Positions 1-64,000 of a DNA stretch of 64,000 nucleotides are shown here, in pieces. The first letter of the stretch is position 1. Each line of letters starts with the position of its first letter. The translations under genes and the position numbers were made by a program. Source of the stretch: Pelagomonas calceolata (Eukaryota; Sar; Pelagophyceae; Pelagomonadales; Pelagomonadaceae); the NCBI GenBank assembly GCA_918797485.1, contig CAKKNE010000001.1, positions 4,960,001 through 5,024,000 on the forward strand. The letters run 5' to 3'. Under the pieces are notes generated by a model that saw nothing but the letters and a program-made list of their open reading frames with translations, made no database searches and was not told the origin of the DNA.

Positions 1-486
1 CGCGGAGAACTTGCGGCCGCAGACGGCGCAGGGCAGCAGGCCGCCCGGCGCCGCGGCGGTGGTGGAGAACGCTGTCGTTTCAGCGGGCGGTTCCCACCGC
101 TTCGTGCGCGACGCGGGCCGCGGCGCCTTCGGCTTGAACTGCGTCCGGAAGGCGGCGGCGGCGGCCTGGCGCGGCGAGTCGTGTTGCGTGGGGCCGGACC
201 ACGACGCGCGCTCGCGCGGCGGCCGGGCCCGCGAGATGGGCAGCGACAGCGCGCGCGCGGCGTTCGCCGTGTCCCCGTTCCACGACCGCCGGTGGAGCGC
301 CGCCTTCCGCGGGGCGCGGCACTTCTCGAGGTGCTCCTCGAGCTCGCCTTGTAAGACCGGCTTGTCGCAGCGCGGGCAGGGCACCTCGACGGACGCCCAC
401 TTGCGCTGGCACTGGGGCAGGTGGATTTTGAGGGAGTGAGGAAAGTACCTTTTCCCGCAGATGGGGCAGCCCACGTCGTTGGGCAT
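1..486 (-). CDS. C2HC/C3H-type zinc-finger protein (ZC2HC1-like), 3' end outside the window
   Basis: The minus strand is open from an ATG at 486 to the window edge, 162 codons without a stop. Two Cys-rich units are clear near the start: CPICGKRYFPHSLKIHLPQC (residues ~7-26), then one with CPRC...HLEKC spacing (~37-56). A third begins at the edge with CAVCGRKF. The C-x2-C-x12-H-x3/4-C spacing is that of the zf-C2HC_2 fingers of ZC2HC1/ZNF474 proteins, many of which are linked to cilia. Between fingers the chain is basic and Pro/Ala-rich. It is divergent from the gene at 720 and shares a ~230 bp promoter region holding one copy of the recurrent GCTAG motif. The family call is solid from the finger pattern; the cellular role is inference. 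Confidence 0.8.
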   Translation of the reverse strand, partial: MPNDVGCPICGKRYFPHSLKIHLPQCQRKWASVEVPCPRCDKPVLQGELEEHLEKCRAPRKAALHRRSWNGDTANAARALSLPISRARPPRERASWSGPTQHDSPRQAAAAAFRTQFKPKAPRPASRTKRWEPPAETTAFSTTAAAPGGLLPCAVCGRKFSA

Positions 487-719
487 CGTTTGCGGCCTCC
501 CCGGCGTGACCCGGGCGTCAGGGGCCGGTCTCGGAGGCAAAGCAGGGCGCTGCTCGTTTGTGTTTGCTAGCGTGTTACACACTTAGTCACAGCGCCTTTT
601 GCTCTCGGGACCTGTGAGCCGTCTCCCTGGCACCAGACGCAGCCCAAACTGCGCGCGAGGCTCGCCCCAACCCCAGGCTCCGGCACGCGCTCGCTGCCCC
701 GCGCAGTCCACTCCCAATA
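487..719. promoter_or_regulatory. Divergent promoter region between C2HC gene and gene at 720
   Basis: 233 bp separate the two start codons. A copy of the recurrent motif lies at about 565-588 (GCTAGCGTGTTACA followed by CACTTAG), 79 bp before the minus ATG and 132 bp before the plus ATG. This is the least well preserved copy on its right side. No TATA box was recognised. Confidence 0.5.
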
Positions 720-1400
720 ATGGGCCATCCTCCCCTGGAGCCGCCGCCCACCAAAGCCAGCGTCGCGCGCGCGGACGCCAAGAAGGCGCCCTGGCTCCTC
801 CCGCAGAACCAGGTCGAGGCCACGCACACGCCGCGCACAGATAAAGTCGAGAACGGCTACGGGCTCCCGACGACGTTATACAGCATCACGCACCTCGGCC
901 ACGCCGACTTTAGCACCGCGGCCACGAAGGGCCGCGTGCAAGAAAAAGCCTGCTTCGTCAACAAGCGCTTCCACAACCCGTCGCGCAAGAACCTGCACAT
1001 GCAGGTCGCGTACCCGGAAACGATCGCGAAATTGCAGCCCCTGCAGGGCGACCTCTCGCGCGCCGTCACGCCGCCGCAGCTCAAGGAGATGGACCCGACG
1101 AAGCGCAAGACGCGCGGCGAGGAGCGCCAGATTCCCTACGAGGAGACGAACCCCGCCGACACGCGGATGCGGTATGGTTTGACGCTGAAAACGAAGGACG
1201 ACCGAGAAAGGAACAAGCGCGAGATGAACCGCTGCCAGATCGATTTTAGTTCCGAGCCGCACTTCTCGCCGCGGGGCCGGCCGACGTCGGCGCCCTGGGG
1301 CACGGATGGCAACCTCGACGCGGCGCGCGACCCGCCGGCGCAGCGGCCCGCGCCGTTCTACGACGGCGACGACACGAGCATGCGGCTTCGTGCGACTTAG
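720..1400 (+). CDS. Hypothetical protein, 226 aa, basic and Pro-rich
   Basis: ATG at 720, TAG at 1398-1400. The product is hydrophilic with no membrane segment or signal peptide. Near residues 45-95 is a segment with GYGLPTTLYSITHLGH and a basic stretch ending RFHNPSRKNLHM. The C-terminal third is rich in Arg, Pro and Asp. Codon use is strongly GC3, like its neighbours, which supports a real gene. It pairs divergently with the C2HC zinc-finger gene, so the two may be co-expressed; the partner's family is often ciliary, but nothing in this sequence proves that role. I do not recognise a family. The gene converges on the ankyrin-kinase gene 83 bp downstream. Confidence 0.7.
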   Translation: MGHPPLEPPPTKASVARADAKKAPWLLPQNQVEATHTPRTDKVENGYGLPTTLYSITHLGHADFSTAATKGRVQEKACFVNKRFHNPSRKNLHMQVAYPETIAKLQPLQGDLSRAVTPPQLKEMDPTKRKTRGEERQIPYEETNPADTRMRYGLTLKTKDDRERNKREMNRCQIDFSSEPHFSPRGRPTSAPWGTDGNLDAARDPPAQRPAPFYDGDDTSMRLRAT

Positions 1401-1483
1401 CGCGCGTGCATTGTATTAACCTCGAAGATTAGTATACTTGTAGAAGGTTTAGAAGGGTCACGCGAAGGAACGTTCGGTGCAGA

Positions 1484-4400
1484 TTAATTGGTATTGTCGT
1501 CGTGCACGCGCCCGTCCCATCGCGGCCACTCGCCGATCGAGTTCCTGAACCATCCGCAGCGCGGGCACGCATTATTGATGCGACCAGGACCGCGCTGCTC
1601 GCCGTGGTGCGTCCGAAGATTATTGCATGCCATGTGGTCGATGGGTCCGAAACCGCAACCACCGCACTGGCGCGCGTTGGGAAAGTCGCGCCGGAGCGCC
1701 TCCACCAGCGCCTGACGATCGCGCTCAGCCTGGCGTCGAGCACGCGCGGCCTCCTCCTCTTCTGCGAACTGGTTTTCCTCCGCCTGGAGGCGTTCCGCAA
1801 AAATTCGATCCTCCGTCTCCCTCACAGCACGCGTAATTCGCTCCTGCGCCTCCGCAAAGATGCGGTCTTCGACGGTCCTGTCCTGTGCCGCGCGGTACGC
1901 CTCAAATACTGCCGGCGCGAGGCACCTTGCAAGCGTCCGGTCGGAATAGTCCGAGCCGCAGCCACCAGGTCCACCGTAACTTGCACACCGAATGCGCCCG
2001 CCGCGTTGGCGATGGGCGGCGAGCCGGTCGTTATCCTCGCTTACTACCTCGAGTTCGCGAGCGACGTGCCCCGATAGGCAGTCGGCGCAGATAGAATGGT
2101 CGCCGCCGCACGAGCCGCCACCCGCTGCATCAAAGTCGTCAAAACATACCACACACTGCTGCTGCTGCGAGGCTCTCGCGGCTGCCGCCACTACGCCGGT
2201 CATCCTTAGCGCCTCGAACTGGCGGCGCACGTCGGCGAGCATCGCCTCCTCGGCCGTCGGCGCGCAGTGTTCGCGGGCGAGCCCCACGAGCCTTTGAAGC
2301 ACGGAACTCATGTCGCAGCGTCGCCTGACCTTATCTAGACAGCTAGTACCCAACGACGAGAGCTCCTCTTTGGCTGCGGCCGGCCACTCACCCGCTCGCT
2401 CGTCGAAGGCCTCCGCCAGGTTGAACTCGTCTTCATCTTCGTCGACGTAATTGGCCAGATCGTCAGGCCTATTTTGGATCTTGCCCATGATGACCTCGAG
2501 GAGCAGAACGCCAAACGAGTAGACCTCCGACTTTTCTCCGTATTGGCCGCTATTCACGTACTTGGGACACATGTATCCAGTCGTGCCGAGTGCGCCGCCA
2601 GTTGCGGTGAGCATCGTCTTCATGCGACGTGGATCATCCTTCGGGATGAACAGCGCGAGGCCGCAGTCGATGAGTTTTGGCTCGAGCGCAGCCGTCAGTA
2701 CGACGTTGGCAGCCTTGACGTCGCGGTGAAAGCACCTATCTCCACCGCCTCCACGGTGCATAAAATGGAGCGCCTTGGCGACGCCAGAGAGCAGGCGGAC
2801 GCGAACACGCCAGGTCAGCTCCTCCGCGCGTGCGTCGTCGCTCAGCGCGACGTCGAGCGCTCCAACAGCGGCGAGCTCGTACACGAGGTACCGCTCGCTG
2901 CTCCTATCGGGCGCGCAAAAGCCCACGAGACGCACGATGTGTGGATGTCGGAATCGCGACAACGCCCGAACTTCGCGATGTGCCGCGCGCTGTGCCCCGG
3001 CCAGCGCCGCCGGGTCCGCGCTCGGCTCCCGCAGCGCCGGGCTTAGGCGCTTGACCGCGAATCGTTCGGACGTCGCCGAGTCGACGAATGCGAAGACCTC
3101 GCCGAAGGCTCCCTCGCCGAGCTTGCGCGAGTCGGCAAAGTTGAGCGTGCAGCTGCGAAGGCGAGCGACGTCGAACTCCTCGAGGTCGGACGAGGCAGCG
3201 GCCCGCAGCGACTGCGGTCGCGGCGGCAGGGCCGGCAATCGCGGCGGCAGGGCCGGCGGTTCTCGTTGCGGAAGGTCATTCTTTTCCTCCGGCGCCCCGG
3301 CCGGCGCTTGGTCGGCCGCGTCGTCGGCGCAGCCCTCGGGCACAGGACTTAGGCGGGGGTCGAGCAGCTTGACGATGGCCGAGTGGCCTTTGCTTTTTGC
3401 GATGGACAGCGGCGTCGATCCGCCCTTCGTCGCCCGATCGGCCTTCGCGCCTCTATCTAACAATAGTCGCGCCGCGTCGACGTGGCCCTCCTGGCAGGCG
3501 ATGTACAGCGGCGTCCGACCGTTCTCCTTCCTCCGGTCGACCTCCGCGCCTTTGTCCATCAGCAGCCGCGCCACGTCGATGTGGCCGTTCTGGCAGGCGA
3601 TGTACAGCGGCGTCGCGCCGTCCTCCGTCGCCCGGTCGACCTCCGCACCTTTGTCCAGCAGCAGCCGCGCCGCGTCGACGTGGCCGTTAAAGCAGGCGGC
3701 GTACAGCGGCGTCGCGCCGTCCTCCGTCGCCCGGTCGACCGCCGCGCCTTTCTCCAGCAGCAGCCGCGCCGCGTCGACGTGGCCATTCACGCAGGCGGCA
3801 AACAGCGGCGTCGCTCCATTGTTCATCGCCCTGTTGACCGCCGCGCCTTTGTCTAGCAACAGACGCGCCGCATCGACGAGGCCGTTGTGGCAGGCGATGA
3901 GCAGCGGCGTCGCGCCGTTAAAACTCAACCCTGATGCTGCCCGGTCGACCTCAGCGCCGCTGTCCAGCAGCAGCCGCGCCGCGTCGACGTGGCCGTTCTC
4001 GCAGGCGATGTGCAGCGCCGTTCTACCTTGAGCGTTCGTCGGCGAATTGGCGTCGGCTCCGCGGTCTAGCCACGCTTGCACGATGTCGCTTCTCCCTTCC
4101 TTGCACGCATCGAATAGAGACATGGAGGCCATATCGGCGGACGCGACGCAGCGGCGGACTCGGAGGAGCGCGACGACGGCCGAGTGGTCGTTTTTCTTCG
4201 CGATGGACAGTGGCGTGTTTCCATTCCTCGTCGCCCGATTGCCCTTGGCACCCTTGTCCAGCAGCAGCCGCGCCACGTCGACGTGGCCGTTCCCGCAGGC
4301 AACGTACAGCGGCGTCTGGCCTTCGTACAGTCCCTCTGATACTGGCCCATCGACCTCTGCGCCGTTGCCCAGCAACAGCCGCGCCAAGTCGACTTGGCCC

Positions 4401-4654
4401 TTCGCGCAGGCGGCGAACAACGGCGTCCGACCGTCCACGTCCGCCTGGTCGACCTCCGCGCCTTGCTCCAGCAACAACCGCGCCGCTTCGCGGTGGTCGT
4501 TCTGGCAGGCGATGAACAGCGGCGTTTCACCCCACGTATTTGCCCAGTCGACCTCCGCGCCTTTGTTCAGCCACGCCTGCACGACGTCGGTTCTCCCTTC
4601 CTTGCACGCATCAAATAGAGACGCGCCGCGGGCTCTAGCTTCACCGGGCGCCAT
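1484..4654 (-). CDS. Ankyrin-repeat / protein kinase / RING-IBR-like fusion protein, 1056 aa
   Basis: Start chosen at the ATG at 4654 (MAPGEARARG); the frame stays open upstream but would overlap the next gene and has no ATG there. Residues ~10-430 are ankyrin repeats in two blocks, each opening with SLFDACKEGR, so the block was duplicated. Residues ~505-770 form a protein kinase: glycine loop LGEGAFGEV (~512), AVKRL lysine, catalytic HRDVKAAN (~640), then DCG where DFG is usual, and GTTGYMCP. Residues ~830-900 carry CVVC...H..C..C Cys/His spacing of a RING, followed by a charged coil and a last Cys-rich patch (GGCGFGPIDHMACNN ... CPRCGW, ~994-1035) resembling the IBR/RING2 part of RBR ubiquitin ligases. 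A joint kinase and ubiquitin-ligase scaffold is inference. Confidence 0.85.
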   Translation of the reverse strand: MAPGEARARGASLFDACKEGRTDVVQAWLNKGAEVDWANTWGETPLFIACQNDHREAARLLLEQGAEVDQADVDGRTPLFAACAKGQVDLARLLLGNGAEVDGPVSEGLYEGQTPLYVACGNGHVDVARLLLDKGAKGNRATRNGNTPLSIAKKNDHSAVVALLRVRRCVASADMASMSLFDACKEGRSDIVQAWLDRGADANSPTNAQGRTALHIACENGHVDAARLLLDSGAEVDRAASGLSFNGATPLLIACHNGLVDAARLLLDKGAAVNRAMNNGATPLFAACVNGHVDAARLLLEKGAAVDRATEDGATPLYAACFNGHVDAARLLLDKGAEVDRATEDGATPLYIACQNGHIDVARLLMDKGAEVDRRKENGRTPLYIACQEGHVDAARLLLDRGAKADRATKGGSTPLSIAKSKGHSAIVKLLDPRLSPVPEGCADDAADQAPAGAPEEKNDLPQREPPALPPRLPALPPRPQSLRAAASSDLEEFDVARLRSCTLNFADSRKLGEGAFGEVFAFVDSATSERFAVKRLSPALREPSADPAALAGAQRAAHREVRALSRFRHPHIVRLVGFCAPDRSSERYLVYELAAVGALDVALSDDARAEELTWRVRVRLLSGVAKALHFMHRGGGGDRCFHRDVKAANVVLTAALEPKLIDCGLALFIPKDDPRRMKTMLTATGGALGTTGYMCPKYVNSGQYGEKSEVYSFGVLLLEVIMGKIQNRPDDLANYVDEDEDEFNLAEAFDERAGEWPAAAKEELSSLGTSCLDKVRRRCDMSSVLQRLVGLAREHCAPTAEEAMLADVRRQFEALRMTGVVAAAARASQQQQCVVCFDDFDAAGGGSCGGDHSICADCLSGHVARELEVVSEDNDRLAAHRQRGGRIRCASYGGPGGCGSDYSDRTLARCLAPAVFEAYRAAQDRTVEDRIFAEAQERITRAVRETEDRIFAERLQAEENQFAEEEEAARARRQAERDRQALVEALRRDFPNARQCGGCGFGPIDHMACNNLRTHHGEQRGPGRINNACPRCGWFRNSIGEWPRWDGRVHDDNTN
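3390..4620. repeat. Tandem ~99-bp ankyrin-coding repeats
   Basis: Within the ankyrin-kinase gene the DNA repeats with a period of about 99 bp (33 codons). The best conserved units, around 3560-3800, share long near-identical stretches (GCCGCGTCGACGTGGCC and similar). Low divergence in the second block suggests recent unit duplication or gene conversion. Long open frames on the opposite strand here come from the repeat composition. Confidence 0.75.
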
Positions 4655-4940
4655 GCCCAGAATCGAAGAGATGGGGCCGACGACGGCCGATCTGCTGCCG
4701 ATCGAAAAGCAGCTGCCGATCTCACGCTGCCGACGAGGGCTGCGGCGACGGCACCCAACGGGACAGCGACGCAACAATCGCCCACCCGGCGGCGGAGTCC
4801 CGGTGCCCTCGCACGAGGGCAGCCGCACGCCTGGATCACGAGGTGTGAGTTCCCCTGCCGAGCGGTAATCGTGCGAGCGGCGGAGCAATCCGAACACTGG
4901 TAGAGCGGCAAAGACTACTACGGAAATACTTACTCTACGG

Positions 4941-5603
4941 CTAGAACGTGACCTGAGCGTCAGCGTCGCCAAGGTGGCCGCGCGGTGGCGGCGGAAGGTC
5001 AGATGGCGGCCCGGGCGGCGGCGGCATCGCCTCGGGGTCCGGCGGTGGCGGGTTATTGGTCCGTGGCTGGGCGATCCGGGCACGGCCGACGGGGCGCCGC
5101 CGCCGCGACGACGCCGCCACCGCCCGCTTGTACCGCGGCTTGAGCCCGAGCTCGCGGCGCACCGTCTCGATGCGAAAGAGCAGGTGCGCCAGCTTCTGGC
5201 CGTCTCCTTTGATTTCAGGGCGGTTCATCACGCGCCAGAGCGTGTCAGACCGCATGCAGCGCCGGCACAGCGCGAAGCGGCCCCGTTCGAAGCCCAAGAC
5301 GTTCGGCGGGTCGTTGATGACGACTTCCCCGAACTCGGAGCACTCGATACAAATGCTCAGCGCGTAGACTTTGGACCAGGGCAGCTGGCCGCGCGTCCGC
5401 GTGCCGGGCTGGCGCAGATTGTGCGAGGCGCACAGCTGCCGCCAGACCTGGGCGCCCGGCGACGCCGCCGTCGAATTGCGGTCGGACACGCGGGCGTGGA
5501 GGCGCTTATCTGTGCGTGCGATGTGTGCGAGGCTCTTGCCATCACACAGCTCGAACAACTTGAGGCAGCAGTCGTCGTTGAGCACGAGGTGCCAGGGGGC
5601 CAT
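4941..5603 (-). CDS. F-box-like protein, 220 aa, with Pro-rich tail
   Basis: ATG at 5603 (MAPWHLVLNDDC); the upstream in-frame extension lacks an ATG. Residues ~5-65 look like an F-box: LVLNDDCCLKLFELCDGKSL, AHIARTDKRLHARVSD and a WRQLC near the end. A Cys pair (CIEC) and a second (CRRCM) at residues ~95-130 could bind metal. The last ~60 residues are Arg-rich then Pro-rich low complexity. F-box proteins recruit substrates to SCF ubiquitin ligases; the assignment rests on pattern only. It lies 286 bp upstream of the ankyrin-kinase-RING gene on the same strand and is divergent from the ABC-F gene, with one copy of the GCTAG motif between them. Confidence 0.65.
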   Translation of the reverse strand: MAPWHLVLNDDCCLKLFELCDGKSLAHIARTDKRLHARVSDRNSTAASPGAQVWRQLCASHNLRQPGTRTRGQLPWSKVYALSICIECSEFGEVVINDPPNVLGFERGRFALCRRCMRSDTLWRVMNRPEIKGDGQKLAHLLFRIETVRRELGLKPRYKRAVAASSRRRRPVGRARIAQPRTNNPPPPDPEAMPPPPGPPSDLPPPPRGHLGDADAQVTF

Positions 5604-5691
5604 TGTTGGCGCGTCGTTGTTATCGTTTTGGCGGGTCCCAGGGTGCAATCGACGATAAATAGCGCAGCTCCAGCCGGTGGTGCTTGCGCTT

Positions 5692-5715
5692 GCTAGTGTG
5701 TTACAGCACGCTAGC
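5692..5715. promoter_or_regulatory. Recurrent GCTAG near-palindromic promoter motif (copy b)
   Basis: GCTAGTGTGTTACA, then GCAC, then GCTAGC, between the divergent F-box-like gene (ATG 89 bp away) and the ABC-F gene (ATG 136 bp away). It begins with GCTAG and ends with its complement CTAGC, like the other copies listed in the findings. Confidence 0.6.
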
Positions 5716-5850
5716 TCCAGCTTGCAAGTTGCCGTGTTGAGGCACCGCAGGCAATTTGCTTAAGGAATAGTGCAAAGCTTCTACGGCGCGTGCCAACAAC
5801 GTTGCAACGCCTGGCACTGCCTCCAGCCCACGATAGTGCAGCCAGGCAAC

Positions 5851-8160
5851 ATGCCCAAAAAGCCGAGCAGTGATGCGGCAAAAGCAGCAGGCAAAAAAGC
5901 AAGCAAAAACTCGAAAAAGGACGACGACGCAGCCGCGAAGCCCTCGAAGGCGTCGAAAAAAGCCGCTCGTGCTGCCGCCGAGGCCGAGCGGGCTCGCGCG
6001 GTAGAGTCGATGCTGGCGCCAGCGTCGGACGACGAGGCCGCGACGGACTCCGAGGGCGAGTGGACGACCGACAAGGCGGGCAACACCATCTCCAAAGCGG
6101 AGGCGCGCAAGAAGGAGGAAGAAGATGCTATGCGTGCCGCGGCAAAGAAGCGCCGCGCGGCCAAGGCGTCGGCGGCGCCGGCGGCGCCGGTCGACGAGGG
6201 CCGGCCCCAGTGGCTCGTGGACTACGACCGCGTCAAGGCGAAAGCTGAGGCCGGAGGCAAGCTTTCTGGCAAAGAGAAGAAGTTACTCAAGCGCGGCCAA
6301 GCCAGAGAAGCCGAAGAAGCGGAGCTGGGCCTCACGTCCGGCGGCGACGACACGCGCACGGTGGACGCGCGCTTGGAGGGCTTCTCGCTGAGCGTGCCTG
6401 GCGGCGCGACGCGCGCGGCCGACGACGCGAGCAAGGACGTCGTCGTGAAAGGCCTGAGCATCTCCGCCCCGGAGAAGCCTCTATTAGTGAACGCGGACCT
6501 CGCGCTCGTTGCTGGGAGGCGCTACGGCCTCGTCGGTGCGAACGGCCGCGGCAAGTCGACGTTGTTACGTTTCATCGCCGCGCGACGGTTGCCCGTGCCC
6601 CAGAGCGTCGACGTCTTACTCGTGGACCAAGAAGCTTCCTTTCAGGGCGCGTCTGTCTTGGAGGATGTGTTGGAGGCCGACACGACGCGCTCGTCGTTAC
6701 TCGCGGAGGAGGCGGCGCTGTGGAACGACATTGACAACGGCACCACCGCGGCGGCGGAGCGCCTCGCGGCGGTCTGCGACGAACTGGAAGCCATTGACGC
6801 GGACGCGGCCGAGGGGCGGGCGCAGGCGGTGCTCGCCGGGCTGGGGTTCACCGAGACCATGGTCGCCGGGCCCGCCTCGCGACTCTCGGGCGGCTGGCGC
6901 GTGCGCGCGGCGCTCGCGCGGGCGCTCTTCGCGCCGCCGTCGCTCCTCCTCCTCGACGAGCCGACGAACCACCTCGACCTGGACGCCGTGCTCTGGCTCG
7001 AGCGGTACATCACGGACCAGCTCCCGGCGTCGTCGACGCTGCTGACCGTGTCGCATGATCGAGGGTTTTTGGACGAGACGTCCACCGATCTCATCAACCT
7101 GAGCGACGACGGGGGTTTGGAGGCGCACCGCGGCGGCCTGGCCAAGCTCGACGCCGGCGCGAAGGCTAGGCTGGCCAAGCGGACCAAGGACTACGCGCTC
7201 CAACAGAAGGCGCTGAAGGAAGAAAGGGCGAAGCACCCCTCGCTGCGGGCCGAAAAATTGGAACAGAGAGTGCTGGACCGTCTCGGCGCGCCGCGGCTCG
7301 TCGAGAAGCCACGGGAATATGCCGTCCACTTCGACCTGAGGGCCCCGGACGACGCTCGGGCGGCCGCGGGCTGCGGTATTGATTTGCGGGGCGTGGCCTT
7401 CTCCTTCGGCGCGACGTCCACCGGCTTCAGCGGCTTCAGAGACCTCGATTTGAGCGTCGACGCCTCGACGCGGGCGGCGATCGTCGGAGCAAACGGCTCC
7501 GGCAAGAGTACGCTGCTGAAACTCATTGTGGGCGAACTCGAGCCGCAAACTGGAGAAGTGACGCGGGGGCGAAGACTCGTTCTAGGCTACTACGACCAGC
7601 ACTTCTCGGAGCTGCGGCAGTGCGCCCCGAAGGCGTCGGCCGTCGAGTTTCTTGTCGCGACGCACTCGTGCAAGACCGAAGAGGCCCGCAAGTACCTGGG
7701 CAAATTTGGTCTGGACAGCGCCAGACACGTCATGCCGGTGAGAGATCTATCAGGAGGTCAGAAGGCGCGCGTAGTCTTCGCGTCGCTGGCGCTGAAGCGG
7801 CCGCATCTGCTGGTGCTCGACGAGCCGACGAACCACTTGGACATTGAAAGTTGCGACGCGCTCGTCGAGGGGCTGAGCAGCTACGAGGGCGGGGTTTTAG
7901 CGGTAACGCACGACGCTGCCCTCGTCGAGGCGTTGTCGCGCGACGAGAACGGCGTCGAGCTCCCATTATTCGTGTGTCGCGACTCGAAAGTGTGCGTGGA
8001 GCGGGGCGGCTTCGCGAAGTATAGAAGGGACGTCGCCAAGGCGGCCGAACTTCGCGAGGCGAAGGCGCGAAAGCTCGCCGACGCCCGGGCGGCGAAGCGC
8101 GTCCAGGACCGCCGCGCGAAACTCGCGAAGGCGGCGAACAAACCTCCGAAGCCGCCCTAG
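5851..8160 (+). CDS. ABC-F family ATPase (GCN20/ABCF-like), 769 aa
   Basis: ATG at 5851 (MPKKPSSD), preceded by an open but less plausible 5' extension. Residues 1-130 are Lys/Ala/Asp-rich, as in eukaryotic ABCF1/ABCF4 N-termini. Two ABC domains follow with no membrane segments: Walker A GANGRGKST (~229), signature LSGGW (~343), Walker B LLLLDEPTNHLD (~365); then GANGSGKST (~545), LSGGQKARVVFASL (~632) and LVLDEPTNHLD (~653). The DEPTNHLD motif and tandem soluble domains define ABC-F proteins, which act on ribosomes in translation or its control. The C-terminal tail is a basic Ala/Arg/Lys helix. It converges with the next gene, stops 19 bp apart. Confidence 0.95.
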   Translation: MPKKPSSDAAKAAGKKASKNSKKDDDAAAKPSKASKKAARAAAEAERARAVESMLAPASDDEAATDSEGEWTTDKAGNTISKAEARKKEEEDAMRAAAKKRRAAKASAAPAAPVDEGRPQWLVDYDRVKAKAEAGGKLSGKEKKLLKRGQAREAEEAELGLTSGGDDTRTVDARLEGFSLSVPGGATRAADDASKDVVVKGLSISAPEKPLLVNADLALVAGRRYGLVGANGRGKSTLLRFIAARRLPVPQSVDVLLVDQEASFQGASVLEDVLEADTTRSSLLAEEAALWNDIDNGTTAAAERLAAVCDELEAIDADAAEGRAQAVLAGLGFTETMVAGPASRLSGGWRVRAALARALFAPPSLLLLDEPTNHLDLDAVLWLERYITDQLPASSTLLTVSHDRGFLDETSTDLINLSDDGGLEAHRGGLAKLDAGAKARLAKRTKDYALQQKALKEERAKHPSLRAEKLEQRVLDRLGAPRLVEKPREYAVHFDLRAPDDARAAAGCGIDLRGVAFSFGATSTGFSGFRDLDLSVDASTRAAIVGANGSGKSTLLKLIVGELEPQTGEVTRGRRLVLGYYDQHFSELRQCAPKASAVEFLVATHSCKTEEARKYLGKFGLDSARHVMPVRDLSGGQKARVVFASLALKRPHLLVLDEPTNHLDIESCDALVEGLSSYEGGVLAVTHDAALVEALSRDENGVELPLFVCRDSKVCVERGGFAKYRRDVAKAAELREAKARKLADARAAKRVQDRRAKLAKAANKPPKPP

Positions 8161-8179
8161 GTTTCATAAGTGATGTGTT

Positions 8180-9646
8180 TTACTCCCACTGCTCGCCGTC
8201 CCGCGGATCAGGACTCGTCGGCCCCTCGCGCTTGAACTTCACGTACGCGTCCCAGCGCTTCCGGTCGGCTTTGAGCTTCGCGCGGATCTGTTTCGCGGCG
8301 GGATTTTGGTTCCTTTCTCCTAACACCCTTTTGGAGTCCGTCGCGGCGGTCGGCACGGCGGCACAGCGGGGCGCCATCCTTCTCGCCTTCGCGAGGGACG
8401 CCTCCTGCACTTTTTTCCGGTCCGCAGCGGAAAGCCGAGATGTCGGCGGCGGACCCTTCCCGAAGTTGGGCACGGGCTTCGCTCGAAAGGTCCGCGGCTT
8501 CACCTCGGCCTCGCGGCGGCGCTGCTGCGCCGCCTCGCGTTTCCGGTCGGCAGCCTCCGCTTCCCGCTTCATGAGCCCCTCGAAGGGGCCCGGCGCCGCG
8601 AGGGCGCGCCGCTTCGCCCTGAGTCGTCTCAGCTCGTCCTCGGCCTCCTCGGCTCGTACTTTGTTCTGCTCCGACCGCCGCGCGCGCCGGCGGTCGGCCG
8701 CGCGCCGCGCCGCGTCCTGGTACAACGCGGCCGCGCCGCGCCCCAGCGCGTGCACGGTCGCGTTCGCGCGGCGCGCGCGCTCCTTCGTGCGTTTAATGGC
8801 GCCGGGCGAGGGCATTTGCTCGTCGTCCGTCTCGTAGGACGGCGCAATCGAACATTGGCCGTCCGGCGAGTCGATGGGCGGCCCGGCCAGGTCCTCGGCC
8901 GCGGCGACGTCCAGCGACGCGGGGCCCGGCTCGAAGCGGTCCCAGGACGACGCGCAGGACTCGTCGAGGGCCCGCGGCCGCGCCATCCAGGCCGGCAGGC
9001 CCACGGCGCCCCGGCCCTCGCTCCGGGCCTTCGCCGTCCAGGCTGTGCTGGCGGATGTGCCCCACTCGCGCCGCACGGACCCGGGCGAGAACGCCGCGGG
9101 CGGTGGACTTGAGGGAGAGAAGGCTTCACAAGGAGGCGGCGCCTCGTCCTCCAACCTGTTCGCCACGGTGAGCTCGAGCTCCGCGATGCGCCTCCTCAAG
9201 TCGTCCGTAGCTTCCAAGGACTGCCGCGCGGCGTCCGTTGAATATCTCAAAGCCGCGGCGACGCCGCGGCCGAGGTTGTCCACGTCATTTGACGTCACGG
9301 CGGCCTTGGCGTCGTAGTAGGCGTCGGGGTCGTAGCGTCTCCTGGGAGGGCTCGCCCAGCACTCCTCGTCGACGTCGCCGGCGCGGTCCTCGTGGTAGGC
9401 CGGCGGCGGCGCTGTTGGTAATGGACCGTCCTCGTCATGCACGACTGGTGGCGGGGGCGGCGGCGGCGGCGGCGCGATGGCGACGGCGGCGGGCTTCCAG
9501 ACCTCGGGGTCGACGGGCTGGTTTGCGAGCAGCGCCGCGGCCAAGGTCAGGTTGTTCTTGACCGTGGCCTCGATCTCGGCCTCGTTCAGCGTCCGAAAGG
9601 TCTTGCCCGGCGTGGGCTTGAGGTAGCGCAGCGGCGGGCGCTCCAT
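8180..9646 (-). CDS. Basic coiled protein, possibly FAM161-like, 488 aa
   Basis: ATG at 9646 (MERPPLRYLKPTPGK). The middle is acidic and Pro-rich low complexity. Residues ~290-420 are strongly Arg/Lys/Ala/Glu-rich and predicted helical, then RTFRAKPVPNFGKG, whose FRAKPVP resembles the F-[KR]-A-x-P-[VM]-P motif of FAM161 and TPX2-type proteins. FAM161 proteins sit at centrosomes and cilia, but a short basic motif is weak evidence. The end (KLKADRKRWDAYVKFKREG) is helical and charged. Alternatives are any microtubule-binding basic coil. The gene shares convergent ends with the ABC-F gene. Confidence 0.7.
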   Translation of the reverse strand: MERPPLRYLKPTPGKTFRTLNEAEIEATVKNNLTLAAALLANQPVDPEVWKPAAVAIAPPPPPPPPPVVHDEDGPLPTAPPPAYHEDRAGDVDEECWASPPRRRYDPDAYYDAKAAVTSNDVDNLGRGVAAALRYSTDAARQSLEATDDLRRRIAELELTVANRLEDEAPPPCEAFSPSSPPPAAFSPGSVRREWGTSASTAWTAKARSEGRGAVGLPAWMARPRALDESCASSWDRFEPGPASLDVAAAEDLAGPPIDSPDGQCSIAPSYETDDEQMPSPGAIKRTKERARRANATVHALGRGAAALYQDAARRAADRRRARRSEQNKVRAEEAEDELRRLRAKRRALAAPGPFEGLMKREAEAADRKREAAQQRRREAEVKPRTFRAKPVPNFGKGPPPTSRLSAADRKKVQEASLAKARRMAPRCAAVPTAATDSKRVLGERNQNPAAKQIRAKLKADRKRWDAYVKFKREGPTSPDPRDGEQWE

Positions 9647-9899
9647 GCTGCTTGGCACTCTTTTATGTTACCCAACGTGCGGCTCGTTCGGAGCGCCGGG
9701 GCAGCCTCTGGATGCCTGGCGGCGTCGATGCGGGGCGCAGTGGTGACCGATGGCCTCGAGTCCAAGCCACAGCTCCGCGCAAACGATTGTTTTGCTGCTG
9801 GCAGCAAACTGGCGCGTCGAACCCGCACTCGGTCCGGACGCAGACAGATGGACAGAGACACCAGACGCCGTCGCCGCGACGTGTACACACAAAACACAC

Positions 9900-10823
9900 T
9901 TACGCGACGACGCCGTCGCCCGCGCTCTCGTGCGCCAGCGCGAAGAGGAACTCCGAGAGGTACGCGTCGGACCACTCCGCGCCGAAATACGACGTGAACA
10001 GCCCGTGCGCCGGGTCGCGCTCGGCGTTGAACGCGTCGTAGTCCGCGTGGAAGGGCCGCGCGTCCTTTCCCGAAGTGCCGCAGCGCGCGACGACGTCCAC
10101 ATAGGCCTCGACGTAGGCCCCGAAGGCCGGGAGCAGCGCCTCCTCTACTAACTTTTCACCGTCGTCCGCAAAACGACCGTACAGCATCTGCTTGCTGAAG
10201 AAGCGGTTGTCGTCGTAGTAGCGGGAGGACACCTCGCCCTCGAGCGCGGGGTACTTCCGCTTGATGGCATCTAGTAAACTCGTGTCGTGCGTGGCGTGGG
10301 CGCGGCCCTGCGGCGGCTGGGCGTCGACGATGCAGAGGAACTTCTTGGGTCCGAATCGCAGCAAGTCGACGCCGAGCAAAGGCGCGTCCGGCCGGTCGAA
10401 CGTCGGGTACCACAGCGAGTTGAAGACTTGTAACGCTTGGCCGCCGTCGAAGTACGTCATCCTAACACGCCTAAATGTACCGGGCACCTCGAAGACGCGG
10501 CTCCCGACCCGGGCCGCGCCCTTTGCGTCATCATCAGATCGCCGCGGTTTCACACCTAGTCTTAAATCTGGCCGCACGGCGTCCGGCCGCTCGACGGCGC
10601 CGATCTTGTCCAGGATTTGTAGTTGCGTTTCTAGGAAGGGCATGTACAGCAATTTCGCGGCCGGGTCCACGGACTCTTGCCAGCCGGGCCAGCGGGCGTC
10701 TTGTTCTACTGTTAATGCATGTCTCGGCGCAATTTGCGTTCTTTTGCGCATCGGTGGCGTCCAGCTGCTGGCCTGTTGTAGCACTGCTGCCGCCAGGAGG
10801 CTGTGCAGCGTCCTGCAGACCAT
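9900..10823 (-). CDS. Ferredoxin-dependent bilin reductase (HY2/PebA/PcyA family), 307 aa
   Basis: ATG at 10823 (MVCRTLHSLLAAAVLQQASSW). The first ~20 residues are a hydrophobic leader ending ASSW, compatible with a heterokont bipartite plastid leader but lacking the ideal ASAFAP Phe. Family hallmarks: GVDLLRFGPKKFLCIVDAQP in the centre, FNSLWYPTFDRPDAPLLG just before it, then YPALEGEVSSRYYDDNRFFS and LLPAFGAYVEAYVD. This family reduces biliverdin to open-chain bilins using ferredoxin, for phycobilin or phytochrome chromophores. Which reduction it performs (PebA-, PebB- or HY2-type) cannot be told from the motifs. It is divergent from V-ATPase subunit B. Confidence 0.88.
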   Translation of the reverse strand: MVCRTLHSLLAAAVLQQASSWTPPMRKRTQIAPRHALTVEQDARWPGWQESVDPAAKLLYMPFLETQLQILDKIGAVERPDAVRPDLRLGVKPRRSDDDAKGAARVGSRVFEVPGTFRRVRMTYFDGGQALQVFNSLWYPTFDRPDAPLLGVDLLRFGPKKFLCIVDAQPPQGRAHATHDTSLLDAIKRKYPALEGEVSSRYYDDNRFFSKQMLYGRFADDGEKLVEEALLPAFGAYVEAYVDVVARCGTSGKDARPFHADYDAFNAERDPAHGLFTSYFGAEWSDAYLSEFLFALAHESAGDGVVA

Positions 10824-11273
10824 TTTTGCTGCAGTCAACTGCACAGCGCTTGTTCAGAGAGATGAATGTGGCGCCTCGAGGCCTAAACACGCTGCGGGAG
10901 CCAGCGTTTGTTAGCTATTTTGGCTCGAGACTCGAGGGTGGGCTAGCGGCGTGTAAGACACTAGCACAGCAAGGAAGGGTCGTTTCCCTTCTTTCGCAGC
11001 TTCAGAGCGCTTGATGCAGTCCTCCAGAGTCGCAGAGCTCCATCGCAGCAGCCCCAAAACCACAGCCTCTCCAGGACCACCAAGCTTGGTCGGCGGCGCG
11101 GCACGCGAACCGGCTGCATTAATCAGCGTTTGTTGCGCGCAGCACTACTGCGCCAATCCCAGCAAAGCGTCGCTGCAACCGCCGCCGCCGCGGGATAGCT
11201 AGGTAGCTTTTTGGCTTGACCACCAAATAAAAACTTTGAGCTCGCACGCCGTAACAAGCAAGCGCGTACAAAA
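10824..11273. promoter_or_regulatory. Divergent promoter region, bilin reductase / V-ATPase B
   Basis: 450 bp with no supportable gene. A reverse copy of the recurrent motif lies at 10942-10965 (starts GCTAGCGGC, ends GACACTAGC), 119 bp from the minus ATG and 309 bp from the plus ATG. The last 70 bp before the V-ATPase ATG are A-rich compared with surroundings. No TATA box stands out. Confidence 0.5.
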
Positions 11274-12749
11274 ATGGCGGCCCAGACCAACGGCGCCGTC
11301 CCCGCCGGCTACGCCGTCAAGCCGCGCCTCGACTACCGCACGATAGCCGGCGTCAACGGCCCCTTGGTCATCCTCGACAACGTGAAAATGCCGCGCTTCG
11401 CCGAGATCGTCAAGTTACGCCTTGGAAACGGGGAAGAACGATCCGGCCAGGTCCTCGAGGTCGCTGGTGGAAGAGCTGTGGTGCAGGTCTTCGAGGGGAC
11501 GTCGGATATTGATAATCGCCACACGCACTGCGAATTTACGGGAGACGTCCTCAAGATGCCCATCTCGGAGGAGATGTTGGGGAGAAGCTTCAATGGGAGT
11601 GGGAAGGTCATTGATGGCGCGCCCGCGGTCTTAGCCGAGGCTTTCCTCGACATCAACGGCACACCCATAAACCCCAGTTGTAGAGACTACCCGAAGGCCA
11701 TGATCCAGACCGGCATATCAGCTATTGATGTGATGAACTCCATCGCGAGAGGGCAGAAGATTCCCCTCTTCTCCGCCGCCGGCCTGCCGCACAACGAGGT
11801 CGCGGCGCAGATCTGTCGCCAGGCGTCATTGGTGCAGTTATCCGATAGACAAGACGGCCACGAGGAGAACTTCGCGCTGGTCTTCGGCGCCATGGGCGTC
11901 AACATGGAGACGGCTCGGTTTTTTAGGAACGACTTCGAGGAGAGCGGCGCGATGCAGCGGACTGTGTTATTTTTGAACCTCGCGAATGACCCTACGATTG
12001 AGAGAATCATTACTCCTAGATTGGCACTGACTACTGCGGAGTATTTGGCCTACGAGAAGGACTTACATGTGTTGACCATCTTAACAGATATGTCTTCCTA
12101 TGCCGATGCCTTACGAGAAGTGTCGGCGGCGCGAGAGGAAGTTCCGGGTAGAAGAGGCTACCCCGGCTACATGTACACCGATTTATCCACGATCTACGAG
12201 CGCGCGGGCCGCGTCGACGGCCGGAACGGTTCTATTACACAGTTACCTATCTTAACGATGCCAAACGATGATATCACGCACCCCATTCCTGATTTAACGG
12301 GTTATATCACCGAGGGCCAGATTTATCTAGATAGGCAGCTGCACAACAAGGAGATCTTCCCGCCGATCAACGTGCTGCCCTCTTTATCAAGACTGATGAA
12401 GTCGGCCATCGGCGAAGGCATGACGCGCGACGACCACGGCGCCGTCTCGAATCAATTGTACGCGTCCTACGCCATGGGCCGCGACGTGCTCGCCATGAAG
12501 GCCGTCGTCGGCGAGGAGGCGCTGTCGCTCGACGACCACCTTCACCTGAGCTTCCTGGACCGCTTCGAGACGAAGTTCGTCGCGCAGGGGCCGTACCAGA
12601 ACCGGACGATCTTCGAGTCGCTGGATTTGGCCTGGTCGCTGCTGCGCGCCTTCCCGAAGGAGCTCCTCAAGAAGATCCCCAAGAAGACGCTCGCGGCGCA
12701 CTACGCGCGCAAGGCCCAGGACGGCGCGGCCGAGGAGAAAACGTCATAG
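11274..12749 (+). CDS. VMA2: V-type H+-ATPase subunit B, 491 aa
   Basis: ATG at 11274 after an A-rich leader (GCGCGTACAAAAATG). Conserved blocks run the full length: [86 protein letters not shown] and [20 protein letters not shown]. The P-loop position holds [15 protein letters not shown] (~166) rather than GxxxxGKT, as expected for the non-catalytic B subunit. It is part of the V1 sector that drives proton pumping into vacuoles and endomembrane compartments. Length matches the family (~490-510). No intron is needed. Symbol by family, not by orthology test. Confidence 0.97.
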
Positions 12750-12878
12750 GGCGGCCTCCCCTTTAACATAGAAGTGTGTCATACTATGTTGCCACTGGCA
12801 GTGGCGCTCGGGAGATCGCTCGGGGATTCACTTCCTCCCGAGAAACACGTTCATACTATGTCCAAAACTATATACAGA

Positions 12879-15206
12879 CTAGGCGTCGAGGTACTGCTCG
12901 CGCTCCCAGGGGCTCACCTGCCGCGAGAACTCTGCCAGGTGCGCCTTGCGCAGCTTCACGTAGCTATCAACAAAACCGTCGCCGAGCTGGCGCCGCAGGC
13001 CCTCCGACAAATTCAGCGCCGCGAGCGCCGTCGAGAGGTGCCGGGGCAGGCACTTCGCCGTCGCCGGCGCGTCCTCGTAGAGGTTTCCGACGGCCGGCGC
13101 CGGCGGCTCCGCGCCCGCCTCGAGGCCCTCGAGGCCCGCCGCGGCGAGCGCCGCGGGAAGCAAGTATGGGTTCGCGGCGGAATCGGCCAGTCTTACCTCA
13201 AATCGCTTTTGATCAGGCACGCGGACGAGCGCGGACCGGTTGTTCCCGCTCCACGTCGCCGCGGCGGGCGACCACGTCGAGCCGGAATTGGTTCCAGAAG
13301 CGTTCAGGCGCTTGTAGGAATTGACCGTCGGGTTCGTGAGGGCGCACAGCGCGGAGGCCTCGTCGAGGACGCCGGCGACGAAGTGCCGCGCCGTCGTCGA
13401 GAGGCCGAGCGTGCCGCTCGAATCGGCGCAGACGTTCTTCCCCGTCTCGTCGTGCAGACTGACATGAGCGTGGCACCCCGAGCCCGTCGTGGCCTGGAAG
13501 GGCTTGGGCATGAACGTCGCCCGCAGCCCGTGCCGCTGCGCGACGCTCTTGACAAGATACTTGAACAAAACGTGTCTGTCCGCCGTGACGAGGGCGTCAT
13601 CGAAGTCCCAATTGATCTCGAACTGGCCGTTGGCGTCTTCGTGGTCGGCCTGGTACGGGCCCCAGCCCAGCGCTTCCATGGCGGTCATGACCTCCGAAAT
13701 TATGTCGAAGCGCCGCATAAGACTCATGGCGTCGTAGCACGGCTTGCTCGACGCGTCGAGGGCGTCGGCGACCGCGCCCGTCGCCGGGTCCAATAGAAAA
13801 AACTCGCACTCGACGCCGGTCTTCATAGTCAAACCACGATCTCCGAGCTTTCGCAACATCGCCCGCAGCGCGTTGCGCGGCGCGTGGTCGAGGTAGTCGC
13901 CCTGCCACACCAAGTCGCAGGCGAGATAGCCGACCCGCGGGTTCCACGGGAGTTGTGTTAATGTAGAGGCGTCGGGCATGGCCAGCACGTCTCCCGAACT
14001 CGGGTCCTGATCTAACCACGCCGCAAAGCCCGCGAAGCCGGCGCCGTCCGTCGCCATCTCCGTGACGCGCGACGCCGGCACGAGCTTGGACCGCTGCGCG
14101 CCGAAGACGTCTACAAAACTAAACTCGTAGAACTCCAAGCCTAACGTTTTGCCGGCCGCCTCTATATCCACGGCCGCCTTGGCTTGGCGGTCGGCACACC
14201 AGGTCGCGGTGCTGAAACTGCGTGCAGCCGTGGAGAACTTCCGAGAGCGCGGAGCCTGCGCATGCTTGCGCGGGCGCGCGCAGTCCGGATGCAAGGCGCA
14301 CGCGATCGGCGCCCCGTTCACTAAGCCATTATCGAAGCCCGCGGCGACCCAGCCGGCGTTCATCGTGCCCGGACGCTCCTCATAGCGCACGTCGTCGCCG
14401 CACCACCGCGTCGCGTAACCGCGCCGGCGAGCGGACGTCGTCGACGGGTTCCCCGGGGCGCCGTGTAAGGCGTAGGAATTAAACAGCAATGCGTCGCCCG
14501 GCGCCATGTCCCAGCGCAGGACCTCGTCGTCGTCGGTCACCTCGGGTACGGGCGGCAGTTCCGCAGCACCATCATAAGTATTTCTGTCCGAGTGGTCGTC
14601 GCCCGAGAAGTTCGTGACGCGGTGCACCAGCTTCGAGCGGTGGCTGCCGCGCACGTAGCCCAGCCCGCGCTCCGCCGGCACGTCGTCGAGCGCCACCCAG
14701 ACACTGCATATCATGTCGCCGCGCAGGTGCCAGTAGCTCGTGTCGTTGTGCCACGGCGTCGGCGCGACGGTGCCCGGCTCCTTGACGAACAACTGGTCGT
14801 AGAAGATGTGGGCGGTTTCCGAGCCCATCGCCCGCGCCGCGACGGCCGCGACACCTGATTCCTGTACCCATTCCCGAAACGTGTCGTGCCGCGTCCACAG
14901 GAACTGGTCGTCGTGGAAGCGGCCGCCCGTGCCGGCCGCTTGCGCGTGCTCGTCGCACAATGGACCAGGATCCGCGAGGTTTTTCTCGGCCGCCGCGCGG
15001 AGCGCCTCGACCCAGCGCGGGCTCGCGAGCCCCTCGAGCTTGACGGCGCCGTCCCGTCGGAAGGCCGCGGCGGTGGCGTCGTCCACGACGGAGGCCGCGT
15101 CGATGCGCGGCCAGCCACCTGAGTCTGAGAGCTGCCGAATGGGGAGCTGCAGGGCGCGGTGCGGGCGCGTCAGCACACGCGCGCCTCGCGCGAGGAGAGC
15201 CGCCAT
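12879..15206 (-). CDS. Phytanoyl-CoA dioxygenase-like / glutamine synthetase-like fusion, 775 aa
   Basis: One uninterrupted frame from the ATG at 15206. Residues 1-25 look like a mitochondrial presequence. Residues ~30-300 match PhyH dioxygenases: PTPWHNDTSYWHL supplies the HxD iron ligands, and ALHGAPGNPS a later His. Residues ~345-775 are a type I/III glutamine-synthetase-like catalytic chain: MKTGVECEFFLLDP, DHEDANGQFEINWDF, GSGCHAHVSLHD, NPTVNSYKRL and RFEVRLADSAANPYL, the GlnA/PuuA ATP, glutamate and ammonia site motifs. The joint (residues ~315-340) contains RSRKFSTAARSFSTATW, itself presequence-like. Either a true fusion or two ancestral genes merged by stop loss. Substrates are unknown; glutamylation of an amine is the family-level guess. 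Confidence 0.85.
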   Translation of the reverse strand: MAALLARGARVLTRPHRALQLPIRQLSDSGGWPRIDAASVVDDATAAAFRRDGAVKLEGLASPRWVEALRAAAEKNLADPGPLCDEHAQAAGTGGRFHDDQFLWTRHDTFREWVQESGVAAVAARAMGSETAHIFYDQLFVKEPGTVAPTPWHNDTSYWHLRGDMICSVWVALDDVPAERGLGYVRGSHRSKLVHRVTNFSGDDHSDRNTYDGAAELPPVPEVTDDDEVLRWDMAPGDALLFNSYALHGAPGNPSTTSARRRGYATRWCGDDVRYEERPGTMNAGWVAAGFDNGLVNGAPIACALHPDCARPRKHAQAPRSRKFSTAARSFSTATWCADRQAKAAVDIEAAGKTLGLEFYEFSFVDVFGAQRSKLVPASRVTEMATDGAGFAGFAAWLDQDPSSGDVLAMPDASTLTQLPWNPRVGYLACDLVWQGDYLDHAPRNALRAMLRKLGDRGLTMKTGVECEFFLLDPATGAVADALDASSKPCYDAMSLMRRFDIISEVMTAMEALGWGPYQADHEDANGQFEINWDFDDALVTADRHVLFKYLVKSVAQRHGLRATFMPKPFQATTGSGCHAHVSLHDETGKNVCADSSGTLGLSTTARHFVAGVLDEASALCALTNPTVNSYKRLNASGTNSGSTWSPAAATWSGNNRSALVRVPDQKRFEVRLADSAANPYLLPAALAAAGLEGLEAGAEPPAPAVGNLYEDAPATAKCLPRHLSTALAALNLSEGLRRQLGDGFVDSYVKLRKAHLAEFSRQVSPWEREQYLDA

Positions 15207-15388
15207 AGGTCAAGCCTACTGGTCCAAATTCGTCATCAGTGGTGCGCTCTGGTGGGCGTAACCCTGCGAGGCCTGCCAAGCGCTCTCCCTGTGGCAGGGT
15301 GATTTAGAATGATTTAGAACCGCGATGCGCCTTTATTGATGGATCTGGACACGTAGGAGTGTCGCGAGGTATATCATAGATCGCTGGA

Positions 15389-17278
15389 ATGCCGCTGCGC
15401 ATTGCGATAACAGGCGTCGCGGGACGCTTGGGCGCTGCCATCTCAAAAGCGCTGAAAAAGGACGCGCGCGTCGAGGTGGTAGCAGGACTCGACGTCATTG
15501 CGGGCAAGGAAGTCACGCAGACCGCGGACCTCGCGGCCGGCGGCTTCCGCCTGCCTGGCTGCGACGTCGTCGTGCACGCGGCGGCGCTGCCAGGGCCCTC
15601 GCGGACGCCGCCACCGGGCGTCGACGCGACGCTGGGCGAGCGGCTCGAAAGTGCGAACATCATTGGCCTCGAGGACGCGGCTCCGGTGGACCTGCTTATA
15701 AATAATGTCTCGTCGACCATGCGGGTGCTCGAGGCCGCGGCGGACGCCGGCGCGGCGCGCGTCGTGCTGTCGTCGAGCGCGTTCGCGATGGGCTGGGCGC
15801 ACGACCCCCGCGCGTTTCTGCCGGAGACGCTGCCCCTCACCGACGACACGCCGCCGCGGCCGCACGAGGCGTATGGCCTCAGCAAGGCGCTCGGCGACGA
15901 GATCGGCGCATCGTATGCGAGGTCGTCGGGCCTCGAGGTCTGCTCCCTGCGCTTCACGAACGTTGTCAAGCGGGAAGTGTTCGACCGCATGCCCTGGGCG
16001 TACTCGGAGGACATTCCGCTCCTCCAGTGGGCGTGGTGTCACGAGGACGACGTCGTCGACGCGCACGCGATCGCCGCGACGGCGCCCGCGTCGCAGCTGT
16101 TCGACGGGGCCGAGCCGCGATACACGAGTCTACTCGTGGCCGCTGCGTCGACGCGCTTCGCTCAATCGACGGCGGACCTGCTGGCGGAGCGCTTCGGCGC
16201 CCGAGCGCCGGCGTTCCGCGGCCAGGGCAACGACTCGATCCTGGACGCATCGCGCGCGCGACGCGCGCTGAAGCCCTGGCGGCCGCGGTGCTGGCGTCGG
16301 GGCTTCGCGTCGGCGGCGGCCGTCGCGGCGCGCGACGATCCTGCGGTCGAGTACCTCGACATTGGTGGCTTCGAGCTAGATTCGGGCGCGACGCTGCCGC
16401 AACACGCCCGACTTGCGTATCGAGTGTTCTCCGACGGCGAGGGCCCGCTCGTGCTGCAGCCCACCAGCTTCGGCGCCGTGCACACGGAGCTCGAGGCCGA
16501 CGCGTCTATGCTCGACGAGGCTTTTGGCGAGGACGCGACCGTCGTCGCCGTGAACATGCTGGGCAACGGCGTCTCGTTCTCGCCGGGCGACGGGGGCTAC
16601 CCGGACCTCGTGAGTATTGATGATAACGCGCGGCTGCAGAAGAAGCTCGTCGACGACGTCTTCGACGGGCGGCAACTTTCGCTCGCGTACGGCTACTCCA
16701 TGGGCGGCATGCAGGCGCTGGCTTTCGTGCGGCTGTTTCCCGACGCCGCGGCGCGGGTCATGTGCGTGTGCGGGGCGGCGGGATGCGAGGCCTACAACGC
16801 CGTGTTCCTGGAGGCGCTGCTCGCCGTGTTGGCGGGCGGCGGGACGCGGGAGGAGAAGCTCCGGGCTTTTGGCACGGTCTACGCTGGGTGGGGTGTTGGT
16901 TACCAATTCTATCGCGACGAGATCTGGCGCGAAGGCTTCGAGAGCCTCGAGGATTTCGTCGAGCGGTCGTACGTCGGCGGTTTCGCGCGGGACGACCCCG
17001 ACGACCTGCGGGCCATGGTGCGCACCTGGCGCGCCGCTCCGCCGGCGCCTCCCGGCCTCGAGGATATCAAAGCGCGCGTCCTGCTCGCGCCGTGCGACAC
17101 GGACGCGTACTTCCGCGTATCGGAAGTCGTGGATCTCGCGCAACGAATCCCGGGAGCCGTCGTGCGCCCCCTGGCGTCGCCCTACGGCCACCGCGCCGGC
17201 GACCCCCAGCGGCCCGGCATGGAGGCCGAGCGGGAGTGGCTCCGGGGCGCGGTGTCGCGGTTCCGCGAGGGCGACTAG
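15389..17278 (+). CDS. NAD-dependent epimerase (extended SDR) / alpha-beta hydrolase (homoserine acetyltransferase-like) fusion, 629 aa
   Basis: ATG at 15389. Residues 1-300 are an extended short-chain dehydrogenase: Rossmann ITGVAGRLG at the start, VVHAAA, VVLSSSAFAMG and the YGLSK active-site tetrad segment (~160). Residues ~320-629 are an alpha/beta hydrolase with nucleophile elbow GYSMGGMQAL (~434), PTSFGAVHTE and a late GHRAGDP His, close to homoserine O-acetyltransferase-type enzymes. The joint (RRGFASAAAVAARDD, ~305) looks like a mitochondrial presequence, as in the divergent neighbour. Both catalytic sites appear intact. The combined reaction is unknown. It converges on the DEDD-like gene with ~170 bp between stops. 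Confidence 0.85.
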   Translation: MPLRIAITGVAGRLGAAISKALKKDARVEVVAGLDVIAGKEVTQTADLAAGGFRLPGCDVVVHAAALPGPSRTPPPGVDATLGERLESANIIGLEDAAPVDLLINNVSSTMRVLEAAADAGAARVVLSSSAFAMGWAHDPRAFLPETLPLTDDTPPRPHEAYGLSKALGDEIGASYARSSGLEVCSLRFTNVVKREVFDRMPWAYSEDIPLLQWAWCHEDDVVDAHAIAATAPASQLFDGAEPRYTSLLVAAASTRFAQSTADLLAERFGARAPAFRGQGNDSILDASRARRALKPWRPRCWRRGFASAAAVAARDDPAVEYLDIGGFELDSGATLPQHARLAYRVFSDGEGPLVLQPTSFGAVHTELEADASMLDEAFGEDATVVAVNMLGNGVSFSPGDGGYPDLVSIDDNARLQKKLVDDVFDGRQLSLAYGYSMGGMQALAFVRLFPDAAARVMCVCGAAGCEAYNAVFLEALLAVLAGGGTREEKLRAFGTVYAGWGVGYQFYRDEIWREGFESLEDFVERSYVGGFARDDPDDLRAMVRTWRAAPPAPPGLEDIKARVLLAPCDTDAYFRVSEVVDLAQRIPGAVVRPLASPYGHRAGDPQRPGMEAEREWLRGAVSRFREGD

Positions 17279-17450
17279 TTATAGCTCCCCCCCGGTTTTG
17301 TTCATATAGTTGTTTCATAGTTAAGTGGCTACGTGTCGCGCGCCGTGGACGCGGCCGTAGCGCGCTGGGCCAAGGCCAACCCGACGCGGAAGCCGGGCGA
17401 CTCGGTAGACGGTCACGGTACATTCACTTGCATATCGGATTACACATAGC

Positions 17451-19418
17451 CTAGGCGCCGTAGCCGAAGAGCGTAGAGAGCTTGCTCGCCTTCTGCTTCG
17501 CAGCCTTGCTGCGCTCCGCGGAGCCCTCGACCGTGGACAGGTGCGACCGGTCGCCGAAAAGGACGAGCCCCCGGTTGCACTTGTTGCACTGGACGCACGG
17601 CCGATGCCAGGCGACGAGGTACTTGGCGTCGTCCGAGGCGACGGAGGCGCGCATGCGGGCGAGGAACGCGAAGCCGCCCGGGATCTCGGAGGCCTTGGCC
17701 ATGACCACCTCCGTGTGGTCGACGACGCGCCCGCCGTTCTTGTTCACGCAGTCGCCGCACGTCGTGCAATTCGTGTCGCACGTCTTGGCGCGGCGGTTGC
17801 ACGCGCACGGCGGGTTGGTGTAGCACTCCTTGAACCACTTCGTCGCCTCCTTATGCGACGGCGGCCGGCCGAGCTTCGCGTAGAGGATCTGGTCCGAGTA
17901 GAGGCGCTTCAGCGCTTTGCACATCGCCCCGCGGCTCCGCGAGAGCGTCGCCCAGCCGTGTCGCGTGAGCCGCTCGCCGTCCCGCCGAGCGTGAAAAGCG
18001 TCGTCGCGAGACGCCTCGGATGACTTAGCGGCACACTCCCGGCGGCTCCGCGCATGCAGCTGCTCGACCTCAAACTTCGCGGCATGAGCGGCCGATGGTG
18101 CTGTCGTGCTCACGCCGGCCAGCCGACTAATAGAGACTTCAGGGATGTCCCACGCATCTGCGAGGTCCTTCCCTGTACTGGCGTAGACCCACTGCGCGCC
18201 GCGCGTCTTCTTGCGACCCCGCCAGCACGCGTCGTCGAATGGCTCGGAGGAGATCCTAAGCGCCTCCTCCTCGCTCGACGACGCCGCCGCCTCCTCTAGT
18301 AACAGGCCCGGCACGGCGTCGGCCAGTCGTGCTCCAACCGCTACAGCGTCGAAGTCCCACCCCATGATCTTGAGAGAACAACCCAATACCACAAGATTCG
18401 CGAAGTTGCTGACGTCGGCACGGGACGCCGCGGCCGGAACCCGTTTCTTTGTTAAAGCCTCGTACAAGTCGTCCCGGGACAGGTTGAGGCCCTCCTCGTC
18501 GCCGACGACCCCGCCCGGCAACATGCCCGCGACCTGGAGATATGTAGCCTTCTCAAATAACGTTGTTGGGAGCTCGCACTCGCGGAGCCCCCTGACGAGG
18601 ATGGGCACGGCCTTGGAACACAAGTTCTCGTGCCCTACGAAGAGCACATTTTCGTCCGGCGCGCGCTCCGAGAGGAACGCCAGCAGTCGGGAGTACGCTT
18701 CTTTGGGCGTGGGCGCGTTCAGTTCGCGCAGCTTCTGAGCACTGAGGCCGTGCGCCTTAACGGCAGCGTCGCTAGGATCGACGGTATGAGCTAGTAATGT
18801 GGAGAACCGGTCCTCCCTATCCAGCGCTACAGCGACTTCGAGGGGGCAGTCGACCTTGGGGTCTTCGCCCGAGGACTTGACGTCGAGGAAGATCACCTTG
18901 CGGCCGACCTTCGAAGCCTCAATCTGCGCCCCTAGGCCGCGCAGCGCTGCACAAACAGTCGACGAGCTCCGCGGCCACTCCGGCAGCGCGGGCTCCGAGG
19001 GCCGCGGCGCCTCGGCGACTTCTTCATCTTCATCACTGCTCTCCTCTATAATGCGTCTCCGGCGTTTCACGGGGGCTTCCGCGCCATCACCACTCGGCGA
19101 CGGAGCGCCCCGCTTCCTACGAGACGGCGGCAGCGGCGGGTCCTCTTCTTCTTCGTCGTCGCTGCTGTCTCCATATTCATCTGTGGGCCCCTTCGGGGCG
19201 CGTACGCCGCCCGGCATGGCGCGCCGTTGTTTCTTTCTCTGCTGCTCCTCTGCTATCTGATCTAAGTGGGCCCGATCTTCGCGGACGCGCTTCAGCCGCC
19301 TCGCAAGGTCCTTCTCTTCCTCCTCGACGTCCGCGCACGCGCGTCTAATGGCGGGGCTGTCATTTAAGGGCCCTCGCCGCCTCACGCGCTCCGCGACCGG
19401 CGTCTCGGGCTTCTCCAT
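17451..19418 (-). CDS. DEDD-exonuclease-like protein with C-terminal Cys-rich domain, 655 aa
   Basis: ATG at 19418 (MEKPETPVAE). Residues 1-150 are charged coil and acidic low complexity with nuclear-localisation-like KRRRR. Residues ~180-370 resemble an RNase T/DnaQ exonuclease: KVIFLDVKSSGEDP (Exo I, but DxE is DVK), VDPSDAAVKAHGLS, NVLFVGHENLCSKAV (Exo II), and a late WDFDAVAVGARLADA. The missing acidic residue suggests lost catalysis. Residues ~530-600 are a Cys-rich module (NPPCACNRR, CDTNCTTCGDC), and residues ~615-640 hold CVQCNKCNRG, both potential zinc sites. A nucleic-acid-binding role is likely but not proven. Confidence 0.75.
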   Translation of the reverse strand: MEKPETPVAERVRRRGPLNDSPAIRRACADVEEEEKDLARRLKRVREDRAHLDQIAEEQQRKKQRRAMPGGVRAPKGPTDEYGDSSDDEEEEDPPLPPSRRKRGAPSPSGDGAEAPVKRRRRIIEESSDEDEEVAEAPRPSEPALPEWPRSSSTVCAALRGLGAQIEASKVGRKVIFLDVKSSGEDPKVDCPLEVAVALDREDRFSTLLAHTVDPSDAAVKAHGLSAQKLRELNAPTPKEAYSRLLAFLSERAPDENVLFVGHENLCSKAVPILVRGLRECELPTTLFEKATYLQVAGMLPGGVVGDEEGLNLSRDDLYEALTKKRVPAAASRADVSNFANLVVLGCSLKIMGWDFDAVAVGARLADAVPGLLLEEAAASSSEEEALRISSEPFDDACWRGRKKTRGAQWVYASTGKDLADAWDIPEVSISRLAGVSTTAPSAAHAAKFEVEQLHARSRRECAAKSSEASRDDAFHARRDGERLTRHGWATLSRSRGAMCKALKRLYSDQILYAKLGRPPSHKEATKWFKECYTNPPCACNRRAKTCDTNCTTCGDCVNKNGGRVVDHTEVVMAKASEIPGGFAFLARMRASVASDDAKYLVAWHRPCVQCNKCNRGLVLFGDRSHLSTVEGSAERSKAAKQKASKLSTLFGYGA

Positions 19419-19604
19419 AGCACGCAAGGCGTATCAGCGTCGATTGAAAGCTTCGTTTCCAGCCGCGTCCCGTTGATTCAGCGGCAAAAAGCGTACAAAA
19501 CCCGAGGCAAATTGAAATCGAACCCGCACCTTGTGCATTTTGCGCCGCGCGCGGCCGTCTCCGCGTATCCAGCCAGCAAATCAATCAGCGTATGACGTCT
19601 ACGT

Positions 19605-20590
19605 ATGGCTAAGAAGGCGCCGAAGACCAAGGCGCCAGCCAAAAAGGCCAAAAAGCCCTCCAAAAAGAAGGAGTCCAGCAAGGCCAAAAAGTCGAGCGGC
19701 GCGGGCGCGGCGCACCCGAACGAGGTGGTGCTCTGCTCGAAATACGACCGCTGCCCGTCCGAGCGGCACGACCTCGATCCGGCGCGCACGCCGTTCGCGA
19801 GCAAGCCGAAGCCGCCGCCCTTCATCCGCGGCCGCGCGTTTGAAAACACAAAGGCTGGAACGAAACTACCTCGCTCGAAGGACGGCTGGGTGCCCGGCGA
19901 GAAGAAGCCGTCGAAGTGCAAGCTGACGTACAAGCAGCTCGCCAAGCGCTGGGCGGCCGAGCGCTCGAAGGCGGAGCTCGACCAGTACAAGAAGGACTGC
20001 GTCTGGGGCAAGTGGTGCCCGGGGATGCGCCCGCCGAGCTGGTGGCGCCTGGACCTCGACGACGACGCCACCTACCGCGTGTTGTGCTATTGCTGGGCCA
20101 AGAATATCCGGTGCTACCAGCCGGTGCTGGGCCTCGACTTCGACCAGTTCCTCAAGAAAGCGCTCAAGGGGGACTCCGTCGCGAAGGGCCTGATCGCGAT
20201 CGACGATAGCTGCCGGAGGATCTCCGAGAAGGCGTGGCTCGAGGAGAACGAGAAGCCGGAGAAGTGTGATGATTCGGTGTACGTCAGATTCTTCGTGTAG
20301 ATGACGCGGCGACGGCGTCGACCCTCACTCAATCGACGCGAGACAGTTTCGTCCACGCAGGCCCGGCCTGCGGCGTCGCGTTCGCCACGCTCGGGCCGAA
20401 GGGCGTCCACTTCCACCACAAGGCGCTCACGGTGACCGGGCTCGGCTACTTCTGCAAGCCGTGCAACACGGACGTCGCGACCGTCTGGGACCGCTTCGGC
20501 CCCGTCCACGCCGAGGCCGCCCTCGAGCGCGTCGCCGTCGCCTCCGGTATGAAGGGCGTGTGCATCGTCCTGCCGCTGAAGGAGGGATGA
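19605..20590 (+). CDS. Hypothetical protein with one short intron, ~305 aa
   Basis: ATG at 19605. The first ~35 residues are Lys/Ala-rich (nuclear or nucleolar type). Exon 1 would stop at 20300, but splicing 20279-20346 (GT|GTACGT donor, GAGACAG acceptor) continues in frame to TGA at 20588-20590 and adds ~80 residues with VTGLGYFCKPCNTDV. The exon 2 frame has the same GC3 bias and conserved-looking Cys pattern, which supports the join. Exon 1 contains CSKYDRCPSERHD and WWRLDLDDDATYRVLCYCW. No family recognised; several Cys pairs could bind zinc. The intron has faint introner-like core sequence but no clean terminal repeats. Confidence 0.7.
20279..20346 (+). other. Short intron, possibly a decayed introner
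   Basis: 68 nt, GTACGTCAG at the start and GAGACAG at the end. It contains GACGGCGTCGA and TCGACGCGA, similar to the introner core, and just downstream CGTCCACGCAG resembles the introner right end. Target duplications are not visible, so descent from an introner is only a suggestion. Confidence 0.45.
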
Positions 20591-20644
20591 TTTGAAGGAG
20601 GCGGCGGCTGGCTCCTAAGTTAAGTACATGTTGAAATTATCACA

Positions 20645-20812
20645 TTAGAAGTAGGCGCGCCGTCTGCCTCGCGGCCCGGGCCCGGGACACTTCTTCGCCG
20701 GCGACAGACTCGTGACCATCCGCGCGACGAGCTCCGGCGCCGGGCAGGGTTCGAAGACCTGCGGCCCTCGCAACTCGAGCATCTTCAGTAAACAAGGCGA
20801 CGCGAGCACTCC
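20645..20812 (-). CDS. Possible last exon of an unidentified minus-strand gene
   Basis: Immediately downstream (on the minus strand) of the introner acceptor CACACAG there is an open frame of ~55 codons ending in TAA at 20645-20647, containing MLELRGPQVFEPCPAPELV and a basic tail. Its position directly after an introner right end and its GC3 bias suggest an exon. The upstream exon could not be identified; a donor GTAGGG at about 20987 fits only with a one-base shift. It may equally be non-coding. Confidence 0.3.
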   Translation of the reverse strand, partial: GVLASPCLLKMLELRGPQVFEPCPAPELVARMVTSLSPAKKCPGPGPRGRRRAYF

Positions 20813-20979
20813 TGTGTGGAAATCAAAATTTTACGGCGCGTTCGTTCTGGATCGCCGCGTCGTCCTCCACGCCATCGACGCGACGCCTGCTCGATGGCGT
20901 GACGATGCTGGTTCCTCGCCGCTCGACCGAGCCAGGACGGCCGCGTTGCCCCGTACCGTTAACGGTACGGGGCACACAG
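20813..20979 (-). mobile_element. Introner-like element, right half altered (copy E12)
   Basis: The left terminal repeat is intact (CTGTGTGGAAATCAA), with the internal inverted repeat CCACGCCATCGA / TCGATGGCGTG and the segment GCTCGACCGAGCC shared with the copy at 44765. The right terminal repeat is reduced to CACACAG and is preceded by a 28-bp palindrome not found in the other copies. No clear 8-bp target duplication. It lies outside any gene I can confirm. Confidence 0.6.
20947..20974. repeat. Perfect 28-bp palindrome
   Basis: Each arm is TGCCCCGTACCGTT (the second arm its exact complement), centre GTTAAC, no loop. It abuts the CACACAG end of the element at 20813-20979. It could be a protein-binding dyad or debris from an imprecise excision or a nested insertion. 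Confidence 0.8.
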
Positions 20980-21366
20980 GCCCTACCGAGGCATCCGCCG
21001 GCGGACGCTTCTCCCCGCTGGCGTAAAAAGGGGATATAGCTATTATAAGTTGAAGCGCCAGTGGGGCTAACTACGGTTACTGTGTCTACTGCGGTACCTA
21101 CGGTATGCCGGTACGTAACAAGTAAGGTACTGGTACCTTGGTCGTTTGTTGTCGCGTTCCTGCTCGAGCAGCACGCTGCTGCGGACGGCGCGAGCCAAAC
21201 TCTGCGCTGAAACGGTTTATATCGTTGCCAGCTACGCGCGCACACGAGTAACCGCTGTGGTTCGTGTGCTTTGCGCACAACAGCTTCGGGCGTCGATCCT
21301 GTAGCGCCGCGCGCCGCACGACGCAGCGACAGCCGCACGCCATCGCCGCGCTGACGCCAAACAAAG

Positions 21367-21999
21367 ATGACTGAGAAGCGCCTCACCTTCAGCCAGGACG
21401 TCATCACCCAGCAGAACGACAAGGAGAACGTATCCGACCTCGCCTCGTGTCTCGAGCGCACGATCGTCTCGCCGAACACGTACCTGCGCGCGCGCGGCCC
21501 GCCCCAGTACGGCGAGACGCCGCTGACGCCCGGCGCGCCCGCGCCGCGCGAGGCGCCCGCGTCGCGCTGGACGCCGGCCGCGCGGCGCGCCTCGGGCGCG
21601 TCGTCCGTCGGCGGCGGCGACGACGACGACGACGACGAGGCGATGGACGACGACGAGGACGCCGCGGACAGCGGCGACGACGGCGAGGCCATCGGCGGTG
21701 GCGTGCGCGGCGTGAGCCGCAAGTCGGTCGAGTGGGCGTCGCGGCAGCAGCGGCTCATCGACGCCGCCGCGCGCGAGCCCAAGGCGGCGATCAAGATCCT
21801 CAAGCCGCCGAACCCGCTGAGCCCGGGCGCGTCGACGCCCGAGGTGCCGCGCTACGTGACGTCGTACGCCGAAACGCCGCTCTCGGGCGAGAGCCGATGC
21901 TCCGACTGGGTGCCGCGGTCGCGGTCCGACCGCGGCGACTGGGACCACTCCGACGACGACGACGACGACGACGAGCGCGGCGACGACAGCTTCCGGTAG
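21367..21999 (+). CDS. Acidic Ser/Thr-Pro-rich hypothetical protein, 210 aa
   Basis: ATG at 21367 (MTEKRLTFSQDV). Two Asp runs (~82-96 and ~195-202) and many Ser/Thr-Pro sites, one KENVSDL (KEN-box-like) near residue 19, and ASRQQRLIDAAAREPKAAIKIL in the middle, probably helical. The start and the phospho-site density suggest a cell-cycle or nuclear regulatory protein, but no family is recognised. It converges on the membrane protein gene at 22039 with 39 bp between stop codons. Confidence 0.65.
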   Translation: MTEKRLTFSQDVITQQNDKENVSDLASCLERTIVSPNTYLRARGPPQYGETPLTPGAPAPREAPASRWTPAARRASGASSVGGGDDDDDDEAMDDDEDAADSGDDGEAIGGGVRGVSRKSVEWASRQQRLIDAAAREPKAAIKILKPPNPLSPGASTPEVPRYVTSYAETPLSGESRCSDWVPRSRSDRGDWDHSDDDDDDDERGDDSFR

Positions 22000-22038
22000 G
22001 AAGCTGCTGGGTATAATTCGAAACACAAGTGACACAAC

Positions 22039-22628
22039 CTAGTCCCGCTTCCCCCCGGCCGTCGTCGATGTGGATAGTTCGGACAACCATGACGCTTGCC
22101 GCCCCATGAACGGCCGGGACTTGGAGTCCTCGGAGTTCGGCTTGCCCGGCGAAAACGTGGAGACGCCGATAGCTATCAGAGCGCCGAGGGTAAAAAATGA
22201 CGTCTGGCTCGCGGCGGCCGCCGCAGTCCACCCGAGCACCCACACGCTCATCGCCGCGAAGGCGATCGGTCCGAGACTCCCCACCAAATCGCCCTCAGCG
22301 ACGAGACTGTAGAACGCGCCGCCCATTAATGTGGACAACATTCTCATCGCCGCGACCCGCTGCGTGCCGCCGTGGCTGCACCACATGCGTCCCACGATGA
22401 CAAGCTCCCACACCCCTACTAGTGGGCCGACCCAAGACGCGTAGCCGTAGCGTTCTTTGAAGCTCGCCGACACGCGGCCGTGGACCGGATCGGAGACGAA
22501 CACGAGGCCGCCCTGCGCGGACGTAACCGATCCGCTCGCGCGTGCAGGGCAATTTAACGAGTCGACACGACCGCCTGCGCGCCGTGCGGGCCGGAGATGC
22601 GCCCTCGCGAACGTAATTATGGGCTTGG
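22039..22628 (-). CDS. Small membrane protein (DoxX-like appearance), 5' end unresolved
   Basis: The minus frame is open from about 22628 to the stop at 22039 but contains no in-frame ATG, so a 5' exon or other start is missing. The readable part has ERYGYASWVGPLVGVWELVIV and three further hydrophobic segments, giving about four membrane spans, then a Ser/Lys-rich tail. The arrangement resembles DoxX-like four-helix proteins; this is by appearance only. A TTTCACACAG acceptor-like sequence precedes the open part at 22629, but the 8 bases following it do not begin with GT or GC, so an introner there is not supported. Confidence 0.5.
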
Positions 22629-22838
22629 CTGTGTGAAACCTGCCTCAAACTTTTTGTGTGCGACGCCGTTTGTTACAAAAGTGAGTGCCACGGACATGAA
22701 AAGGCAACACAAGGACATCTTCGAATATCTCTGGACGGCTAGCCGCCTGAACCGCGCATAAGCGAAGGTAAGGCCGGATCAAGCTCCTGCAAAAACCCGT
22801 TTTGACGCCTCCGACAGATGATCACTATGCACACATAA
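22629..22838. other. Intergenic or upstream-exon region
   Basis: Space between two minus-strand genes. It must contain the missing start of the small membrane protein gene. One ATG on the minus strand at about 22697 opens a short frame that does not join cleanly. Nothing else identified. Confidence 0.3.
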
Positions 22839-24125
22839 TTATTCTACATCCGAAGACGCCGCGCCGGCGAACGCGTCGTCGTCCAGGAACGCCGGCGCGA
22901 GCGACGCCCCCAATATCAGCGCACCGCCCGCGACGTCCGCCGCCCCATAATTCGTCTCGCCCAGCAACACGGCCGCCAACAGCGCGGCCCAGAGCGGCTC
23001 GGAGGACACGACGAGCGACGCTGTGGCCGCGGGCACCCTCGCCAAAGCGTACGTCTGTAATAAAATAGTCAGCGCCGTCGACGCGAGCGCCGTCCACGCC
23101 AGCACCGCCAGCGTCTGGGGCTGGTCTGATAAAGCTAGAACGTGACTAAAACCTTCAGAACCCTCCGCGCCGAGGAGCCAGATCGACGCGACCGCCGCGA
23201 CAGCTACGACCTGGGCCGCCGCCATCGCCAGCGCGTCGTCGTCCGACGGGTACTTCCGACCCGCCTCGGCGATTCGTAGGTAAGAAATCCCGAAGAAGAC
23301 GGGCTGCAGAGCGGCCACGGCGTCCGACGCGACAGGTGCTGTCAAGCCCTGTAATTCGAGCAAGGCGACGCCCGCCAACGCCGCGCCGGCGCAGACCCAA
23401 TCTTTCATCGTGGGCTCCTTGCCCGCCTTCGGTCGGAGGGCCGGGAACAATACCACCACTGCGGGGACCACCACGACCTGTAACGCAGCTAAAAGAGCAC
23501 CCTTCGCCGCCGTCGTGCCCTGCAATGCGAGGCACTGGACCACATAGCCCGCCGCGATCCACAAACCGCACTCGGCGCCAGCTAATAATGCTCCTTTTGA
23601 GGACGCACGAGGTAAAAGAGGACTCAGCGCCAGCGCGGACGCGCCGAACCGCGCGAAGGAGTACGCCGCCGGCGTCAGACTGACAGGGTCCGTCACGAGG
23701 TAGCGCACGGCGGGGAAGTTCGTGCCCCACAAAACGGCAACAGCCAGTAAAGCCGCGATGGCGATGTTGTCGCTCTCCTGCGCCGTTTCAAGGCCGACCA
23801 GCTCCTCCCCAATAATGACGGGGGCATCACTCGTGTCGCCGATCGTCACGACGTCGTCGTCGGAGACCATGATCCCCTCGACGAAGGCGTCCGCGCTCCG
23901 GTCGAGCGCCGCGACGCGGTCGTCGACGACGCCGCTCAGCTTCGTCTCTGGTCGGAGCGGCGTGTCCTCCGCGTTGGTTAGCCGCATGGAGAGCCGCGTC
24001 CCGGCCGCGCGTCGTCGGCTGTAGGAGGATCTGCATCCTGCTGTGCCCTGGCTTAGTTTCGGCCTCAGAGAGGGGTTTAGAGCCAAAATAGCGCATGCAT
24101 TGCATATTAGCAGTAATCGCAGCAT
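22839..24125 (-). CDS. EamA/DMT-family transporter with N-terminal leader, 428 aa
   Basis: ATG at 24125 (MLRLLLICNACAILA). Residues 1-17 are a signal-peptide-like leader, followed by a ~100-residue hydrophilic, acidic stretch, compatible with plastid targeting. From residue ~120 to the end there are about ten hydrophobic helices in two halves, each with EamA features: LWGTNFPAVRYLVTDP in the first half and VVSSEPLWAALLAAVLLGE in the second. The latter is typical of the second EamA repeat of DMT transporters, which move metabolites across plastid or other membranes. Substrate unknown. It is divergent from the gene at 24545. Confidence 0.85.
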   Translation of the reverse strand: MLRLLLICNACAILALNPSLRPKLSQGTAGCRSSYSRRRAAGTRLSMRLTNAEDTPLRPETKLSGVVDDRVAALDRSADAFVEGIMVSDDDVVTIGDTSDAPVIIGEELVGLETAQESDNIAIAALLAVAVLWGTNFPAVRYLVTDPVSLTPAAYSFARFGASALALSPLLPRASSKGALLAGAECGLWIAAGYVVQCLALQGTTAAKGALLAALQVVVVPAVVVLFPALRPKAGKEPTMKDWVCAGAALAGVALLELQGLTAPVASDAVAALQPVFFGISYLRIAEAGRKYPSDDDALAMAAAQVVAVAAVASIWLLGAEGSEGFSHVLALSDQPQTLAVLAWTALASTALTILLQTYALARVPAATASLVVSSEPLWAALLAAVLLGETNYGAADVAGGALILGASLAPAFLDDDAFAGAASSDVE

Positions 24126-24544
24126 CCTGACGGCCCCAGTAGGTCAGGTGGGCCGTGGCAGCGCCGCTAGGACCGGCGATGGCATCCAGAGCCCCAGCTG
24201 ACAGGATTTTTGTCCACCCTAGGGACAAGTCGACAGGGCGTTGGTACGGCTCGCGGGAGACGGGTAGTTGGCTTTGTTTCGTGTTTTTTTTCGTCTCGCG
24301 CTGGCCGGCTTGCGTGCGGGTATTAGCTCTCGACGCAAAAATTGCGCAGCAGCTCACGCGCGGCGCCATTCGTGCCTGCTTCACACATTCGTGCTCAAAT
24401 TGACCGGTGGTGCTGCTAGGTACACGAAAAAGTGGCGAAAAAACGCGCGTACAGCCGGTTTGGCAGCACTGCCAGCTGCATGCCTTGCAGGCAGCACGCC
24501 ATCGACGCGATCAGCAAAAACGGAGGAACTGAAGCGTCACACCG
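24126..24544. promoter_or_regulatory. Divergent intergenic region
   Basis: 419 bp between the EamA gene and the gene at 24545. It contains a TTTTTTT run near 24284 and CACGCCATCGACGCGAT at 24488-24504, the introner core sequence without terminal repeats. The recurrent GCTAG motif is absent. No gene is supported. Confidence 0.4.
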
Positions 24545-25393
24545 ATGGCCGAGATAGTGCAGCATCGCCGCGCGCCGTGGCAGCCCTCACCGACCGATCC
24601 CACGGAGCCCACCATTAGCGCGAGAGCGCTGGCCAAAGCGAGAGGCACCGTCGAGGACTTTGCGCGGTCGTACATGCCGCTGCTCGGATTGCCGGTCGAC
24701 GACGTGCTGTGCTTCGCCGACAGTCTCTACTTCGTCGCCGGCTCGCTGTATGAACTGGACGAGCTGAACGAGCGGGGCGGCGACCCGTCGCAAGCACCCG
24801 CGGCGGCGGCGTTGCGGCAATTCCTGGCGGGCCGCGGTCTGCTGGACGACGTGCAGGCGACGCTCGACGTAGGGTTTGAGTACTGGACGCTCGAGCGGCG
24901 ACTCATTGCCGAGTGGAAAAGGCCACAGGGCGACGCAGCGCACGAGGACGAATTGCTGCGGTCTGCGTGTCGCGCTTCGGCGTGCAAGTCGTTCGACTAC
25001 TCCGTCCTCGCACTGCTGGTGGCTGGATTGACGGGCCGTACCGTCAGCAAAGAGATGATGCTCTTCCTCGGCTCGTGCTTCCAGCTCGTCGAGATAGAGG
25101 ACGACCTCAAGGATTACGAAAAGGACCACGAAAAGGGCGCGTTCAACATCTACGCGGCGTTCGTGCGGCGCTACGGCGCCGCCGCGCCGGATCGCCTGCG
25201 GGTCTGGATCGCGGAGCGAGAGAAATACTACCTCGAGAAGCGCGCGGTCCTCACGGACGAGCAGCTCAATTTTCACGTCGCGCGCAACGAGGCGCAGGGC
25301 GGCGCAGGGCCGGCGATGGCCCCGGAGGCCTGCAGTGGGGGGTGGGCGTTGCCGACGCCGATTCTGAGCGAGCGGCTTTACGCGACGATATGA
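24545..25393 (+). CDS. Helical hypothetical protein, possibly terpenoid-synthase fold, 282 aa
   Basis: ATG at 24545. Mostly helical, soluble, no leader. Two acidic clusters stand out: SLYELDELNERG (~75-87) and FQLVEIEDDLKDYEKD (~180-195). The second has the D-D-x-x-D-x-x-x-D pattern seen at metal sites of isoprenoid synthases and terpene-synthase-fold proteins. It is followed by KGAFNIYAAFVRRYG and a coil (REKYYLEKR). The usual first DDxxD is missing, so enzyme activity is uncertain. No closer family is recognised. Confidence 0.65.
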   Translation: MAEIVQHRRAPWQPSPTDPTEPTISARALAKARGTVEDFARSYMPLLGLPVDDVLCFADSLYFVAGSLYELDELNERGGDPSQAPAAAALRQFLAGRGLLDDVQATLDVGFEYWTLERRLIAEWKRPQGDAAHEDELLRSACRASACKSFDYSVLALLVAGLTGRTVSKEMMLFLGSCFQLVEIEDDLKDYEKDHEKGAFNIYAAFVRRYGAAAPDRLRVWIAEREKYYLEKRAVLTDEQLNFHVARNEAQGGAGPAMAPEACSGGWALPTPILSERLYATI

Positions 25394-25715
25394 TCGCGAT
25401 GTAACTTGTTGTATGTATCCATAGTCGTGTCATCGTCGCATCGACGCGAGGGGGCGGAGCGCGTCGGTCGCCCGCACGCGCAAGGCGCTGTTTCAGCGGA
25501 GCGGAGAGCACTTGCAACACAGAACCGCGAGGCAGCCCGGCGCCTAAAACAGCGCGCATCCGTGCGAGGGCAGGCAATATCACCTTGAGGTCTCGCGTGC
25601 GCTTGCCCAACCCCACATCTCAGGGCCCTAGGGCTGCTCTCCTTGCAGGGGAGAGAGAGCGCCGCGCCGCGCACGGCGAGGCCGCGTTGGCGAGGCAGCC
25701 CACACCACAACAACC
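25394..25715. promoter_or_regulatory. Intergenic region before EDR2-like gene
   Basis: 322 bp between two plus-strand genes. It must hold the end of one transcript and the promoter of the next. The palindromic AGGGCCCTAGGG lies at 25622-25633. No gene or recurrent promoter motif seen. Confidence 0.35.
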
Positions 25716-27650
25716 ATGGGCACCTCCAAAAGTCCCAAGCTCAAAGCCTGGGCCAGCGTGAAGTCCGTGCGAGCCGCGACGAGGTTAAAGCGCAGCGTCT
25801 CCTCGAGCAGCGCCTCGTCGCGCGCGCTCCGCAAGACCAAAGCTAGATTGATGCGTTTGGATGCCCGCGAGCGGCCGCGCCGCGCGCGCGATAGGAGATG
25901 GCGATTAAGAGGCGAAGCGAACGGCGTCCGCGTCTTCGTCGAGGAAAGTTGTAGACGGAGCTGGAAGTTCAACGTCGTGCCCCTCGTCGTGAGTGTTTTA
26001 GCGGTTGCGCTGCACCGGTTCCAGTACATACCTTCTCCGCTGCTTGTTATGATTGCCATTCTACTCGTGACACTGACGGACGCGTCGATGGGGACATGGC
26101 GGATAACGGGCAGGGTAAGGGCCGACGTGCGCGTCGAGGCCTCGCCGGAAACGGCCTTCGCGTTCCTCGCCGCGTCCGATCCAAGCGTGAAACGCGAGTG
26201 GAGTGCCTGGTTCGAGCATCATAGGGTGCGGAGCTTCGACGCGCATACGGCGCTGGTGGACACCGTCGAGGCGGCTCCGTTATCTTGGGCGCGGGTGTTG
26301 GCCCCGATGCCGCGGATCTCGAGGACGATCCGGTTCTGGAGTCGAGAGGGTAGGACCTATACGATAATAGCGGCCGACGCCGACGGCACGGAGGAGTCGT
26401 CCCAGAATAAGTTGGAGTGGCGCGTCGGCGTGCGGACGCGAACCACCGAAGACCTGACTGTGGTAAGGCCTCGACGCACGCACGGCGCCGAGATCACCAG
26501 AGATGGCGTCATGACCGCGGCTGTGGTCACGCGAGTCCTGGACCAGGATTCGAGACTGTGGTGTTCTCGTCGGTCGTCGTTGGCGCTGGCGTGGAGCTGT
26601 CAGAAACTTGTCGATGAATTGCGAGGGTTACAGTTGGCTTGTGCTCACTTAGTGGACGACGCGTCCTTCTTAGATCAGCGGTCGCACTTCAACTACTCCC
26701 CGGCGCAACTCCAGAGAGACGCGAAGCTCTCGGGAAGGGGCCGCGCGGCGACGCACGACGACGACGACGAGTCTGAGACGAGCTCTGACGACGAGGGGAC
26801 GCGCCTGTTCCGGGCCTGCGCGGCGACGCCCGACTCGCCGTTGTCCGAGACTTTCAGTTTTGACCGAGTGCCGTCGACCCCTTCACAAAAGTACGCGTCG
26901 GCCTTCGTCCTGAAGCGCTCCACTGGAGAAGACTCGAAGTGGGGCGCCTTCGCCGAACCGGCGGCTGCCGATTTCAAAGTCAGAGGCAAGAACTATCTCC
27001 AGGATAGAAAGAAGATGCGATCTGAAAGTAGTTTATGCGAGCTCGCCGGCGTCGATGCGCTGAAGGCCACGGACGGGCCTCTCCTGAACCTCGGAAGTCG
27101 AAGTGATAGTCCCTGTAGAAGCTTAGTGAAAAATGACGGTTCCTTGGTACTGATCGTGAACTTCGTGCTACCGCTCGCAAGGCACTACGTGTCGCTCGCG
27201 GCCTACTTCATCGCTCCGCCCGAAAATCAACTGAGGGGCGACCTCCTGAAACAGCGACGAATGCTATCGAAATTCTGTTCCGAAACAGATACGGTGCGAG
27301 ACGAGACGATGAAGATTATCCCCAAGATTGTGGAAGGCCCCTGGGTCGCGAAGCACGCGCTGGGCTCGAAGCCCGCGTTGCTAGGTCGGGCCGTGACGTC
27401 CGAATACCACTCTGGCGAGGGCTGGTTCGAGATGGACATTGACGTTTCTTCGTCCTCCGCGGCGTCCGGCGTGCTGCGGATCATGAAGTCATGTAGCAAA
27501 GCCTTGGTTTGTAATTTGGCTTATGTGTTGGAGGGCAAGAGTGAGGAGGAGTTACCTGAAAGATTGTTGGGCACCATGGCCTTCGTTCATTTCGACCTGG
27601 ATCCGGACAAGTCGCCCCTCATCCGGACCGTGAGCGCGGAGGCGCCTTGA
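25716..27650 (+). CDS. EDR2-like protein: START-like region plus EDR2 C-terminal domain (DUF1336), 644 aa
   Basis: ATG at 25716 (MGTSKSPKLK). A basic Ser/Arg-rich start, then a hydrophobic pair (FNVVPLVVSVLAVAL ... LLVMIAILLVTLTD, ~85-125) that may anchor the protein. Residues ~135-315 resemble a START-type lipid-binding fold (ASPETAFAFLAASDPSVKREW). Residues ~415-640 carry the EDR2_C signature in order: FKVRGKNYLQDRKK, LCELAGVDAL, SRSDSPCRSLVK, FVLPLARHYVSL, IPKIVEGPWVAKHALG, KPALLGRAVTSEY and EGKSEEELPERLLGT. In plants EDR2 is a lipid-binding, membrane-associated regulator of defence and cell death. The role in an alga is unknown. Confidence 0.9.
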   Translation: MGTSKSPKLKAWASVKSVRAATRLKRSVSSSSASSRALRKTKARLMRLDARERPRRARDRRWRLRGEANGVRVFVEESCRRSWKFNVVPLVVSVLAVALHRFQYIPSPLLVMIAILLVTLTDASMGTWRITGRVRADVRVEASPETAFAFLAASDPSVKREWSAWFEHHRVRSFDAHTALVDTVEAAPLSWARVLAPMPRISRTIRFWSREGRTYTIIAADADGTEESSQNKLEWRVGVRTRTTEDLTVVRPRRTHGAEITRDGVMTAAVVTRVLDQDSRLWCSRRSSLALAWSCQKLVDELRGLQLACAHLVDDASFLDQRSHFNYSPAQLQRDAKLSGRGRAATHDDDDESETSSDDEGTRLFRACAATPDSPLSETFSFDRVPSTPSQKYASAFVLKRSTGEDSKWGAFAEPAAADFKVRGKNYLQDRKKMRSESSLCELAGVDALKATDGPLLNLGSRSDSPCRSLVKNDGSLVLIVNFVLPLARHYVSLAAYFIAPPENQLRGDLLKQRRMLSKFCSETDTVRDETMKIIPKIVEGPWVAKHALGSKPALLGRAVTSEYHSGEGWFEMDIDVSSSSAASGVLRIMKSCSKALVCNLAYVLEGKSEEELPERLLGTMAFVHFDLDPDKSPLIRTVSAEAP

Positions 27651-27818
27651 GTCCCTGCGGTGCTCACGCGTGCCGCGCAGCAGGCACGGCGGCGTCGGCG
27701 ATCTCGGCGACGCCTCCCAATTCACTTATTCTCTCAAGTTCGATAAAAACCCTTAAGCTCGCACTTACGCACCGCGTAGCACCGAGTAAGCACGAAGTAC
27801 CTTACGCCCCACGAAAAC

Positions 27819-30188
27819 CTAGGGGCTCCGCGCGACCATCTCCGCGACCATGGAACGCGGCATCTGCTTCTTGTGGTCGCCGATGGTCTGGCGTTGCTTC
27901 ACGACTCTATCTTTTCTCCAGGACGCGCGCACGCCCCAGTTCCGCTTTAGGCGCTTGAGGATCGGCGCGGGCACGCAGCCGTAGTCTTCTAATACGTATA
28001 AGTCCGTGGCCATCGTGCTGACGCAGCTGACGCTTTCCACGGCGCCCTTCACCAGATTCGTCGCCGACAGCAACCCGCTCTCGCCGAAGTAGTCGCCGAC
28101 CCCTAGCTCCGCGACGGCCACACCCGCGGATCGCACCACGACCCCCCCTCGCACCACTAATGTCAAACGAGGCGCCGTCTGACCTTCGCTCATGAGCAGA
28201 GTACCTCGGGAACACTTGGCCTTCTCCAACGCATAAGCCACGGTGTAGCACTGGTCTACAGGGGCATCCGCAAACAAACCGGTCTTTCTCAGTAGAGCGA
28301 ACTTCTCCTCGACGTCCGTTTCCAGCCCTTCGGCGACGTTCGCCGCGACCTCCCTATAGTCGGACGCCTCGAAGGACAGGAAGATGCATTCCGAGACCGC
28401 AACTAAATTTTGGCGGTATCGAGGCGCCCGCCCGTTCTTCAGAGCATCCAAGCTTTCCGCCCCGAAACACGACCCGGGCCCGCCGCACTCGACGAACTCA
28501 CCTAATTCCCCTTTCCAGATGGCGTCCTTCGCTGCCTCGGGGTCGACCATGTCCGCTGACGAGCGAGCCCGAGATCGTCTACGTGTCGGCTTCGGCTCCT
28601 CCTGCGTCGATTGCGCTAAGACGGCAGCAGTACCCCTAACAAGGATATAAAAGCGCACGGCCTTGCCCTTCGTGTCGAAGACCGCACTACCTTTTTTAAT
28701 TCTATCGACGCGCACGTGGTGCCCAAAATCGTTCCATGCCGACTCGGGCCACTCGTGGACGTACTGCCGACAGAAGTCCTTCGCTTGCCTGAGGACGGCG
28801 ATCACCAACGCTAGTTCCGGCATGGTCCTATCTAACGCATTCTTCTTGTTTAGGGTCTCCAGCGCTCGGAGGATCTTTTTGCCGAACTCCGGTCGCGTCG
28901 CAGACGCCATGAAGCTCTTGGCCACGTCGGCACCGTAAGATGTTGTGAGTGACGGTTGCCTCACGATCTGTTTGTACATTTGAGAGATCAACGAGTCGCT
29001 GAAGGATCGTACTAATCTCTTGAAGGCTTGACGGGCGGACTTCCGCCCTCTCATGGCTCTACTATCACCTGATCTTCTCGAAGCGCGATCTTCCGCCGTG
29101 CGCGGTCGCTGCACCTCTTCCGCTTCTAGTTCACCATCATCATCGAGTATTCTAAAGTACGCCCGCTGTCGTAAATAAGCCCTACCTTCGTCCGTCTTGA
29201 ACGCCGCCACCAGGTCACTGCGCTCGACCACGGCCAGAGTGCACTTGAAGACGGCTACCACCGTCGCCCCTCGCGTCGAGGAATCTCCCTTCACGAGGAG
29301 AGGTATCTCGCCGAAGTGGTCGCCGTCCCCCAATTCCCTTACTGGTCTTTCTCCTACCTTATGTTGGGGGTCCTCGTGCACCACCTTCACGATGCCATCG
29401 ACGATGATGTAAAATACGGAACCGGTGTGGCCCTCGTGGATGATCACTGAACCCGGGTCATGCGTTTCGACCTTCACGCGCCGGACGCACTCCCGCAATC
29501 TATCCTCGTCCAACCCCGCGAACAGGGGACAGTTCCCGATGATGCACCAGGCCTGCCTTTCTCTTGTGTTACTATTATCTTTCAGGAGATCCGGTCTACT
29601 CTCAAACAGCGCTCGGAACTTGGCACCGGATAACTTCAGGAGCTCCAACCGTTGTTGATCTTCCTTGTCCGGCTTGGCTTTCACCGAGGAATCTCTGGGA
29701 GTGGAATGCATCGCTGCTAATTCCCCAAAAAATCGACCTTCCGTCAAGCGAGCCAACGTTCGCGATTTACCGTCGGACTCGAAGATGACATGGGCCTCAC
29801 CGCTAGCAACCACGTAGAAATCATCGGTAGCGTCGCCCTGCTTGAAGACGAAGGTGCCCTCGTCGGCCTCGTCTTCCTCGAACTGCTCTGCCGCCCGTCG
29901 CAGCTCGTTGTCGCTCAAATCATTAAATAAAGACACCTTCTGCAGGATCTTAATGCGTTCTTCCACGAGTTGTTCAAAAACAACGGCGTGGCGCTCCATG
30001 GCGATCTTTTCTATCGATTTTACTCGGAGCTCCTGGCGGTCGATCACGGGCCTCTCGAGGATTCGCAACTGATCCAACAATCTATGGTGATCAATCCCAT
30101 AGTCGCCTAACGACGCCAGTTTCGGCCCGCCGCCCTGCTCGTCCAAGGCTTTCAGGACCTCGGCGCCGTCGGCGTAGATGTGGCTCAT
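27819..30188 (-). CDS. Protein with four cyclic-nucleotide-binding domains, 789 aa
   Basis: ATG at 30188. Helical N-terminus, then cNMP-binding domain 1 (~80-200, RFFGELAAM), domain 2 (~215-330, HFGEIPLL), a basic linker with Arg/Ser sites (~370-410), domain 3 (~480-610, GSCFGAESL, degenerate) and domain 4 (~640-760, YFGESGLL). The FGE phosphate-binding-cassette motif is present in 1, 2 and 4; the Arg that contacts the cyclic phosphate is not clear in any. There is no kinase or channel domain, so it is a stand-alone sensor or scaffold. Start KILQKVSLFNDLSD is typical of protein kinase A-type cNMP domains. No introns. Confidence 0.88.
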   Translation of the reverse strand: MSHIYADGAEVLKALDEQGGGPKLASLGDYGIDHHRLLDQLRILERPVIDRQELRVKSIEKIAMERHAVVFEQLVEERIKILQKVSLFNDLSDNELRRAAEQFEEDEADEGTFVFKQGDATDDFYVVASGEAHVIFESDGKSRTLARLTEGRFFGELAAMHSTPRDSSVKAKPDKEDQQRLELLKLSGAKFRALFESRPDLLKDNSNTRERQAWCIIGNCPLFAGLDEDRLRECVRRVKVETHDPGSVIIHEGHTGSVFYIIVDGIVKVVHEDPQHKVGERPVRELGDGDHFGEIPLLVKGDSSTRGATVVAVFKCTLAVVERSDLVAAFKTDEGRAYLRQRAYFRILDDDGELEAEEVQRPRTAEDRASRRSGDSRAMRGRKSARQAFKRLVRSFSDSLISQMYKQIVRQPSLTTSYGADVAKSFMASATRPEFGKKILRALETLNKKNALDRTMPELALVIAVLRQAKDFCRQYVHEWPESAWNDFGHHVRVDRIKKGSAVFDTKGKAVRFYILVRGTAAVLAQSTQEEPKPTRRRSRARSSADMVDPEAAKDAIWKGELGEFVECGGPGSCFGAESLDALKNGRAPRYRQNLVAVSECIFLSFEASDYREVAANVAEGLETDVEEKFALLRKTGLFADAPVDQCYTVAYALEKAKCSRGTLLMSEGQTAPRLTLVVRGGVVVRSAGVAVAELGVGDYFGESGLLSATNLVKGAVESVSCVSTMATDLYVLEDYGCVPAPILKRLKRNWGVRASWRKDRVVKQRQTIGDHKKQMPRSMVAEMVARSP

Positions 30189-30670
30189 TGTGGCTGGTGG
30201 GGCTGCCCTTGACCGGCGTTGCGTACGCGGTGGTGGGCAACGCGCTATGGCCCGTGCGAGCTCGTGCTTCCTCGCTCCCGCTCGCTAGGTCCACGCCGCG
30301 GCGTCGCGAGGGAGGGGCAATTGCGAGAGCCTGGCGCTGATTTTGATGGAGGCGCGCCGCTGCTCTCTGGGAGCCCCCTTTCGCGAGGCCTTGATACGTC
30401 TTGGAACGACCTCCCGGGACGGGTGATGGTTCTTCTTGCAAACCCGGAGCCCCATGCCAGAGGCAGAGCGGCAGCAGCACCTAATTTGCATCGCAATTGC
30501 CGGTCGCCGCGTAAATCGAGTGCAGAACTCGCCGCCGCAGCGCTGCGACAGCCCAACGTTTGCAACAAGCAAGCAAGAGTTCTTTGCGAGCCGCACTGCA
30601 GCAGCCAAAAACTAATTGTTGCACCAGCAACACACTTGCAGACCAACGCCGCCGCAGCGCAAAGCCAAAG
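30189..30670. promoter_or_regulatory. Divergent intergenic region, cNMP-binding protein / PI synthase
   Basis: 482 bp. Short frames on both strands lack consistent coding bias and ATG starts, so no gene is called. The last 100 bp before the PI synthase ATG are rich in GCAACA and CAGC elements. The recurrent GCTAG motif is absent. Confidence 0.4.
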
Positions 30671-31420
30671 ATGGTGCACGTCGCGCTCTTCGTCCCGAAC
30701 CTGATTGGATACATCCGCGTCATTCTATTATATGTCTGCTACGCGACGGCGATGCGCGACTGGAAGATCGCGACCAGTTGCTACATCCTGTCGTTTGCGG
30801 GCGATTTGCTCGATGGCTGGGCGGCGCGGAAGTTCGACCAAAGTAGTCAGTTCGGGTATGTATTGGACATGGTTACAGATAGATGTGCGACTACTGGCCT
30901 CATCTCCATACTCTGTGGGTTATATCCGGACTACATTCCTATATTACTATACTTCCAGATGGCCGATTTAGCCAGCCACTGGTATCATGTTTATTCTACC
31001 TCTACTGAAGGGAGCGGCCACCACAAAACTAAAGAAGCTCTGACAGAAAGGAATATCGTCCTGCGAAAGTATTATGATATCTACTGGCTCTTCGCGTATC
31101 TATGCGCGGGCGCGGAGTTCACGTGGATCGCGCTGTACGTCCTGCACTGGGCGCCGGACTTCGGCGTCGGACCGATCTCGCTCGCCTTCGTGACTAGATA
31201 CGGCTTCGCGCCGGCGTGCCTCATGAAGAACATCGTGAACCTGTGCCAGTTCGCGTCGGCGGCGCAGAACCTGGCGATCCGCGATATGCAAAAGAGGAAG
31301 AACGCGGTCGACCCCGTGCTGCGGACGGAAAGAAGGGCGCAGCCCCAGGGTTCGGCACGGCGGCAGAATCGCGGGAGGGCGGCGGCGCTCGGGGCGCGGC
31401 GCGCGGCGAAGGCGTCCTGA
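30671..31420 (+). CDS. PIS1: CDP-diacylglycerol-inositol 3-phosphatidyltransferase (PI synthase), 249 aa
   Basis: ATG at 30671 (MVHVALFVPNLIGYIR), the typical opening of eukaryotic PI synthases. The CDP-alcohol phosphotransferase motif D-G-x2-A-R-x8-G-x3-D-x3-D is complete in DGWAARKFDQSSQFGYVLDMVTDR-like order starting at residue ~47; the last Asp is the catalytic base. QMADLASHWYHVYST and HHKTKEALTERN follow, as in known enzymes. About six membrane helices; acts in the ER. The last ~40 residues are a basic extension absent from the compact family core. Symbol by family resemblance. Confidence 0.93.
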   Translation: MVHVALFVPNLIGYIRVILLYVCYATAMRDWKIATSCYILSFAGDLLDGWAARKFDQSSQFGYVLDMVTDRCATTGLISILCGLYPDYIPILLYFQMADLASHWYHVYSTSTEGSGHHKTKEALTERNIVLRKYYDIYWLFAYLCAGAEFTWIALYVLHWAPDFGVGPISLAFVTRYGFAPACLMKNIVNLCQFASAAQNLAIRDMQKRKNAVDPVLRTERRAQPQGSARRQNRGRAAALGARRAAKAS

Positions 31421-31567
31421 TCTCGTTCTTCTTTGTCGTGGCGTAAGCAAGCTACTAGTACTCTAGACTAATCGCCATCACACCGCCGCGGCGCCGCCGC
31501 GACAGAAGCAAGCGAGTACCGTCGATGGCACGCCGCCGCTGCGACGCTACTACTACTATACACACTC

Positions 31568-32761
31568 TTAGGTCCCCTCTTCCAGCGCCGTCGTGAGCTG
31601 GCCGCAGCCCGCGTCGATGTCAATCCCGCGGCGCACGCGCGGCGTCGCGCTGATCCTAAACTCGTCCTGTAATGTTCTGCAGAACGTATCGACGTTCGAC
31701 GACTTCTTGCCGGAAAAACCTTTGGTAGGATTCAGGGGTATCACGTTGACATGCGCATCTTTCACGGAATGCCGCTTCAGGAGCTTTCCTAATTTACGGG
31801 CCGCCTGCTCGTCGTCGTTCTCACCTTGAATAGCGGCCCACTCGAAGGTCACGCGCCTCTTCGTCTTCCTCTGGTAGTTGTTTATCGATGATAATAGAGT
31901 CTCGAGGTCATACCTTTTATTGACGGGCATGATTGCTGATCTACTCTCATCATCCGCTTGGTGTAACGAGACAGCTAGAGTGACGGGTAACGGATCGTCG
32001 GCCAGTTTTTCAATCCCCCGAGCTAACCCCACAGTCGAGATCGTAATATGCCTAGCACCAACCCCCAACTCGTCGTGGATCCGCCTCGCCGCCTCTATGA
32101 CGTTGTTGTAGTTGGCCAGCGGCTCGCCCATGCCCATAAATACCACGTTCGACAGCCTTTCGCCTCGTCGCCGCAATTCTCGCGAGAATCTAGAAGCCTG
32201 CTCGAAGATCTCCGCGGCCGTCAAGTGCCTTGAAAAGCCCATCTGGCCCGTCGCGCAGAACGTGCAGCCCATGCCGCAGCCCGCCTGGCTCGAGATGCAG
32301 GCCGTCCTTCTTCCATCGTTGTACGGCATGAGCACGGACTCGATGACAGAACCATCTCTCAGTTCATACGCTCGTTTAATCGTACCGTCCCTCTGAGATA
32401 TTTGTTCTGCTCTCGTACCAGCGATCGTGCCTCCTATGGTGAGTCCTCTTTCGCTCATGTCAGTTCTCCACTTCGCCGGGAGGTTCGTCATGTTCGTAAA
32501 ATCATCAATGCCCTTGTCGTAGATCCACTCCCTTAACTGTTTTGCCCTAAACTTCGGCTGCTTGAGGTCATCCACCACAAAGGTCTCTAGAGCTTGTCTG
32601 TCTAGGCTCCCCACATCAAAGACGCCGGGGGGTTGCTTCTGTCGTAGGACCTTGGGCTTGGCGGCGCTCGGCTTGGCGGCGCTCGGCTTGGCGGCGCGGC
32701 GCGCGGTTGAGGACAGGGCGCGCGCCGCCGTCGCGAGAGATAGGAGGGCCATGCGGCGCAT
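31568..32761 (-). CDS. rlmN: Radical-SAM RNA methyltransferase, RlmN/Cfr family, 397 aa, organelle-targeted
   Basis: ATG at 32761; residues 1-30 (MRRMALLSLATAARALSSTARR) look like an organelle presequence. The radical-SAM cluster motif is SQAGCGMGCTFCATGQMGF (~155-172), Cys ligands in C-x3-C-x2-C spacing. MGMGEPLANYNNV, ISTVGLARGIEKLAD and LHQADDESRSAIMPVNKRY follow in RlmN order. The C-terminal GCGQL supplies the methyl-carrying Cys. RlmN makes 2-methyladenosine in 23S rRNA and some tRNAs; here probably in plastid or mitochondrion. Low-complexity AKPSAAKPS repeats lie after the leader. Confidence 0.93.
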   Translation of the reverse strand: MRRMALLSLATAARALSSTARRAAKPSAAKPSAAKPKVLRQKQPPGVFDVGSLDRQALETFVVDDLKQPKFRAKQLREWIYDKGIDDFTNMTNLPAKWRTDMSERGLTIGGTIAGTRAEQISQRDGTIKRAYELRDGSVIESVLMPYNDGRRTACISSQAGCGMGCTFCATGQMGFSRHLTAAEIFEQASRFSRELRRRGERLSNVVFMGMGEPLANYNNVIEAARRIHDELGVGARHITISTVGLARGIEKLADDPLPVTLAVSLHQADDESRSAIMPVNKRYDLETLLSSINNYQRKTKRRVTFEWAAIQGENDDEQAARKLGKLLKRHSVKDAHVNVIPLNPTKGFSGKKSSNVDTFCRTLQDEFRISATPRVRRGIDIDAGCGQLTTALEEGT

Positions 32762-33269
32762 CTCGCGCGCGCGCTGCGGCAGAGGCTGTGACCCTGATGC
32801 AGCTGTACAGAGGCGCCTACAACAGCGAAGCTAGCGAAGCTGAATAATCGATCGGTCGGGGATCCGTTGAACGCAAGACGGGTGTCAGGGTCCGCAGCCT
32901 CAGCGCTTTACCCTGCTTGCCCTCCGGAGCGCTGGGCGAACTAATGACTAGCGCGCTGTAAGACACTAGGAAATGTGGGGAAGGTGTTCAGCTGTCGCAT
33001 CCGTGCCAGTACCACAAACCACGCGTCCTTGAAAGGCGAGAGCGCTCCTCGCCGACTTCACAAAAGGCGAAAACAACAGGCTCCTCACTCAGCAACAAAA
33101 ACGCACGCCAATTGCAACGCGCGGGCTCCACCGCACGTTTGTGAAGCCCTCCGCACTGTCGGAGACCGCAGCGATCGAAAACCGTTCGCATTGCTGCGTT
33201 ATTTGCAGTGTAATCAGCAACAGCCGCAGAAGACCTGCAATAACAGCGCGCGCAAGCCGCATTTGCACC
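32762..33269. promoter_or_regulatory. Divergent promoter region, RlmN / binding-protein-like gene 1
   Basis: 508 bp. A reverse copy of the recurrent motif is at 32948-32970 (ACTAGCGCGCTGTAAGACAC then TAGG), 187 bp from the minus ATG and 300 bp from the plus ATG. Otherwise no gene is supported. Confidence 0.5.
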
Positions 33270-34839
33270 ATGCGCACCGCCCTCCTCCTAGCCCTCATCG
33301 CCGCCAGCGCGCAAGCAATCACGGAGGAAAACTTCGTCGACGGCCAGTGCGCCACCGCCGACGGCGCCGACCACTTCCCCTATAAAAGCGAGGCGGGCGA
33401 CCAGTTCGCCGATGTCATAAGCGCCGACTACTCGCTGTTGTGGGAGGTGCAGTACGAGAACGACTACAAGATCGTCAAGAACACGAAGACGGGCGACGTC
33501 CACGTGCTGCACCAGTGCGGCCTCAATCCTCCGTCAAATGAAGACCTCCCGGCCTACGCCAAGGACGGGACGATGGTGGAAGTGCCGCTCACCAAGATCG
33601 CCACCACATCAACGACCTACCTCGCCTTCCTCGAGATGCTCGGCGAGCGCAAGGCACTCAAGTCGTACCAGTCGTCCTTCCAGTACGTGTCGTCGCCCTG
33701 TTTACGGAAGATGCACCGCGACGGCCTCATCGAGGAGAAGGACGCATTCGCGGACCCTCCCAAAATACCTGACTTGGAAGCTTTGGGCGTGCAGGCGACG
33801 TTCGCGTCGAGCTTCGGTGCGCGGTCCGCGTCGGAACCATTGCGTCGATGGCGTATGAGCTGTACACACAGGCGCCGACGAGTACAAGTTCATCCAGATG
33901 ACGGACATCGACGAGCAGCAGCCCGACGCGGTGCTCAAGGGCGCCGAGTACGTCGAGTACCTGGGGCTCTACTTCAACCGCGAGAAGGAGGCGTCGGCGG
34001 CCATCCAGCACATCGTCGACAACTACATGTGCACGCAGAAGGCCGTCGAAGGTGTTGTGAAAGAAAACGAGCCCGTGCCCGTGCTCTGGGCGCAGTACTG
34101 GTCGGGGGCGACGTGCGGCGACGGGTCGTCCGGGGGCTGGTCCGTCGCGTCGGCGAACACGTGGTACGCCGAATTGATTAGAGCGGCGGGCGGGTCCCTT
34201 ATTATTCCAGACGTCGAGGCGGCCTGCGAGTCGTGGGGCGCGCCGTATCTCTCGACGGCGCAGCTCCTCGAGGTCGGCAAGGACGCCGCGGTCATGATCT
34301 CGCCGGGCCCCTTCCCCGAGGACCAGGACGTGTCCGCCCTGAAGGCATGGAGCTGTGTGGAAATCAAGTTTCGGGCGCCCCACGCCATCGACGCTATGTG
34401 CTTTGCGTAGCTACGTCGGCTCGATGGCGTGGATAACATAGCTCACTGGTTGATTTCCACACAGGCGTGGGAGAACGGCCGCGTCTTCGACAACCAGGGC
34501 CCGAACGGCGCGAACGACTGGTTCGAGCGTAGAGTGGTCGAGCCCGACGCCATGCTCCAGGACCTCGCGCTGGCCTTCTACCCCGACGACGGGCCCACCG
34601 CCACGTTCTCGCGCAAGTGGCTCCGCGACGTCCGCGCGGGCGAGCCGATCGGCGGCGTGTCGGACGAGGATCTAGATACCGCGTGCCCCGACATCGACGC
34701 ACCCTACGAGTTCTCCTCTACAGACATGTGCGCCCAGATCTCCACGGACGACCCGGAGCAGCCTCCGGACGAGTCGGACGCCGCGGCCCGCGCGGTGCTC
34801 GCCGCGGCGGCGGCAGCGGCGGCCGTCCTCGTGCTCTAG
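33270..34839 (+). CDS. Secreted substrate-binding-protein-like gene 1, interrupted by two introners, 464 aa when spliced
   Basis: ATG at 33270; signal peptide MRTALLLALIAASAQA. Exons 33270-33816, 33872-34344 and 34465-34839 total 1395 nt. The fold and spacing resemble TroA/BtuF-type binding proteins (ISADYSLLWEVQYENDYKIV; SWGAPYLSTAQLLEVGKDA; WENGRVFDNQGP after splicing). The C-terminus ends in a hydrophobic Ala/Val run, a membrane or GPI-type anchor signal. Without splicing the frame breaks at both insertions. The intronless paralogue at 35845 gives the joins: residues at the second join read LKAW-ENGR in both. Ligand unknown. Extracellular or endomembrane location is inferred from the leader. 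Confidence 0.85.
33817..33871 (+). mobile_element. Decayed introner forming a 55-nt intron (E1)
   Basis: Intron from GTGCGCGG at 33817 to GTACACACAG at 33871. It retains GCGTCGATGGCGT from the introner core and the CACACAG acceptor, but lacks the left terminal repeat. Phase 1; removing it gives SFGADEYK in line with the paralogue at 35845. Confidence 0.75.
34353..34464 (+). mobile_element. Intact introner in binding-protein-like gene 1 (E2)
   Basis: 112 bp, left CTGTGTGGAAATCAAG, right GGTTGATTTCCACACAG. Internal inverted repeat CCACGCCATCGA (34380-34391) / TCGATGGCGTGG (34421-34432). Flanks GCATGGAG (34345-34352) and GCGTGGGA (34465-34472) are a diverged 8-bp duplication. The intron is 34345-34464 with a GC donor (GCATGG) and is phase 0. 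Confidence 0.88.
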
Positions 34840-34988
34840 GACCACTCGGGCGGCGGCCGGCGCCCGCGCGCCCCTCTCCGGGCCCGCGCGCGCACTTCCT
34901 CAACGCAGACGAAGCTGCGATCTCCCCTCCCCCAGTCTGTTTGTGTCTGCTTGTAACAGCACATTTACGTTATTAGTCTCACAGCACT

Positions 34989-35534
34989 CTACTCCACGGG
35001 CCGCGCCACGCGTATTTCGCGCCACATCAAGTAATTCCAAATATTCTCGTCAGCACTCGCGAAGCGGTCGCTCGCGGCGTCGCCGTTTGTGCCAAGACGT
35101 ACGCGAAGAGAACCCTCGTTCTCGTATGCGACGTGGAGCCGCTGGCGTGCACGCGCGTGAGCGTCGCCGCCCTCGATCGCGTCGCCGGTGCGGAGGCAGA
35201 CGCGGAAACGGTGTTGTGGACATATGAGCACGTCGTCGTCTTCCAGATCTCCCACGCCAAGGTTGCCACCCGCATGGTAGCAGATACTGTCGACGCAGGC
35301 GAGGCCGCCGCCGTTGAGACGCACGACGGAGACGTAGCGGCCGCCGCAGCTCGCGTGCAGGCGGTCGCCCGGCTTTTGCGTTGGCGCGCGGTCGAGGACG
35401 AATTCTGTCGTCGTTGATGGATCGCTGGCATCGGTTATTGCATCGATCTCATCGATGGCATCGTGCTGCTGCTCCTGCTGTGGCTGCTGCTGGCCCTCTG
35501 GCCGTCTCAGTTGCAACAAATCGATGCCTGTCAT
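34989..35534 (-). CDS. Rieske [2Fe-2S] domain protein, 181 aa
   Basis: ATG at 35534. Residues 1-50 are Gln/Asp-rich and disordered. From ~60 a Rieske fold follows: VSVVRLNGGGLACVDSICYHAGGNL holds C-x-H (CYH), and VLICPQHRFRVCLRTGD holds C-x2-H (CPQH), the four cluster ligands. The C-terminal part has NIWNYLMWREIRVARPV. No membrane helix or oxygenase partner domain, so it resembles small soluble Rieske ferredoxin-like electron carriers. It lies between the two paralogous binding-protein-like genes, divergent from the second, with a GCTAG motif copy between. Confidence 0.85.
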   Translation of the reverse strand: MTGIDLLQLRRPEGQQQPQQEQQHDAIDEIDAITDASDPSTTTEFVLDRAPTQKPGDRLHASCGGRYVSVVRLNGGGLACVDSICYHAGGNLGVGDLEDDDVLICPQHRFRVCLRTGDAIEGGDAHARARQRLHVAYENEGSLRVRLGTNGDAASDRFASADENIWNYLMWREIRVARPVE

Positions 35535-35844
35535 TTATTTATTCATGGTTTGATCACTTTTGTACGGTGCACGTATAACATGCAATCATTAGCGGCAATG
35601 GGCCACGCATACGACTGCCCCCTGGCTCGGCTTGCTAGTGTCTTACCGCTAGCCCGAAATTCCGAACGGGTCGCTCGTACCGTTGAAGGATCAAATTCCG
35701 CGCGACAAGAGTCCTTCAAGCCACACCCGCACCTCGCCTCAGCTCTCGCAGCGAGCGCTGAATACAGAACTTCAGCGCTTATTGAGACGACGCGAGGGCC
35801 ATTGTGTGCAGCAACAGCTGCCCTTCCACGCGGCAACATCAACG
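35535..35844. promoter_or_regulatory. Divergent promoter region with recurrent motif (copy e)
   Basis: 310 bp. GCTAGTGTCTTACCGCTAGC at 35634-35653 is the shortest copy (20 bp, only two bases between the TTAC core and GCTAGC). Distances: 100 bp to the Rieske ATG, 192 bp to the binding-protein-like ATG. Confidence 0.55.
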
Positions 35845-37398
35845 ATGGCCCGCCGCGCAGCCCTGGTGCTCGCAAGCGCCGCCACGGCAAGCGCCGCCAA
35901 CTACGTCGGCGGTCAATGTGCGGTCGGTGTCACTAGCGGCGACCTCTTCCCCGACAAGTGCGTGTACGGCACGCAGTTCACGGCGACGGTCGCCGCGGAC
36001 TATTCATTGCTGTGGGAGGTCGCTTACTACGACTCCTACAAGGTCGTGAAGAACGGCGACGCCGTGCACGCGCTGCACCAATGTGGGGTGGACGCGCCGA
36101 CGAGCGAAGAGCTACCGGCCTACGCGGTGGAGGCGACGCTCGTCGAGGTGCCCGTAACCGCCGTCGCGACGACGTCGTCGACGTACCTCCCGTTCATCGA
36201 GATGCTCGGCGAGCGGCGCGCGCTCAAGGCCTACCAGTCGAGCTTCTACTACGTCTCGTCACCGTGTTTAAGGAAGATGTACCGCGACGGACTCATCGAG
36301 GCCCAGAGTGGGGACTGGCCGAACACAGTGAACCCGGACCTGGAGGCGCTCGGCGTCCAGGCGACGTTCGCGTCGTCGTGGGGCATGGACGAGCACAACG
36401 CGGTCCTGCTGACGGACACGGCCGAACAACAGCCGAACGCGGTCCTCAAAACGGCCGAGTACGTCGAGTATGTTGGTCTGTATTTCAATAGGGAGAAGGA
36501 GGCGGCCGCGGCCATCGAGCACATCGTCGCCAACTGGCTCTGCACGAAGGAGGCCGTTGCTGGCGTCGTGAAGAACAAAGCCCCGGTCAAGGTGCTCTGG
36601 GCCCAGTACTGGGGCAGCGCGACCTGCGGCGGCGAACCGATCGGAGGCTGGTCCGTCGCAAGCGGCAACACGTGGTACTCGGAAATCATCGAAGCCGCGG
36701 GTGGCCAGCTCATCGTGCCCGCCGTCGAGGCGGCCTGCGAGTCGTGGGGTGCGCCCTACCTGTCTACCGAACAGCTCCTCGAGGTCGGCGCGGACGCTGA
36801 CGTGTTCATCTCGCCGGGCCCGTGGGAGGACCAGGACGTGTCCTCCCTGAAAGCCTGGGAAAACGGCCGCGTCTTCGACAACCAGGGCCCGCGCGGCGCG
36901 AATGACTGGTTCGAGCGTCGGGTCGTGGAACCCGATGCCGTTCTGCAGGACCTGGCCGTGGCCTTCTACCCGGACGCGACCGAGCTCGAGGGCCTGTCGC
37001 GCAAGTGGCTCCGCGACGTCGTCGCGGAGGAGCCCGTCGGCGGCGTGTCGGACGAGGACCTGGACGCGGCCTGCCCCGACATCGACGCGCCCTATGAGTT
37101 CTCCTCTACAGACATGTGCGCACGACTAGTTCTTGATAACGATCCCACGCCGACCGAGCCCGCGCCGACGACGGACCAGCAAGCGACGACCGAGGGCTCC
37201 TCGAGCAGCAGCAAGAAGAGCTCCTCGCCGGACGCCGCCTCGGGCGGCATCATAGCCGTGGCCGTCATCGCCAGCGCACTCGTGCTCCTCGTCGTCGGTG
37301 GCCTGTCGTACTACGCCAACCGGCGCCTGCCGCCGCCGGCGAAGGCGCTTCCCGCGGACAACCAACCCGTTGTCACGAAGGCGGCCGAGACGGCGTGA
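35845..37398 (+). CDS. Secreted substrate-binding-protein-like gene 2, intronless paralogue, 517 aa
   Basis: ATG at 35845; signal peptide MARRAALVLASAATASA. It aligns along its whole length with gene 1 at 33270: SADYSLLWEV / AADYSLLWEV, SSPCLRKM.RDGLIE, VEY.GLYFNREKEA, VLWAQYW, SWGAPYLST.QLLEVG, ENGRVFDNQGP, NDWFERRVVEPD. A Ser/Thr-rich stalk precedes one membrane helix (GIIAVAVIASALVLLVVGGL) and a short cytoplasmic tail, so it is a type I membrane protein with the binding-protein-like domain outside. No introners. The pair arose by duplication with the Rieske gene now between. Ligand unknown. Confidence 0.85.
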   Translation: MARRAALVLASAATASAANYVGGQCAVGVTSGDLFPDKCVYGTQFTATVAADYSLLWEVAYYDSYKVVKNGDAVHALHQCGVDAPTSEELPAYAVEATLVEVPVTAVATTSSTYLPFIEMLGERRALKAYQSSFYYVSSPCLRKMYRDGLIEAQSGDWPNTVNPDLEALGVQATFASSWGMDEHNAVLLTDTAEQQPNAVLKTAEYVEYVGLYFNREKEAAAAIEHIVANWLCTKEAVAGVVKNKAPVKVLWAQYWGSATCGGEPIGGWSVASGNTWYSEIIEAAGGQLIVPAVEAACESWGAPYLSTEQLLEVGADADVFISPGPWEDQDVSSLKAWENGRVFDNQGPRGANDWFERRVVEPDAVLQDLAVAFYPDATELEGLSRKWLRDVVAEEPVGGVSDEDLDAACPDIDAPYEFSSTDMCARLVLDNDPTPTEPAPTTDQQATTEGSSSSSKKSSSPDAASGGIIAVAVIASALVLLVVGGLSYYANRRLPPPAKALPADNQPVVTKAAETA

Positions 37399-37494
37399 GC
37401 AACGCCGTCCCGAGGAGGCAACGCGCCCGCGCGCCCCGGGGCCCGCGCGCGCTAACGCATATGATATTTATTCATATTACTACCCGCGGGATGT

Positions 37495-38451
37495 TTAGCC
37501 CTCGAGAAGGTCGTCGTCGCCCTCGACGGGCGACCCGGCTAGGATCGCGTCGATGTCGGCGCCGCCCGCCAATATCGCGTCGTCCGCGTCGGCCGCGCCG
37601 ACGCCGCCCGCGAGGAGCGCCTCCACTTCGTCCGCGACGAGCGGATCGATCGGATTCTCGGCCTCGAACGCCTCGCCGCCCTCAAACACGGGCGACGCGG
37701 CGACGTCGCCATCGAAGCCCTCGTCGTCGTCGGGGTCGCGCCGCAGCGCCGCGGCGGCGGCGCGGTCGATCGCAGGGGTCGGCGACTCCGGCGACGCGGG
37801 TCCCATGAGCCGTTCGAGCAGGTCGACGCTGTCGCGGGCGGCCCGCGCGACGCGCTTGGACCGGGCCCGCCGCGTGGCGCGGTCCTCGCGACCGCGCAGC
37901 GGCGACGCTGGTGGCCGATCGTTTCGTCGGCCGAACGCCACGTCCGGCGGGTCCGGCGGCCTGAGCGGTCGCCGCGCCCGCGCCGCGAGGCCGCACGCCG
38001 AGCCGAGGGTCGCCGCCGCGCGGCGGGCCTCGCGGCCGCCGCCGTCGTAGACCGCGCGCAGGTCCGCGTCGCTCGCGTCAGTGACGTAGGCGCAGACCCG
38101 TCGCAGCGCCGCGGCGAAGTCGGCGAAGCCCGGTGGCGGGGCGCCCGCCGCGGCCGGCTTTTTGCGGGACGCTCGCCGCGGCGGGACGCTCGCAGGCCGC
38201 GGCCGCGCCGGCGAGGCGGCGCGCGCGGCGACGAGGGCGCGGTGCCGCGCGCGCTCCCGCGCCGCGGCCTCCGTTTTCTGGGCGATGCGCTGCGCCCGCT
38301 GCCGGTCCTTGGCGCGCTGTTGTGCACGGTCGCGCTTCGAGCTCCGCAGCGCGTCGGGCTGCCCGTAGGGGCTCAGCCAGAGGTCCCGCTCGCGCGAGCT
38401 CGCGCGCGCCCTTGCGGTCCTTTTTTCCGTCTTACGCAAGTAGGAGGACAT
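37495..38451 (-). CDS. Arg/Ala-rich basic hypothetical protein, 318 aa
   Basis: Start placed at the ATG at 38451 (MSSYLRKTEKR); an upstream in-frame ATG near 38697 would add a leader-like segment and cannot be excluded. Residues 1-90 are a strongly basic helix (RDRAQQRAKDRQRAQRIAQK). The middle is Pro/Arg-rich, with one more ordered stretch FADFAAALRRVCAYVTDASD. The last ~40 residues repeat DA(I/D)LAGG-type acidic units. No family recognised. The whole gene is very GC-rich, and coding status rests on frame length and consistent bias. Confidence 0.6.
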   Translation of the reverse strand: MSSYLRKTEKRTARARASSRERDLWLSPYGQPDALRSSKRDRAQQRAKDRQRAQRIAQKTEAAARERARHRALVAARAASPARPRPASVPPRRASRKKPAAAGAPPPGFADFAAALRRVCAYVTDASDADLRAVYDGGGREARRAAATLGSACGLAARARRPLRPPDPPDVAFGRRNDRPPASPLRGREDRATRRARSKRVARAARDSVDLLERLMGPASPESPTPAIDRAAAAALRRDPDDDEGFDGDVAASPVFEGGEAFEAENPIDPLVADEVEALLAGGVGAADADDAILAGGADIDAILAGSPVEGDDDLLEG

Positions 38452-38982
38452 TTGGTCACGATCGCCGCGGCTCCTTAAAGCATATGGATTCGTGTTGCCA
38501 GCGTGTTTGACGACAAGGGCAGCGCTTGCGCTGCCCTCGAGAGGCTGCGCGGGCCGGAGTGGTCGGAAACGAACACCAACCAAAGATGCAGCAATGCCAG
38601 TTGCAAAACTCGCTGCTGCAAAGCTTATTGAGAGACGCTTGTAGATGCTGGAGACGCTCGCAGCGCGACGTGACGGAATGGCGGAAGAGCCCTCCATGAC
38701 GCCTCGCCAGCTCTCTGCCGTCGCGCGAGCCCGTGCTGGGCGACGTACGGCCGACTTCGGGGTGCAGAAACACTCTAGCAACTCTCCGTGCAGCGGCGCT
38801 CTGCGTCGAGTGGCTGGCGCTCTATACCGGGTGGAGCGACCTTGCTCGCACGCTGCCACGCCCAGCGGTCCCTACTCATACGTTTTGGACGTGTGGGGCA
38901 GCCTTTCTCCCGCGCCCGGGCCGCACCAGCTCCGACACTGGGCTGCCACCCCTGACGCCCCCGACCACACTGCGACGAAAGC
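38452..38982. promoter_or_regulatory. Divergent intergenic region
   Basis: 531 bp between the basic protein gene and the IFT25-like gene. Open frames here lack ATG starts or are antisense shadows. If the upstream ATG at ~38697 is used by the minus gene the region shrinks to ~285 bp. The recurrent motif is absent. Confidence 0.35.
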
Positions 38983-39690
38983 ATGGAGGCCCCGCGCACC
39001 TTCGTCCCCTTCAACGACTACGGCAAGGCCCTGAACCGGTCGGCGTCGCCGCAGCGCTACCCGCGGCCGACGAAGCCCCTCGCCGCGCGGCCGCGGCGCC
39101 TGTCCTTCGGCGCCGCCGAGCGCGCGCCGACCACCACACCATGCGCGCCGCCGCCGGAGAGCCCGACGATGTCCACGGAACGGACGCCGGAGAGCCCGAC
39201 GATGTCCACGGAGCGGCTGCCCTGGGACGCACGCCAAGCGCCCGGCGCCGCCGACTCGCCGCCGGCGAGCCCGACGCCGCCGACGCGGCAGCTGTCCGCG
39301 AGCCCGACGACACCGGCCCGGCGCGTCGCCGTGCGCGACATCGGCGCGTCGTGCCACGACGGGCGCCACCCGGCCACGGCCATGTTCGACGGCCAAAAAT
39401 TCTGGGCGACGACGGGCCTCTTCCCCCAGTCCGCGCTCGCGCGCCTGCCGTCGCCGACGCGCCTCTCGTCCCTTTCACTCGACGTGGGGCCGTCCGTGCG
39501 GCAGGTGACCGTGAGCGTCGGCCACGAGGACGCCTTCGAGGACGTCGCCACCGTGACGTTTGAGGGCGGCGGCAACAAGCGCGTTTCACTGGAAAACGTC
39601 CTCGCCCGCGACGTGCGCATCCGCATCGACCGCGCGTCCGGGTCCTTCGCCATCGTCCAGTCCGTCGAGGTCGTCGGCGTGCCCGCGTAA
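38983..39690 (+). CDS. IFT25/HSPB11-like protein with long Pro-rich N-terminus, 235 aa
   Basis: ATG at 38983. Residues 1-110 are low-complexity Ser/Thr/Pro with ESPTMSTER repeated twice in tandem (~58-77). Residues ~115-235 match the galactose-binding-like fold of IFT25: the hallmark MFDGQKFWATTGLFPQ, then LDVGPSVRQVTVSVGHED, and VEVVGVPA at the end. IFT25 binds IFT27 in the intraflagellar transport B complex, so the gene points to a flagellated stage or retained IFT. The ordinary protein is ~145 aa; the extra N-terminus is unusual. Stop codons of this gene and the next are 15 bp apart. Confidence 0.82.
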   Translation: MEAPRTFVPFNDYGKALNRSASPQRYPRPTKPLAARPRRLSFGAAERAPTTTPCAPPPESPTMSTERTPESPTMSTERLPWDARQAPGAADSPPASPTPPTRQLSASPTTPARRVAVRDIGASCHDGRHPATAMFDGQKFWATTGLFPQSALARLPSPTRLSSLSLDVGPSVRQVTVSVGHEDAFEDVATVTFEGGGNKRVSLENVLARDVRIRIDRASGSFAIVQSVEVVGVPA

Positions 39691-39705
39691 TATGTGTTAT
39701 TAATA

Positions 39706-40851
39706 TTAGTCGCCCTCGGCGGGGATGTTCCGCAGGCGCGCTCTCCGCAGGACCGCCCGGACCTTCGCGTCGTCCGCCCACCGCGGCGTAGACGCGGACG
39801 TCTCCGCGAGGACGCGCCGGCCGGCGCGGTCCACGGCGGCCTCGAGGGCGTCGGCCAGCGCGTCCCGTCTTTCGAGAGAAGCCACCTGCAGATCTAAGGA
39901 TCGACGGCCGTCCTCCCCAACGTCGTGCGCGGCAACCACCACGCTTAAACACATGTAATGCGGCGCCTTCTTGTTCCTTTTGAGCGGCGCCGTCTGCTTG
40001 CCTCGCACCACGTCCAAATCTAGGTCCGGCCGCAGGCACAACCTTCTTTTGGTGGAGAGCTTCTGGACTGATGGTGGTTCGCCCTTCTTGCCCGCCCTTA
40101 CCCAACATAACCCGTCGTGGGAATCCAGAAACAACCACGTGTCGCGCGGCTTGCCCTTGCGCCCGTGCTTCACGACCCTCAAGCCCCTTCTCAACTCGTC
40201 GAGCTGCGCGTCGACGTTTTTAGGCGTCGGGCGCTCCGTCAACTGATGAGAGACGCCGCGCGCCGCGTCCCTTAATCTTTTCACGGACGGCGGCGTGGCC
40301 GGGGGACTCCCCGGCGGCGGCGGCGGCGACGACGCGCGGTCCGCCATGATCTTCCACGACTGCGAGCCTCTATCAACACGTGAGGGCGGCGGCGGCGGCC
40401 GGTCAATTAATGAAGGTACGTCGTCGTGCTGCAACGCGTGGAACGCCGCCAGGTTCGCCCGGATACAGTCCTCCAGTCGAGTTCGTTCCTCGGCGAAGGC
40501 CCGGCGCTCATCATCTAGAAACGAGTGCGTCGCGGCCATCGCCGCCGCGTGGCTCCGCTTCACGCGCTCGACGCGGTCCTCCTCCGTACTCTTCGCCGTT
40601 TCTCGCGTCGCTCGTTCTAGCCTTAGCTCCCGCTCCAAAAACTCGATGCGGTGCACACCCTGCTCGACCTGCCAGACCAGATCCTCGAAGAGCTGCGTCA
40701 GCTTGTGGTCGCTCGCCGGCAGGAAGGGGACGCGCGGTCCTGATGACGGTTTCTTCTTCTTCGGGCTGGCTCCGGAACTGATCGTGTGGCGCCGATGGAG
40801 CGGCATGCGCGGGCTCCTCGCATACGCGGGCGGCGTGGGCATGTTTTGCAT
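39706..40851 (-). CDS. Coiled-coil plus PH-like domain protein, 381 aa
   Basis: ATG at 40851 (MQNMPTPPAYARS). Residues ~45-135 form a coiled coil (FEDLVWQVEQGVHRIEFLERELRLERATRETAK). A Pro-rich linker follows. Residues ~215-355 resemble a PH-type domain: LRRGLRVVKHGRKGKPRDTWLFLDSHDGLCW, ending in a helix (RRDALADALEAAVDRAGR). PH-like folds bind phosphoinositides or proteins. No exact family recognised. It converges with the IFT25-like gene. Confidence 0.75.
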   Translation of the reverse strand: MQNMPTPPAYARSPRMPLHRRHTISSGASPKKKKPSSGPRVPFLPASDHKLTQLFEDLVWQVEQGVHRIEFLERELRLERATRETAKSTEEDRVERVKRSHAAAMAATHSFLDDERRAFAEERTRLEDCIRANLAAFHALQHDDVPSLIDRPPPPPSRVDRGSQSWKIMADRASSPPPPPGSPPATPPSVKRLRDAARGVSHQLTERPTPKNVDAQLDELRRGLRVVKHGRKGKPRDTWLFLDSHDGLCWVRAGKKGEPPSVQKLSTKRRLCLRPDLDLDVVRGKQTAPLKRNKKAPHYMCLSVVVAAHDVGEDGRRSLDLQVASLERRDALADALEAAVDRAGRRVLAETSASTPRWADDAKVRAVLRRARLRNIPAEGD

Positions 40852-41437
40852 TTGCTTTTTGTAGTGTGCAGGGCTGCCTTTCTGTGCGGCTGCGATCGAT
40901 CAGCCGCCGCCTCGTCCGTCCGACACTGGAGCCCTCGAGCTAGGAATCACAGGGCGTCTAAATCTCGGGCGCGATGTCCAAACTATTGATCGTTCGCTTT
41001 ACTGCGCAGCCTCGCGTGCTCTCCAGGCTGCCCAAACTGCGTCTTCTGCCGCGATGCTGGCAATCGCATGCCAAAAACACTCAAAAATGGTCGAAATGCT
41101 ACGGGTTTCGTGCGGCTCGCGATCGCGCGCGATCGTGTGGATGCGTGGGGGCCGGCCGGCCGCCTATACTCGATGGCGTCACCACCCGGACAAAAAGTTC
41201 TTGCCTGCTCGGCGCGGAGGTTGCCGCGACCGCGGTCCGCGCGACTGGGCCCGGCCTAGAGGCCCGGCCTCGACGCCATCGGCGCGTCGCACGACATGGC
41301 GTCGGACATCCGGGCCCGTAGGTAGACGCCGCCGCCGCGCCGTCCAAGGACCAGAAACTAGTATTTGCGAGGCTTACGACCGCCTCGCGAGAGTCCTAAG
41401 AGTCACGGCGCCCGGCCGGCGCCCCACAAGTTCGCGT
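40852..41437. other. Intergenic region between two minus-strand genes
   Basis: 586 bp holding the promoter of the PH-like gene and the 3' flank of the LHC gene. It contains partial matches to the introner core (CTCGATGGCGTCACC at 41169-41183; CTCGACGCCATCGG at 41269-41282) in inverted arrangement but no terminal repeats. No gene is supported. Confidence 0.4.
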
Positions 41438-42031
41438 CTAGGCGATGTCCGTGCCCGGGAAGATGGTCACCTCGCCGTTGACGGCGTCCTGCATCATGAG
41501 GCCGAGCACGCCGAACATGGCGGCGCGGCCGTTCTGGAGCTCCATGTTCAGCTTCGACTTCTTCTCGTCGGCGCTCTGGATCTGCTTGCCGAAGTAGGGC
41601 CAGCCGAAGTCGCCCGCGAACTCGCTCCGCGTCGCCGCGAAGGGGCCGGCCTCGAGCCAGCCGACGACCATGATCATCTGGAACCAGCCGAGCCCGGGCA
41701 CGACGGGCAGCGCGTTGAGGCCGTTCGGCACGTCCTCGAACTTCAAATCGTTCGTCGGGCTCAGGTAGCCGGGCCACTTGTAGACCTCGGGCACGAGGTA
41801 GCCGACGAAGCCGGCCATCGCGACGCGGCCGTGCTTGAGCTCCGTGATGCGGCGGCGCTCGAAGTCCTCGGCCGAGCCCTTGGCCGCGAGGCCGAGCGGG
41901 TCGAAGAAGCCGAGCGGCGGCAGGACACCAAGCTCCGTGTCGAGCGCCTTCACGACCGTCCTCTGGGCCTTCGGCGCGGCGGGGGCGACGAGCGCGCTGG
42001 CGCCGGCGGCGAGCGCGAGGACCGTCTTCAT
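41438..42031 (-). CDS. Fucoxanthin chlorophyll a/c-type light-harvesting protein, 197 aa
   Basis: ATG at 42031 (MKTVLALAAGASALVAPAAP). The leader is a classic heterokont bipartite plastid signal: hydrophobic signal peptide, then ASALVAP in place of ASAFAP. Two chlorophyll-binding helices carry the ExxxGR motif: ITELKHGRVAMAGFVGYLVPE (helix 1) and MELQNGRAAMFGVLGLMMQD (helix 3); between them is helix 2 (FQMIMVVGWLEAG). Length and motif spacing fit the FCP/LHCF-LHCR group of stramenopiles. It binds chlorophyll a/c and fucoxanthin-type carotenoids in thylakoids. No intron. Upstream is a long divergent region, as expected for a strongly expressed gene. Confidence 0.95.
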   Translation of the reverse strand: MKTVLALAAGASALVAPAAPKAQRTVVKALDTELGVLPPLGFFDPLGLAAKGSAEDFERRRITELKHGRVAMAGFVGYLVPEVYKWPGYLSPTNDLKFEDVPNGLNALPVVPGLGWFQMIMVVGWLEAGPFAATRSEFAGDFGWPYFGKQIQSADEKKSKLNMELQNGRAAMFGVLGLMMQDAVNGEVTIFPGTDIA

Positions 42032-42870
42032 CGTTGCGATCTGCGCGCGGGGGGGAAGCGGGTGAGCCGACCGCCGCGGGATGGCGTGGGAGGGTTTTAT
42101 TCGGGGGTTGGGTGCTGAGCGCTGCTGCGCCGTGTGCCGGGTTGGGGGAAGGGGCTGCGCGTCGCGCCGACCGGCGGCCACCTCTCGGAGGCGGCCCGAC
42201 GCCATCGGTCCGGACCGCCCTCGATCGGCGGCCGCGGTCGGCAGCGAAAGATCTCTGGGGAGGAAGCGCTGCCGGAAAGCAGCGCGCGCGGCCAACAGCT
42301 ACCATCACAAACGCTCGCGGCCAGCGCCGAGGGTCCACGCCAGCGACGTCGCGCAGCGATCCACTGCTAGCTTCGATGGTCGCTGGGCTTATACGTGGCC
42401 GTCGGTGCGGATCTCGAGCCGTTGGCTCGCAAGCGTGATGTGATGGTGCCAAAGGTACGCCAACGTGCCTCAGGTTAGCTGGAAACGCGGAAGGTTGCGT
42501 GCTCACCTTAGCTGAACTCACGAGATATCAAAGGCAAAAACGAGCTAGGACGCCCTTCCAGATCCGAGAAATACGGCTCCGAGAGGCCTACGGAATGCTG
42601 CATAGAAAGACAGGGACGTGGAAAAGTCGGAAAAAAAATTGCCAGGTTATAGACATACTAGGATTTCATTTGAGCTGCCAAAGCCGCGGTGACCCAAACG
42701 CGGTCCATTTGTCACACCTGGCTTAGCGAGTTACGCCACGCACCCATACGTGTATCGCGTGCAGCACGACGTCGAAATCCGCAGTGATTTCGGCGCGATA
42801 GCGGTGATATACGAGATCCAGAGCTCCAGAGCTGGGCACCGGTACGACGTCGCAATCACACGCAGCCATC
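42032..42870. promoter_or_regulatory. Long divergent intergenic region upstream of the LHC gene
   Basis: 839 bp, the longest in the window. The part from 42430 to 42720 is clearly more AT-rich than its surroundings, with a run of eight A near 42632. No coding frame has both an ATG and coding bias. It should contain the LHC promoter. The recurrent GCTAG motif is absent. Confidence 0.45.
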
Positions 42871-43482
42871 ATGGGGCTAGAGCTGGGCCCAAAGACGCTC
42901 TCCAGCCCAGCGCGGCGCTCGCGCGAGTCCATCGACAAGGCCGAAAAAATATTGGCGCGCGTCCGGCGCGGGCGAGCTGCGGCCGCCGGCTCGCCGACGC
43001 CAGCGGCATCGCCCTACCGAAACGTCCTGCGCGAACGCGTCGACACGCTGCACAAACGGCTGAGCGAGGGCGGCGCGCCGACGCCGGCGCCCGACGACGA
43101 CGACGCCGCGACGCTGTCGCCGGGCGGCAAGCTGCGCGCGGAGCTGAGCCGGCGGGCGTCGGAGCGCGTGGCCGTCGCCGTGAGCGACATGCGCCAAAAG
43201 CTGGCCGAACTCGACGGCGCAGCAGTCCCGGAGTCGGACGTCGCGCGCGCCGTCGGCGAGCTGTCGGCGGCGGTCAAGCGGCTGGGCGACGACCAGGCGC
43301 GGGCCCACGCTATAGCGGCCGCGGACCGGCAACGGATCCTCAAGGCGAGCCAAGCGGCGCTCTGGCGCTCGAACGTCGCCTTGTTTCTCAGCGCCCAGCT
43401 CTACGCGCTCGCACTCGGGGCGCTATACTTTTCGCTCCCGGCGGGATTCTTCGACGCGGGAGGTGTCGCGCTGACGTCATAA
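42871..43482 (+). CDS. Hypothetical protein with C-terminal membrane segment, 203 aa
   Basis: ATG at 42871. Residues 1-40 are basic (SPARRSRESIDKAEKILARVRRG). Helical, charged stretches fill 50-165 (VAVAVSDMRQKLAELDGA). One hydrophobic helix lies near the end (VALFLSAQLYALALGALYFSL), followed by a short tail, giving a tail-anchored topology. It could be a SNARE-like or organelle outer-membrane protein, but no family motif is visible. Stop codons of this gene and the LON-domain gene are only 16 bp apart. Confidence 0.65.
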   Translation: MGLELGPKTLSSPARRSRESIDKAEKILARVRRGRAAAAGSPTPAASPYRNVLRERVDTLHKRLSEGGAPTPAPDDDDAATLSPGGKLRAELSRRASERVAVAVSDMRQKLAELDGAAVPESDVARAVGELSAAVKRLGDDQARAHAIAAADRQRILKASQAALWRSNVALFLSAQLYALALGALYFSLPAGFFDAGGVALTS

Positions 43483-43498
43483 GTACAATAATAGACAC

Positions 43499-45211
43499 TT
43501 AACCACCCTCCGCCGCCAACCCATCACACAACGCCTCCAGCCGCCGCAGCGCCAACGCGAGCCGCTCGGCCGTCGTCCGCGCGTCGAGGACGGGCTGCGC
43601 CTGGCCGCCGACGACGGCCCAGACGGCGTAGCTCAGGCGCGCGGCGCGGCGGTGCGCCGGGTAGCCGCCCGGGGGGGTCGTGTAGCGGCGATTAAATGGG
43701 TCCGGCGGCGCCACGTTGGAAGCGAGCCGCGCTGCGACGGCCGTCAGCGCGAAGTCCGCGGGCCAGTCTCCGTCCGGTGGCAATAGCCCTAGAATTTGAG
43801 ATGGCACGGGCACCTGTGTGTAAATCAACCAGTGTGTCGGGTGCACCCGATAATTCTTCACTAAGTCATTTCTCGGCGAAGACGTGGCCGCTGGCTCTGT
43901 CGAGCGGTGAGAAACCGACACCGCCACGCTATCGAGCAGGCGTCGCGTCGATGGCGTGGAGGTGGACGCGGTGATTCAGGACGAACGCGCCATAAATTTG
44001 ATGTCCACGCTGACGGGCACGGCCGTCGGCGAGACGCTGGACAGCCGCCGCAGGAGCTCGTCGAGCTTCAGCCAGACGTCGCGCTCGCGCTCCGCGAGCA
44101 GCGACGCGTCCGCCGCGTCGGCGGCGTTCCGCGCGTCGGCGTCGACCGACAGCGGCGCCGCGTAGATTCCTTCCAGTCCTTCCCCGTCCCACGCCGTCGC
44201 CGCGGCCACGTCGAACTGGCACACGGGCGCGACGTCGGCCGATTCCGGCGGCGGCAAGAATTCAACTCTTGCAAACGCCTCGTCCTCCAGCAGCGCCGCG
44301 GACCAGCACTCCGGGAACGCGGACGTCCCCCCAAAGTGCGAGAAGGCCTCGCCTGTGTGGGCATCAAATTTCGGGCGCCCCACGCCATCGACGCGATATT
44401 TTCTCCGTAGCTGCGTCTGCTCGATGGCGTGAAAATTCCACACAGCCATCGACCGTCCGGGATTATCCGGATGTCCGCGCGCGCGTAGGGCATGTTCCGC
44501 AGCGCCTTCTCGACCCTGCACCGCGCCAGACCCTGGACCCAGACGGCCCAGCGGTTGTCCGGCTGCTTCTCGTAGCGCGCGACGCGCATGAGCGTGCCGG
44601 TGCGCGGCGCCAAGGACGTCTCGTTCTTCAGATCATAATCAGGGTTGCCGATGTTGTCGCGCCCGCCGGGGAGCTGCACATGCGCGTAGAGCCAGGGCTC
44701 CGGGCCGCGGACGAGTTCCTCGAACATGTGGGTGTACTGCGGCTGCCAGACATTTAGTATGGTCCTGTGTGGAAATCAACATTTGCGGCGCGTTCACGCC
44801 ATCGACGCGATGCCTGCTCGATGGCGTGGCGATGCCGGTTCCCTCACCGCTCGACGGAGCCTGGAATTATCGCGTGCACCCGACGCACTGGTTGATTATC
44901 CACACAGGTATGGGCTGCTGGTGCGGCAATAAATGCATGCTCCATCTACATAACGGCACGTCCTTGATCAACCCGAACTCGTTGGCCGTCGCGACGAGCC
45001 GCGCGTCGCTCGCCGCGGCGTCGCGGAACGTATCCTCGCTCCCGCCGCCGTAAAACGCGCGTTTCAGCGCCTCGATGTCTTCATTCCTTTGCGTGTCCTG
45101 ACCGCCGTAGAGGTCGGCCTGGCGCCGCGTGTGCTGGCGCGACAGCGTCCTGTGGTGCTGCCAGGCTGCCGCACGAATGCTCGCCGACGCGACAGCGATG
45201 AGGCGCAGCAT
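43499..45211 (-). CDS. LON substrate-binding-domain protein with three introners, 417 aa when spliced
   Basis: ATG at 45211 (MLRLIAVASASIRAA, leader-like). Exons on the minus strand: 45211-44916, 44764-44454, 44352-44021, 43813-43499, total 1254 nt, an exact multiple of three. Spliced joins read HQQ-TILNVWQPQY, IIPDG-EAFSHFGG and SPTA-VPVPSQILGLLP. The middle resembles the N-terminal LON domain (PUA-like): HVQLPGGRDNIGNPDYD, TGTLMRVARYEKQPDNRWAVWVQGLARCRV, and a helical C-terminal half. No AAA+ or protease domain follows, so it is a stand-alone LON-domain protein, similar to cereblon-type or bacterial LonN proteins. Possibly plastid or secretory. Every intron is an introner. Confidence 0.85.
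43814..44012 (-). mobile_element. Introner in the LON-domain gene, third intron (E3)
   Basis: Ends on the plus strand: left CTGTGTGTAAATCAACC (one change), right AATTTGATGTCCACGCTG (several changes). A perfect 8-bp target duplication ACGGGCAC lies at 43806-43813 and 44013-44020. The minus-strand intron is 44020-43814 (207 nt) with donor GTGCCC taken from the duplication; phase 0. Inside are GCGTCGGGTGCACCCGATAA and the CGAGCGGTGA segment shared with E7 and E11. Confidence 0.92.
44353..44445 (-). mobile_element. Introner in the LON-domain gene, second intron (E4)
   Basis: Left CTGTGTGGGCATCAAATT, right AAATTCCACACAG. Internal inverted repeat CACGCCATCGA (44381-44391) / TCGATGGCGTG (44421-44431) with a 29-nt loop, the same spacing as in E2, and the same TTTCGGGCGCCCCACGCC context. 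Minus-strand intron 44453-44353 (101 nt), donor GTCGATGG, phase 1. The flanking 8-mers no longer match well. Confidence 0.88.
44765..44907 (-). mobile_element. Introner in the LON-domain gene, first intron (E5)
   Basis: Left CTGTGTGGAAATCAACATT, right TTGATTATCCACACAG. Target duplication GTATGGTC (44757-44764) / GTATGGGC (44908-44915). Internal inverted repeat CACGCCATCGA (44795-44805) / TCGATGGCGTG (44818-44828). Minus-strand intron 44915-44765 (151 nt), GC donor (GCCCAT), phase 2. Its core is inverted relative to E3 in the same gene. Confidence 0.92.
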
Positions 45212-45516
45212 TTGTGCTTATTTTCTGCTGCAGTGCCACACCGCTAATGCTCGCGCAGCCGAACTCTGCTCCCGCTGCTGCTTTGCTGGATGCCTAGTGT
45301 CTTACAGGCCGCTAGCTCCATATCAAGCCAACGCAGCGCTCAAGCGTAGCCCACGGACCCGCCAATGCCGTGCGCAACCACCTCGCCGGGGAAACCCGTA
45401 CGCACCATCAGTTTCGAACAGCGGCTGCTGGCCCTTGTGAAAAAGGCTGCCCCACGAGCGGCGCACCGGGAAGGAGGCACCGGCAGCCCCCAGCCACGCG
45501 ACCAAGGCTCGCAGCC
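45212..45516. promoter_or_regulatory. Divergent promoter region with recurrent motif (copy f)
   Basis: 305 bp. Motif at 45292-45316: CCTAGTGTCTTACAGGCC then GCTAGC. It is 81 bp from the LON-domain ATG and 201 bp from the GAF-protein ATG. Confidence 0.55.
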
Positions 45517-47001
45517 ATGGCCGCCACGACGGGCGCCGGCGGCAACAGCGACCCCGAGGACGCGTCCGCCTTTTTGACACGGACGAATTTCAAGTCCATC
45601 GTCGAGTGGCTGACGGCGGAAGCCATCCTCAACAGGCCCGAGGACCCCATGACCTACGTGAGGGATTTATGTGATATGAAGCTGTGTGAGCGCGGCGCCG
45701 AGGCGTACGCGGCCGACCACGCCACGAAGTACGTCCAGTCCTGCTACTCGGAGGCGGCTTCACTCGCTGATGAGGACGGGCGGATTTATGGTAAAGTCGT
45801 GAGAGCTCCCAAAGGCGTGGGCGGCGCGAAAGCTGAGAAAATGAGGTTAAAAGCTGAACGATTAGAACGCCTACTAAAAGCAGCAGGAGACATCCAGCGG
45901 TCCATCACACCTAGGGAGGCCTGCGCGAAGGTCGTCCAGGTGGCCTGCGATTTACTGAACGCCGACCGGGCCTCTATTTTTACGGCCCAAGACCCGGAAT
46001 TTAAGGGCGGGCCTCGAGTACTGATGCTGAGAGTCGCGGACGACTCGAACCTACCGACGATCCGAGTGCCCTTCGGCGTGGGCATCGCGGGCACGGTGGC
46101 CGACACGGGCGACGTCTGCAACATTCATGACGCGTATACGGATCCGCGCTTCGATCCCCGAGCGGATAAAGAATCGGGCTACAAGACGCAGAACATTCTG
46201 TGTGCTCCCATACGGGACCATACGAACAGAATTGTGGGCGTCATCCAAGTGATCAACAAGAACACGGGGCCCTTCACGGACGATGATGAAGATGTGCTCG
46301 GCGTGTTGTCTACGCTCGCCGCGGCATCGCTGCGGAACGCTGATCTCTACGATGCTGCTGTCAGTGCTCGAACGAGGGCCGACGCGACCATGGACTTGGT
46401 GAAGACTTTATATGATAACCTAGGTGTCAATAGCGTCGTACATACGCTCACCAATAGGCTACCGGACGTCATCGACTGCGATCGGTGCACGGTCTTCGTG
46501 ATCGATTCCTCATCGGATGAAATGTGGGCGCTGCAGGGCGACGTGAACGTCAAGTTCCCCCTCGACGCGCCCGGGTTGGCCCCGACGTGCGGGAGAGAGG
46601 TAGAGGTGATTAACATCCCCGACGCCTACAAGGACCATCGCTTCAACCAGAATATCGACAAGCAGACGAACTACACGACGAAGAGCATTTTGTGCCACCC
46701 CGTCTGCGCCGACAGCGGCGAGACGTGCGTCGGCGTCGTGCAACTCATCAACAAGAACAACGGCGCGCCCTTCACGGTCGAGGACGAAAAACTCTTAGCG
46801 GCGTTCTTGTCGATCGTCGGCGAGATCCTGAAGCGGCTGACCATGTCCAAATCCCCGAAAAAGAAGAAGCACGTCATGGACGACGACGAGGGCCTGGACG
46901 CGGACTTGGTTTCTCGTCCTTCAGAAGGCGCCGAGAAGCTCGACGCCTTCGACGAGGACGAGGAGGGGTCCGACGAGGGCGACGACGCCGAGGAGGACTA
47001 G
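45517..47001 (+). CDS. Dual GAF-domain protein with RIIa/DPY30-like N-terminus, 494 aa
   Basis: ATG at 45517. Residues ~15-55 (TAEAILNRPEDPMTYVRDLCDMKL) resemble an RIIa/DPY30 dimerisation-docking helix pair. Two GAF domains follow: ~125-280 (DLLNADRASIFTAQD ... VPFGVGIAGTVADTG) and ~290-460 (LPDVIDCDRCTVFVID). Each ends in the NK-x-F-x3-DE type motif (NKNTGPFTDDDE; NKNNGAPFTVEDE) that marks cyclic-nucleotide-binding GAF domains of phosphodiesterases and cyclases. No catalytic domain follows; the tail is Lys-rich then acidic. A cyclic-nucleotide sensor docking to an A-kinase-anchor-type partner, perhaps axonemal, is inference. Confidence 0.87.
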   Translation: MAATTGAGGNSDPEDASAFLTRTNFKSIVEWLTAEAILNRPEDPMTYVRDLCDMKLCERGAEAYAADHATKYVQSCYSEAASLADEDGRIYGKVVRAPKGVGGAKAEKMRLKAERLERLLKAAGDIQRSITPREACAKVVQVACDLLNADRASIFTAQDPEFKGGPRVLMLRVADDSNLPTIRVPFGVGIAGTVADTGDVCNIHDAYTDPRFDPRADKESGYKTQNILCAPIRDHTNRIVGVIQVINKNTGPFTDDDEDVLGVLSTLAAASLRNADLYDAAVSARTRADATMDLVKTLYDNLGVNSVVHTLTNRLPDVIDCDRCTVFVIDSSSDEMWALQGDVNVKFPLDAPGLAPTCGREVEVINIPDAYKDHRFNQNIDKQTNYTTKSILCHPVCADSGETCVGVVQLINKNNGAPFTVEDEKLLAAFLSIVGEILKRLTMSKSPKKKKHVMDDDEGLDADLVSRPSEGAEKLDAFDEDEEGSDEGDDAEED

Positions 47002-47006
47002 GCGCG

Positions 47007-47028
47007 GCTAGCGGTGTAAGACACTAGC
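47007..47028. promoter_or_regulatory. Recurrent GCTAG promoter motif (copy g)
   Basis: GCTAGCGG, then TGTAAGACACTAGC. This is the only copy in a tandem, not divergent, intergenic region: directly after the GAF gene stop and 203 bp before the TRAPPC1 ATG. Confidence 0.6.
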
Positions 47029-47230
47029 ATGCATGCCGTCCGGTGCCGGCGCCGTGATTTGGCACGAGCGTACAATACAATCAGCTATACAGTGATTCAT
47101 ACTACTCAGTGCCTTTCGCTCTCGAGCTGTGTCAAGCTCTGCCGCTGAGCACTAAGGTTTGCAACACCCATACCTGCTTACCACACGCGCACGCGGCGCG
47201 CCAGCCGATACCAAGCGCACCGCTGCGGCG

Positions 47231-47677
47231 ATGGTCCTCTACTCGCTCCACGTCTTCGACCGGTCCGGCCGCTGCCTTTTTGATAGGGAGTGGAACGGCC
47301 CGAGGCGCGACGACGGCAGCGGCGAGCACCCGCGCCTCGTCTTCGGCATGCTCCACTCGCTCGGCGAGGTGTCGAACAAGCTCGCGCCGCGGGGCCGCGC
47401 GCCCGACGGCCACATCACGGTGCGGACGGACAGCTACGCGCTGCACGCCTTCGAGGCGCTCTCGGGCTACCGCTTCGTGCTGCTCGCGGACGCGGAGTTC
47501 AAGGGCGACCCGCGCGCGGTGCTCTTCCACGTCTACGCCCAGCTCTGGGTCGAGTGCGTCGTCAAGTCGCCGGTGCAGGACCCGACGTCGGGCGGCCGCG
47601 TCGGCTCGCCGCTCTTCGAGCAGCAGCTGGACAAGTACGTCGGCGGGCTCGACGGGGGGGCGGCTACTAAGACATAG
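47231..47677 (+). CDS. TRAPPC1: TRAPP complex subunit 1 (TRAPPC1/Bet5), 148 aa
   Basis: ATG at 47231 (MVLYSLHVFDRSGRCLFDREW). The longin/sedlin-type fold is clear: LVFGMLHSLGEVSNKLAP, ITVRTDSYALHAFEALSGYRFVLLAD, and a C-terminal helix with LWVECVVKSPVQDP and SPLFEQQLDKYV. The last is a strong TRAPPC1/Bet5 signature. It is a core subunit of TRAPP, the tethering and Rab1/Ypt1 exchange complex for ER-Golgi traffic. Length is normal (~145). No intron. Confidence 0.94.
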   Translation: MVLYSLHVFDRSGRCLFDREWNGPRRDDGSGEHPRLVFGMLHSLGEVSNKLAPRGRAPDGHITVRTDSYALHAFEALSGYRFVLLADAEFKGDPRAVLFHVYAQLWVECVVKSPVQDPTSGGRVGSPLFEQQLDKYVGGLDGGAATKT

Positions 47678-47791
47678 TGTGTTTTCTATTTTTTTTTCCT
47701 CGAGGGGCTTTGTCATAATTTTTAGGCATACAAGGTCGTTATGTACATGGTTTGGGGCAGCGCATGCGGCGGGGTCGCGGAACAGCTCCTA

Positions 47792-47818
47792 TTTTATTTT
47801 GTTTTTTTTGGTTTTTTT
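47792..47818. repeat. T-rich tract
   Basis: A run of T with scattered G (TTTTATTTTGTTTTTTTTGG), in the 219-bp convergent space between TRAPPC1 and the type II membrane protein gene. Possibly part of transcript-end signals for the plus strand. Confidence 0.5.
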
Positions 47819-47896
47819 GGCGTTCTCGTCGGTCGCTCTCGGCACGTACATCCGCTTTTCTTGGCGCGGCGACGGCACTGCCCCGAGGTCGTGGAC

Positions 47897-48442
47897 CTAC
47901 GTGCAGCACGCGAAGCATTCGGCCACACCGGGGTCCGGCAGACCAATATGCGTGCAACCGGTATGCTCCGGATTCCCGTTGCACTTCTCACAGGTCGGGC
48001 CCCACGAATCAAAGTTGCAGAACCAGCCGGGCTTGCACGGAGCGTCACCACAAGCGATCTTCGAGCCTTTCTTGGTCCATTGATTCTGTCCGGCGTGGCA
48101 CTTCTTGGGTACACACTTATGAGAATAGATCCATTTGCAGTTTGCATCGTTGCAAGTGTGCGGTTCTTCGTTGCCGTTTGCTGATTTGAGATCCTTGGGC
48201 CCGTAGCAAGAGTCCTTAGAGGGCTTCAAGTTGTACCCCCCCCACATATGATCACCGAATAACTTCGACATCATTCCAGTGGATGCGACCTCGGGGGAGG
48301 TCGCCGTGACCGCGAGCGCGCCGAGGGCGAAGGAGGCCAGAGCGGCGCCGAGGACGACGTACTTGCGGCTCGACTTCTTGATGGGCTCCTGGAGGAGCGG
48401 CTCCTCGGCGGCGGGGGCCGGGACGGTGTTGTAGGAAGCCAT
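47897..48442 (-). CDS. Type II membrane protein with Cys-rich ectodomain, 181 aa
   Basis: ATG at 48442 (MASYNTVPAPAAEEPLLQEP). A ~30-residue cytoplasmic tail with KKSSRK is followed by one membrane helix (YVVLGAALASFALGALAVTA). The outer part has about sixteen Cys, including CNDANCKWIYSHKC, CGDAPCKPGWFCNFD and CEKCNGNPEHTGC, and ends in ECFACCT. The pattern suggests disulphide-rich repeats in the secretory pathway or at the cell surface. EEPLLQEP may act as a dileucine sorting signal. No family recognised. Confidence 0.7.
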   Translation of the reverse strand: MASYNTVPAPAAEEPLLQEPIKKSSRKYVVLGAALASFALGALAVTATSPEVASTGMMSKLFGDHMWGGYNLKPSKDSCYGPKDLKSANGNEEPHTCNDANCKWIYSHKCVPKKCHAGQNQWTKKGSKIACGDAPCKPGWFCNFDSWGPTCEKCNGNPEHTGCTHIGLPDPGVAECFACCT

Positions 48443-48697
48443 CGCTGCCTGCGCGGCACGGTTTACGTTATAAGCGCGACGAACGCGGCCGTCGACGAAA
48501 GGACCAGCGTGGCGACAAGCTCTTTTTGGGGGGGTGCCGCTCGCGCCGACGACGCATCGAGGACGCGCGAAGGCCGAAACGCCGCCGCGCGGCGCGCGAT
48601 GGCTGGCGGTGAAGTTGTGGTGTGTTGCAGCCAAGCAGCCCCCGCGCCCGCTCCGCGACAGAGCCCTACTAGCAGTAAACACAAGAAGGGTCGTTAT

Positions 48698-51600
48698 TCA
48701 GCGAAACCGCGCCAAAAACGTCCGCACCTCCATCGGCCGCAGCGTGAGCGAGGGGTAGGCGAAGGGCGTCCGCGCCGTGAAGGCCCCGTCCTCTGCCGCC
48801 ACCTCTGTCTTCCACGTCAGCCGCGCGGCCGGCGCCGCGTTCGCCGTCAGCGTCGTTTCCACGGCGGACGTGATCGCGAGGCCGGGACGTCTGAAGTAGC
48901 GCGTCAGGTCGATGGTAACAGGTTGGGCCAGGTCGTCCGCCGTCTCCCCGGCCTCGTAGACGTGGGCCAGCCGTAATAACCACTGGCCGTTGTGCGCTTG
49001 GGCGTAGTTCGACGTCAGCGTCACGAGTTTCACGTTCGGCGGCAGTGGCTCGGCCAGGACCGTCCGCGACGGCGTCTTGAACGGCGTCCCGAGACGCGCG
49101 AACGCGAGCGCGGGAGGCTGCTGGACCTCCTCCATCAGCCGGCGCCGCAACGCGCGCGCCCGTTGCACCTCATCAAACACCAGCAGATGTCGACCTCGAA
49201 CCGTCAATCCCGCGCAAAAGCAGCCGCCGTCGCCCTCGTGCCCGTGCGCGCCCATGGCGCCCGGCGCCGCGCGGATGTCGTTGCAGCCGCACATTGTTTC
49301 ATTTAACGGTTCCTGCACGCCCCGGTTGTCGTCCTCCTGGAGGCGGCGGTGGACCATGAACTCGAGCGATCCACTCGCAAGTGACGCGCCGCCCAGGGAC
49401 CTGTGTGGACATCGACCAGTAGCTGTCGCGTCGATGGCGTAGAGGTTGATTTCCACACGGCCAGTGACGTGTCGACAATCACATCGAACTCGACGCAGTC
49501 GTCGTTGATCGACGCGAGGGCGTTCACGGGGTAGTAGTTCCCCGCGACGGGCTCCGAGATCTTGTAGGGCGAAGGGTAGGACGGGCCGCGCTTGTCTCGA
49601 ACGCGTTTCACGGTCTCTCGGCCGTTGCTATCCGTGTAGAAGACGCCCCCCGACGCGACGGCCGTGTCGTACCTCAGGACCACTTCCTTGCCCCAGTTGG
49701 CATCGGGCGCGAGCCAGGGCGTGTCCACGGGAATGGGCCCGGCCGTCCACTCGACCTCCACGTGTGCGTTGTCCTTGCCCAGGCGTATGGTATGAGAAGT
49801 GAACGGCGACCCGCGCAGTCGCACTTCGGCATATACACTTCCGGTTTCGACGGCCATTTGCGGCACAAAGGAAGGATCAAAGCCATACAGCTCCGACGAG
49901 TTCGGCCGGAAGATGTACGCGCCCGACGCCTGCGACGAGCAGGCCGGCTCTAGGTCAGAGAGCGTGTCGGGGTACGGCGTGCAGCCCCCGGTCGACGAGT
50001 TGTACCAGCCCCAGGTCAATTTTAGGGAGGTCGTCGTCCGCGACGCCAAGTTCTCTATCGTTGTAAGTGCCTTCGTGGCCGTGCAGAACGTCAACCGCAA
50101 GAGGCCGTTGTCCACAATTAGGTTATCACCGTCCCGCGTCACTGTGATGGATGATGACGGCTCGGAAGCGCCGGGCCCGCACGCCGCCGTCGCGGCGCCC
50201 GTCGCTTTTATTGGCAGAGATACGGCGAGGACCGCCGTCGCCTCGTTCGTGAGCGCGGCGTCGGCCGCCCTATACTCTTCCTTCGTGAGATTGAACGAAT
50301 TGAGGTAGAGCCGCGGCAGTTCCCTTGTTCTTTGATCCAATGCCAGAATCTGGGAGGCGAGGGCCTTTCCGGAAGCGTCCTTGCAGCGCCACGGGCCGTC
50401 ACTCACGATAGGTACCCGCAAAACATGATCAACGTCCTGGCCGAGCGGGCTGAAGGCCGCCACTGAGAACCCGTGATGCGTAGCGGAACAGGTCGACGCG
50501 TTCAAACCTGTGTGGAAATCAACCAATGCGTCGGGTGCAATCGGCGATGACGCGGCCGTGCTGGCCCCGTTGAGCGGTGAAGAACCGGCATCGCCACGCC
50601 ATCGAGCAGGGAAACGCGCTGTAAAATTTTGATTTCCACGCAGGTTCAAACAGGACATGGGCCCGCTATTGCAGTTGCAGTGGTCAAACGCCTCGCGTCC
50701 GACGCCGAGCAGCCGACCAAAGGCCACCGCCACACCAGCTTCCGCTTCTAGAGCTGACTCCGTGATCCTTTGGGCATAATCATCCGTAACATCTTGCCGC
50801 TCCGTGCCCGACATGCCGTCGTGGTGCGTGGCCACGCCGACCGTGCCCTCGAGAGCGTCGGTCCAGGAGTCGCCGACGACGGGCTCCTTCTTGTAGGTCG
50901 GTCGATTCACATCTTTCTTGGACGTGTTCGTGACGACCTCCAGTAACCGCGCCGATTCTAAATAGGAAGTGGCGAACCGGACCTGCCTTTTCAACGCCGG
51001 CCGCGACGTGAAGTAGCCGCTCCAGTAGTTGTGCGCGTTGTCCGCCAGGGGCATGATGTCATCTTGTCTTAGTTCATAGGTCACGGACCTATTACGATGC
51101 TTCAAATCCGTATACAGGGTAGGTGTGGAATAAAAGGCATTCACAGAACCATTCAAATTCACATAATGGATCAGCTTGTCCAAATTCCTATACCATCGAT
51201 CGGCGTTTTGATATTGAAAGTCCGTGCCGCAGGCCCACAATTGATGTAGTGTTAAAGTATGCTTCGCCTGCTCCCTGGCATCTTGCACAAACTTGTCGAC
51301 CCACTGGTCGACGTTGTAGTCGTGTCTTGAAGGGTCGTCGTTCACTTGTTGCGTCTCGTCGTCGAAATTCAGCCACGTACTGTAGCCGCCCTGCCCCGTG
51401 CCGTACAAATCCCCCGCGAAGACGTCCGCGCTCGAACCTAGGGACTTGCTGCCGCGCCAGACCCACTCGAAGCCGCCCGTCGGCGGTTTTACGGACTGTT
51501 TTCTTCCATACCTCATTTCTCGGTCCTGGTAGTCCATGCGCCCCCAAAATAACGACGTCATGCCCGCCTCCGCCCCTAACAACCAGGCCTGCGTGTTCGT

Positions 51601-52236
51601 GTGCCCGAAGGGGTCGATCTGCCACGTGCCTTTTGGGTTCGCTTGAGCACCAAAGGTCTTGAAGAGCCACTGGTGGCCTCTTGTGGTTTGATCGACCATC
51701 GCCGTCCAGAGCGGACTCGCCTCGTCGTGCATGCACCAGCCCCCGTTGATGAACTCGAGCTGCTTGTTGCGTACGAGGGATTTGGCTCTACTTCTCTTAA
51801 AGTCATCAGCTTGCTCCCACCACCGGGCAAAAAACGCCGTCTCGACATAGATGAATTTCCGATTCGCATCCTGCGCGAGCTGCTCCGTCAAGGTATCGAT
51901 GATCCAGTAGACCTCCCTACTAAAATACTGGTCCACAGTAACCTGCCAGCCCGTGTCGTCGTGCGAATGCGGCACGAGGTGGACGTTGATCTTGCCTTCG
52001 ACGGGTCCTCCCTTCGTGTTATATACTCTGTTTGTAGGTGGCGTGTATGGTGGTGCTGTGGTGCGATCGCCGGTCGACCAGAAGGCGTACGAGGGGGCGC
52101 GGTCGCCTAGTTTACCGGAATCCGTGACGGCGAGCTCTTCCTGGGCTAATCCCGCAATCACGTGGCCGCTGGCGTCGTGGCGGCCGTTCGCGGCCGCGCG
52201 CCCGATCGCGGCGACGGCGACGAGGGAGCGCAGCAT
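48698..52236 (-). CDS. Lysosomal-type alpha-mannosidase (GH38), two introners, 1108 aa when spliced
   Basis: ATG at 52236; signal peptide MLRSLVAVAAIGRAAANG. Exons on the minus strand: 52236-50652, 50507-49469, 49400-48698 (3327 nt, a multiple of three). GH38 hallmarks: VHLVPHSHDDTGW (~83-95; zinc ligands His and Asp), FFARWWEQ, GTWQIDPFGHTNTQAWLL with nucleophile Asp (~206), HHDGMSGTERQDVTDDY. After splicing the C-terminal beta domains continue through [37 protein letters not shown] to the end. It cleaves alpha-mannose from N-glycans in lysosome or vacuole. Both introns are introners; length fits the family (~1000-1100). Confidence 0.93.
49401..49460 (-). mobile_element. Short introner in alpha-mannosidase, second intron (E6)
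   Basis: 60 bp: left CTGTGTGGACATCGACC, right GGTTGATTTCCACACGG. Target duplication CCAGGGAC (49393-49400) / CCAGTGAC (49461-49468). It has only one arm of the internal repeat (GCGTCGATGGCGTAG), so it looks like an internal deletion. Minus-strand intron 49468-49401 (68 nt), donor GTCACT, phase 2. Confidence 0.92.
50508..50643 (-). mobile_element. Introner in alpha-mannosidase, first intron (E7)
   Basis: Left CTGTGTGGAAATCAACC, right TTTTGATTTCCACGCAG. Perfect 8-bp target duplication GTTCAAAC (50500-50507 and 50644-50651). Minus-strand intron 50651-50508 (144 nt), donor GTTTGA, phase 1. Being a multiple of three with no stop, it would be read through in frame if unspliced, adding 48 foreign residues. 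Confidence 0.94.
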
Positions 52237-52391
52237 GGCCTTGGTGTTATGATGCCGCTGCTCGCTCGGGACCAAATGTAAGCTTAGAAATGCGTTGCGC
52301 GGTCACGCTCAGCAGCTATGCAGTTACTGAATCGATACTTTAGCCCACGAATGCCCGCGTTTAAGCCCGCAGTTCCGAGCTCTCGAAGCTT

Positions 52392-52415
52392 GCTAGTGTC
52401 TTACATGCCGCTAGC
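52392..52415. promoter_or_regulatory. Recurrent GCTAG promoter motif (copy h)
   Basis: GCTAGTGTCTTACATGCC then GCTAGC, in the 272-bp divergent region between alpha-mannosidase (156 bp to ATG) and the LURP-one-related gene (94 bp to ATG). Confidence 0.6.
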
Positions 52416-52508
52416 TTCGCTCTCGCGTGATTTGCCCTGGACGGCACACAGACATCTCCTGCTATCCGCAAGCTGCCAGTACCTCGACGATCAACAGCTT
52501 TTGCCGCC

Positions 52509-53339
52509 ATGAAAGTCTCGGCTGCATTGCTGGCCGTGCAATGCACAGCAATGGTCTTCTCGGATTTCAACCCTTTAGGACCTAAGCTCAAGTCGCAGAA
52601 CCCACCAAAATACGCCTTGACGGCGCCGACGACGAGCACGCAGGGCTACGCAGTCCGCGAGAAGATGCTGTCCATCTCCGGCGAAGATTTCTACGTCGAG
52701 CGGGAAGGCGGCGGGAGAGCGTTTGATATTGTGGGAAGCAACAAGGTGCCGTTCGGCGTCGGGGGCTTCGTGCTCGACAAGATGGAATTGAGGGCTGGTG
52801 GAAAACTCTGCGGCAGCATCGAGCGGCGAGCCGTCGCCATGGCCACGGCGTATGATATCTATCTCAAAGGAGACTGCATCGCGAAGATTGAAAAAGATAT
52901 CGTCTCGCTGACGCCGTCGTACAAATTCTTCTACGAGGCGGGGAACTGTGCGCAAATCAACCCCCGATAATTCTTTGAACCCACACTGCCACGCCGTCGA
53001 GAAGCGCCGCGACGTTTGATTTATGCACAGGCGGAAAACAACGGCAACCCCTGCTACCGCGCGACGGGGTCCTTCTCGCAGCGGAAGTACGACATCTACG
53101 CGAGGGACGGGAGCGAAGTAGCGACGATCGGCCGCCAACTGCTGGAGCTCATGCCCGATAAAGCGGACACGTATCACGTCAAATGCGCGGCCGGCGTGGA
53201 TCCGGCGGCGATCATTGCTCTGGCGCTCGTGATCGACGAGGACCACGACGAGAGCGACGCGGCGCGCGACGCGCGGCGGAAAGAGGGCGGCGACGACGGC
53301 GGGGGGATGTTCGGATTTTTCAAAGGGCCGCTCGGGTAA
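52509..53339 (+). CDS. LURP-one-related (Tubby-like fold) protein with one introner, 245 aa when spliced
   Basis: ATG at 52509. Exons 52509-52937 and 53031-53339 (738 nt). LOR features: YAVREKMLSISGEDFYVEREGGGRAFDIVG, FVLDKMELRAGGKLCGSIERR, TAYDIYLKGDCIAKIEKDIVSLTPSYKFFYE, then after the join AENNGNPCYRATGSFSQRKYDIYARDG. This beta-barrel family is related to Tubby and phospholipid scramblases and is linked in plants to pathogen defence. The tail is acidic then GGGMFGFFKGPLG. The intron splits the sheet after a Glu in phase 0. The next gene's stop begins one base after this gene's stop. Confidence 0.87.
52946..53030 (+). mobile_element. Introner in the LURP-one-related gene (E8)
   Basis: Left CTGTGCGCAAATCAACC, right GTTTGATTTATGCACAG, both mutated. 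Target duplication GCGGGGAA (52938-52945) / GCGGAAAA (53031-53038). Core ACGCCGTCGAGAAGCGCCGC is a degraded half of the internal repeat. Intron 52938-53030 (93 nt) with GC donor, phase 0. Confidence 0.88.
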
Positions 53340-53340
53340 G

Positions 53341-54572
53341 CTACAGGTTATTCACTGTACGGTAACCGCGCGCGCCGGGCTGGCTCACCCGCACCGGCTC
53401 CCGCGCGGCGACCTCGTGGCCGACGAGCGTCGCGAGCAGGAGCGCTCCCCCGGCGACGGTCCACGCCGAGGGCACGTCGCCGAAGCGTAGAAAAACCCAC
53501 AGGGGCGCGAGGATGTTCTCGAGGAGGCCAATGAGCGCGCACTCGCTTCCGGACACGTGCTTCGGCGCGTAGGCGATGGCGTAGACATCAATAACGATCA
53601 ACACGGCGTCGCCGAGCGCGAGGCATAGAAACGATCGGGAACGCCAGACGGCCAAGGGCGTGCACGCCAACGTTGCGACAGTAACGTCGGCGGCGTCACA
53701 CGGCATGTACAGGCAGACGATCCCTATGAGAAGCGCTGACGGTAAAGTTGCCAGAAGCAGGTCAGCTCCTGGTGCGTGCAGGCCCGCGTGTCGGTAGACC
53801 GTGTACGTGATCCCTAGCGCGAGGCCCGTTCCGAGCGCGGTGGCGTCAAGCCTGCGGATTGCGTTTCGTGAGTCGCGGCGATGGCGTGGGGAGTAGAGTC
53901 GAAGGCACAATACGCTGATATATGCCACATGCTCCCCAGGATTTCGTCGGAGCTCGCAGGAGATACGTTAATGACCCGCGGCGCCAACACAATACCGATA
54001 GCGATGAAGGAAAACACCAGCGCCCACCGCGTCCGGACCGGTAGCGGGTCGCCTAGCAAGATAAGACCGAGCAGCGCCGACCAGAACGGCGACAGCGCGA
54101 TGAGGAGGAGCGACCGCGCCGGGTCATCCAGTAACAGCACCAGCGTGAAGCCCAGACTGAGGAGGATGTTGCAACATACCGCGGCCAAGAGGTGCGGCAG
54201 GGAAACAAACGCCCGCTTCACCTTCGCGGGATAGACGGCGGCGACCAGCGTGAGCAGTAAGGCGACGCCAAAGTACTTGGCGGAGACGACCGCAGTCGTG
54301 CTCGCACCAACAGCATGCATCGAGCGCAAAAGCATCGAATCGGGACTCACGCAGATGACGCCGAGGAACGCGAGGAAGAGCCCCCACGTGCGCGACGGCG
54401 GCGACTCTGGGGTGTCCGCCGCGCGGCGCCGGAAGCTTTCGCGATGGCGCGCGAACGCGGACATGATCGACTCGTGCTGCTGGAGTGAGTCGGCGGTCGC
54501 TGTGGTGGCGAAAGGTACCGGATCGTATTTAACCGGCGTTTGGTTGATCGAGCTCCTCTCCGGCGTCGCCAT
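53341..54572 (-). CDS. EamA/DMT-family transporter 2, one decayed introner, 384 aa when spliced
   Basis: ATG at 54572. Exons 54572-53929 and 53851-53341 (1155 nt, a multiple of three); the join reads GSM-LDATALGTG. An ~60-residue hydrophilic N-terminus precedes about ten membrane helices. EamA features: WGLFLAFLGVICVSPDSMLLR, LIALSPFWSALLGLILLGD in the first half, CALIGLLENILAPLWVFLRFGD in the second. Transport substrate unknown; DMT proteins export metabolites or exchange nucleotide sugars. Its start lies 43 bp from a small upstream ORF, so its promoter must overlap that stretch. Confidence 0.87.
53852..53928 (-). mobile_element. Strongly decayed introner in EamA transporter 2 (E9)
   Basis: 77-nt minus-strand intron from GTGGCATATATCAG to CAATCCGCAG, phase 2. 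It keeps CCACGCCATCGCCGCGAC, close to the introner core, and faint left-end similarity. Target duplication not visible. It is recognised by core sequence and by the frame it restores. Confidence 0.65.
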
Positions 54573-54615
54573 CGCGCACTATCCCTCAATTATTTCCCTT
54601 AAAGGGAGAGAGTAC

Positions 54616-54762
54616 TTAAGCGGTCACGTTCCCCTTATAACTCCCAAAAAACATCGCATTAAACGCCTGCAGGTTCTTGGACCACTGCCAGTCGGGGAAT
54701 AAGATTGATAGGGCTAGCACCAACCCAAAACACAGTAAGTGCTGGTCCGTAAATTCAATCAT
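54616..54762 (-). CDS. Possible small membrane protein, 48 aa
   Basis: ATG at 54762 (MIEFTDQHLLCFGLVLALSI), TAA at 54616-54618. One hydrophobic helix (LLCFGLVLALSILF), then WQWSKNLQAFNAMFFGSYKG. It lies alone between the ABCA gene and EamA transporter 2, all on the minus strand. Its composition is much less GC3-rich than neighbours, which weakens the call, but the sequence looks protein-like and could be a subunit of an ER or mitochondrial complex. Confidence 0.4.
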   Translation of the reverse strand: MIEFTDQHLLCFGLVLALSILFPDWQWSKNLQAFNAMFFGSYKGNVTA

Positions 54763-54947
54763 GGTGAATATCCGTTTCTTCTGCGGTGACCGCCTGGCTC
54801 GGCCGCGCGCGTATGACTCTAGCGAGAAACCCGTTTTGTGCACCCACGCTTTATCATATATATATGTATGCGCGTACATATAGGAAGATTCCAGTAAACA
54901 ACTTACTTCTTCAAAACGACGACGCGAGATATATGTACAAAACCCAA

Positions 54948-57900
54948 CTAGTCCTCCACCTTCGGCTCCTGCAAGCAGCACCTCCCCACACAATTCGTAA
55001 CGGCGGCGAACATGTGGAACAGTAAGGTAAGGGTACAAGTATTGAACCACACAAACCACGACGCCCCAAATATCGACATGAACATGTAGCAGCACATGGC
55101 GCAGCAGCACGTACTGTGGTACTTGCACAATAAACCGTGCGCGAAGTACGAGCACTTGCAGCAGGTCCGCTCCCGGAACTGAAAATTGTCCAGATCATCG
55201 TCGGAATCATCCCCCAAGTCTTGAGCTACTTGCACCGAGCGATTATGTGCGTCCCTCGCCTCGTGCTCGCCGCCCTCGCCACTGACAATGCGTATGAACA
55301 CTTTTTCGAGCGACGCCTGGACGACGGAGAACTCCGCAACCTTCAAAGACTTGCGTGTACTCTCGTCAAAGGCCTGGAACGCGTCAGCTAATAGATCCGC
55401 GGACTTCTCTGACGACTTCGACAGTTCATACGTTAAAGTGCCGGCATCTGCGGCGGCTAGAGTCGCGCCGAAGCGCTCCTTGACGAATGCTGAGACGCCC
55501 TCCAACGCGTCGTCCTCGATCTTCACGACCAACTCGTAGCCCGACGCGTAGCGCTGCTTGAGGTGGTCGGACGTCCCCAAACATCTTAACTGCCCCTGGA
55601 CCATGATCCCGATGCGGTCGCAGAGGAAGTCGGCCTCGACCATGCTATGCGTCGTTAAAACCACAGCTCTTCCAGCCATCGTCGCCTTGATCAGGTTCCA
55701 CAAATTCCGTTGCGAGACGGGGTCCAACCCCGCGGACGGCTCATCCAGTAACACGATCTGCGGGTCGCCGATCAGCGCGCACGCGCCTGTGTGGAAACCA
55801 ACCAGTGAGTTAGGTTATCCCACGCCATCGAGCCAACGCGGTCACGGGAACAACGTCGCGTCGATGGCGTGGAGCTCCACGCCATCGAGCAGACGCGGCC
55901 ACGGGGACGACGTCGTGGTGCGCCCGAAATTTGATTTCCACACAGACAAGCGCCGCAGAGCTTGCGCTTCATGCCCCCCGACAGGCGCCCGGCGGGCTTG
56001 TCCGCATGGTTCAAAAGCTCCACCCGCGCCAAAGTGGCCGCGACGGCGTCTTCCACTTCATTCTCGAGCATCCTCAGTCTAGCAAACAATCTCAAATGAT
56101 CGGCGCAGCTCAACGCGTCCCACAGCGTGTTGTGCTGGTTCACGACCGCCAAATGTTCGGACGCTTGCGCGAAGGACGAGAGGACCGAGGTCCCCGAGAT
56201 CGCGACGTCGCCCGACGTCGGCTCGACGGCGCGCATGACCGCGGACATGGTCGTCGTCTTGCCCGCGCCGTTCGCACCTAATAACCTGTGTGGAAATCAA
56301 GAGCGCGTCGGGTGCGCCCGACAATTCTTCACGAAGTCATTTCTCGGCGATGACGCGGCCGTGCTGGCTCCGTCGAGCGGTGAGGAACGCAACGTAAGAT
56401 TTTGATTTCCACACAGATAACAACCCAAAGACCTCGCCCGTCCGCACGCCGAAGGTGCACCCGCGCACCGCTTCCACAGCTCTTTGACCGTGCCTTTTGG
56501 GAGGGAAGACCTTGCGCACCTCCCGCACGTTGAGGCCGTACTTGTCTTCCGGAGCGGCGTCCATTTTTATGCGAGGCGCGTAGTAGTTCGGGTCGCTCAA
56601 TTCGTCCAGCAACGCGTCTTTTACAGCTGTTACTTTTGATACTACTTTTTGTACCAGCGACGGATCCGATTCTACGACGTCCTCCTCCTCTTTCTCGCCA
56701 TCTTCGAAGAGCGCCAGCACGCGTTCTCTTTCAGCAAGCACGTCCTCGTCCAGATTGTTCTTACGACGCGTCGAGAAGCGCGTCTTCGTATATGGTAGCG
56801 GCCGCGTATAGAGCCTATCCTTCACGTAGGCTAAACCTTCAAAAACCACGAACTGCGTGATTAAGATAACACACAACACCCAGTACGACGGCCACGTCGG
56901 GTTCCAGGCTTCCGGACTGTTCCCCTTCGTCGCAACAAAAGCCATGCGCATGACTCTTAACAGTGTGAAAACTATAACATTCGGTGGCGAGACGAAGGAT
57001 CCCAACCACGCGAAGGCCGCCATGGCCTCCAACGCGTTCCAGTTGAAGAGCTGCGCCTCCTTGCTACCTGGCATCCAGCCCCCGAACGCCAGTCCCAGGA
57101 AGATGATGAAGACGTCCGGCAGGATCAGCAAGCCTATCACGTAGACCGGCGTGGCACCGACACACACGAACGGATCTAAAAAAGCGTAGGACATCAAGTG
57201 CGAGAACGCGATCACGGCGGGAGGGAATAGCAGGTATATAGCTATGAGCTGAGGCGCGTCGCCGAGCCACGTCCGCCGCTCTCGCGTCGTCGTGATGCAA
57301 TCATCATAATCTCCTAGCGCGAAGCACCATTCTAAATTTGTGAGAGGGAGACCGGTCTGAGGGTTCATCGCGGGGAGCCCCGTCTCTGCCATGATCGTGT
57401 AGTTCTCAGGGAATATTGTACGGGTCTTCGTCTCTTCCACCAAGAAAGAGATGCCGTACCCATAAATAGCGAGTAGGGTGACCGACACGCCAAACACTAA
57501 AGGCACCAAATCCCCGAGTAAGCTCCCGAGCCAGTACGCGCGGTGGTCGAGCCCGCTCACCGCCAGCAGATTACGTAATCTAACTTTCCGTTCCTTCACG
57601 ACGGGCTCCGCGATTAAACCAGGTAGGAGCACCCAGATGCCGAACAGGGGCAACACGAGCAAAATATTCGTCCGGAAGCCCCACTTCCGACCACTCCCAG
57701 CCAGCGAGCCGTCCTTGGCGACTTTGCATAATACGAGAGCGCCGACGGACGGTAATACGGCCAATATGAGTGCGCGGACGCCCACGACGTACTTCGCCGC
57801 CAGTCGAGACAGGGGCCCTAATCTTTTCTCGCCCGTGACGAGGCGGTGGATTTCCATCACCACATACTCAATCCCTTGGAACGGTAATAACACGGTAATG

Positions 57901-60900
57901 AGGTCGTTGAATGCTAACCTCCCTCTTAATCTCAGGATGGCTGAAGAATGCCTTAGTAGACTCCGGGGCACGTCCACTATATTCTCACCCTCATATAATT
58001 GCTTGTACGATTCTCCCCTCTCGTTGACCTTGGCGACGTTGTGGACCGCGTCGTCCTCACCCACGGCCAAAAACACGTCCTCGAGTGTCGTCGTCGAGAA
58101 GGCCACGGACTCGGCGACGCCTCGTAAAGCACCGAACAGCGCCGGAAGTTCGTCGCCCTTATCTAACGGTAGTGAGAAGGCGCACCGGACGAGGCCCCGC
58201 GGCGTCGCCTGCGTGCCCTCCTCTTCTGTATGCATCGACGATTCAACCTCTTCGCTGAAGGAGCCCGACCGCGACGACCGCGACCGCGTGTAGGCTTGTC
58301 GGGCGTCCGTCGTATGCATTCCAGCAAGAGACGCCTCGGCGATGTCCTCGACCACTGATGAAGGCGCGGCTTTTGAAACGAGGCTCCGCGCCTGCTCCGC
58401 ATTTTGAGCCTCAAAACTAACCGCGTAGCCCTTACCGAAGGCCCGCTTCAAGAAGTCGACGGACCCGTCGGCCCTGACTTTACCGGAGGCCATGATCGCG
58501 ACGCGATCCCCCAACGCCTCGGCCTCGTCCATGTGGTGCGTCGTGAGTAACAGGGCCCGCTTCATGCGCACGGCCCGCAGCAACGTCCACAATTCTCTTC
58601 TAGCCACGGGGTCCATGCCCGCCGTCGGCTCGTCGAGCACGATGAATTTCGACGACCCCGACAGCGCAATGGACACGGACAGCTTGCGCTTCTGGCCTCC
58701 GGATAATTCGGAGCCGAGGTGGTGGGCTCTATCAGATAACCGGAAGACCTCTAACAATGAATCCGCGTCTTTGGCTGCACTCACTGCATCCCTACCTTTG
58801 AGTTGGCCAAAAAAAGCGACATGTTCTCTCAACGTCAAATGGGGGAACAGCACGTCGTGCTGCGGGCAGACGCCCAGCACCCTCCGTAAAGAATGGATCG
58901 CCTCCGGATTACCTATATCTTTCCCGTAGACCACCGCCGTCTTCCGGGCGGACGGGTCCGGTGGTAACAAACCGCTCAGCACGTTGATTGTGGTTGTTTT
59001 TCCAGCCCCATTATGTCCTAACAAACAGAACACCTCGTCCTCGACCATTTCGAAGCTCACACCATTCACAGCTCGGAACTCGCCAAAGGTTTTGGTCAAG
59101 CCCCTCACGACCACGACCGGTTCCCCCGTCCGCTCCTCATACGCATCAGAAGGGCAGCCCTCGAGCAAGCTCTCGTCGCCGTCCTCGACCTTCGCGGGCG
59201 GCACCGACATATAAGTGGAAGGCAAGAGGGGAAAGTACCACGGCCGCGGCTTGCCGAACTCGCTCCAAGGCACGATTTGCGCGAAATACCACGCCAGCAC
59301 CAGGAAGATGACACAATCTAACAACATCATACCGTATAAGGCGGCCGTCCAACTCGACGACGGCTGGCCCGTCTCTTGATTATAGAAATGCGGATAGGTC
59401 GAGTAGGGCCCTTGCACCCCGCAGCTCGCCAGGCCCTCCAAGCACGAGTTGTCGTACAACGTATACCCTTGGTCACAACTTTGACAGTTGTCCGCGGACC
59501 CGTCACAACTTGTACAGTGGTCCGCGCAGGGGCCCGCATAAGTATCATCGTAGTCGTACGAGTACGAGTACTGGAGCGCTTCGTCGAAGGCCGGGCAGCG
59601 GTGCTCTCCTAAAAATGCTCCTAAGCCGACTAATGCAGAGTCCTTCGCTTCTTCCAGTGATTTCCCTTCGGGCGCGCTGCAGCCGTAGTCGCTTGATATG
59701 AAAGCCTCGCCCTTATAGGCGCCCCAGACGCGGCACCTCTTTTTTCTATGAGACTGGAAGCCTTCCACCAGTAACATGTAGGCGAACTGGGGGTACAGCG
59801 AGTACCACCGCTGGATGGTCACGGACTTGTTCCAGACCGACGTCGCGGCCATGGCGCCGTTGGACTTTTCCCGCCACGCTCCCACGAAGTAGCAGACGAC
59901 GCCCGCCACCTGGCTGATCAACGCGAATAACGACGCGACCAGCGCGTTCGGCACGAGAGCTGCGGCACAAAAGCCAACAGAAACCAATGCTAGTAAGTAA
60001 GTCCAGTGCAGTCCCAACAAGCTAAAGAAGGGCACGTCGGCATGCCCCGCGAAGGAGAACAAGCCCGGCGCGCCCACTACCGCAATCATAAAGGCAGATA
60101 AACCACCAATGATCACGCCTTCGCTCACAAATTGCGCGAGCCAGTACGCCTGGGGCCGCAACCCGGCCATCTTCATGTATTCTACTAGACGAGACCCGTG
60201 CTCCTCCACCAAACTTACAACGACAACTTGCACGAAGGGGATGAAGCCAATAAAGCCTAGGTACAGTTCCAGCATGCCATGCGATAAAACTTGACCCTTC
60301 GTGTAGTCCCTCAATTTACCTTTTTTCCACTTGTAGTTCGGGTTCTTCGGGTTCCACCTTAATGAGGGTATGAACGTTAACCCACCAGCGACGTACAACA
60401 GCCACACCACCACCAATACGAGAGCGGGCCCCAGGACCTGTTTTATGAGAGAGGCTTTATCTCTTCTCTTGGTCCAGTAGACCTTCCAGACCAAGAGTCG
60501 AAACTGTTCTATCAAAGATCTTGAGCGGGGCGGCGCGTCGAGGGTAACATCATTATCTGGCAGTACCTGTGGAAGCGGTTGCTGCGTCACCAGCGGGTTC
60601 ACCGCGAAGACGCCGCCCTCCTCGACGTCGTCGGGCACGACGACGTTGACGTGGCCGCCCTGGCACACGACCGTCATCGCCGTCCCGGGCGGCCCCTGAG
60701 CCGTAACCTCGATCGCCGTCGGTATCGGAGGCTTCCTGACGCGTGTCGCTTTACAACACATGCAGCAGCAGCAGCACCACTTCACACATAACTTGCACGG
60801 CTCGACGCATAGCTTATTCAAGTACGTCGCGAGCGTGGGACAGGAGTCCGCGAACTCGTTGCGGATCTTCTGGAGCGTCCCGAAGGCATAACAGCACCGA

Positions 60901-61679
60901 TTCGAGACGCAGCACGCGAGCGTCCACACGCCTAGGATGGAGAGGGCCAGGTAGAAAATCAAAAACCAGTGCGCCGTCGTGACCCAGCCGAAGTGGAACC
61001 AATACTTCGGGCTCTCGTCGAAGCAGACGCCGGGTACTTGCGTGGCGTCGGCATCTGGGTCTAGGAGAGCCCTTGATAGAGCGGGGAAGTCGTCGCGGCC
61101 CTCCGACGCCGCGCAGGGGCACTGTGCAACACACGCGTCGTACATTTTTGTGCCGAAGCCCGCGTCGGCCGCGAGCGTGCCGTTGACATGGGGGACGTCC
61201 TTCCACGACACTTTCTCTCGTTCGCGCCACATCCAGCGCTCCTCGCGCAACTTGTACTCCCCCCGCGCGTAGCGCGCGTACCGCCCGTCCGGCGTGAGCA
61301 CCATGCAGTAGCTCCGCGTAACCTTCCTGTGGCCCTTGCTCTGCTTCGACCGGAACGTGTGCACCTTCTCCCGCTGCACATTCAACCAAAGCGCCCCGGT
61401 CGCGGCGTCGCAGCGCAGATGTTCACACTGCGAGAAGCCGCCCCAGGCGTGGACCATCTCCTGCGTGCTCTCCCAGTCGAACATCAGGCTGTCCTCGTCC
61501 TCTTTCATAAATGCGCACGAGAACTCGGAGATGGGCGTCGGCGCGAGCGTCGCCATTCCGGCCGGCGCCTGCGCGGCGACGGCGCCCAGCACGAGGGCCG
61601 TCAGGAGCGGCCTCGGGCGCATCTCCAGCGCGGCGGCCGCGCGCGTCATGGCGAGGGCCAGGGCGACGGCGGCGCGCAT
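54948..61679 (-). CDS. ABCA-type ABC transporter with two introners, 2141 aa when spliced
   Basis: ATG at 61679. Exons on the minus strand: 61679-56425, 56285-55954, 55786-54948 (6426 nt). An unusual ~280-residue lumenal N-terminal module with leader and Cys pairs, one helix ([20 protein letters not shown]), then a Cys cluster ([12 protein letters not shown]). Membrane domain 1, a short Cys repeat ([18 protein letters not shown]), NBD1 ([35 protein letters not shown]), membrane domain 2, NBD2 ([41 protein letters not shown]), then a tail with another Cys cluster and hydrophobic stretch. ABCA proteins move lipids. Both introners fall inside NBD2 motifs; the mature frame is exact. Confidence 0.93.
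55787..55945 (-). mobile_element. Composite introner in ABCA NBD2, second intron (E10)
   Basis: Left CTGTGTGGAAACCAACC, right ATTTGATTTCCACACAG. Flanks GCACGCGC (55779-55786) and ACAAGCGC (55946-55953) are a diverged duplication. Inside, a 39-bp segment occurs twice as direct repeats (55820-55858 and 55877-55915), giving three half-copies of the internal inverted repeat. Minus-strand intron 55953-55787 (167 nt), GC donor, phase 1; splicing joins [12 protein letters not shown]. Confidence 0.9.
56286..56416 (-). mobile_element. Introner in ABCA NBD2 Walker A, first intron (E11)
   Basis: Left CTGTGTGGAAATCAAGAG, right TTTTGATTTCCACACAG. Flanks CTAATAAC (56278-56285) and ATAACAAC (56417-56424) are a diverged duplication. 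Core GCGTCGGGTGCGCCCGACAA as in E3. Minus-strand intron 56424-56286 (139 nt), donor GTTGTT, phase 2; splicing joins [14 protein letters not shown] exactly. Confidence 0.93.
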
Positions 61680-62210
61680 CTTGCTTCGAGCGTGTGGTGA
61701 GGAGTGTCTTAGTGGTGAGGCGTGTCTTATTCCTGAGGCTGCGGCGCGGCTGCCCTTTCAACGTTTTTCACTCCGCACCTACGTGAGACTGCAGCCCGCA
61801 ACTCCTCCTCGTTTTTAGCGCTTCTAGGTTATGCGCGCTCACGAGTGTGTGTGTGATGGCACAGCCCGCAAGCTTCCCGGCTGAAGCACCCCGTTGAAGT
61901 GCAGCGGTGCGCGTTGCCAGACGCCTTCGTATTCCTCCCGACGCGGGCTACGGCTCTGGGACCAAGTCGAGCTAAGCTAGCGGCCTGTAACACACTAGCA
62001 GCAAGCAAGCTGGGGCTGCTGAGTTGCGTGCCGCTGCGTGCGCCATTCGTGCCCTTCGCGAGCATTGCGACCCACTGTCCGACGGTTGTTGGTACGCGGC
62101 GCTGGTAGAAGCAGTCGTACCGCACTGCGAGAGCGGCAGAGCAGTGTTTGGGCCAATCGCTCCATTTGCAGTGGGCGTCGTGCAGCGCTGCGATACCACA
62201 TGCGCATTGC
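61680..62210. promoter_or_regulatory. Divergent promoter region, ABCA transporter / FolD
   Basis: 531 bp. A reverse copy of the recurrent motif is at 61976-61999 (GCTAGCGGCC, then TGTAACACACTAGC), 297 bp from the ABCA ATG and 212 bp from the FolD ATG. A GAGGAGTGTCTTAGTGGTGAGGCGTGTCTTAT-like direct repeat near 61699-61731 has two GTGTCTTA copies. No gene supported. Confidence 0.5.
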
Positions 62211-63206
62211 ATGCTAGCGAGAGTCGGCACCATGCGCGCACGCGCGCGCTTCTACGTCGCCGCGGCATTGACGACGGCCATCAACGCGGTGCAGATTTTG
62301 GATGGACGCGCGACCGCGAAAGCCATACGAGCCGAGTTGGGTGCTGAGGTCGCATCCATACAAAAAACGCACGGCGTCACTCCTGGTTTAGGAGTGTTGC
62401 TCGTCGGCGACCGACGGGACAGCCTGACCTACGTCAGGATGAAGAGGAAAGCTGCGGACGAGGTCGGCATTTTTAGTTCTGATGTAACGCTCCCGGCGTC
62501 GGCGTCCGAAGACGACGTATTGGAGGCGGTATCAAAACTCAACGCCGACCCCCAGATCCACGGCATCCTCGTGCAGCTCCCTTTGCCCTCTCATATTGAT
62601 GAGTCCAGGATCCTGGAGACTATTTCACCAAACAAGGACGCCGACGGTTTTTGTTATGAGAACGTCGCGCGACTCGTTTTGAGAGGCGGACCTCGACCAT
62701 TGGCGACGGCGTGCACGCCGGCGGGCTGCGTCGAACTCCTGCAACGGTACGACATACCATTGGCCGGTAAAAGGGCAGTGGTGCTGGGACGGTCCAACGT
62801 CGTCGGCGCGCCGGTCGCCGCGTTGTTGCAGCAGTGCGACGCGACGGTGACGCTCTGCCACTCGGCGTCGGAAAATGTGCCTGATATCGTCCGCGAGGCG
62901 GACGTCGTCATCGCGGCCGTGGGCAAACCGGAGTACGTGCGCGGGTCGTGGCTGAAGCCTGGAGCGACCGTGATAGACGTGGGCATTAATGCGGTCGACG
63001 ACGCGACGAAAAAAGCCGGTTATCGATTGGTGGGTGACGTCCACTTCGACGAGGCTTCCCAGGTCGTCTCGGCCATCACGCCCGTGCCGGGCGGCGTCGG
63101 GCCCATGACCATCGCCATGCTGCTGTCGAACGTTGTCAATTTGACGAAGGCGTCGGTCGGCCTGCCCATGGCGCCGCTGCCCGGTAGATTAGCGGATAAA
63201 GTATGA
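62211..63206 (+). CDS. folD: Methylenetetrahydrofolate dehydrogenase / cyclohydrolase (FolD), 331 aa
   Basis: ATG at 62211 or 62232 (MRARARFYVAAALTTAI); the leader suggests mitochondrial or plastid targeting. Family motifs in order: QILDGRATAKAIRAEL, GLGVLLVGDRRDSLTYVRMKRKAA (YxxxK active-site Lys), IHGILVQLPLPSHID, SPNKDADGF, CTPAGCVELL, GKRAVVLGRSNVVGAP (NADP site), CHSASENVPDIVREADVVIAAVG, GATVIDVGIN and ITPVPGGVGPMTIAML. It interconverts 5,10-methylene-, 5,10-methenyl- and 10-formyl-THF. No formate-THF ligase domain follows, so it is the bifunctional type. No intron. Confidence 0.96.
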   Translation: MLARVGTMRARARFYVAAALTTAINAVQILDGRATAKAIRAELGAEVASIQKTHGVTPGLGVLLVGDRRDSLTYVRMKRKAADEVGIFSSDVTLPASASEDDVLEAVSKLNADPQIHGILVQLPLPSHIDESRILETISPNKDADGFCYENVARLVLRGGPRPLATACTPAGCVELLQRYDIPLAGKRAVVLGRSNVVGAPVAALLQQCDATVTLCHSASENVPDIVREADVVIAAVGKPEYVRGSWLKPGATVIDVGINAVDDATKKAGYRLVGDVHFDEASQVVSAITPVPGGVGPMTIAMLLSNVVNLTKASVGLPMAPLPGRLADKV

Positions 63207-63246
63207 TACATTAGTCACGGGATGGGGAGGAGATATGATTCACTAC

Positions 63247-64000
63247 TCAGCAGATGGTACACTTGCAGTTGTCCATGGACTGCTGCCGGTCGGGCGGCTG
63301 GTGATGGCCGCCCGCCTGGTGCTGGTAGAAGCTCGGCATTGCCGCCGGAGACGGCTGCTTCTTCGCGACGCGCTTGCGCGACTGTATCGAACCCCGCCGC
63401 AGATTCTTCGACTTCGTCGTGTGGACACTTTGATCTAAACCGGCCTGGACGATGACCTCGACGTCGACGTCGGCCGCTTCGATCATCTCGATGACGGCGC
63501 GGAAGGAGGGCCTTAACCTGGGCTCGTCGGCCCAGCAGGCCGTCAAGACCTTGACCACCCTAGGATCCCAGTCTCTCCGAATATCCGGCCTCGCGCCCGA
63601 GATCGCGAGGCGCGCGGCCGTCTCTCCATCTTTATTCGCCCACGGGCTCCTACTATCGAGGAGATAATAAAAAATCATCGCGAAGGAGTAGACGTCGCAC
63701 TTGCGCCCGTAGGGCTGGGACAGCGCGACCTCCGGCGCCATGAACCGGAAGCTTCCCGTGGCACCCGTTAAATCGTATTGGGTGGACACCCTTGTAACAC
63801 TCTTCGTGATCTGCTTTCTAGCTTCTAACCGCCCGGAATCCTTGGCGTCCCGACCTCTTCTTCGTGTAGTAGCCAGGCCAAAGTCCGTGATCCGCAAGGT
63901 GTTCGACGTGTCCAATAGTAAATTGGCCGGTTTTAGATCTCTATGTAACACCGCGGGCGTCTGTTCATGTAAATAACGCATGCCCCGCGATAATTCGACG
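63247..64000 (-). CDS. Protein kinase C-terminal part, ending in a CaaX-like CTIC, 5' end outside the window
   Basis: The minus frame is open from the window edge to TGA at 63247-63249. It begins in the catalytic region: HRDLKPANLLLD (catalytic loop), ITDFGLAT (DFG), GSFRFMAPEV (activation segment end), YSFAMIFYYLLD, and ACWADEPRLRPSF (the TKL/Raf-like ending). These point to a tyrosine-kinase-like Ser/Thr kinase common in algae and oomycetes. After the kinase: basic and Gln/His-rich tail ending DNCKCTIC, where the last four residues fit a prenylation CaaX box, so membrane attachment is possible. N-terminal lobe not visible. Confidence 0.9.
   Translation of the reverse strand, partial: VELSRGMRYLHEQTPAVLHRDLKPANLLLDTSNTLRITDFGLATTRRRGRDAKDSGRLEARKQITKSVTRVSTQYDLTGATGSFRFMAPEVALSQPYGRKCDVYSFAMIFYYLLDSRSPWANKDGETAARLAISGARPDIRRDWDPRVVKVLTACWADEPRLRPSFRAVIEMIEAADVDVEVIVQAGLDQSVHTTKSKNLRRGSIQSRKRVAKKQPSPAAMPSFYQHQAGGHHQPPDRQQSMDNCKCTIC

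Follow-up and report, generated by a model that had tools for sequence, protein, structure and literature searches.

Transposon-like elements that interrupt genes in a 64,000-nt stretch of the Pelagomonas calceolata genome (the window; C1:4960001-5024000 of a 32,445,274-bp genome in 8 contigs) are almost certainly introners. Their sequences identify them as miniature non-autonomous DNA transposons with terminal inverted repeats (TIRs) and target site duplications (TSDs), which form one TIR family with two interior subfamilies and internal-deletion derivatives. The intron donor (GT or GC) coincides with the first two bases of the target duplication, and, whichever way round the element lies, its own end supplies the acceptor CAG. 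A first-pass annotation of the window had already proposed that the 3' splice site lies in the element while the 5' splice site is borrowed from the duplication, and genome-wide sequence tests as well as empty paralogous sites in the window bear this reading out.

Introner copies and their host genes in the window

Nine copies in the window are two-ended; a further copy is decayed (33817-33871), and another has only one good end (20812-20979). The nine lie in the genes at 33270, 43499, 48698, 52509 and 54948, in agreement with the earlier claim of at least eight copies sharing the terminal repeat within these five genes. To test excision, we let each intron begin at base 1 of the target duplication on the sense strand and finish with the CAG of the element. 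Exon totals of 1395, 1254, 3327, 738 and 6426 nt, all divisible by three as claimed, proved to be free of stops; the remaining total of 1155 nt, assigned to gene 53341, was not established.

The host gene at 33270..34839 (+ strand) gives a protein of 464 aa once two introners are excised, as supported by the reading frame and by alignment to a paralogue. This intronless tandem paralogue (35845..37398, + strand, 517 aa), recognised by alignment and by the direct repeats D3, D5, D7 and D8, served as an empty-site control. Compared with the uninterrupted gene, 33270 carries insertions of 55 and 120 nt, one at each introner position, and no gap interrupts the alignment of its spliced protein at either junction. 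The 55-nt insertion is the decayed introner intron (33817..33871, + strand), reading GTGCGCGG...ACACACAG; exactly these 55 nt are missing from the paralogue and the frame is restored by their removal. The 120-nt intron (34345..34464, + strand) contains an element at 34353-34464 with both TIRs exact, has its donor GCATGGAG in the left TSD and corresponds to an empty site in the paralogue.

Three introners that can be excised in frame interrupt the host gene at 43499..45211 (− strand, 417 aa). They form introns of 207 nt (43814..44020, − strand; two-ended family A element 43814-44012, donor GTGCCCGT, exact TSD), 101 nt (44353..44453, − strand; element 44353-44445, donor GTCGATGG, TSD decayed) and 151 nt (44765..44915, − strand; element 44765-44907, donor GCCCATAC). 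The LON substrate-binding domain of the protein (residues 90-202) spans the junction at residue 98.

The gene at 48698..52236 (− strand) is assigned to a GH38 alpha-mannosidase of 1108 aa after excision, based on the domain match and comparison with jack bean alpha-mannosidase. Its GH38 C-terminal domain (residues 660-901) spans the junction at residue 874, which is left by an intron of 68 nt (49401..49468, − strand; element 49401-49460, donor GTCACTGG). The other intron, of 144 nt (50508..50651, − strand), consists of a two-ended copy (element 50508-50643) with the exact TSD GTTCAAAC, and its retention would leave the reading frame open. The unspliced product would then carry an extra stretch in a linker region, longer than in jack bean alpha-mannosidase.

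A LURP-one-related protein of 245 aa is encoded at 52509..53339 (+ strand), and its LOR domain (residues 48-210) includes the junction at residue 143 that results from excision of a 93-nt intron (52938..53030, + strand; element 52946-53030, donor GCGGGGAA). The gene at 54948..61679 (− strand) yields an ABCA-type transporter of 2141 aa once two introns are excised in frame, one of 167 nt (55787..55953, − strand; element 55787-55945, donor GCGCTTGT) and one of 139 nt (56286..56424, − strand; element 56286-56416, donor GTTGTTAT). A second ABC_tran match appears in the spliced protein only.

Decayed copies had been suggested for genes 33270 and 53341. The copy in 33270 is the 55-nt intron described above, whereas in the EamA-like gene 53341 the proposed boundary of a possible decayed introner intron (53852..53928, − strand) is one among 39 GY...AG excisions that open the frame. 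The copy at 20812..20979 belongs to family A and is assigned to no gene model; one of its TIRs is exact, while its right end has decayed to CACACAG.

Genome-wide census and anatomy of the elements

A search of the whole genome with the terminal repeat, as suggested in the first-pass annotation, did reveal further copies. Exact matches to CTGTGTGGAAATCAA number 1,562 (790 forward and 772 reverse), compared with 0 for the reversed control. Inside the window 17 sites match with up to three mismatches, where 0.5 would be expected by chance. The string was not found by a text search of papers, and in IMG/VR viral contigs the TIR gave 43 single matches in which the partner TIR was absent, which is about the chance level for a 15-mer.

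Elements are 55-206 bp long, and the full-length form of 203 bp is the commonest. Full-length copies belong to a single family (A). The best 40 of 906 first-look candidates are 96-98% identical to the family A consensus (203 bp). A second interior type (B) shares its TIR with A and has the ends ATTTCGGGCGCCCC and CCAGTGAGTTAGG. Genome-wide there are 44 perfect-TIR copies of only 55-85 bp, which seem to have arisen from A and B by internal deletion. An internal palindrome, CACGCCATCGA...TCGATGGCGTG, was found in 88 of 110 copies; compensatory changes are absent among 29 variants, so there is no case for a conserved RNA stem.

Target duplications measure 8 bp and directly adjoin the terminal repeats. 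Among at least 68 two-ended copies gathered from the matches listed and from the window, exact 8-bp duplications were present in 33 of 68 sampled copies, and among young copies in 30 of 37. The 68 copies measure between 60 and 206 bp, 203 bp being the peak. Since the TIRs are symmetric, the interior may lie in either orientation to the gene. In a first scan 18 interiors had the same orientation as the gene and 12 the opposite one; in the young set the two orientations are represented by 24 and 12 copies. These features also bear on reverse splicing, an RNA-based mode of spread that has been put forward for certain fungal introners. Such a process would account for elements that match introns precisely and sit in coding sequence, but it would give one orientation and no duplication. 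It is thus contradicted by inverted terminal repeats, exact 8-bp duplications and the presence of both orientations, all signs of a DNA transposon, and we regard it as extremely improbable compared with insertion of introners as DNA.

In twelve 10-kb genome samples (120 kb) we detected 4 strict two-ended copies and 5 exact TIR ends. Strict two-ended copies amount to 8 per 64 kb in the window, compared with 4 per 120 kb of sampled genome. Because copy density in the window is above average, the earlier statement that the elements make up the majority of the window's introns is no guide to the genome as a whole. Scaling from the 10-kb samples and the 1,562 exact ends suggests, very roughly, about 1,000-1,500 well-preserved copies in the genome, and equally roughly that well-preserved introners are a minority among the about 7,500 annotated introns. 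The P. calceolata genome paper gives an average of 0.45 introns per gene with a length peak at about 210 bp, characteristic of Aureococcus Introner Elements, and reports 90-kb plastid and 39-kb mitochondrial contigs for P. calceolata RCC100 (PMC9481584). A 203-bp element plus 8 makes an intron of 211 nt, which agrees with the published peak.

Splice sites of coding copies

The coding strand at restored empty sites was assigned by a codon-usage prediction that is blind to the donor and was trained on this window. On the sense strand, GY was present at position 1 of the duplication in 101 of 104 coding-context copies (64 GT, 37 GC), compared with 32 of 104 on the antisense strand and about 16% at random coding sites. 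Two of the three non-GY copies are not true TSD pairs and one is a probable strand miscall. Acceptors determined in the first scan (n=48) were ACACAG in 45 copies and GCACAG in 3.

If these elements were ordinary MITEs that sit in genes unspliced, host genes would be disrupted or a peptide would be added to their products. Retention would shift the frame in 36 of the 48 coding copies of the first scan and add a stop in 8 more, so that 44 of 48 break the frame; in-frame read-through is possible for the other 4, as it is for 50508-50651, and to this extent the data fit unspliced elements. The host genes are otherwise intact and contain domains, however, and neither a sense-strand GY in nearly all copies nor the conservation of CACAG at one end only would be expected. 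We therefore see hardly any chance for unspliced MITEs. The selection visible in the sequence instead indicates introns, with almost all copies leaving the message by splicing.

Unequal decay of the two ends

The two terminal repeats of each element were compared under the assumption that they are identical at insertion. Among coding copies that have a GY donor (101), CACAG at the acceptor end differs from the consensus at 0 of 505 positions, whereas the terminal five bases of the donor end are changed at 15 of 505 (Fisher p = 5e-5). Which TIR end is conserved is set by the strand of the gene and not by the orientation of the element. Selection for a 3' splice site predicts just such one-sided conservation of CACAG, which is difficult to account for in any other way. 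The asymmetry could stem from decay after insertion, from survival of insertions by copies already damaged at one end, or from both. As a splicing test that needs no RNA, the comparison of two initially identical ends can be used on other introners.

Target preference and loss of insertions

By a criterion based on 250-bp flanks, 36 of 37 young copies are located in coding sequence, compared with 71% of random positions, and these young copies belong to different loci. Many near-identical copies occupy intron positions in unrelated genes. A criterion based on 900-bp flanks is too permissive for gene enrichment, so the enrichment claim rests on the 37 young copies.

With symmetric TIRs, the target preference of the transposase itself can be read from the antisense side of the duplication. 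On this side we observed R at position 7 in 72 of 92 and C at position 8 in 37 of 92 copies, i.e. NYNNNNRN. RC on the antisense side, which is GY when read from the other strand, reaches about 31%, compared with about 17% at random coding positions. This bias lends something to the view that the GY rule is a pure target-site preference of the transposase, with no selection for splicing. Between symmetric TIRs, however, any target preference has to affect the two sides alike, and the observed frequencies of 97% on the sense and 31% on the antisense side are aligned with the strand of the gene. Moreover, the conservation of CACAG at the acceptor end only also needs selection. Pure target preference is for these reasons very unlikely, although we would give it slightly more weight than the two alternatives above. 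With a transposase that would by itself provide GY on about 31% of sides, set against 97% of sense sides, we infer that insertions lacking GY, about two thirds of those in genes, have been lost.

Candidate mobilisers

Transposons of the hAT superfamily are defined by an 8-bp TSD, a target preference of nTnnnnAn and a TIR that starts with YARNG. From duplications of 8 bp, a Y/R bias at the target and C-N-G-N-G termini we infer a hAT-like mobiliser for the introners. Their target preference is Y/R and not strictly T/A (R in those 72 of 92 copies), and the master TIR starts with CTGTG, with T at the second base instead of the usual A. Variants with CAGTG or CAGCG do occur among the TIRs. Within the first five bases, donor-end changes affect T2 and T4 only, never C1, G3 or G5.

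The first-pass annotation had also called for a transposase-bearing element with the same ends. Two single-copy hAT-like elements came to light, C4:4499549-4503199 (TIR CAGGGCAGCAGAAGGGC, TSD TTGCTCGC) and C5:1220521-1223390 (TIR CTAGGTTGCC, TSD ACACTCGG), but their TIRs (CAGGGCAGCAG... and CTAGGTTGCC...) are unlike the introner ends, so that, judged by TIR, neither is the direct partner; no transposase with the introner ends came out of these searches. RAG-like elements of Aureococcus were rejected as well, having 5-bp duplications and other ends. Pfam searches of the genome covered MULE, KDZ, P-element RNase H and Merlin/IS1595 domains, which represent other superfamilies with 8-9-bp TSDs, as well as hAT-like RNase H, and gave no matches. 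Among the profiles used were PF10551, PF18758, PF21787 and PF12762; PF18758 and PF21787 matched no control genome either, which limits the weight of these two negatives.

Discussion

The observations can be arranged into the following sequence of events. The sequences show that a transposase activity, for which a hAT-like enzyme is the probable source, inserted the element with an 8-bp staggered duplication, preferentially into coding sequence. As both terminal repeats read ...TTGATTTCCACACAG outward, either end can act as acceptor (CAG), and the upstream copy of the duplication becomes the donor whenever it begins with GT or GC on the sense strand. Removal of duplication and element then gives back the original coding sequence unchanged. 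Insertions without a GY donor would be lost, and in the surviving ones selection would keep CACAG at the acceptor end while the repeat at the donor end decays.

We consider the chances about even for the complete picture, in which the introner has been active recently, targets genes, is probably mobilised by a hAT enzyme and has identical TIRs that diverge in function only after insertion, with the gene strand picking the acceptor end and selection removing the roughly two thirds of genic insertions without GY. If it is correct, a single genome would suffice to measure directly how new introns are filtered by survival.

How genomes gain introns in large numbers is a long-standing question. In this family some copies are young and almost identical, the empty sites are exact, and selection has left a signature that depends on the strand (GY donor, one-sided CACAG). 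These three features allow the gain of introns, their splicing in either orientation and the purifying selection that acts on newly gained ones to be measured in one small, abundant ocean alga.

Judged from its sequence, the family is new within a known kind of introner, and the evidence for it is unusually direct; intron gain by transposons has been documented before but can seldom be seen so clearly. Introner Elements of Aureococcus anophagefferens were reportedly described by Huff, Zilberman and Roy in 2016. Two papers characterise them by direct repeats, TIRs of constant length and introns of about 210 bp, and infer non-autonomous DNA transposons (PMC7789003, PMC9481584). By these descriptions, the P. 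calceolata family resembles them in its pelagophyte host, direct repeats with TIRs and introns of about 210 bp, and is set apart by its GC donors (37 of 101).

Introners of the DNA-transposon type are established, and GC-donor fractions range from 0 to 50% among introner families and are high in some (PMC9860276). Family 4 of Aureococcus sp. TARA_AOS_82_MAG_00129 is similar in its pelagophyte host, 8-bp TSD and DNA-transposon type (Gozashti et al. 2022, PMC9860276 Fig. 2F). Both of its splice sites are inside the element, and the message gains 12 nt (PMC9860276), whereas the P. calceolata introners take their donor from the TSD and leave the message unchanged: the empty paralogue at 35845 reveals no net addition at either site. 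The same splice logic, with TIRs, the acceptor in the element and the donor from the TSD, is found in an introner of Symbiodinium microadriaticum (PMC9860276 Fig. 2B). Its TSD is 4 bp (PMC9860276), compared with 8 bp in P. calceolata, and we claim no relationship. MITEs of the hAT superfamily share the 8-bp TSD, a weak NYNNNNRN bias resembling nTnnnnAn and short C-N-G-N-G TIRs with the P. calceolata family, which differs from them in having T instead of the usual A as the second base of its TIR.

Introner terminal repeats and internal palindrome

In the 101 introner copies that lie in coding context with a GT or GC donor on the sense strand, the first five bases of the donor-end terminal inverted repeat (TIR; CTGTG) carry 15 changes, 10 at T2 and 5 at T4, and none at C1, G3 or G5. 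This restriction could reflect constraint by the transposase on a C-N-G-N-G pattern; alternatively, it could result from release of pairing with the A residues of the acceptor end. An internal palindrome, CACGCCATCGA...TCGATGGCGTG, is present in 88/110 introner copies (for example at window 43928-43966) and is common to both interior subfamilies, perhaps by shared descent. No compensatory changes in it were found among the copies compared.

Single-copy hAT and hAT-like elements

An apparently intact single-copy hAT element on contig C4 (C4:4499549-4503199, corresponding to L075:5050-8700) has 17-bp perfect TIRs and the target site duplication (TSD) TTGCTCGC, and is inserted in a MYND-finger-like gene. 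Its transposase gene seems to be broken by a decayed introner at about L075:7490-7700. The second, hAT-like element (DUF659), also single-copy, is located on contig C5 (C5:1220521-1223390; loci L166, L168 and L169), with a CTAGGTTGCCA-like TIR, an exact TSD ACACTCGG and an open frame of 832 aa.

A 25-bp motif and coding repeats

We also noticed a 25-bp motif with palindromic ends, TGCTAGTGTSTTACANNCCGCTAGC, of which 17 copies were found; seven are in the window (5691-5715, 10942-10966, 32947-32971, 35633-35657, 45292-45316, 52391-52415 and 61976-62000), and it also occurs at loci L116, L118, L119, L120, L122, L123 and L127. None of the 17 is contained in a predicted coding ORF, and for the six best the chance value in shuffles was 0. 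All seven window copies occupy divergent promoter gaps, the left neighboring gene being on the minus and the right on the plus strand. The motif is a candidate bidirectional promoter element.

The minus-strand gene at 1484-4654 contains a tandem coding array (3335-4633) of a 99-nt unit, whose 33-residue repeats are apparently ankyrin-like.
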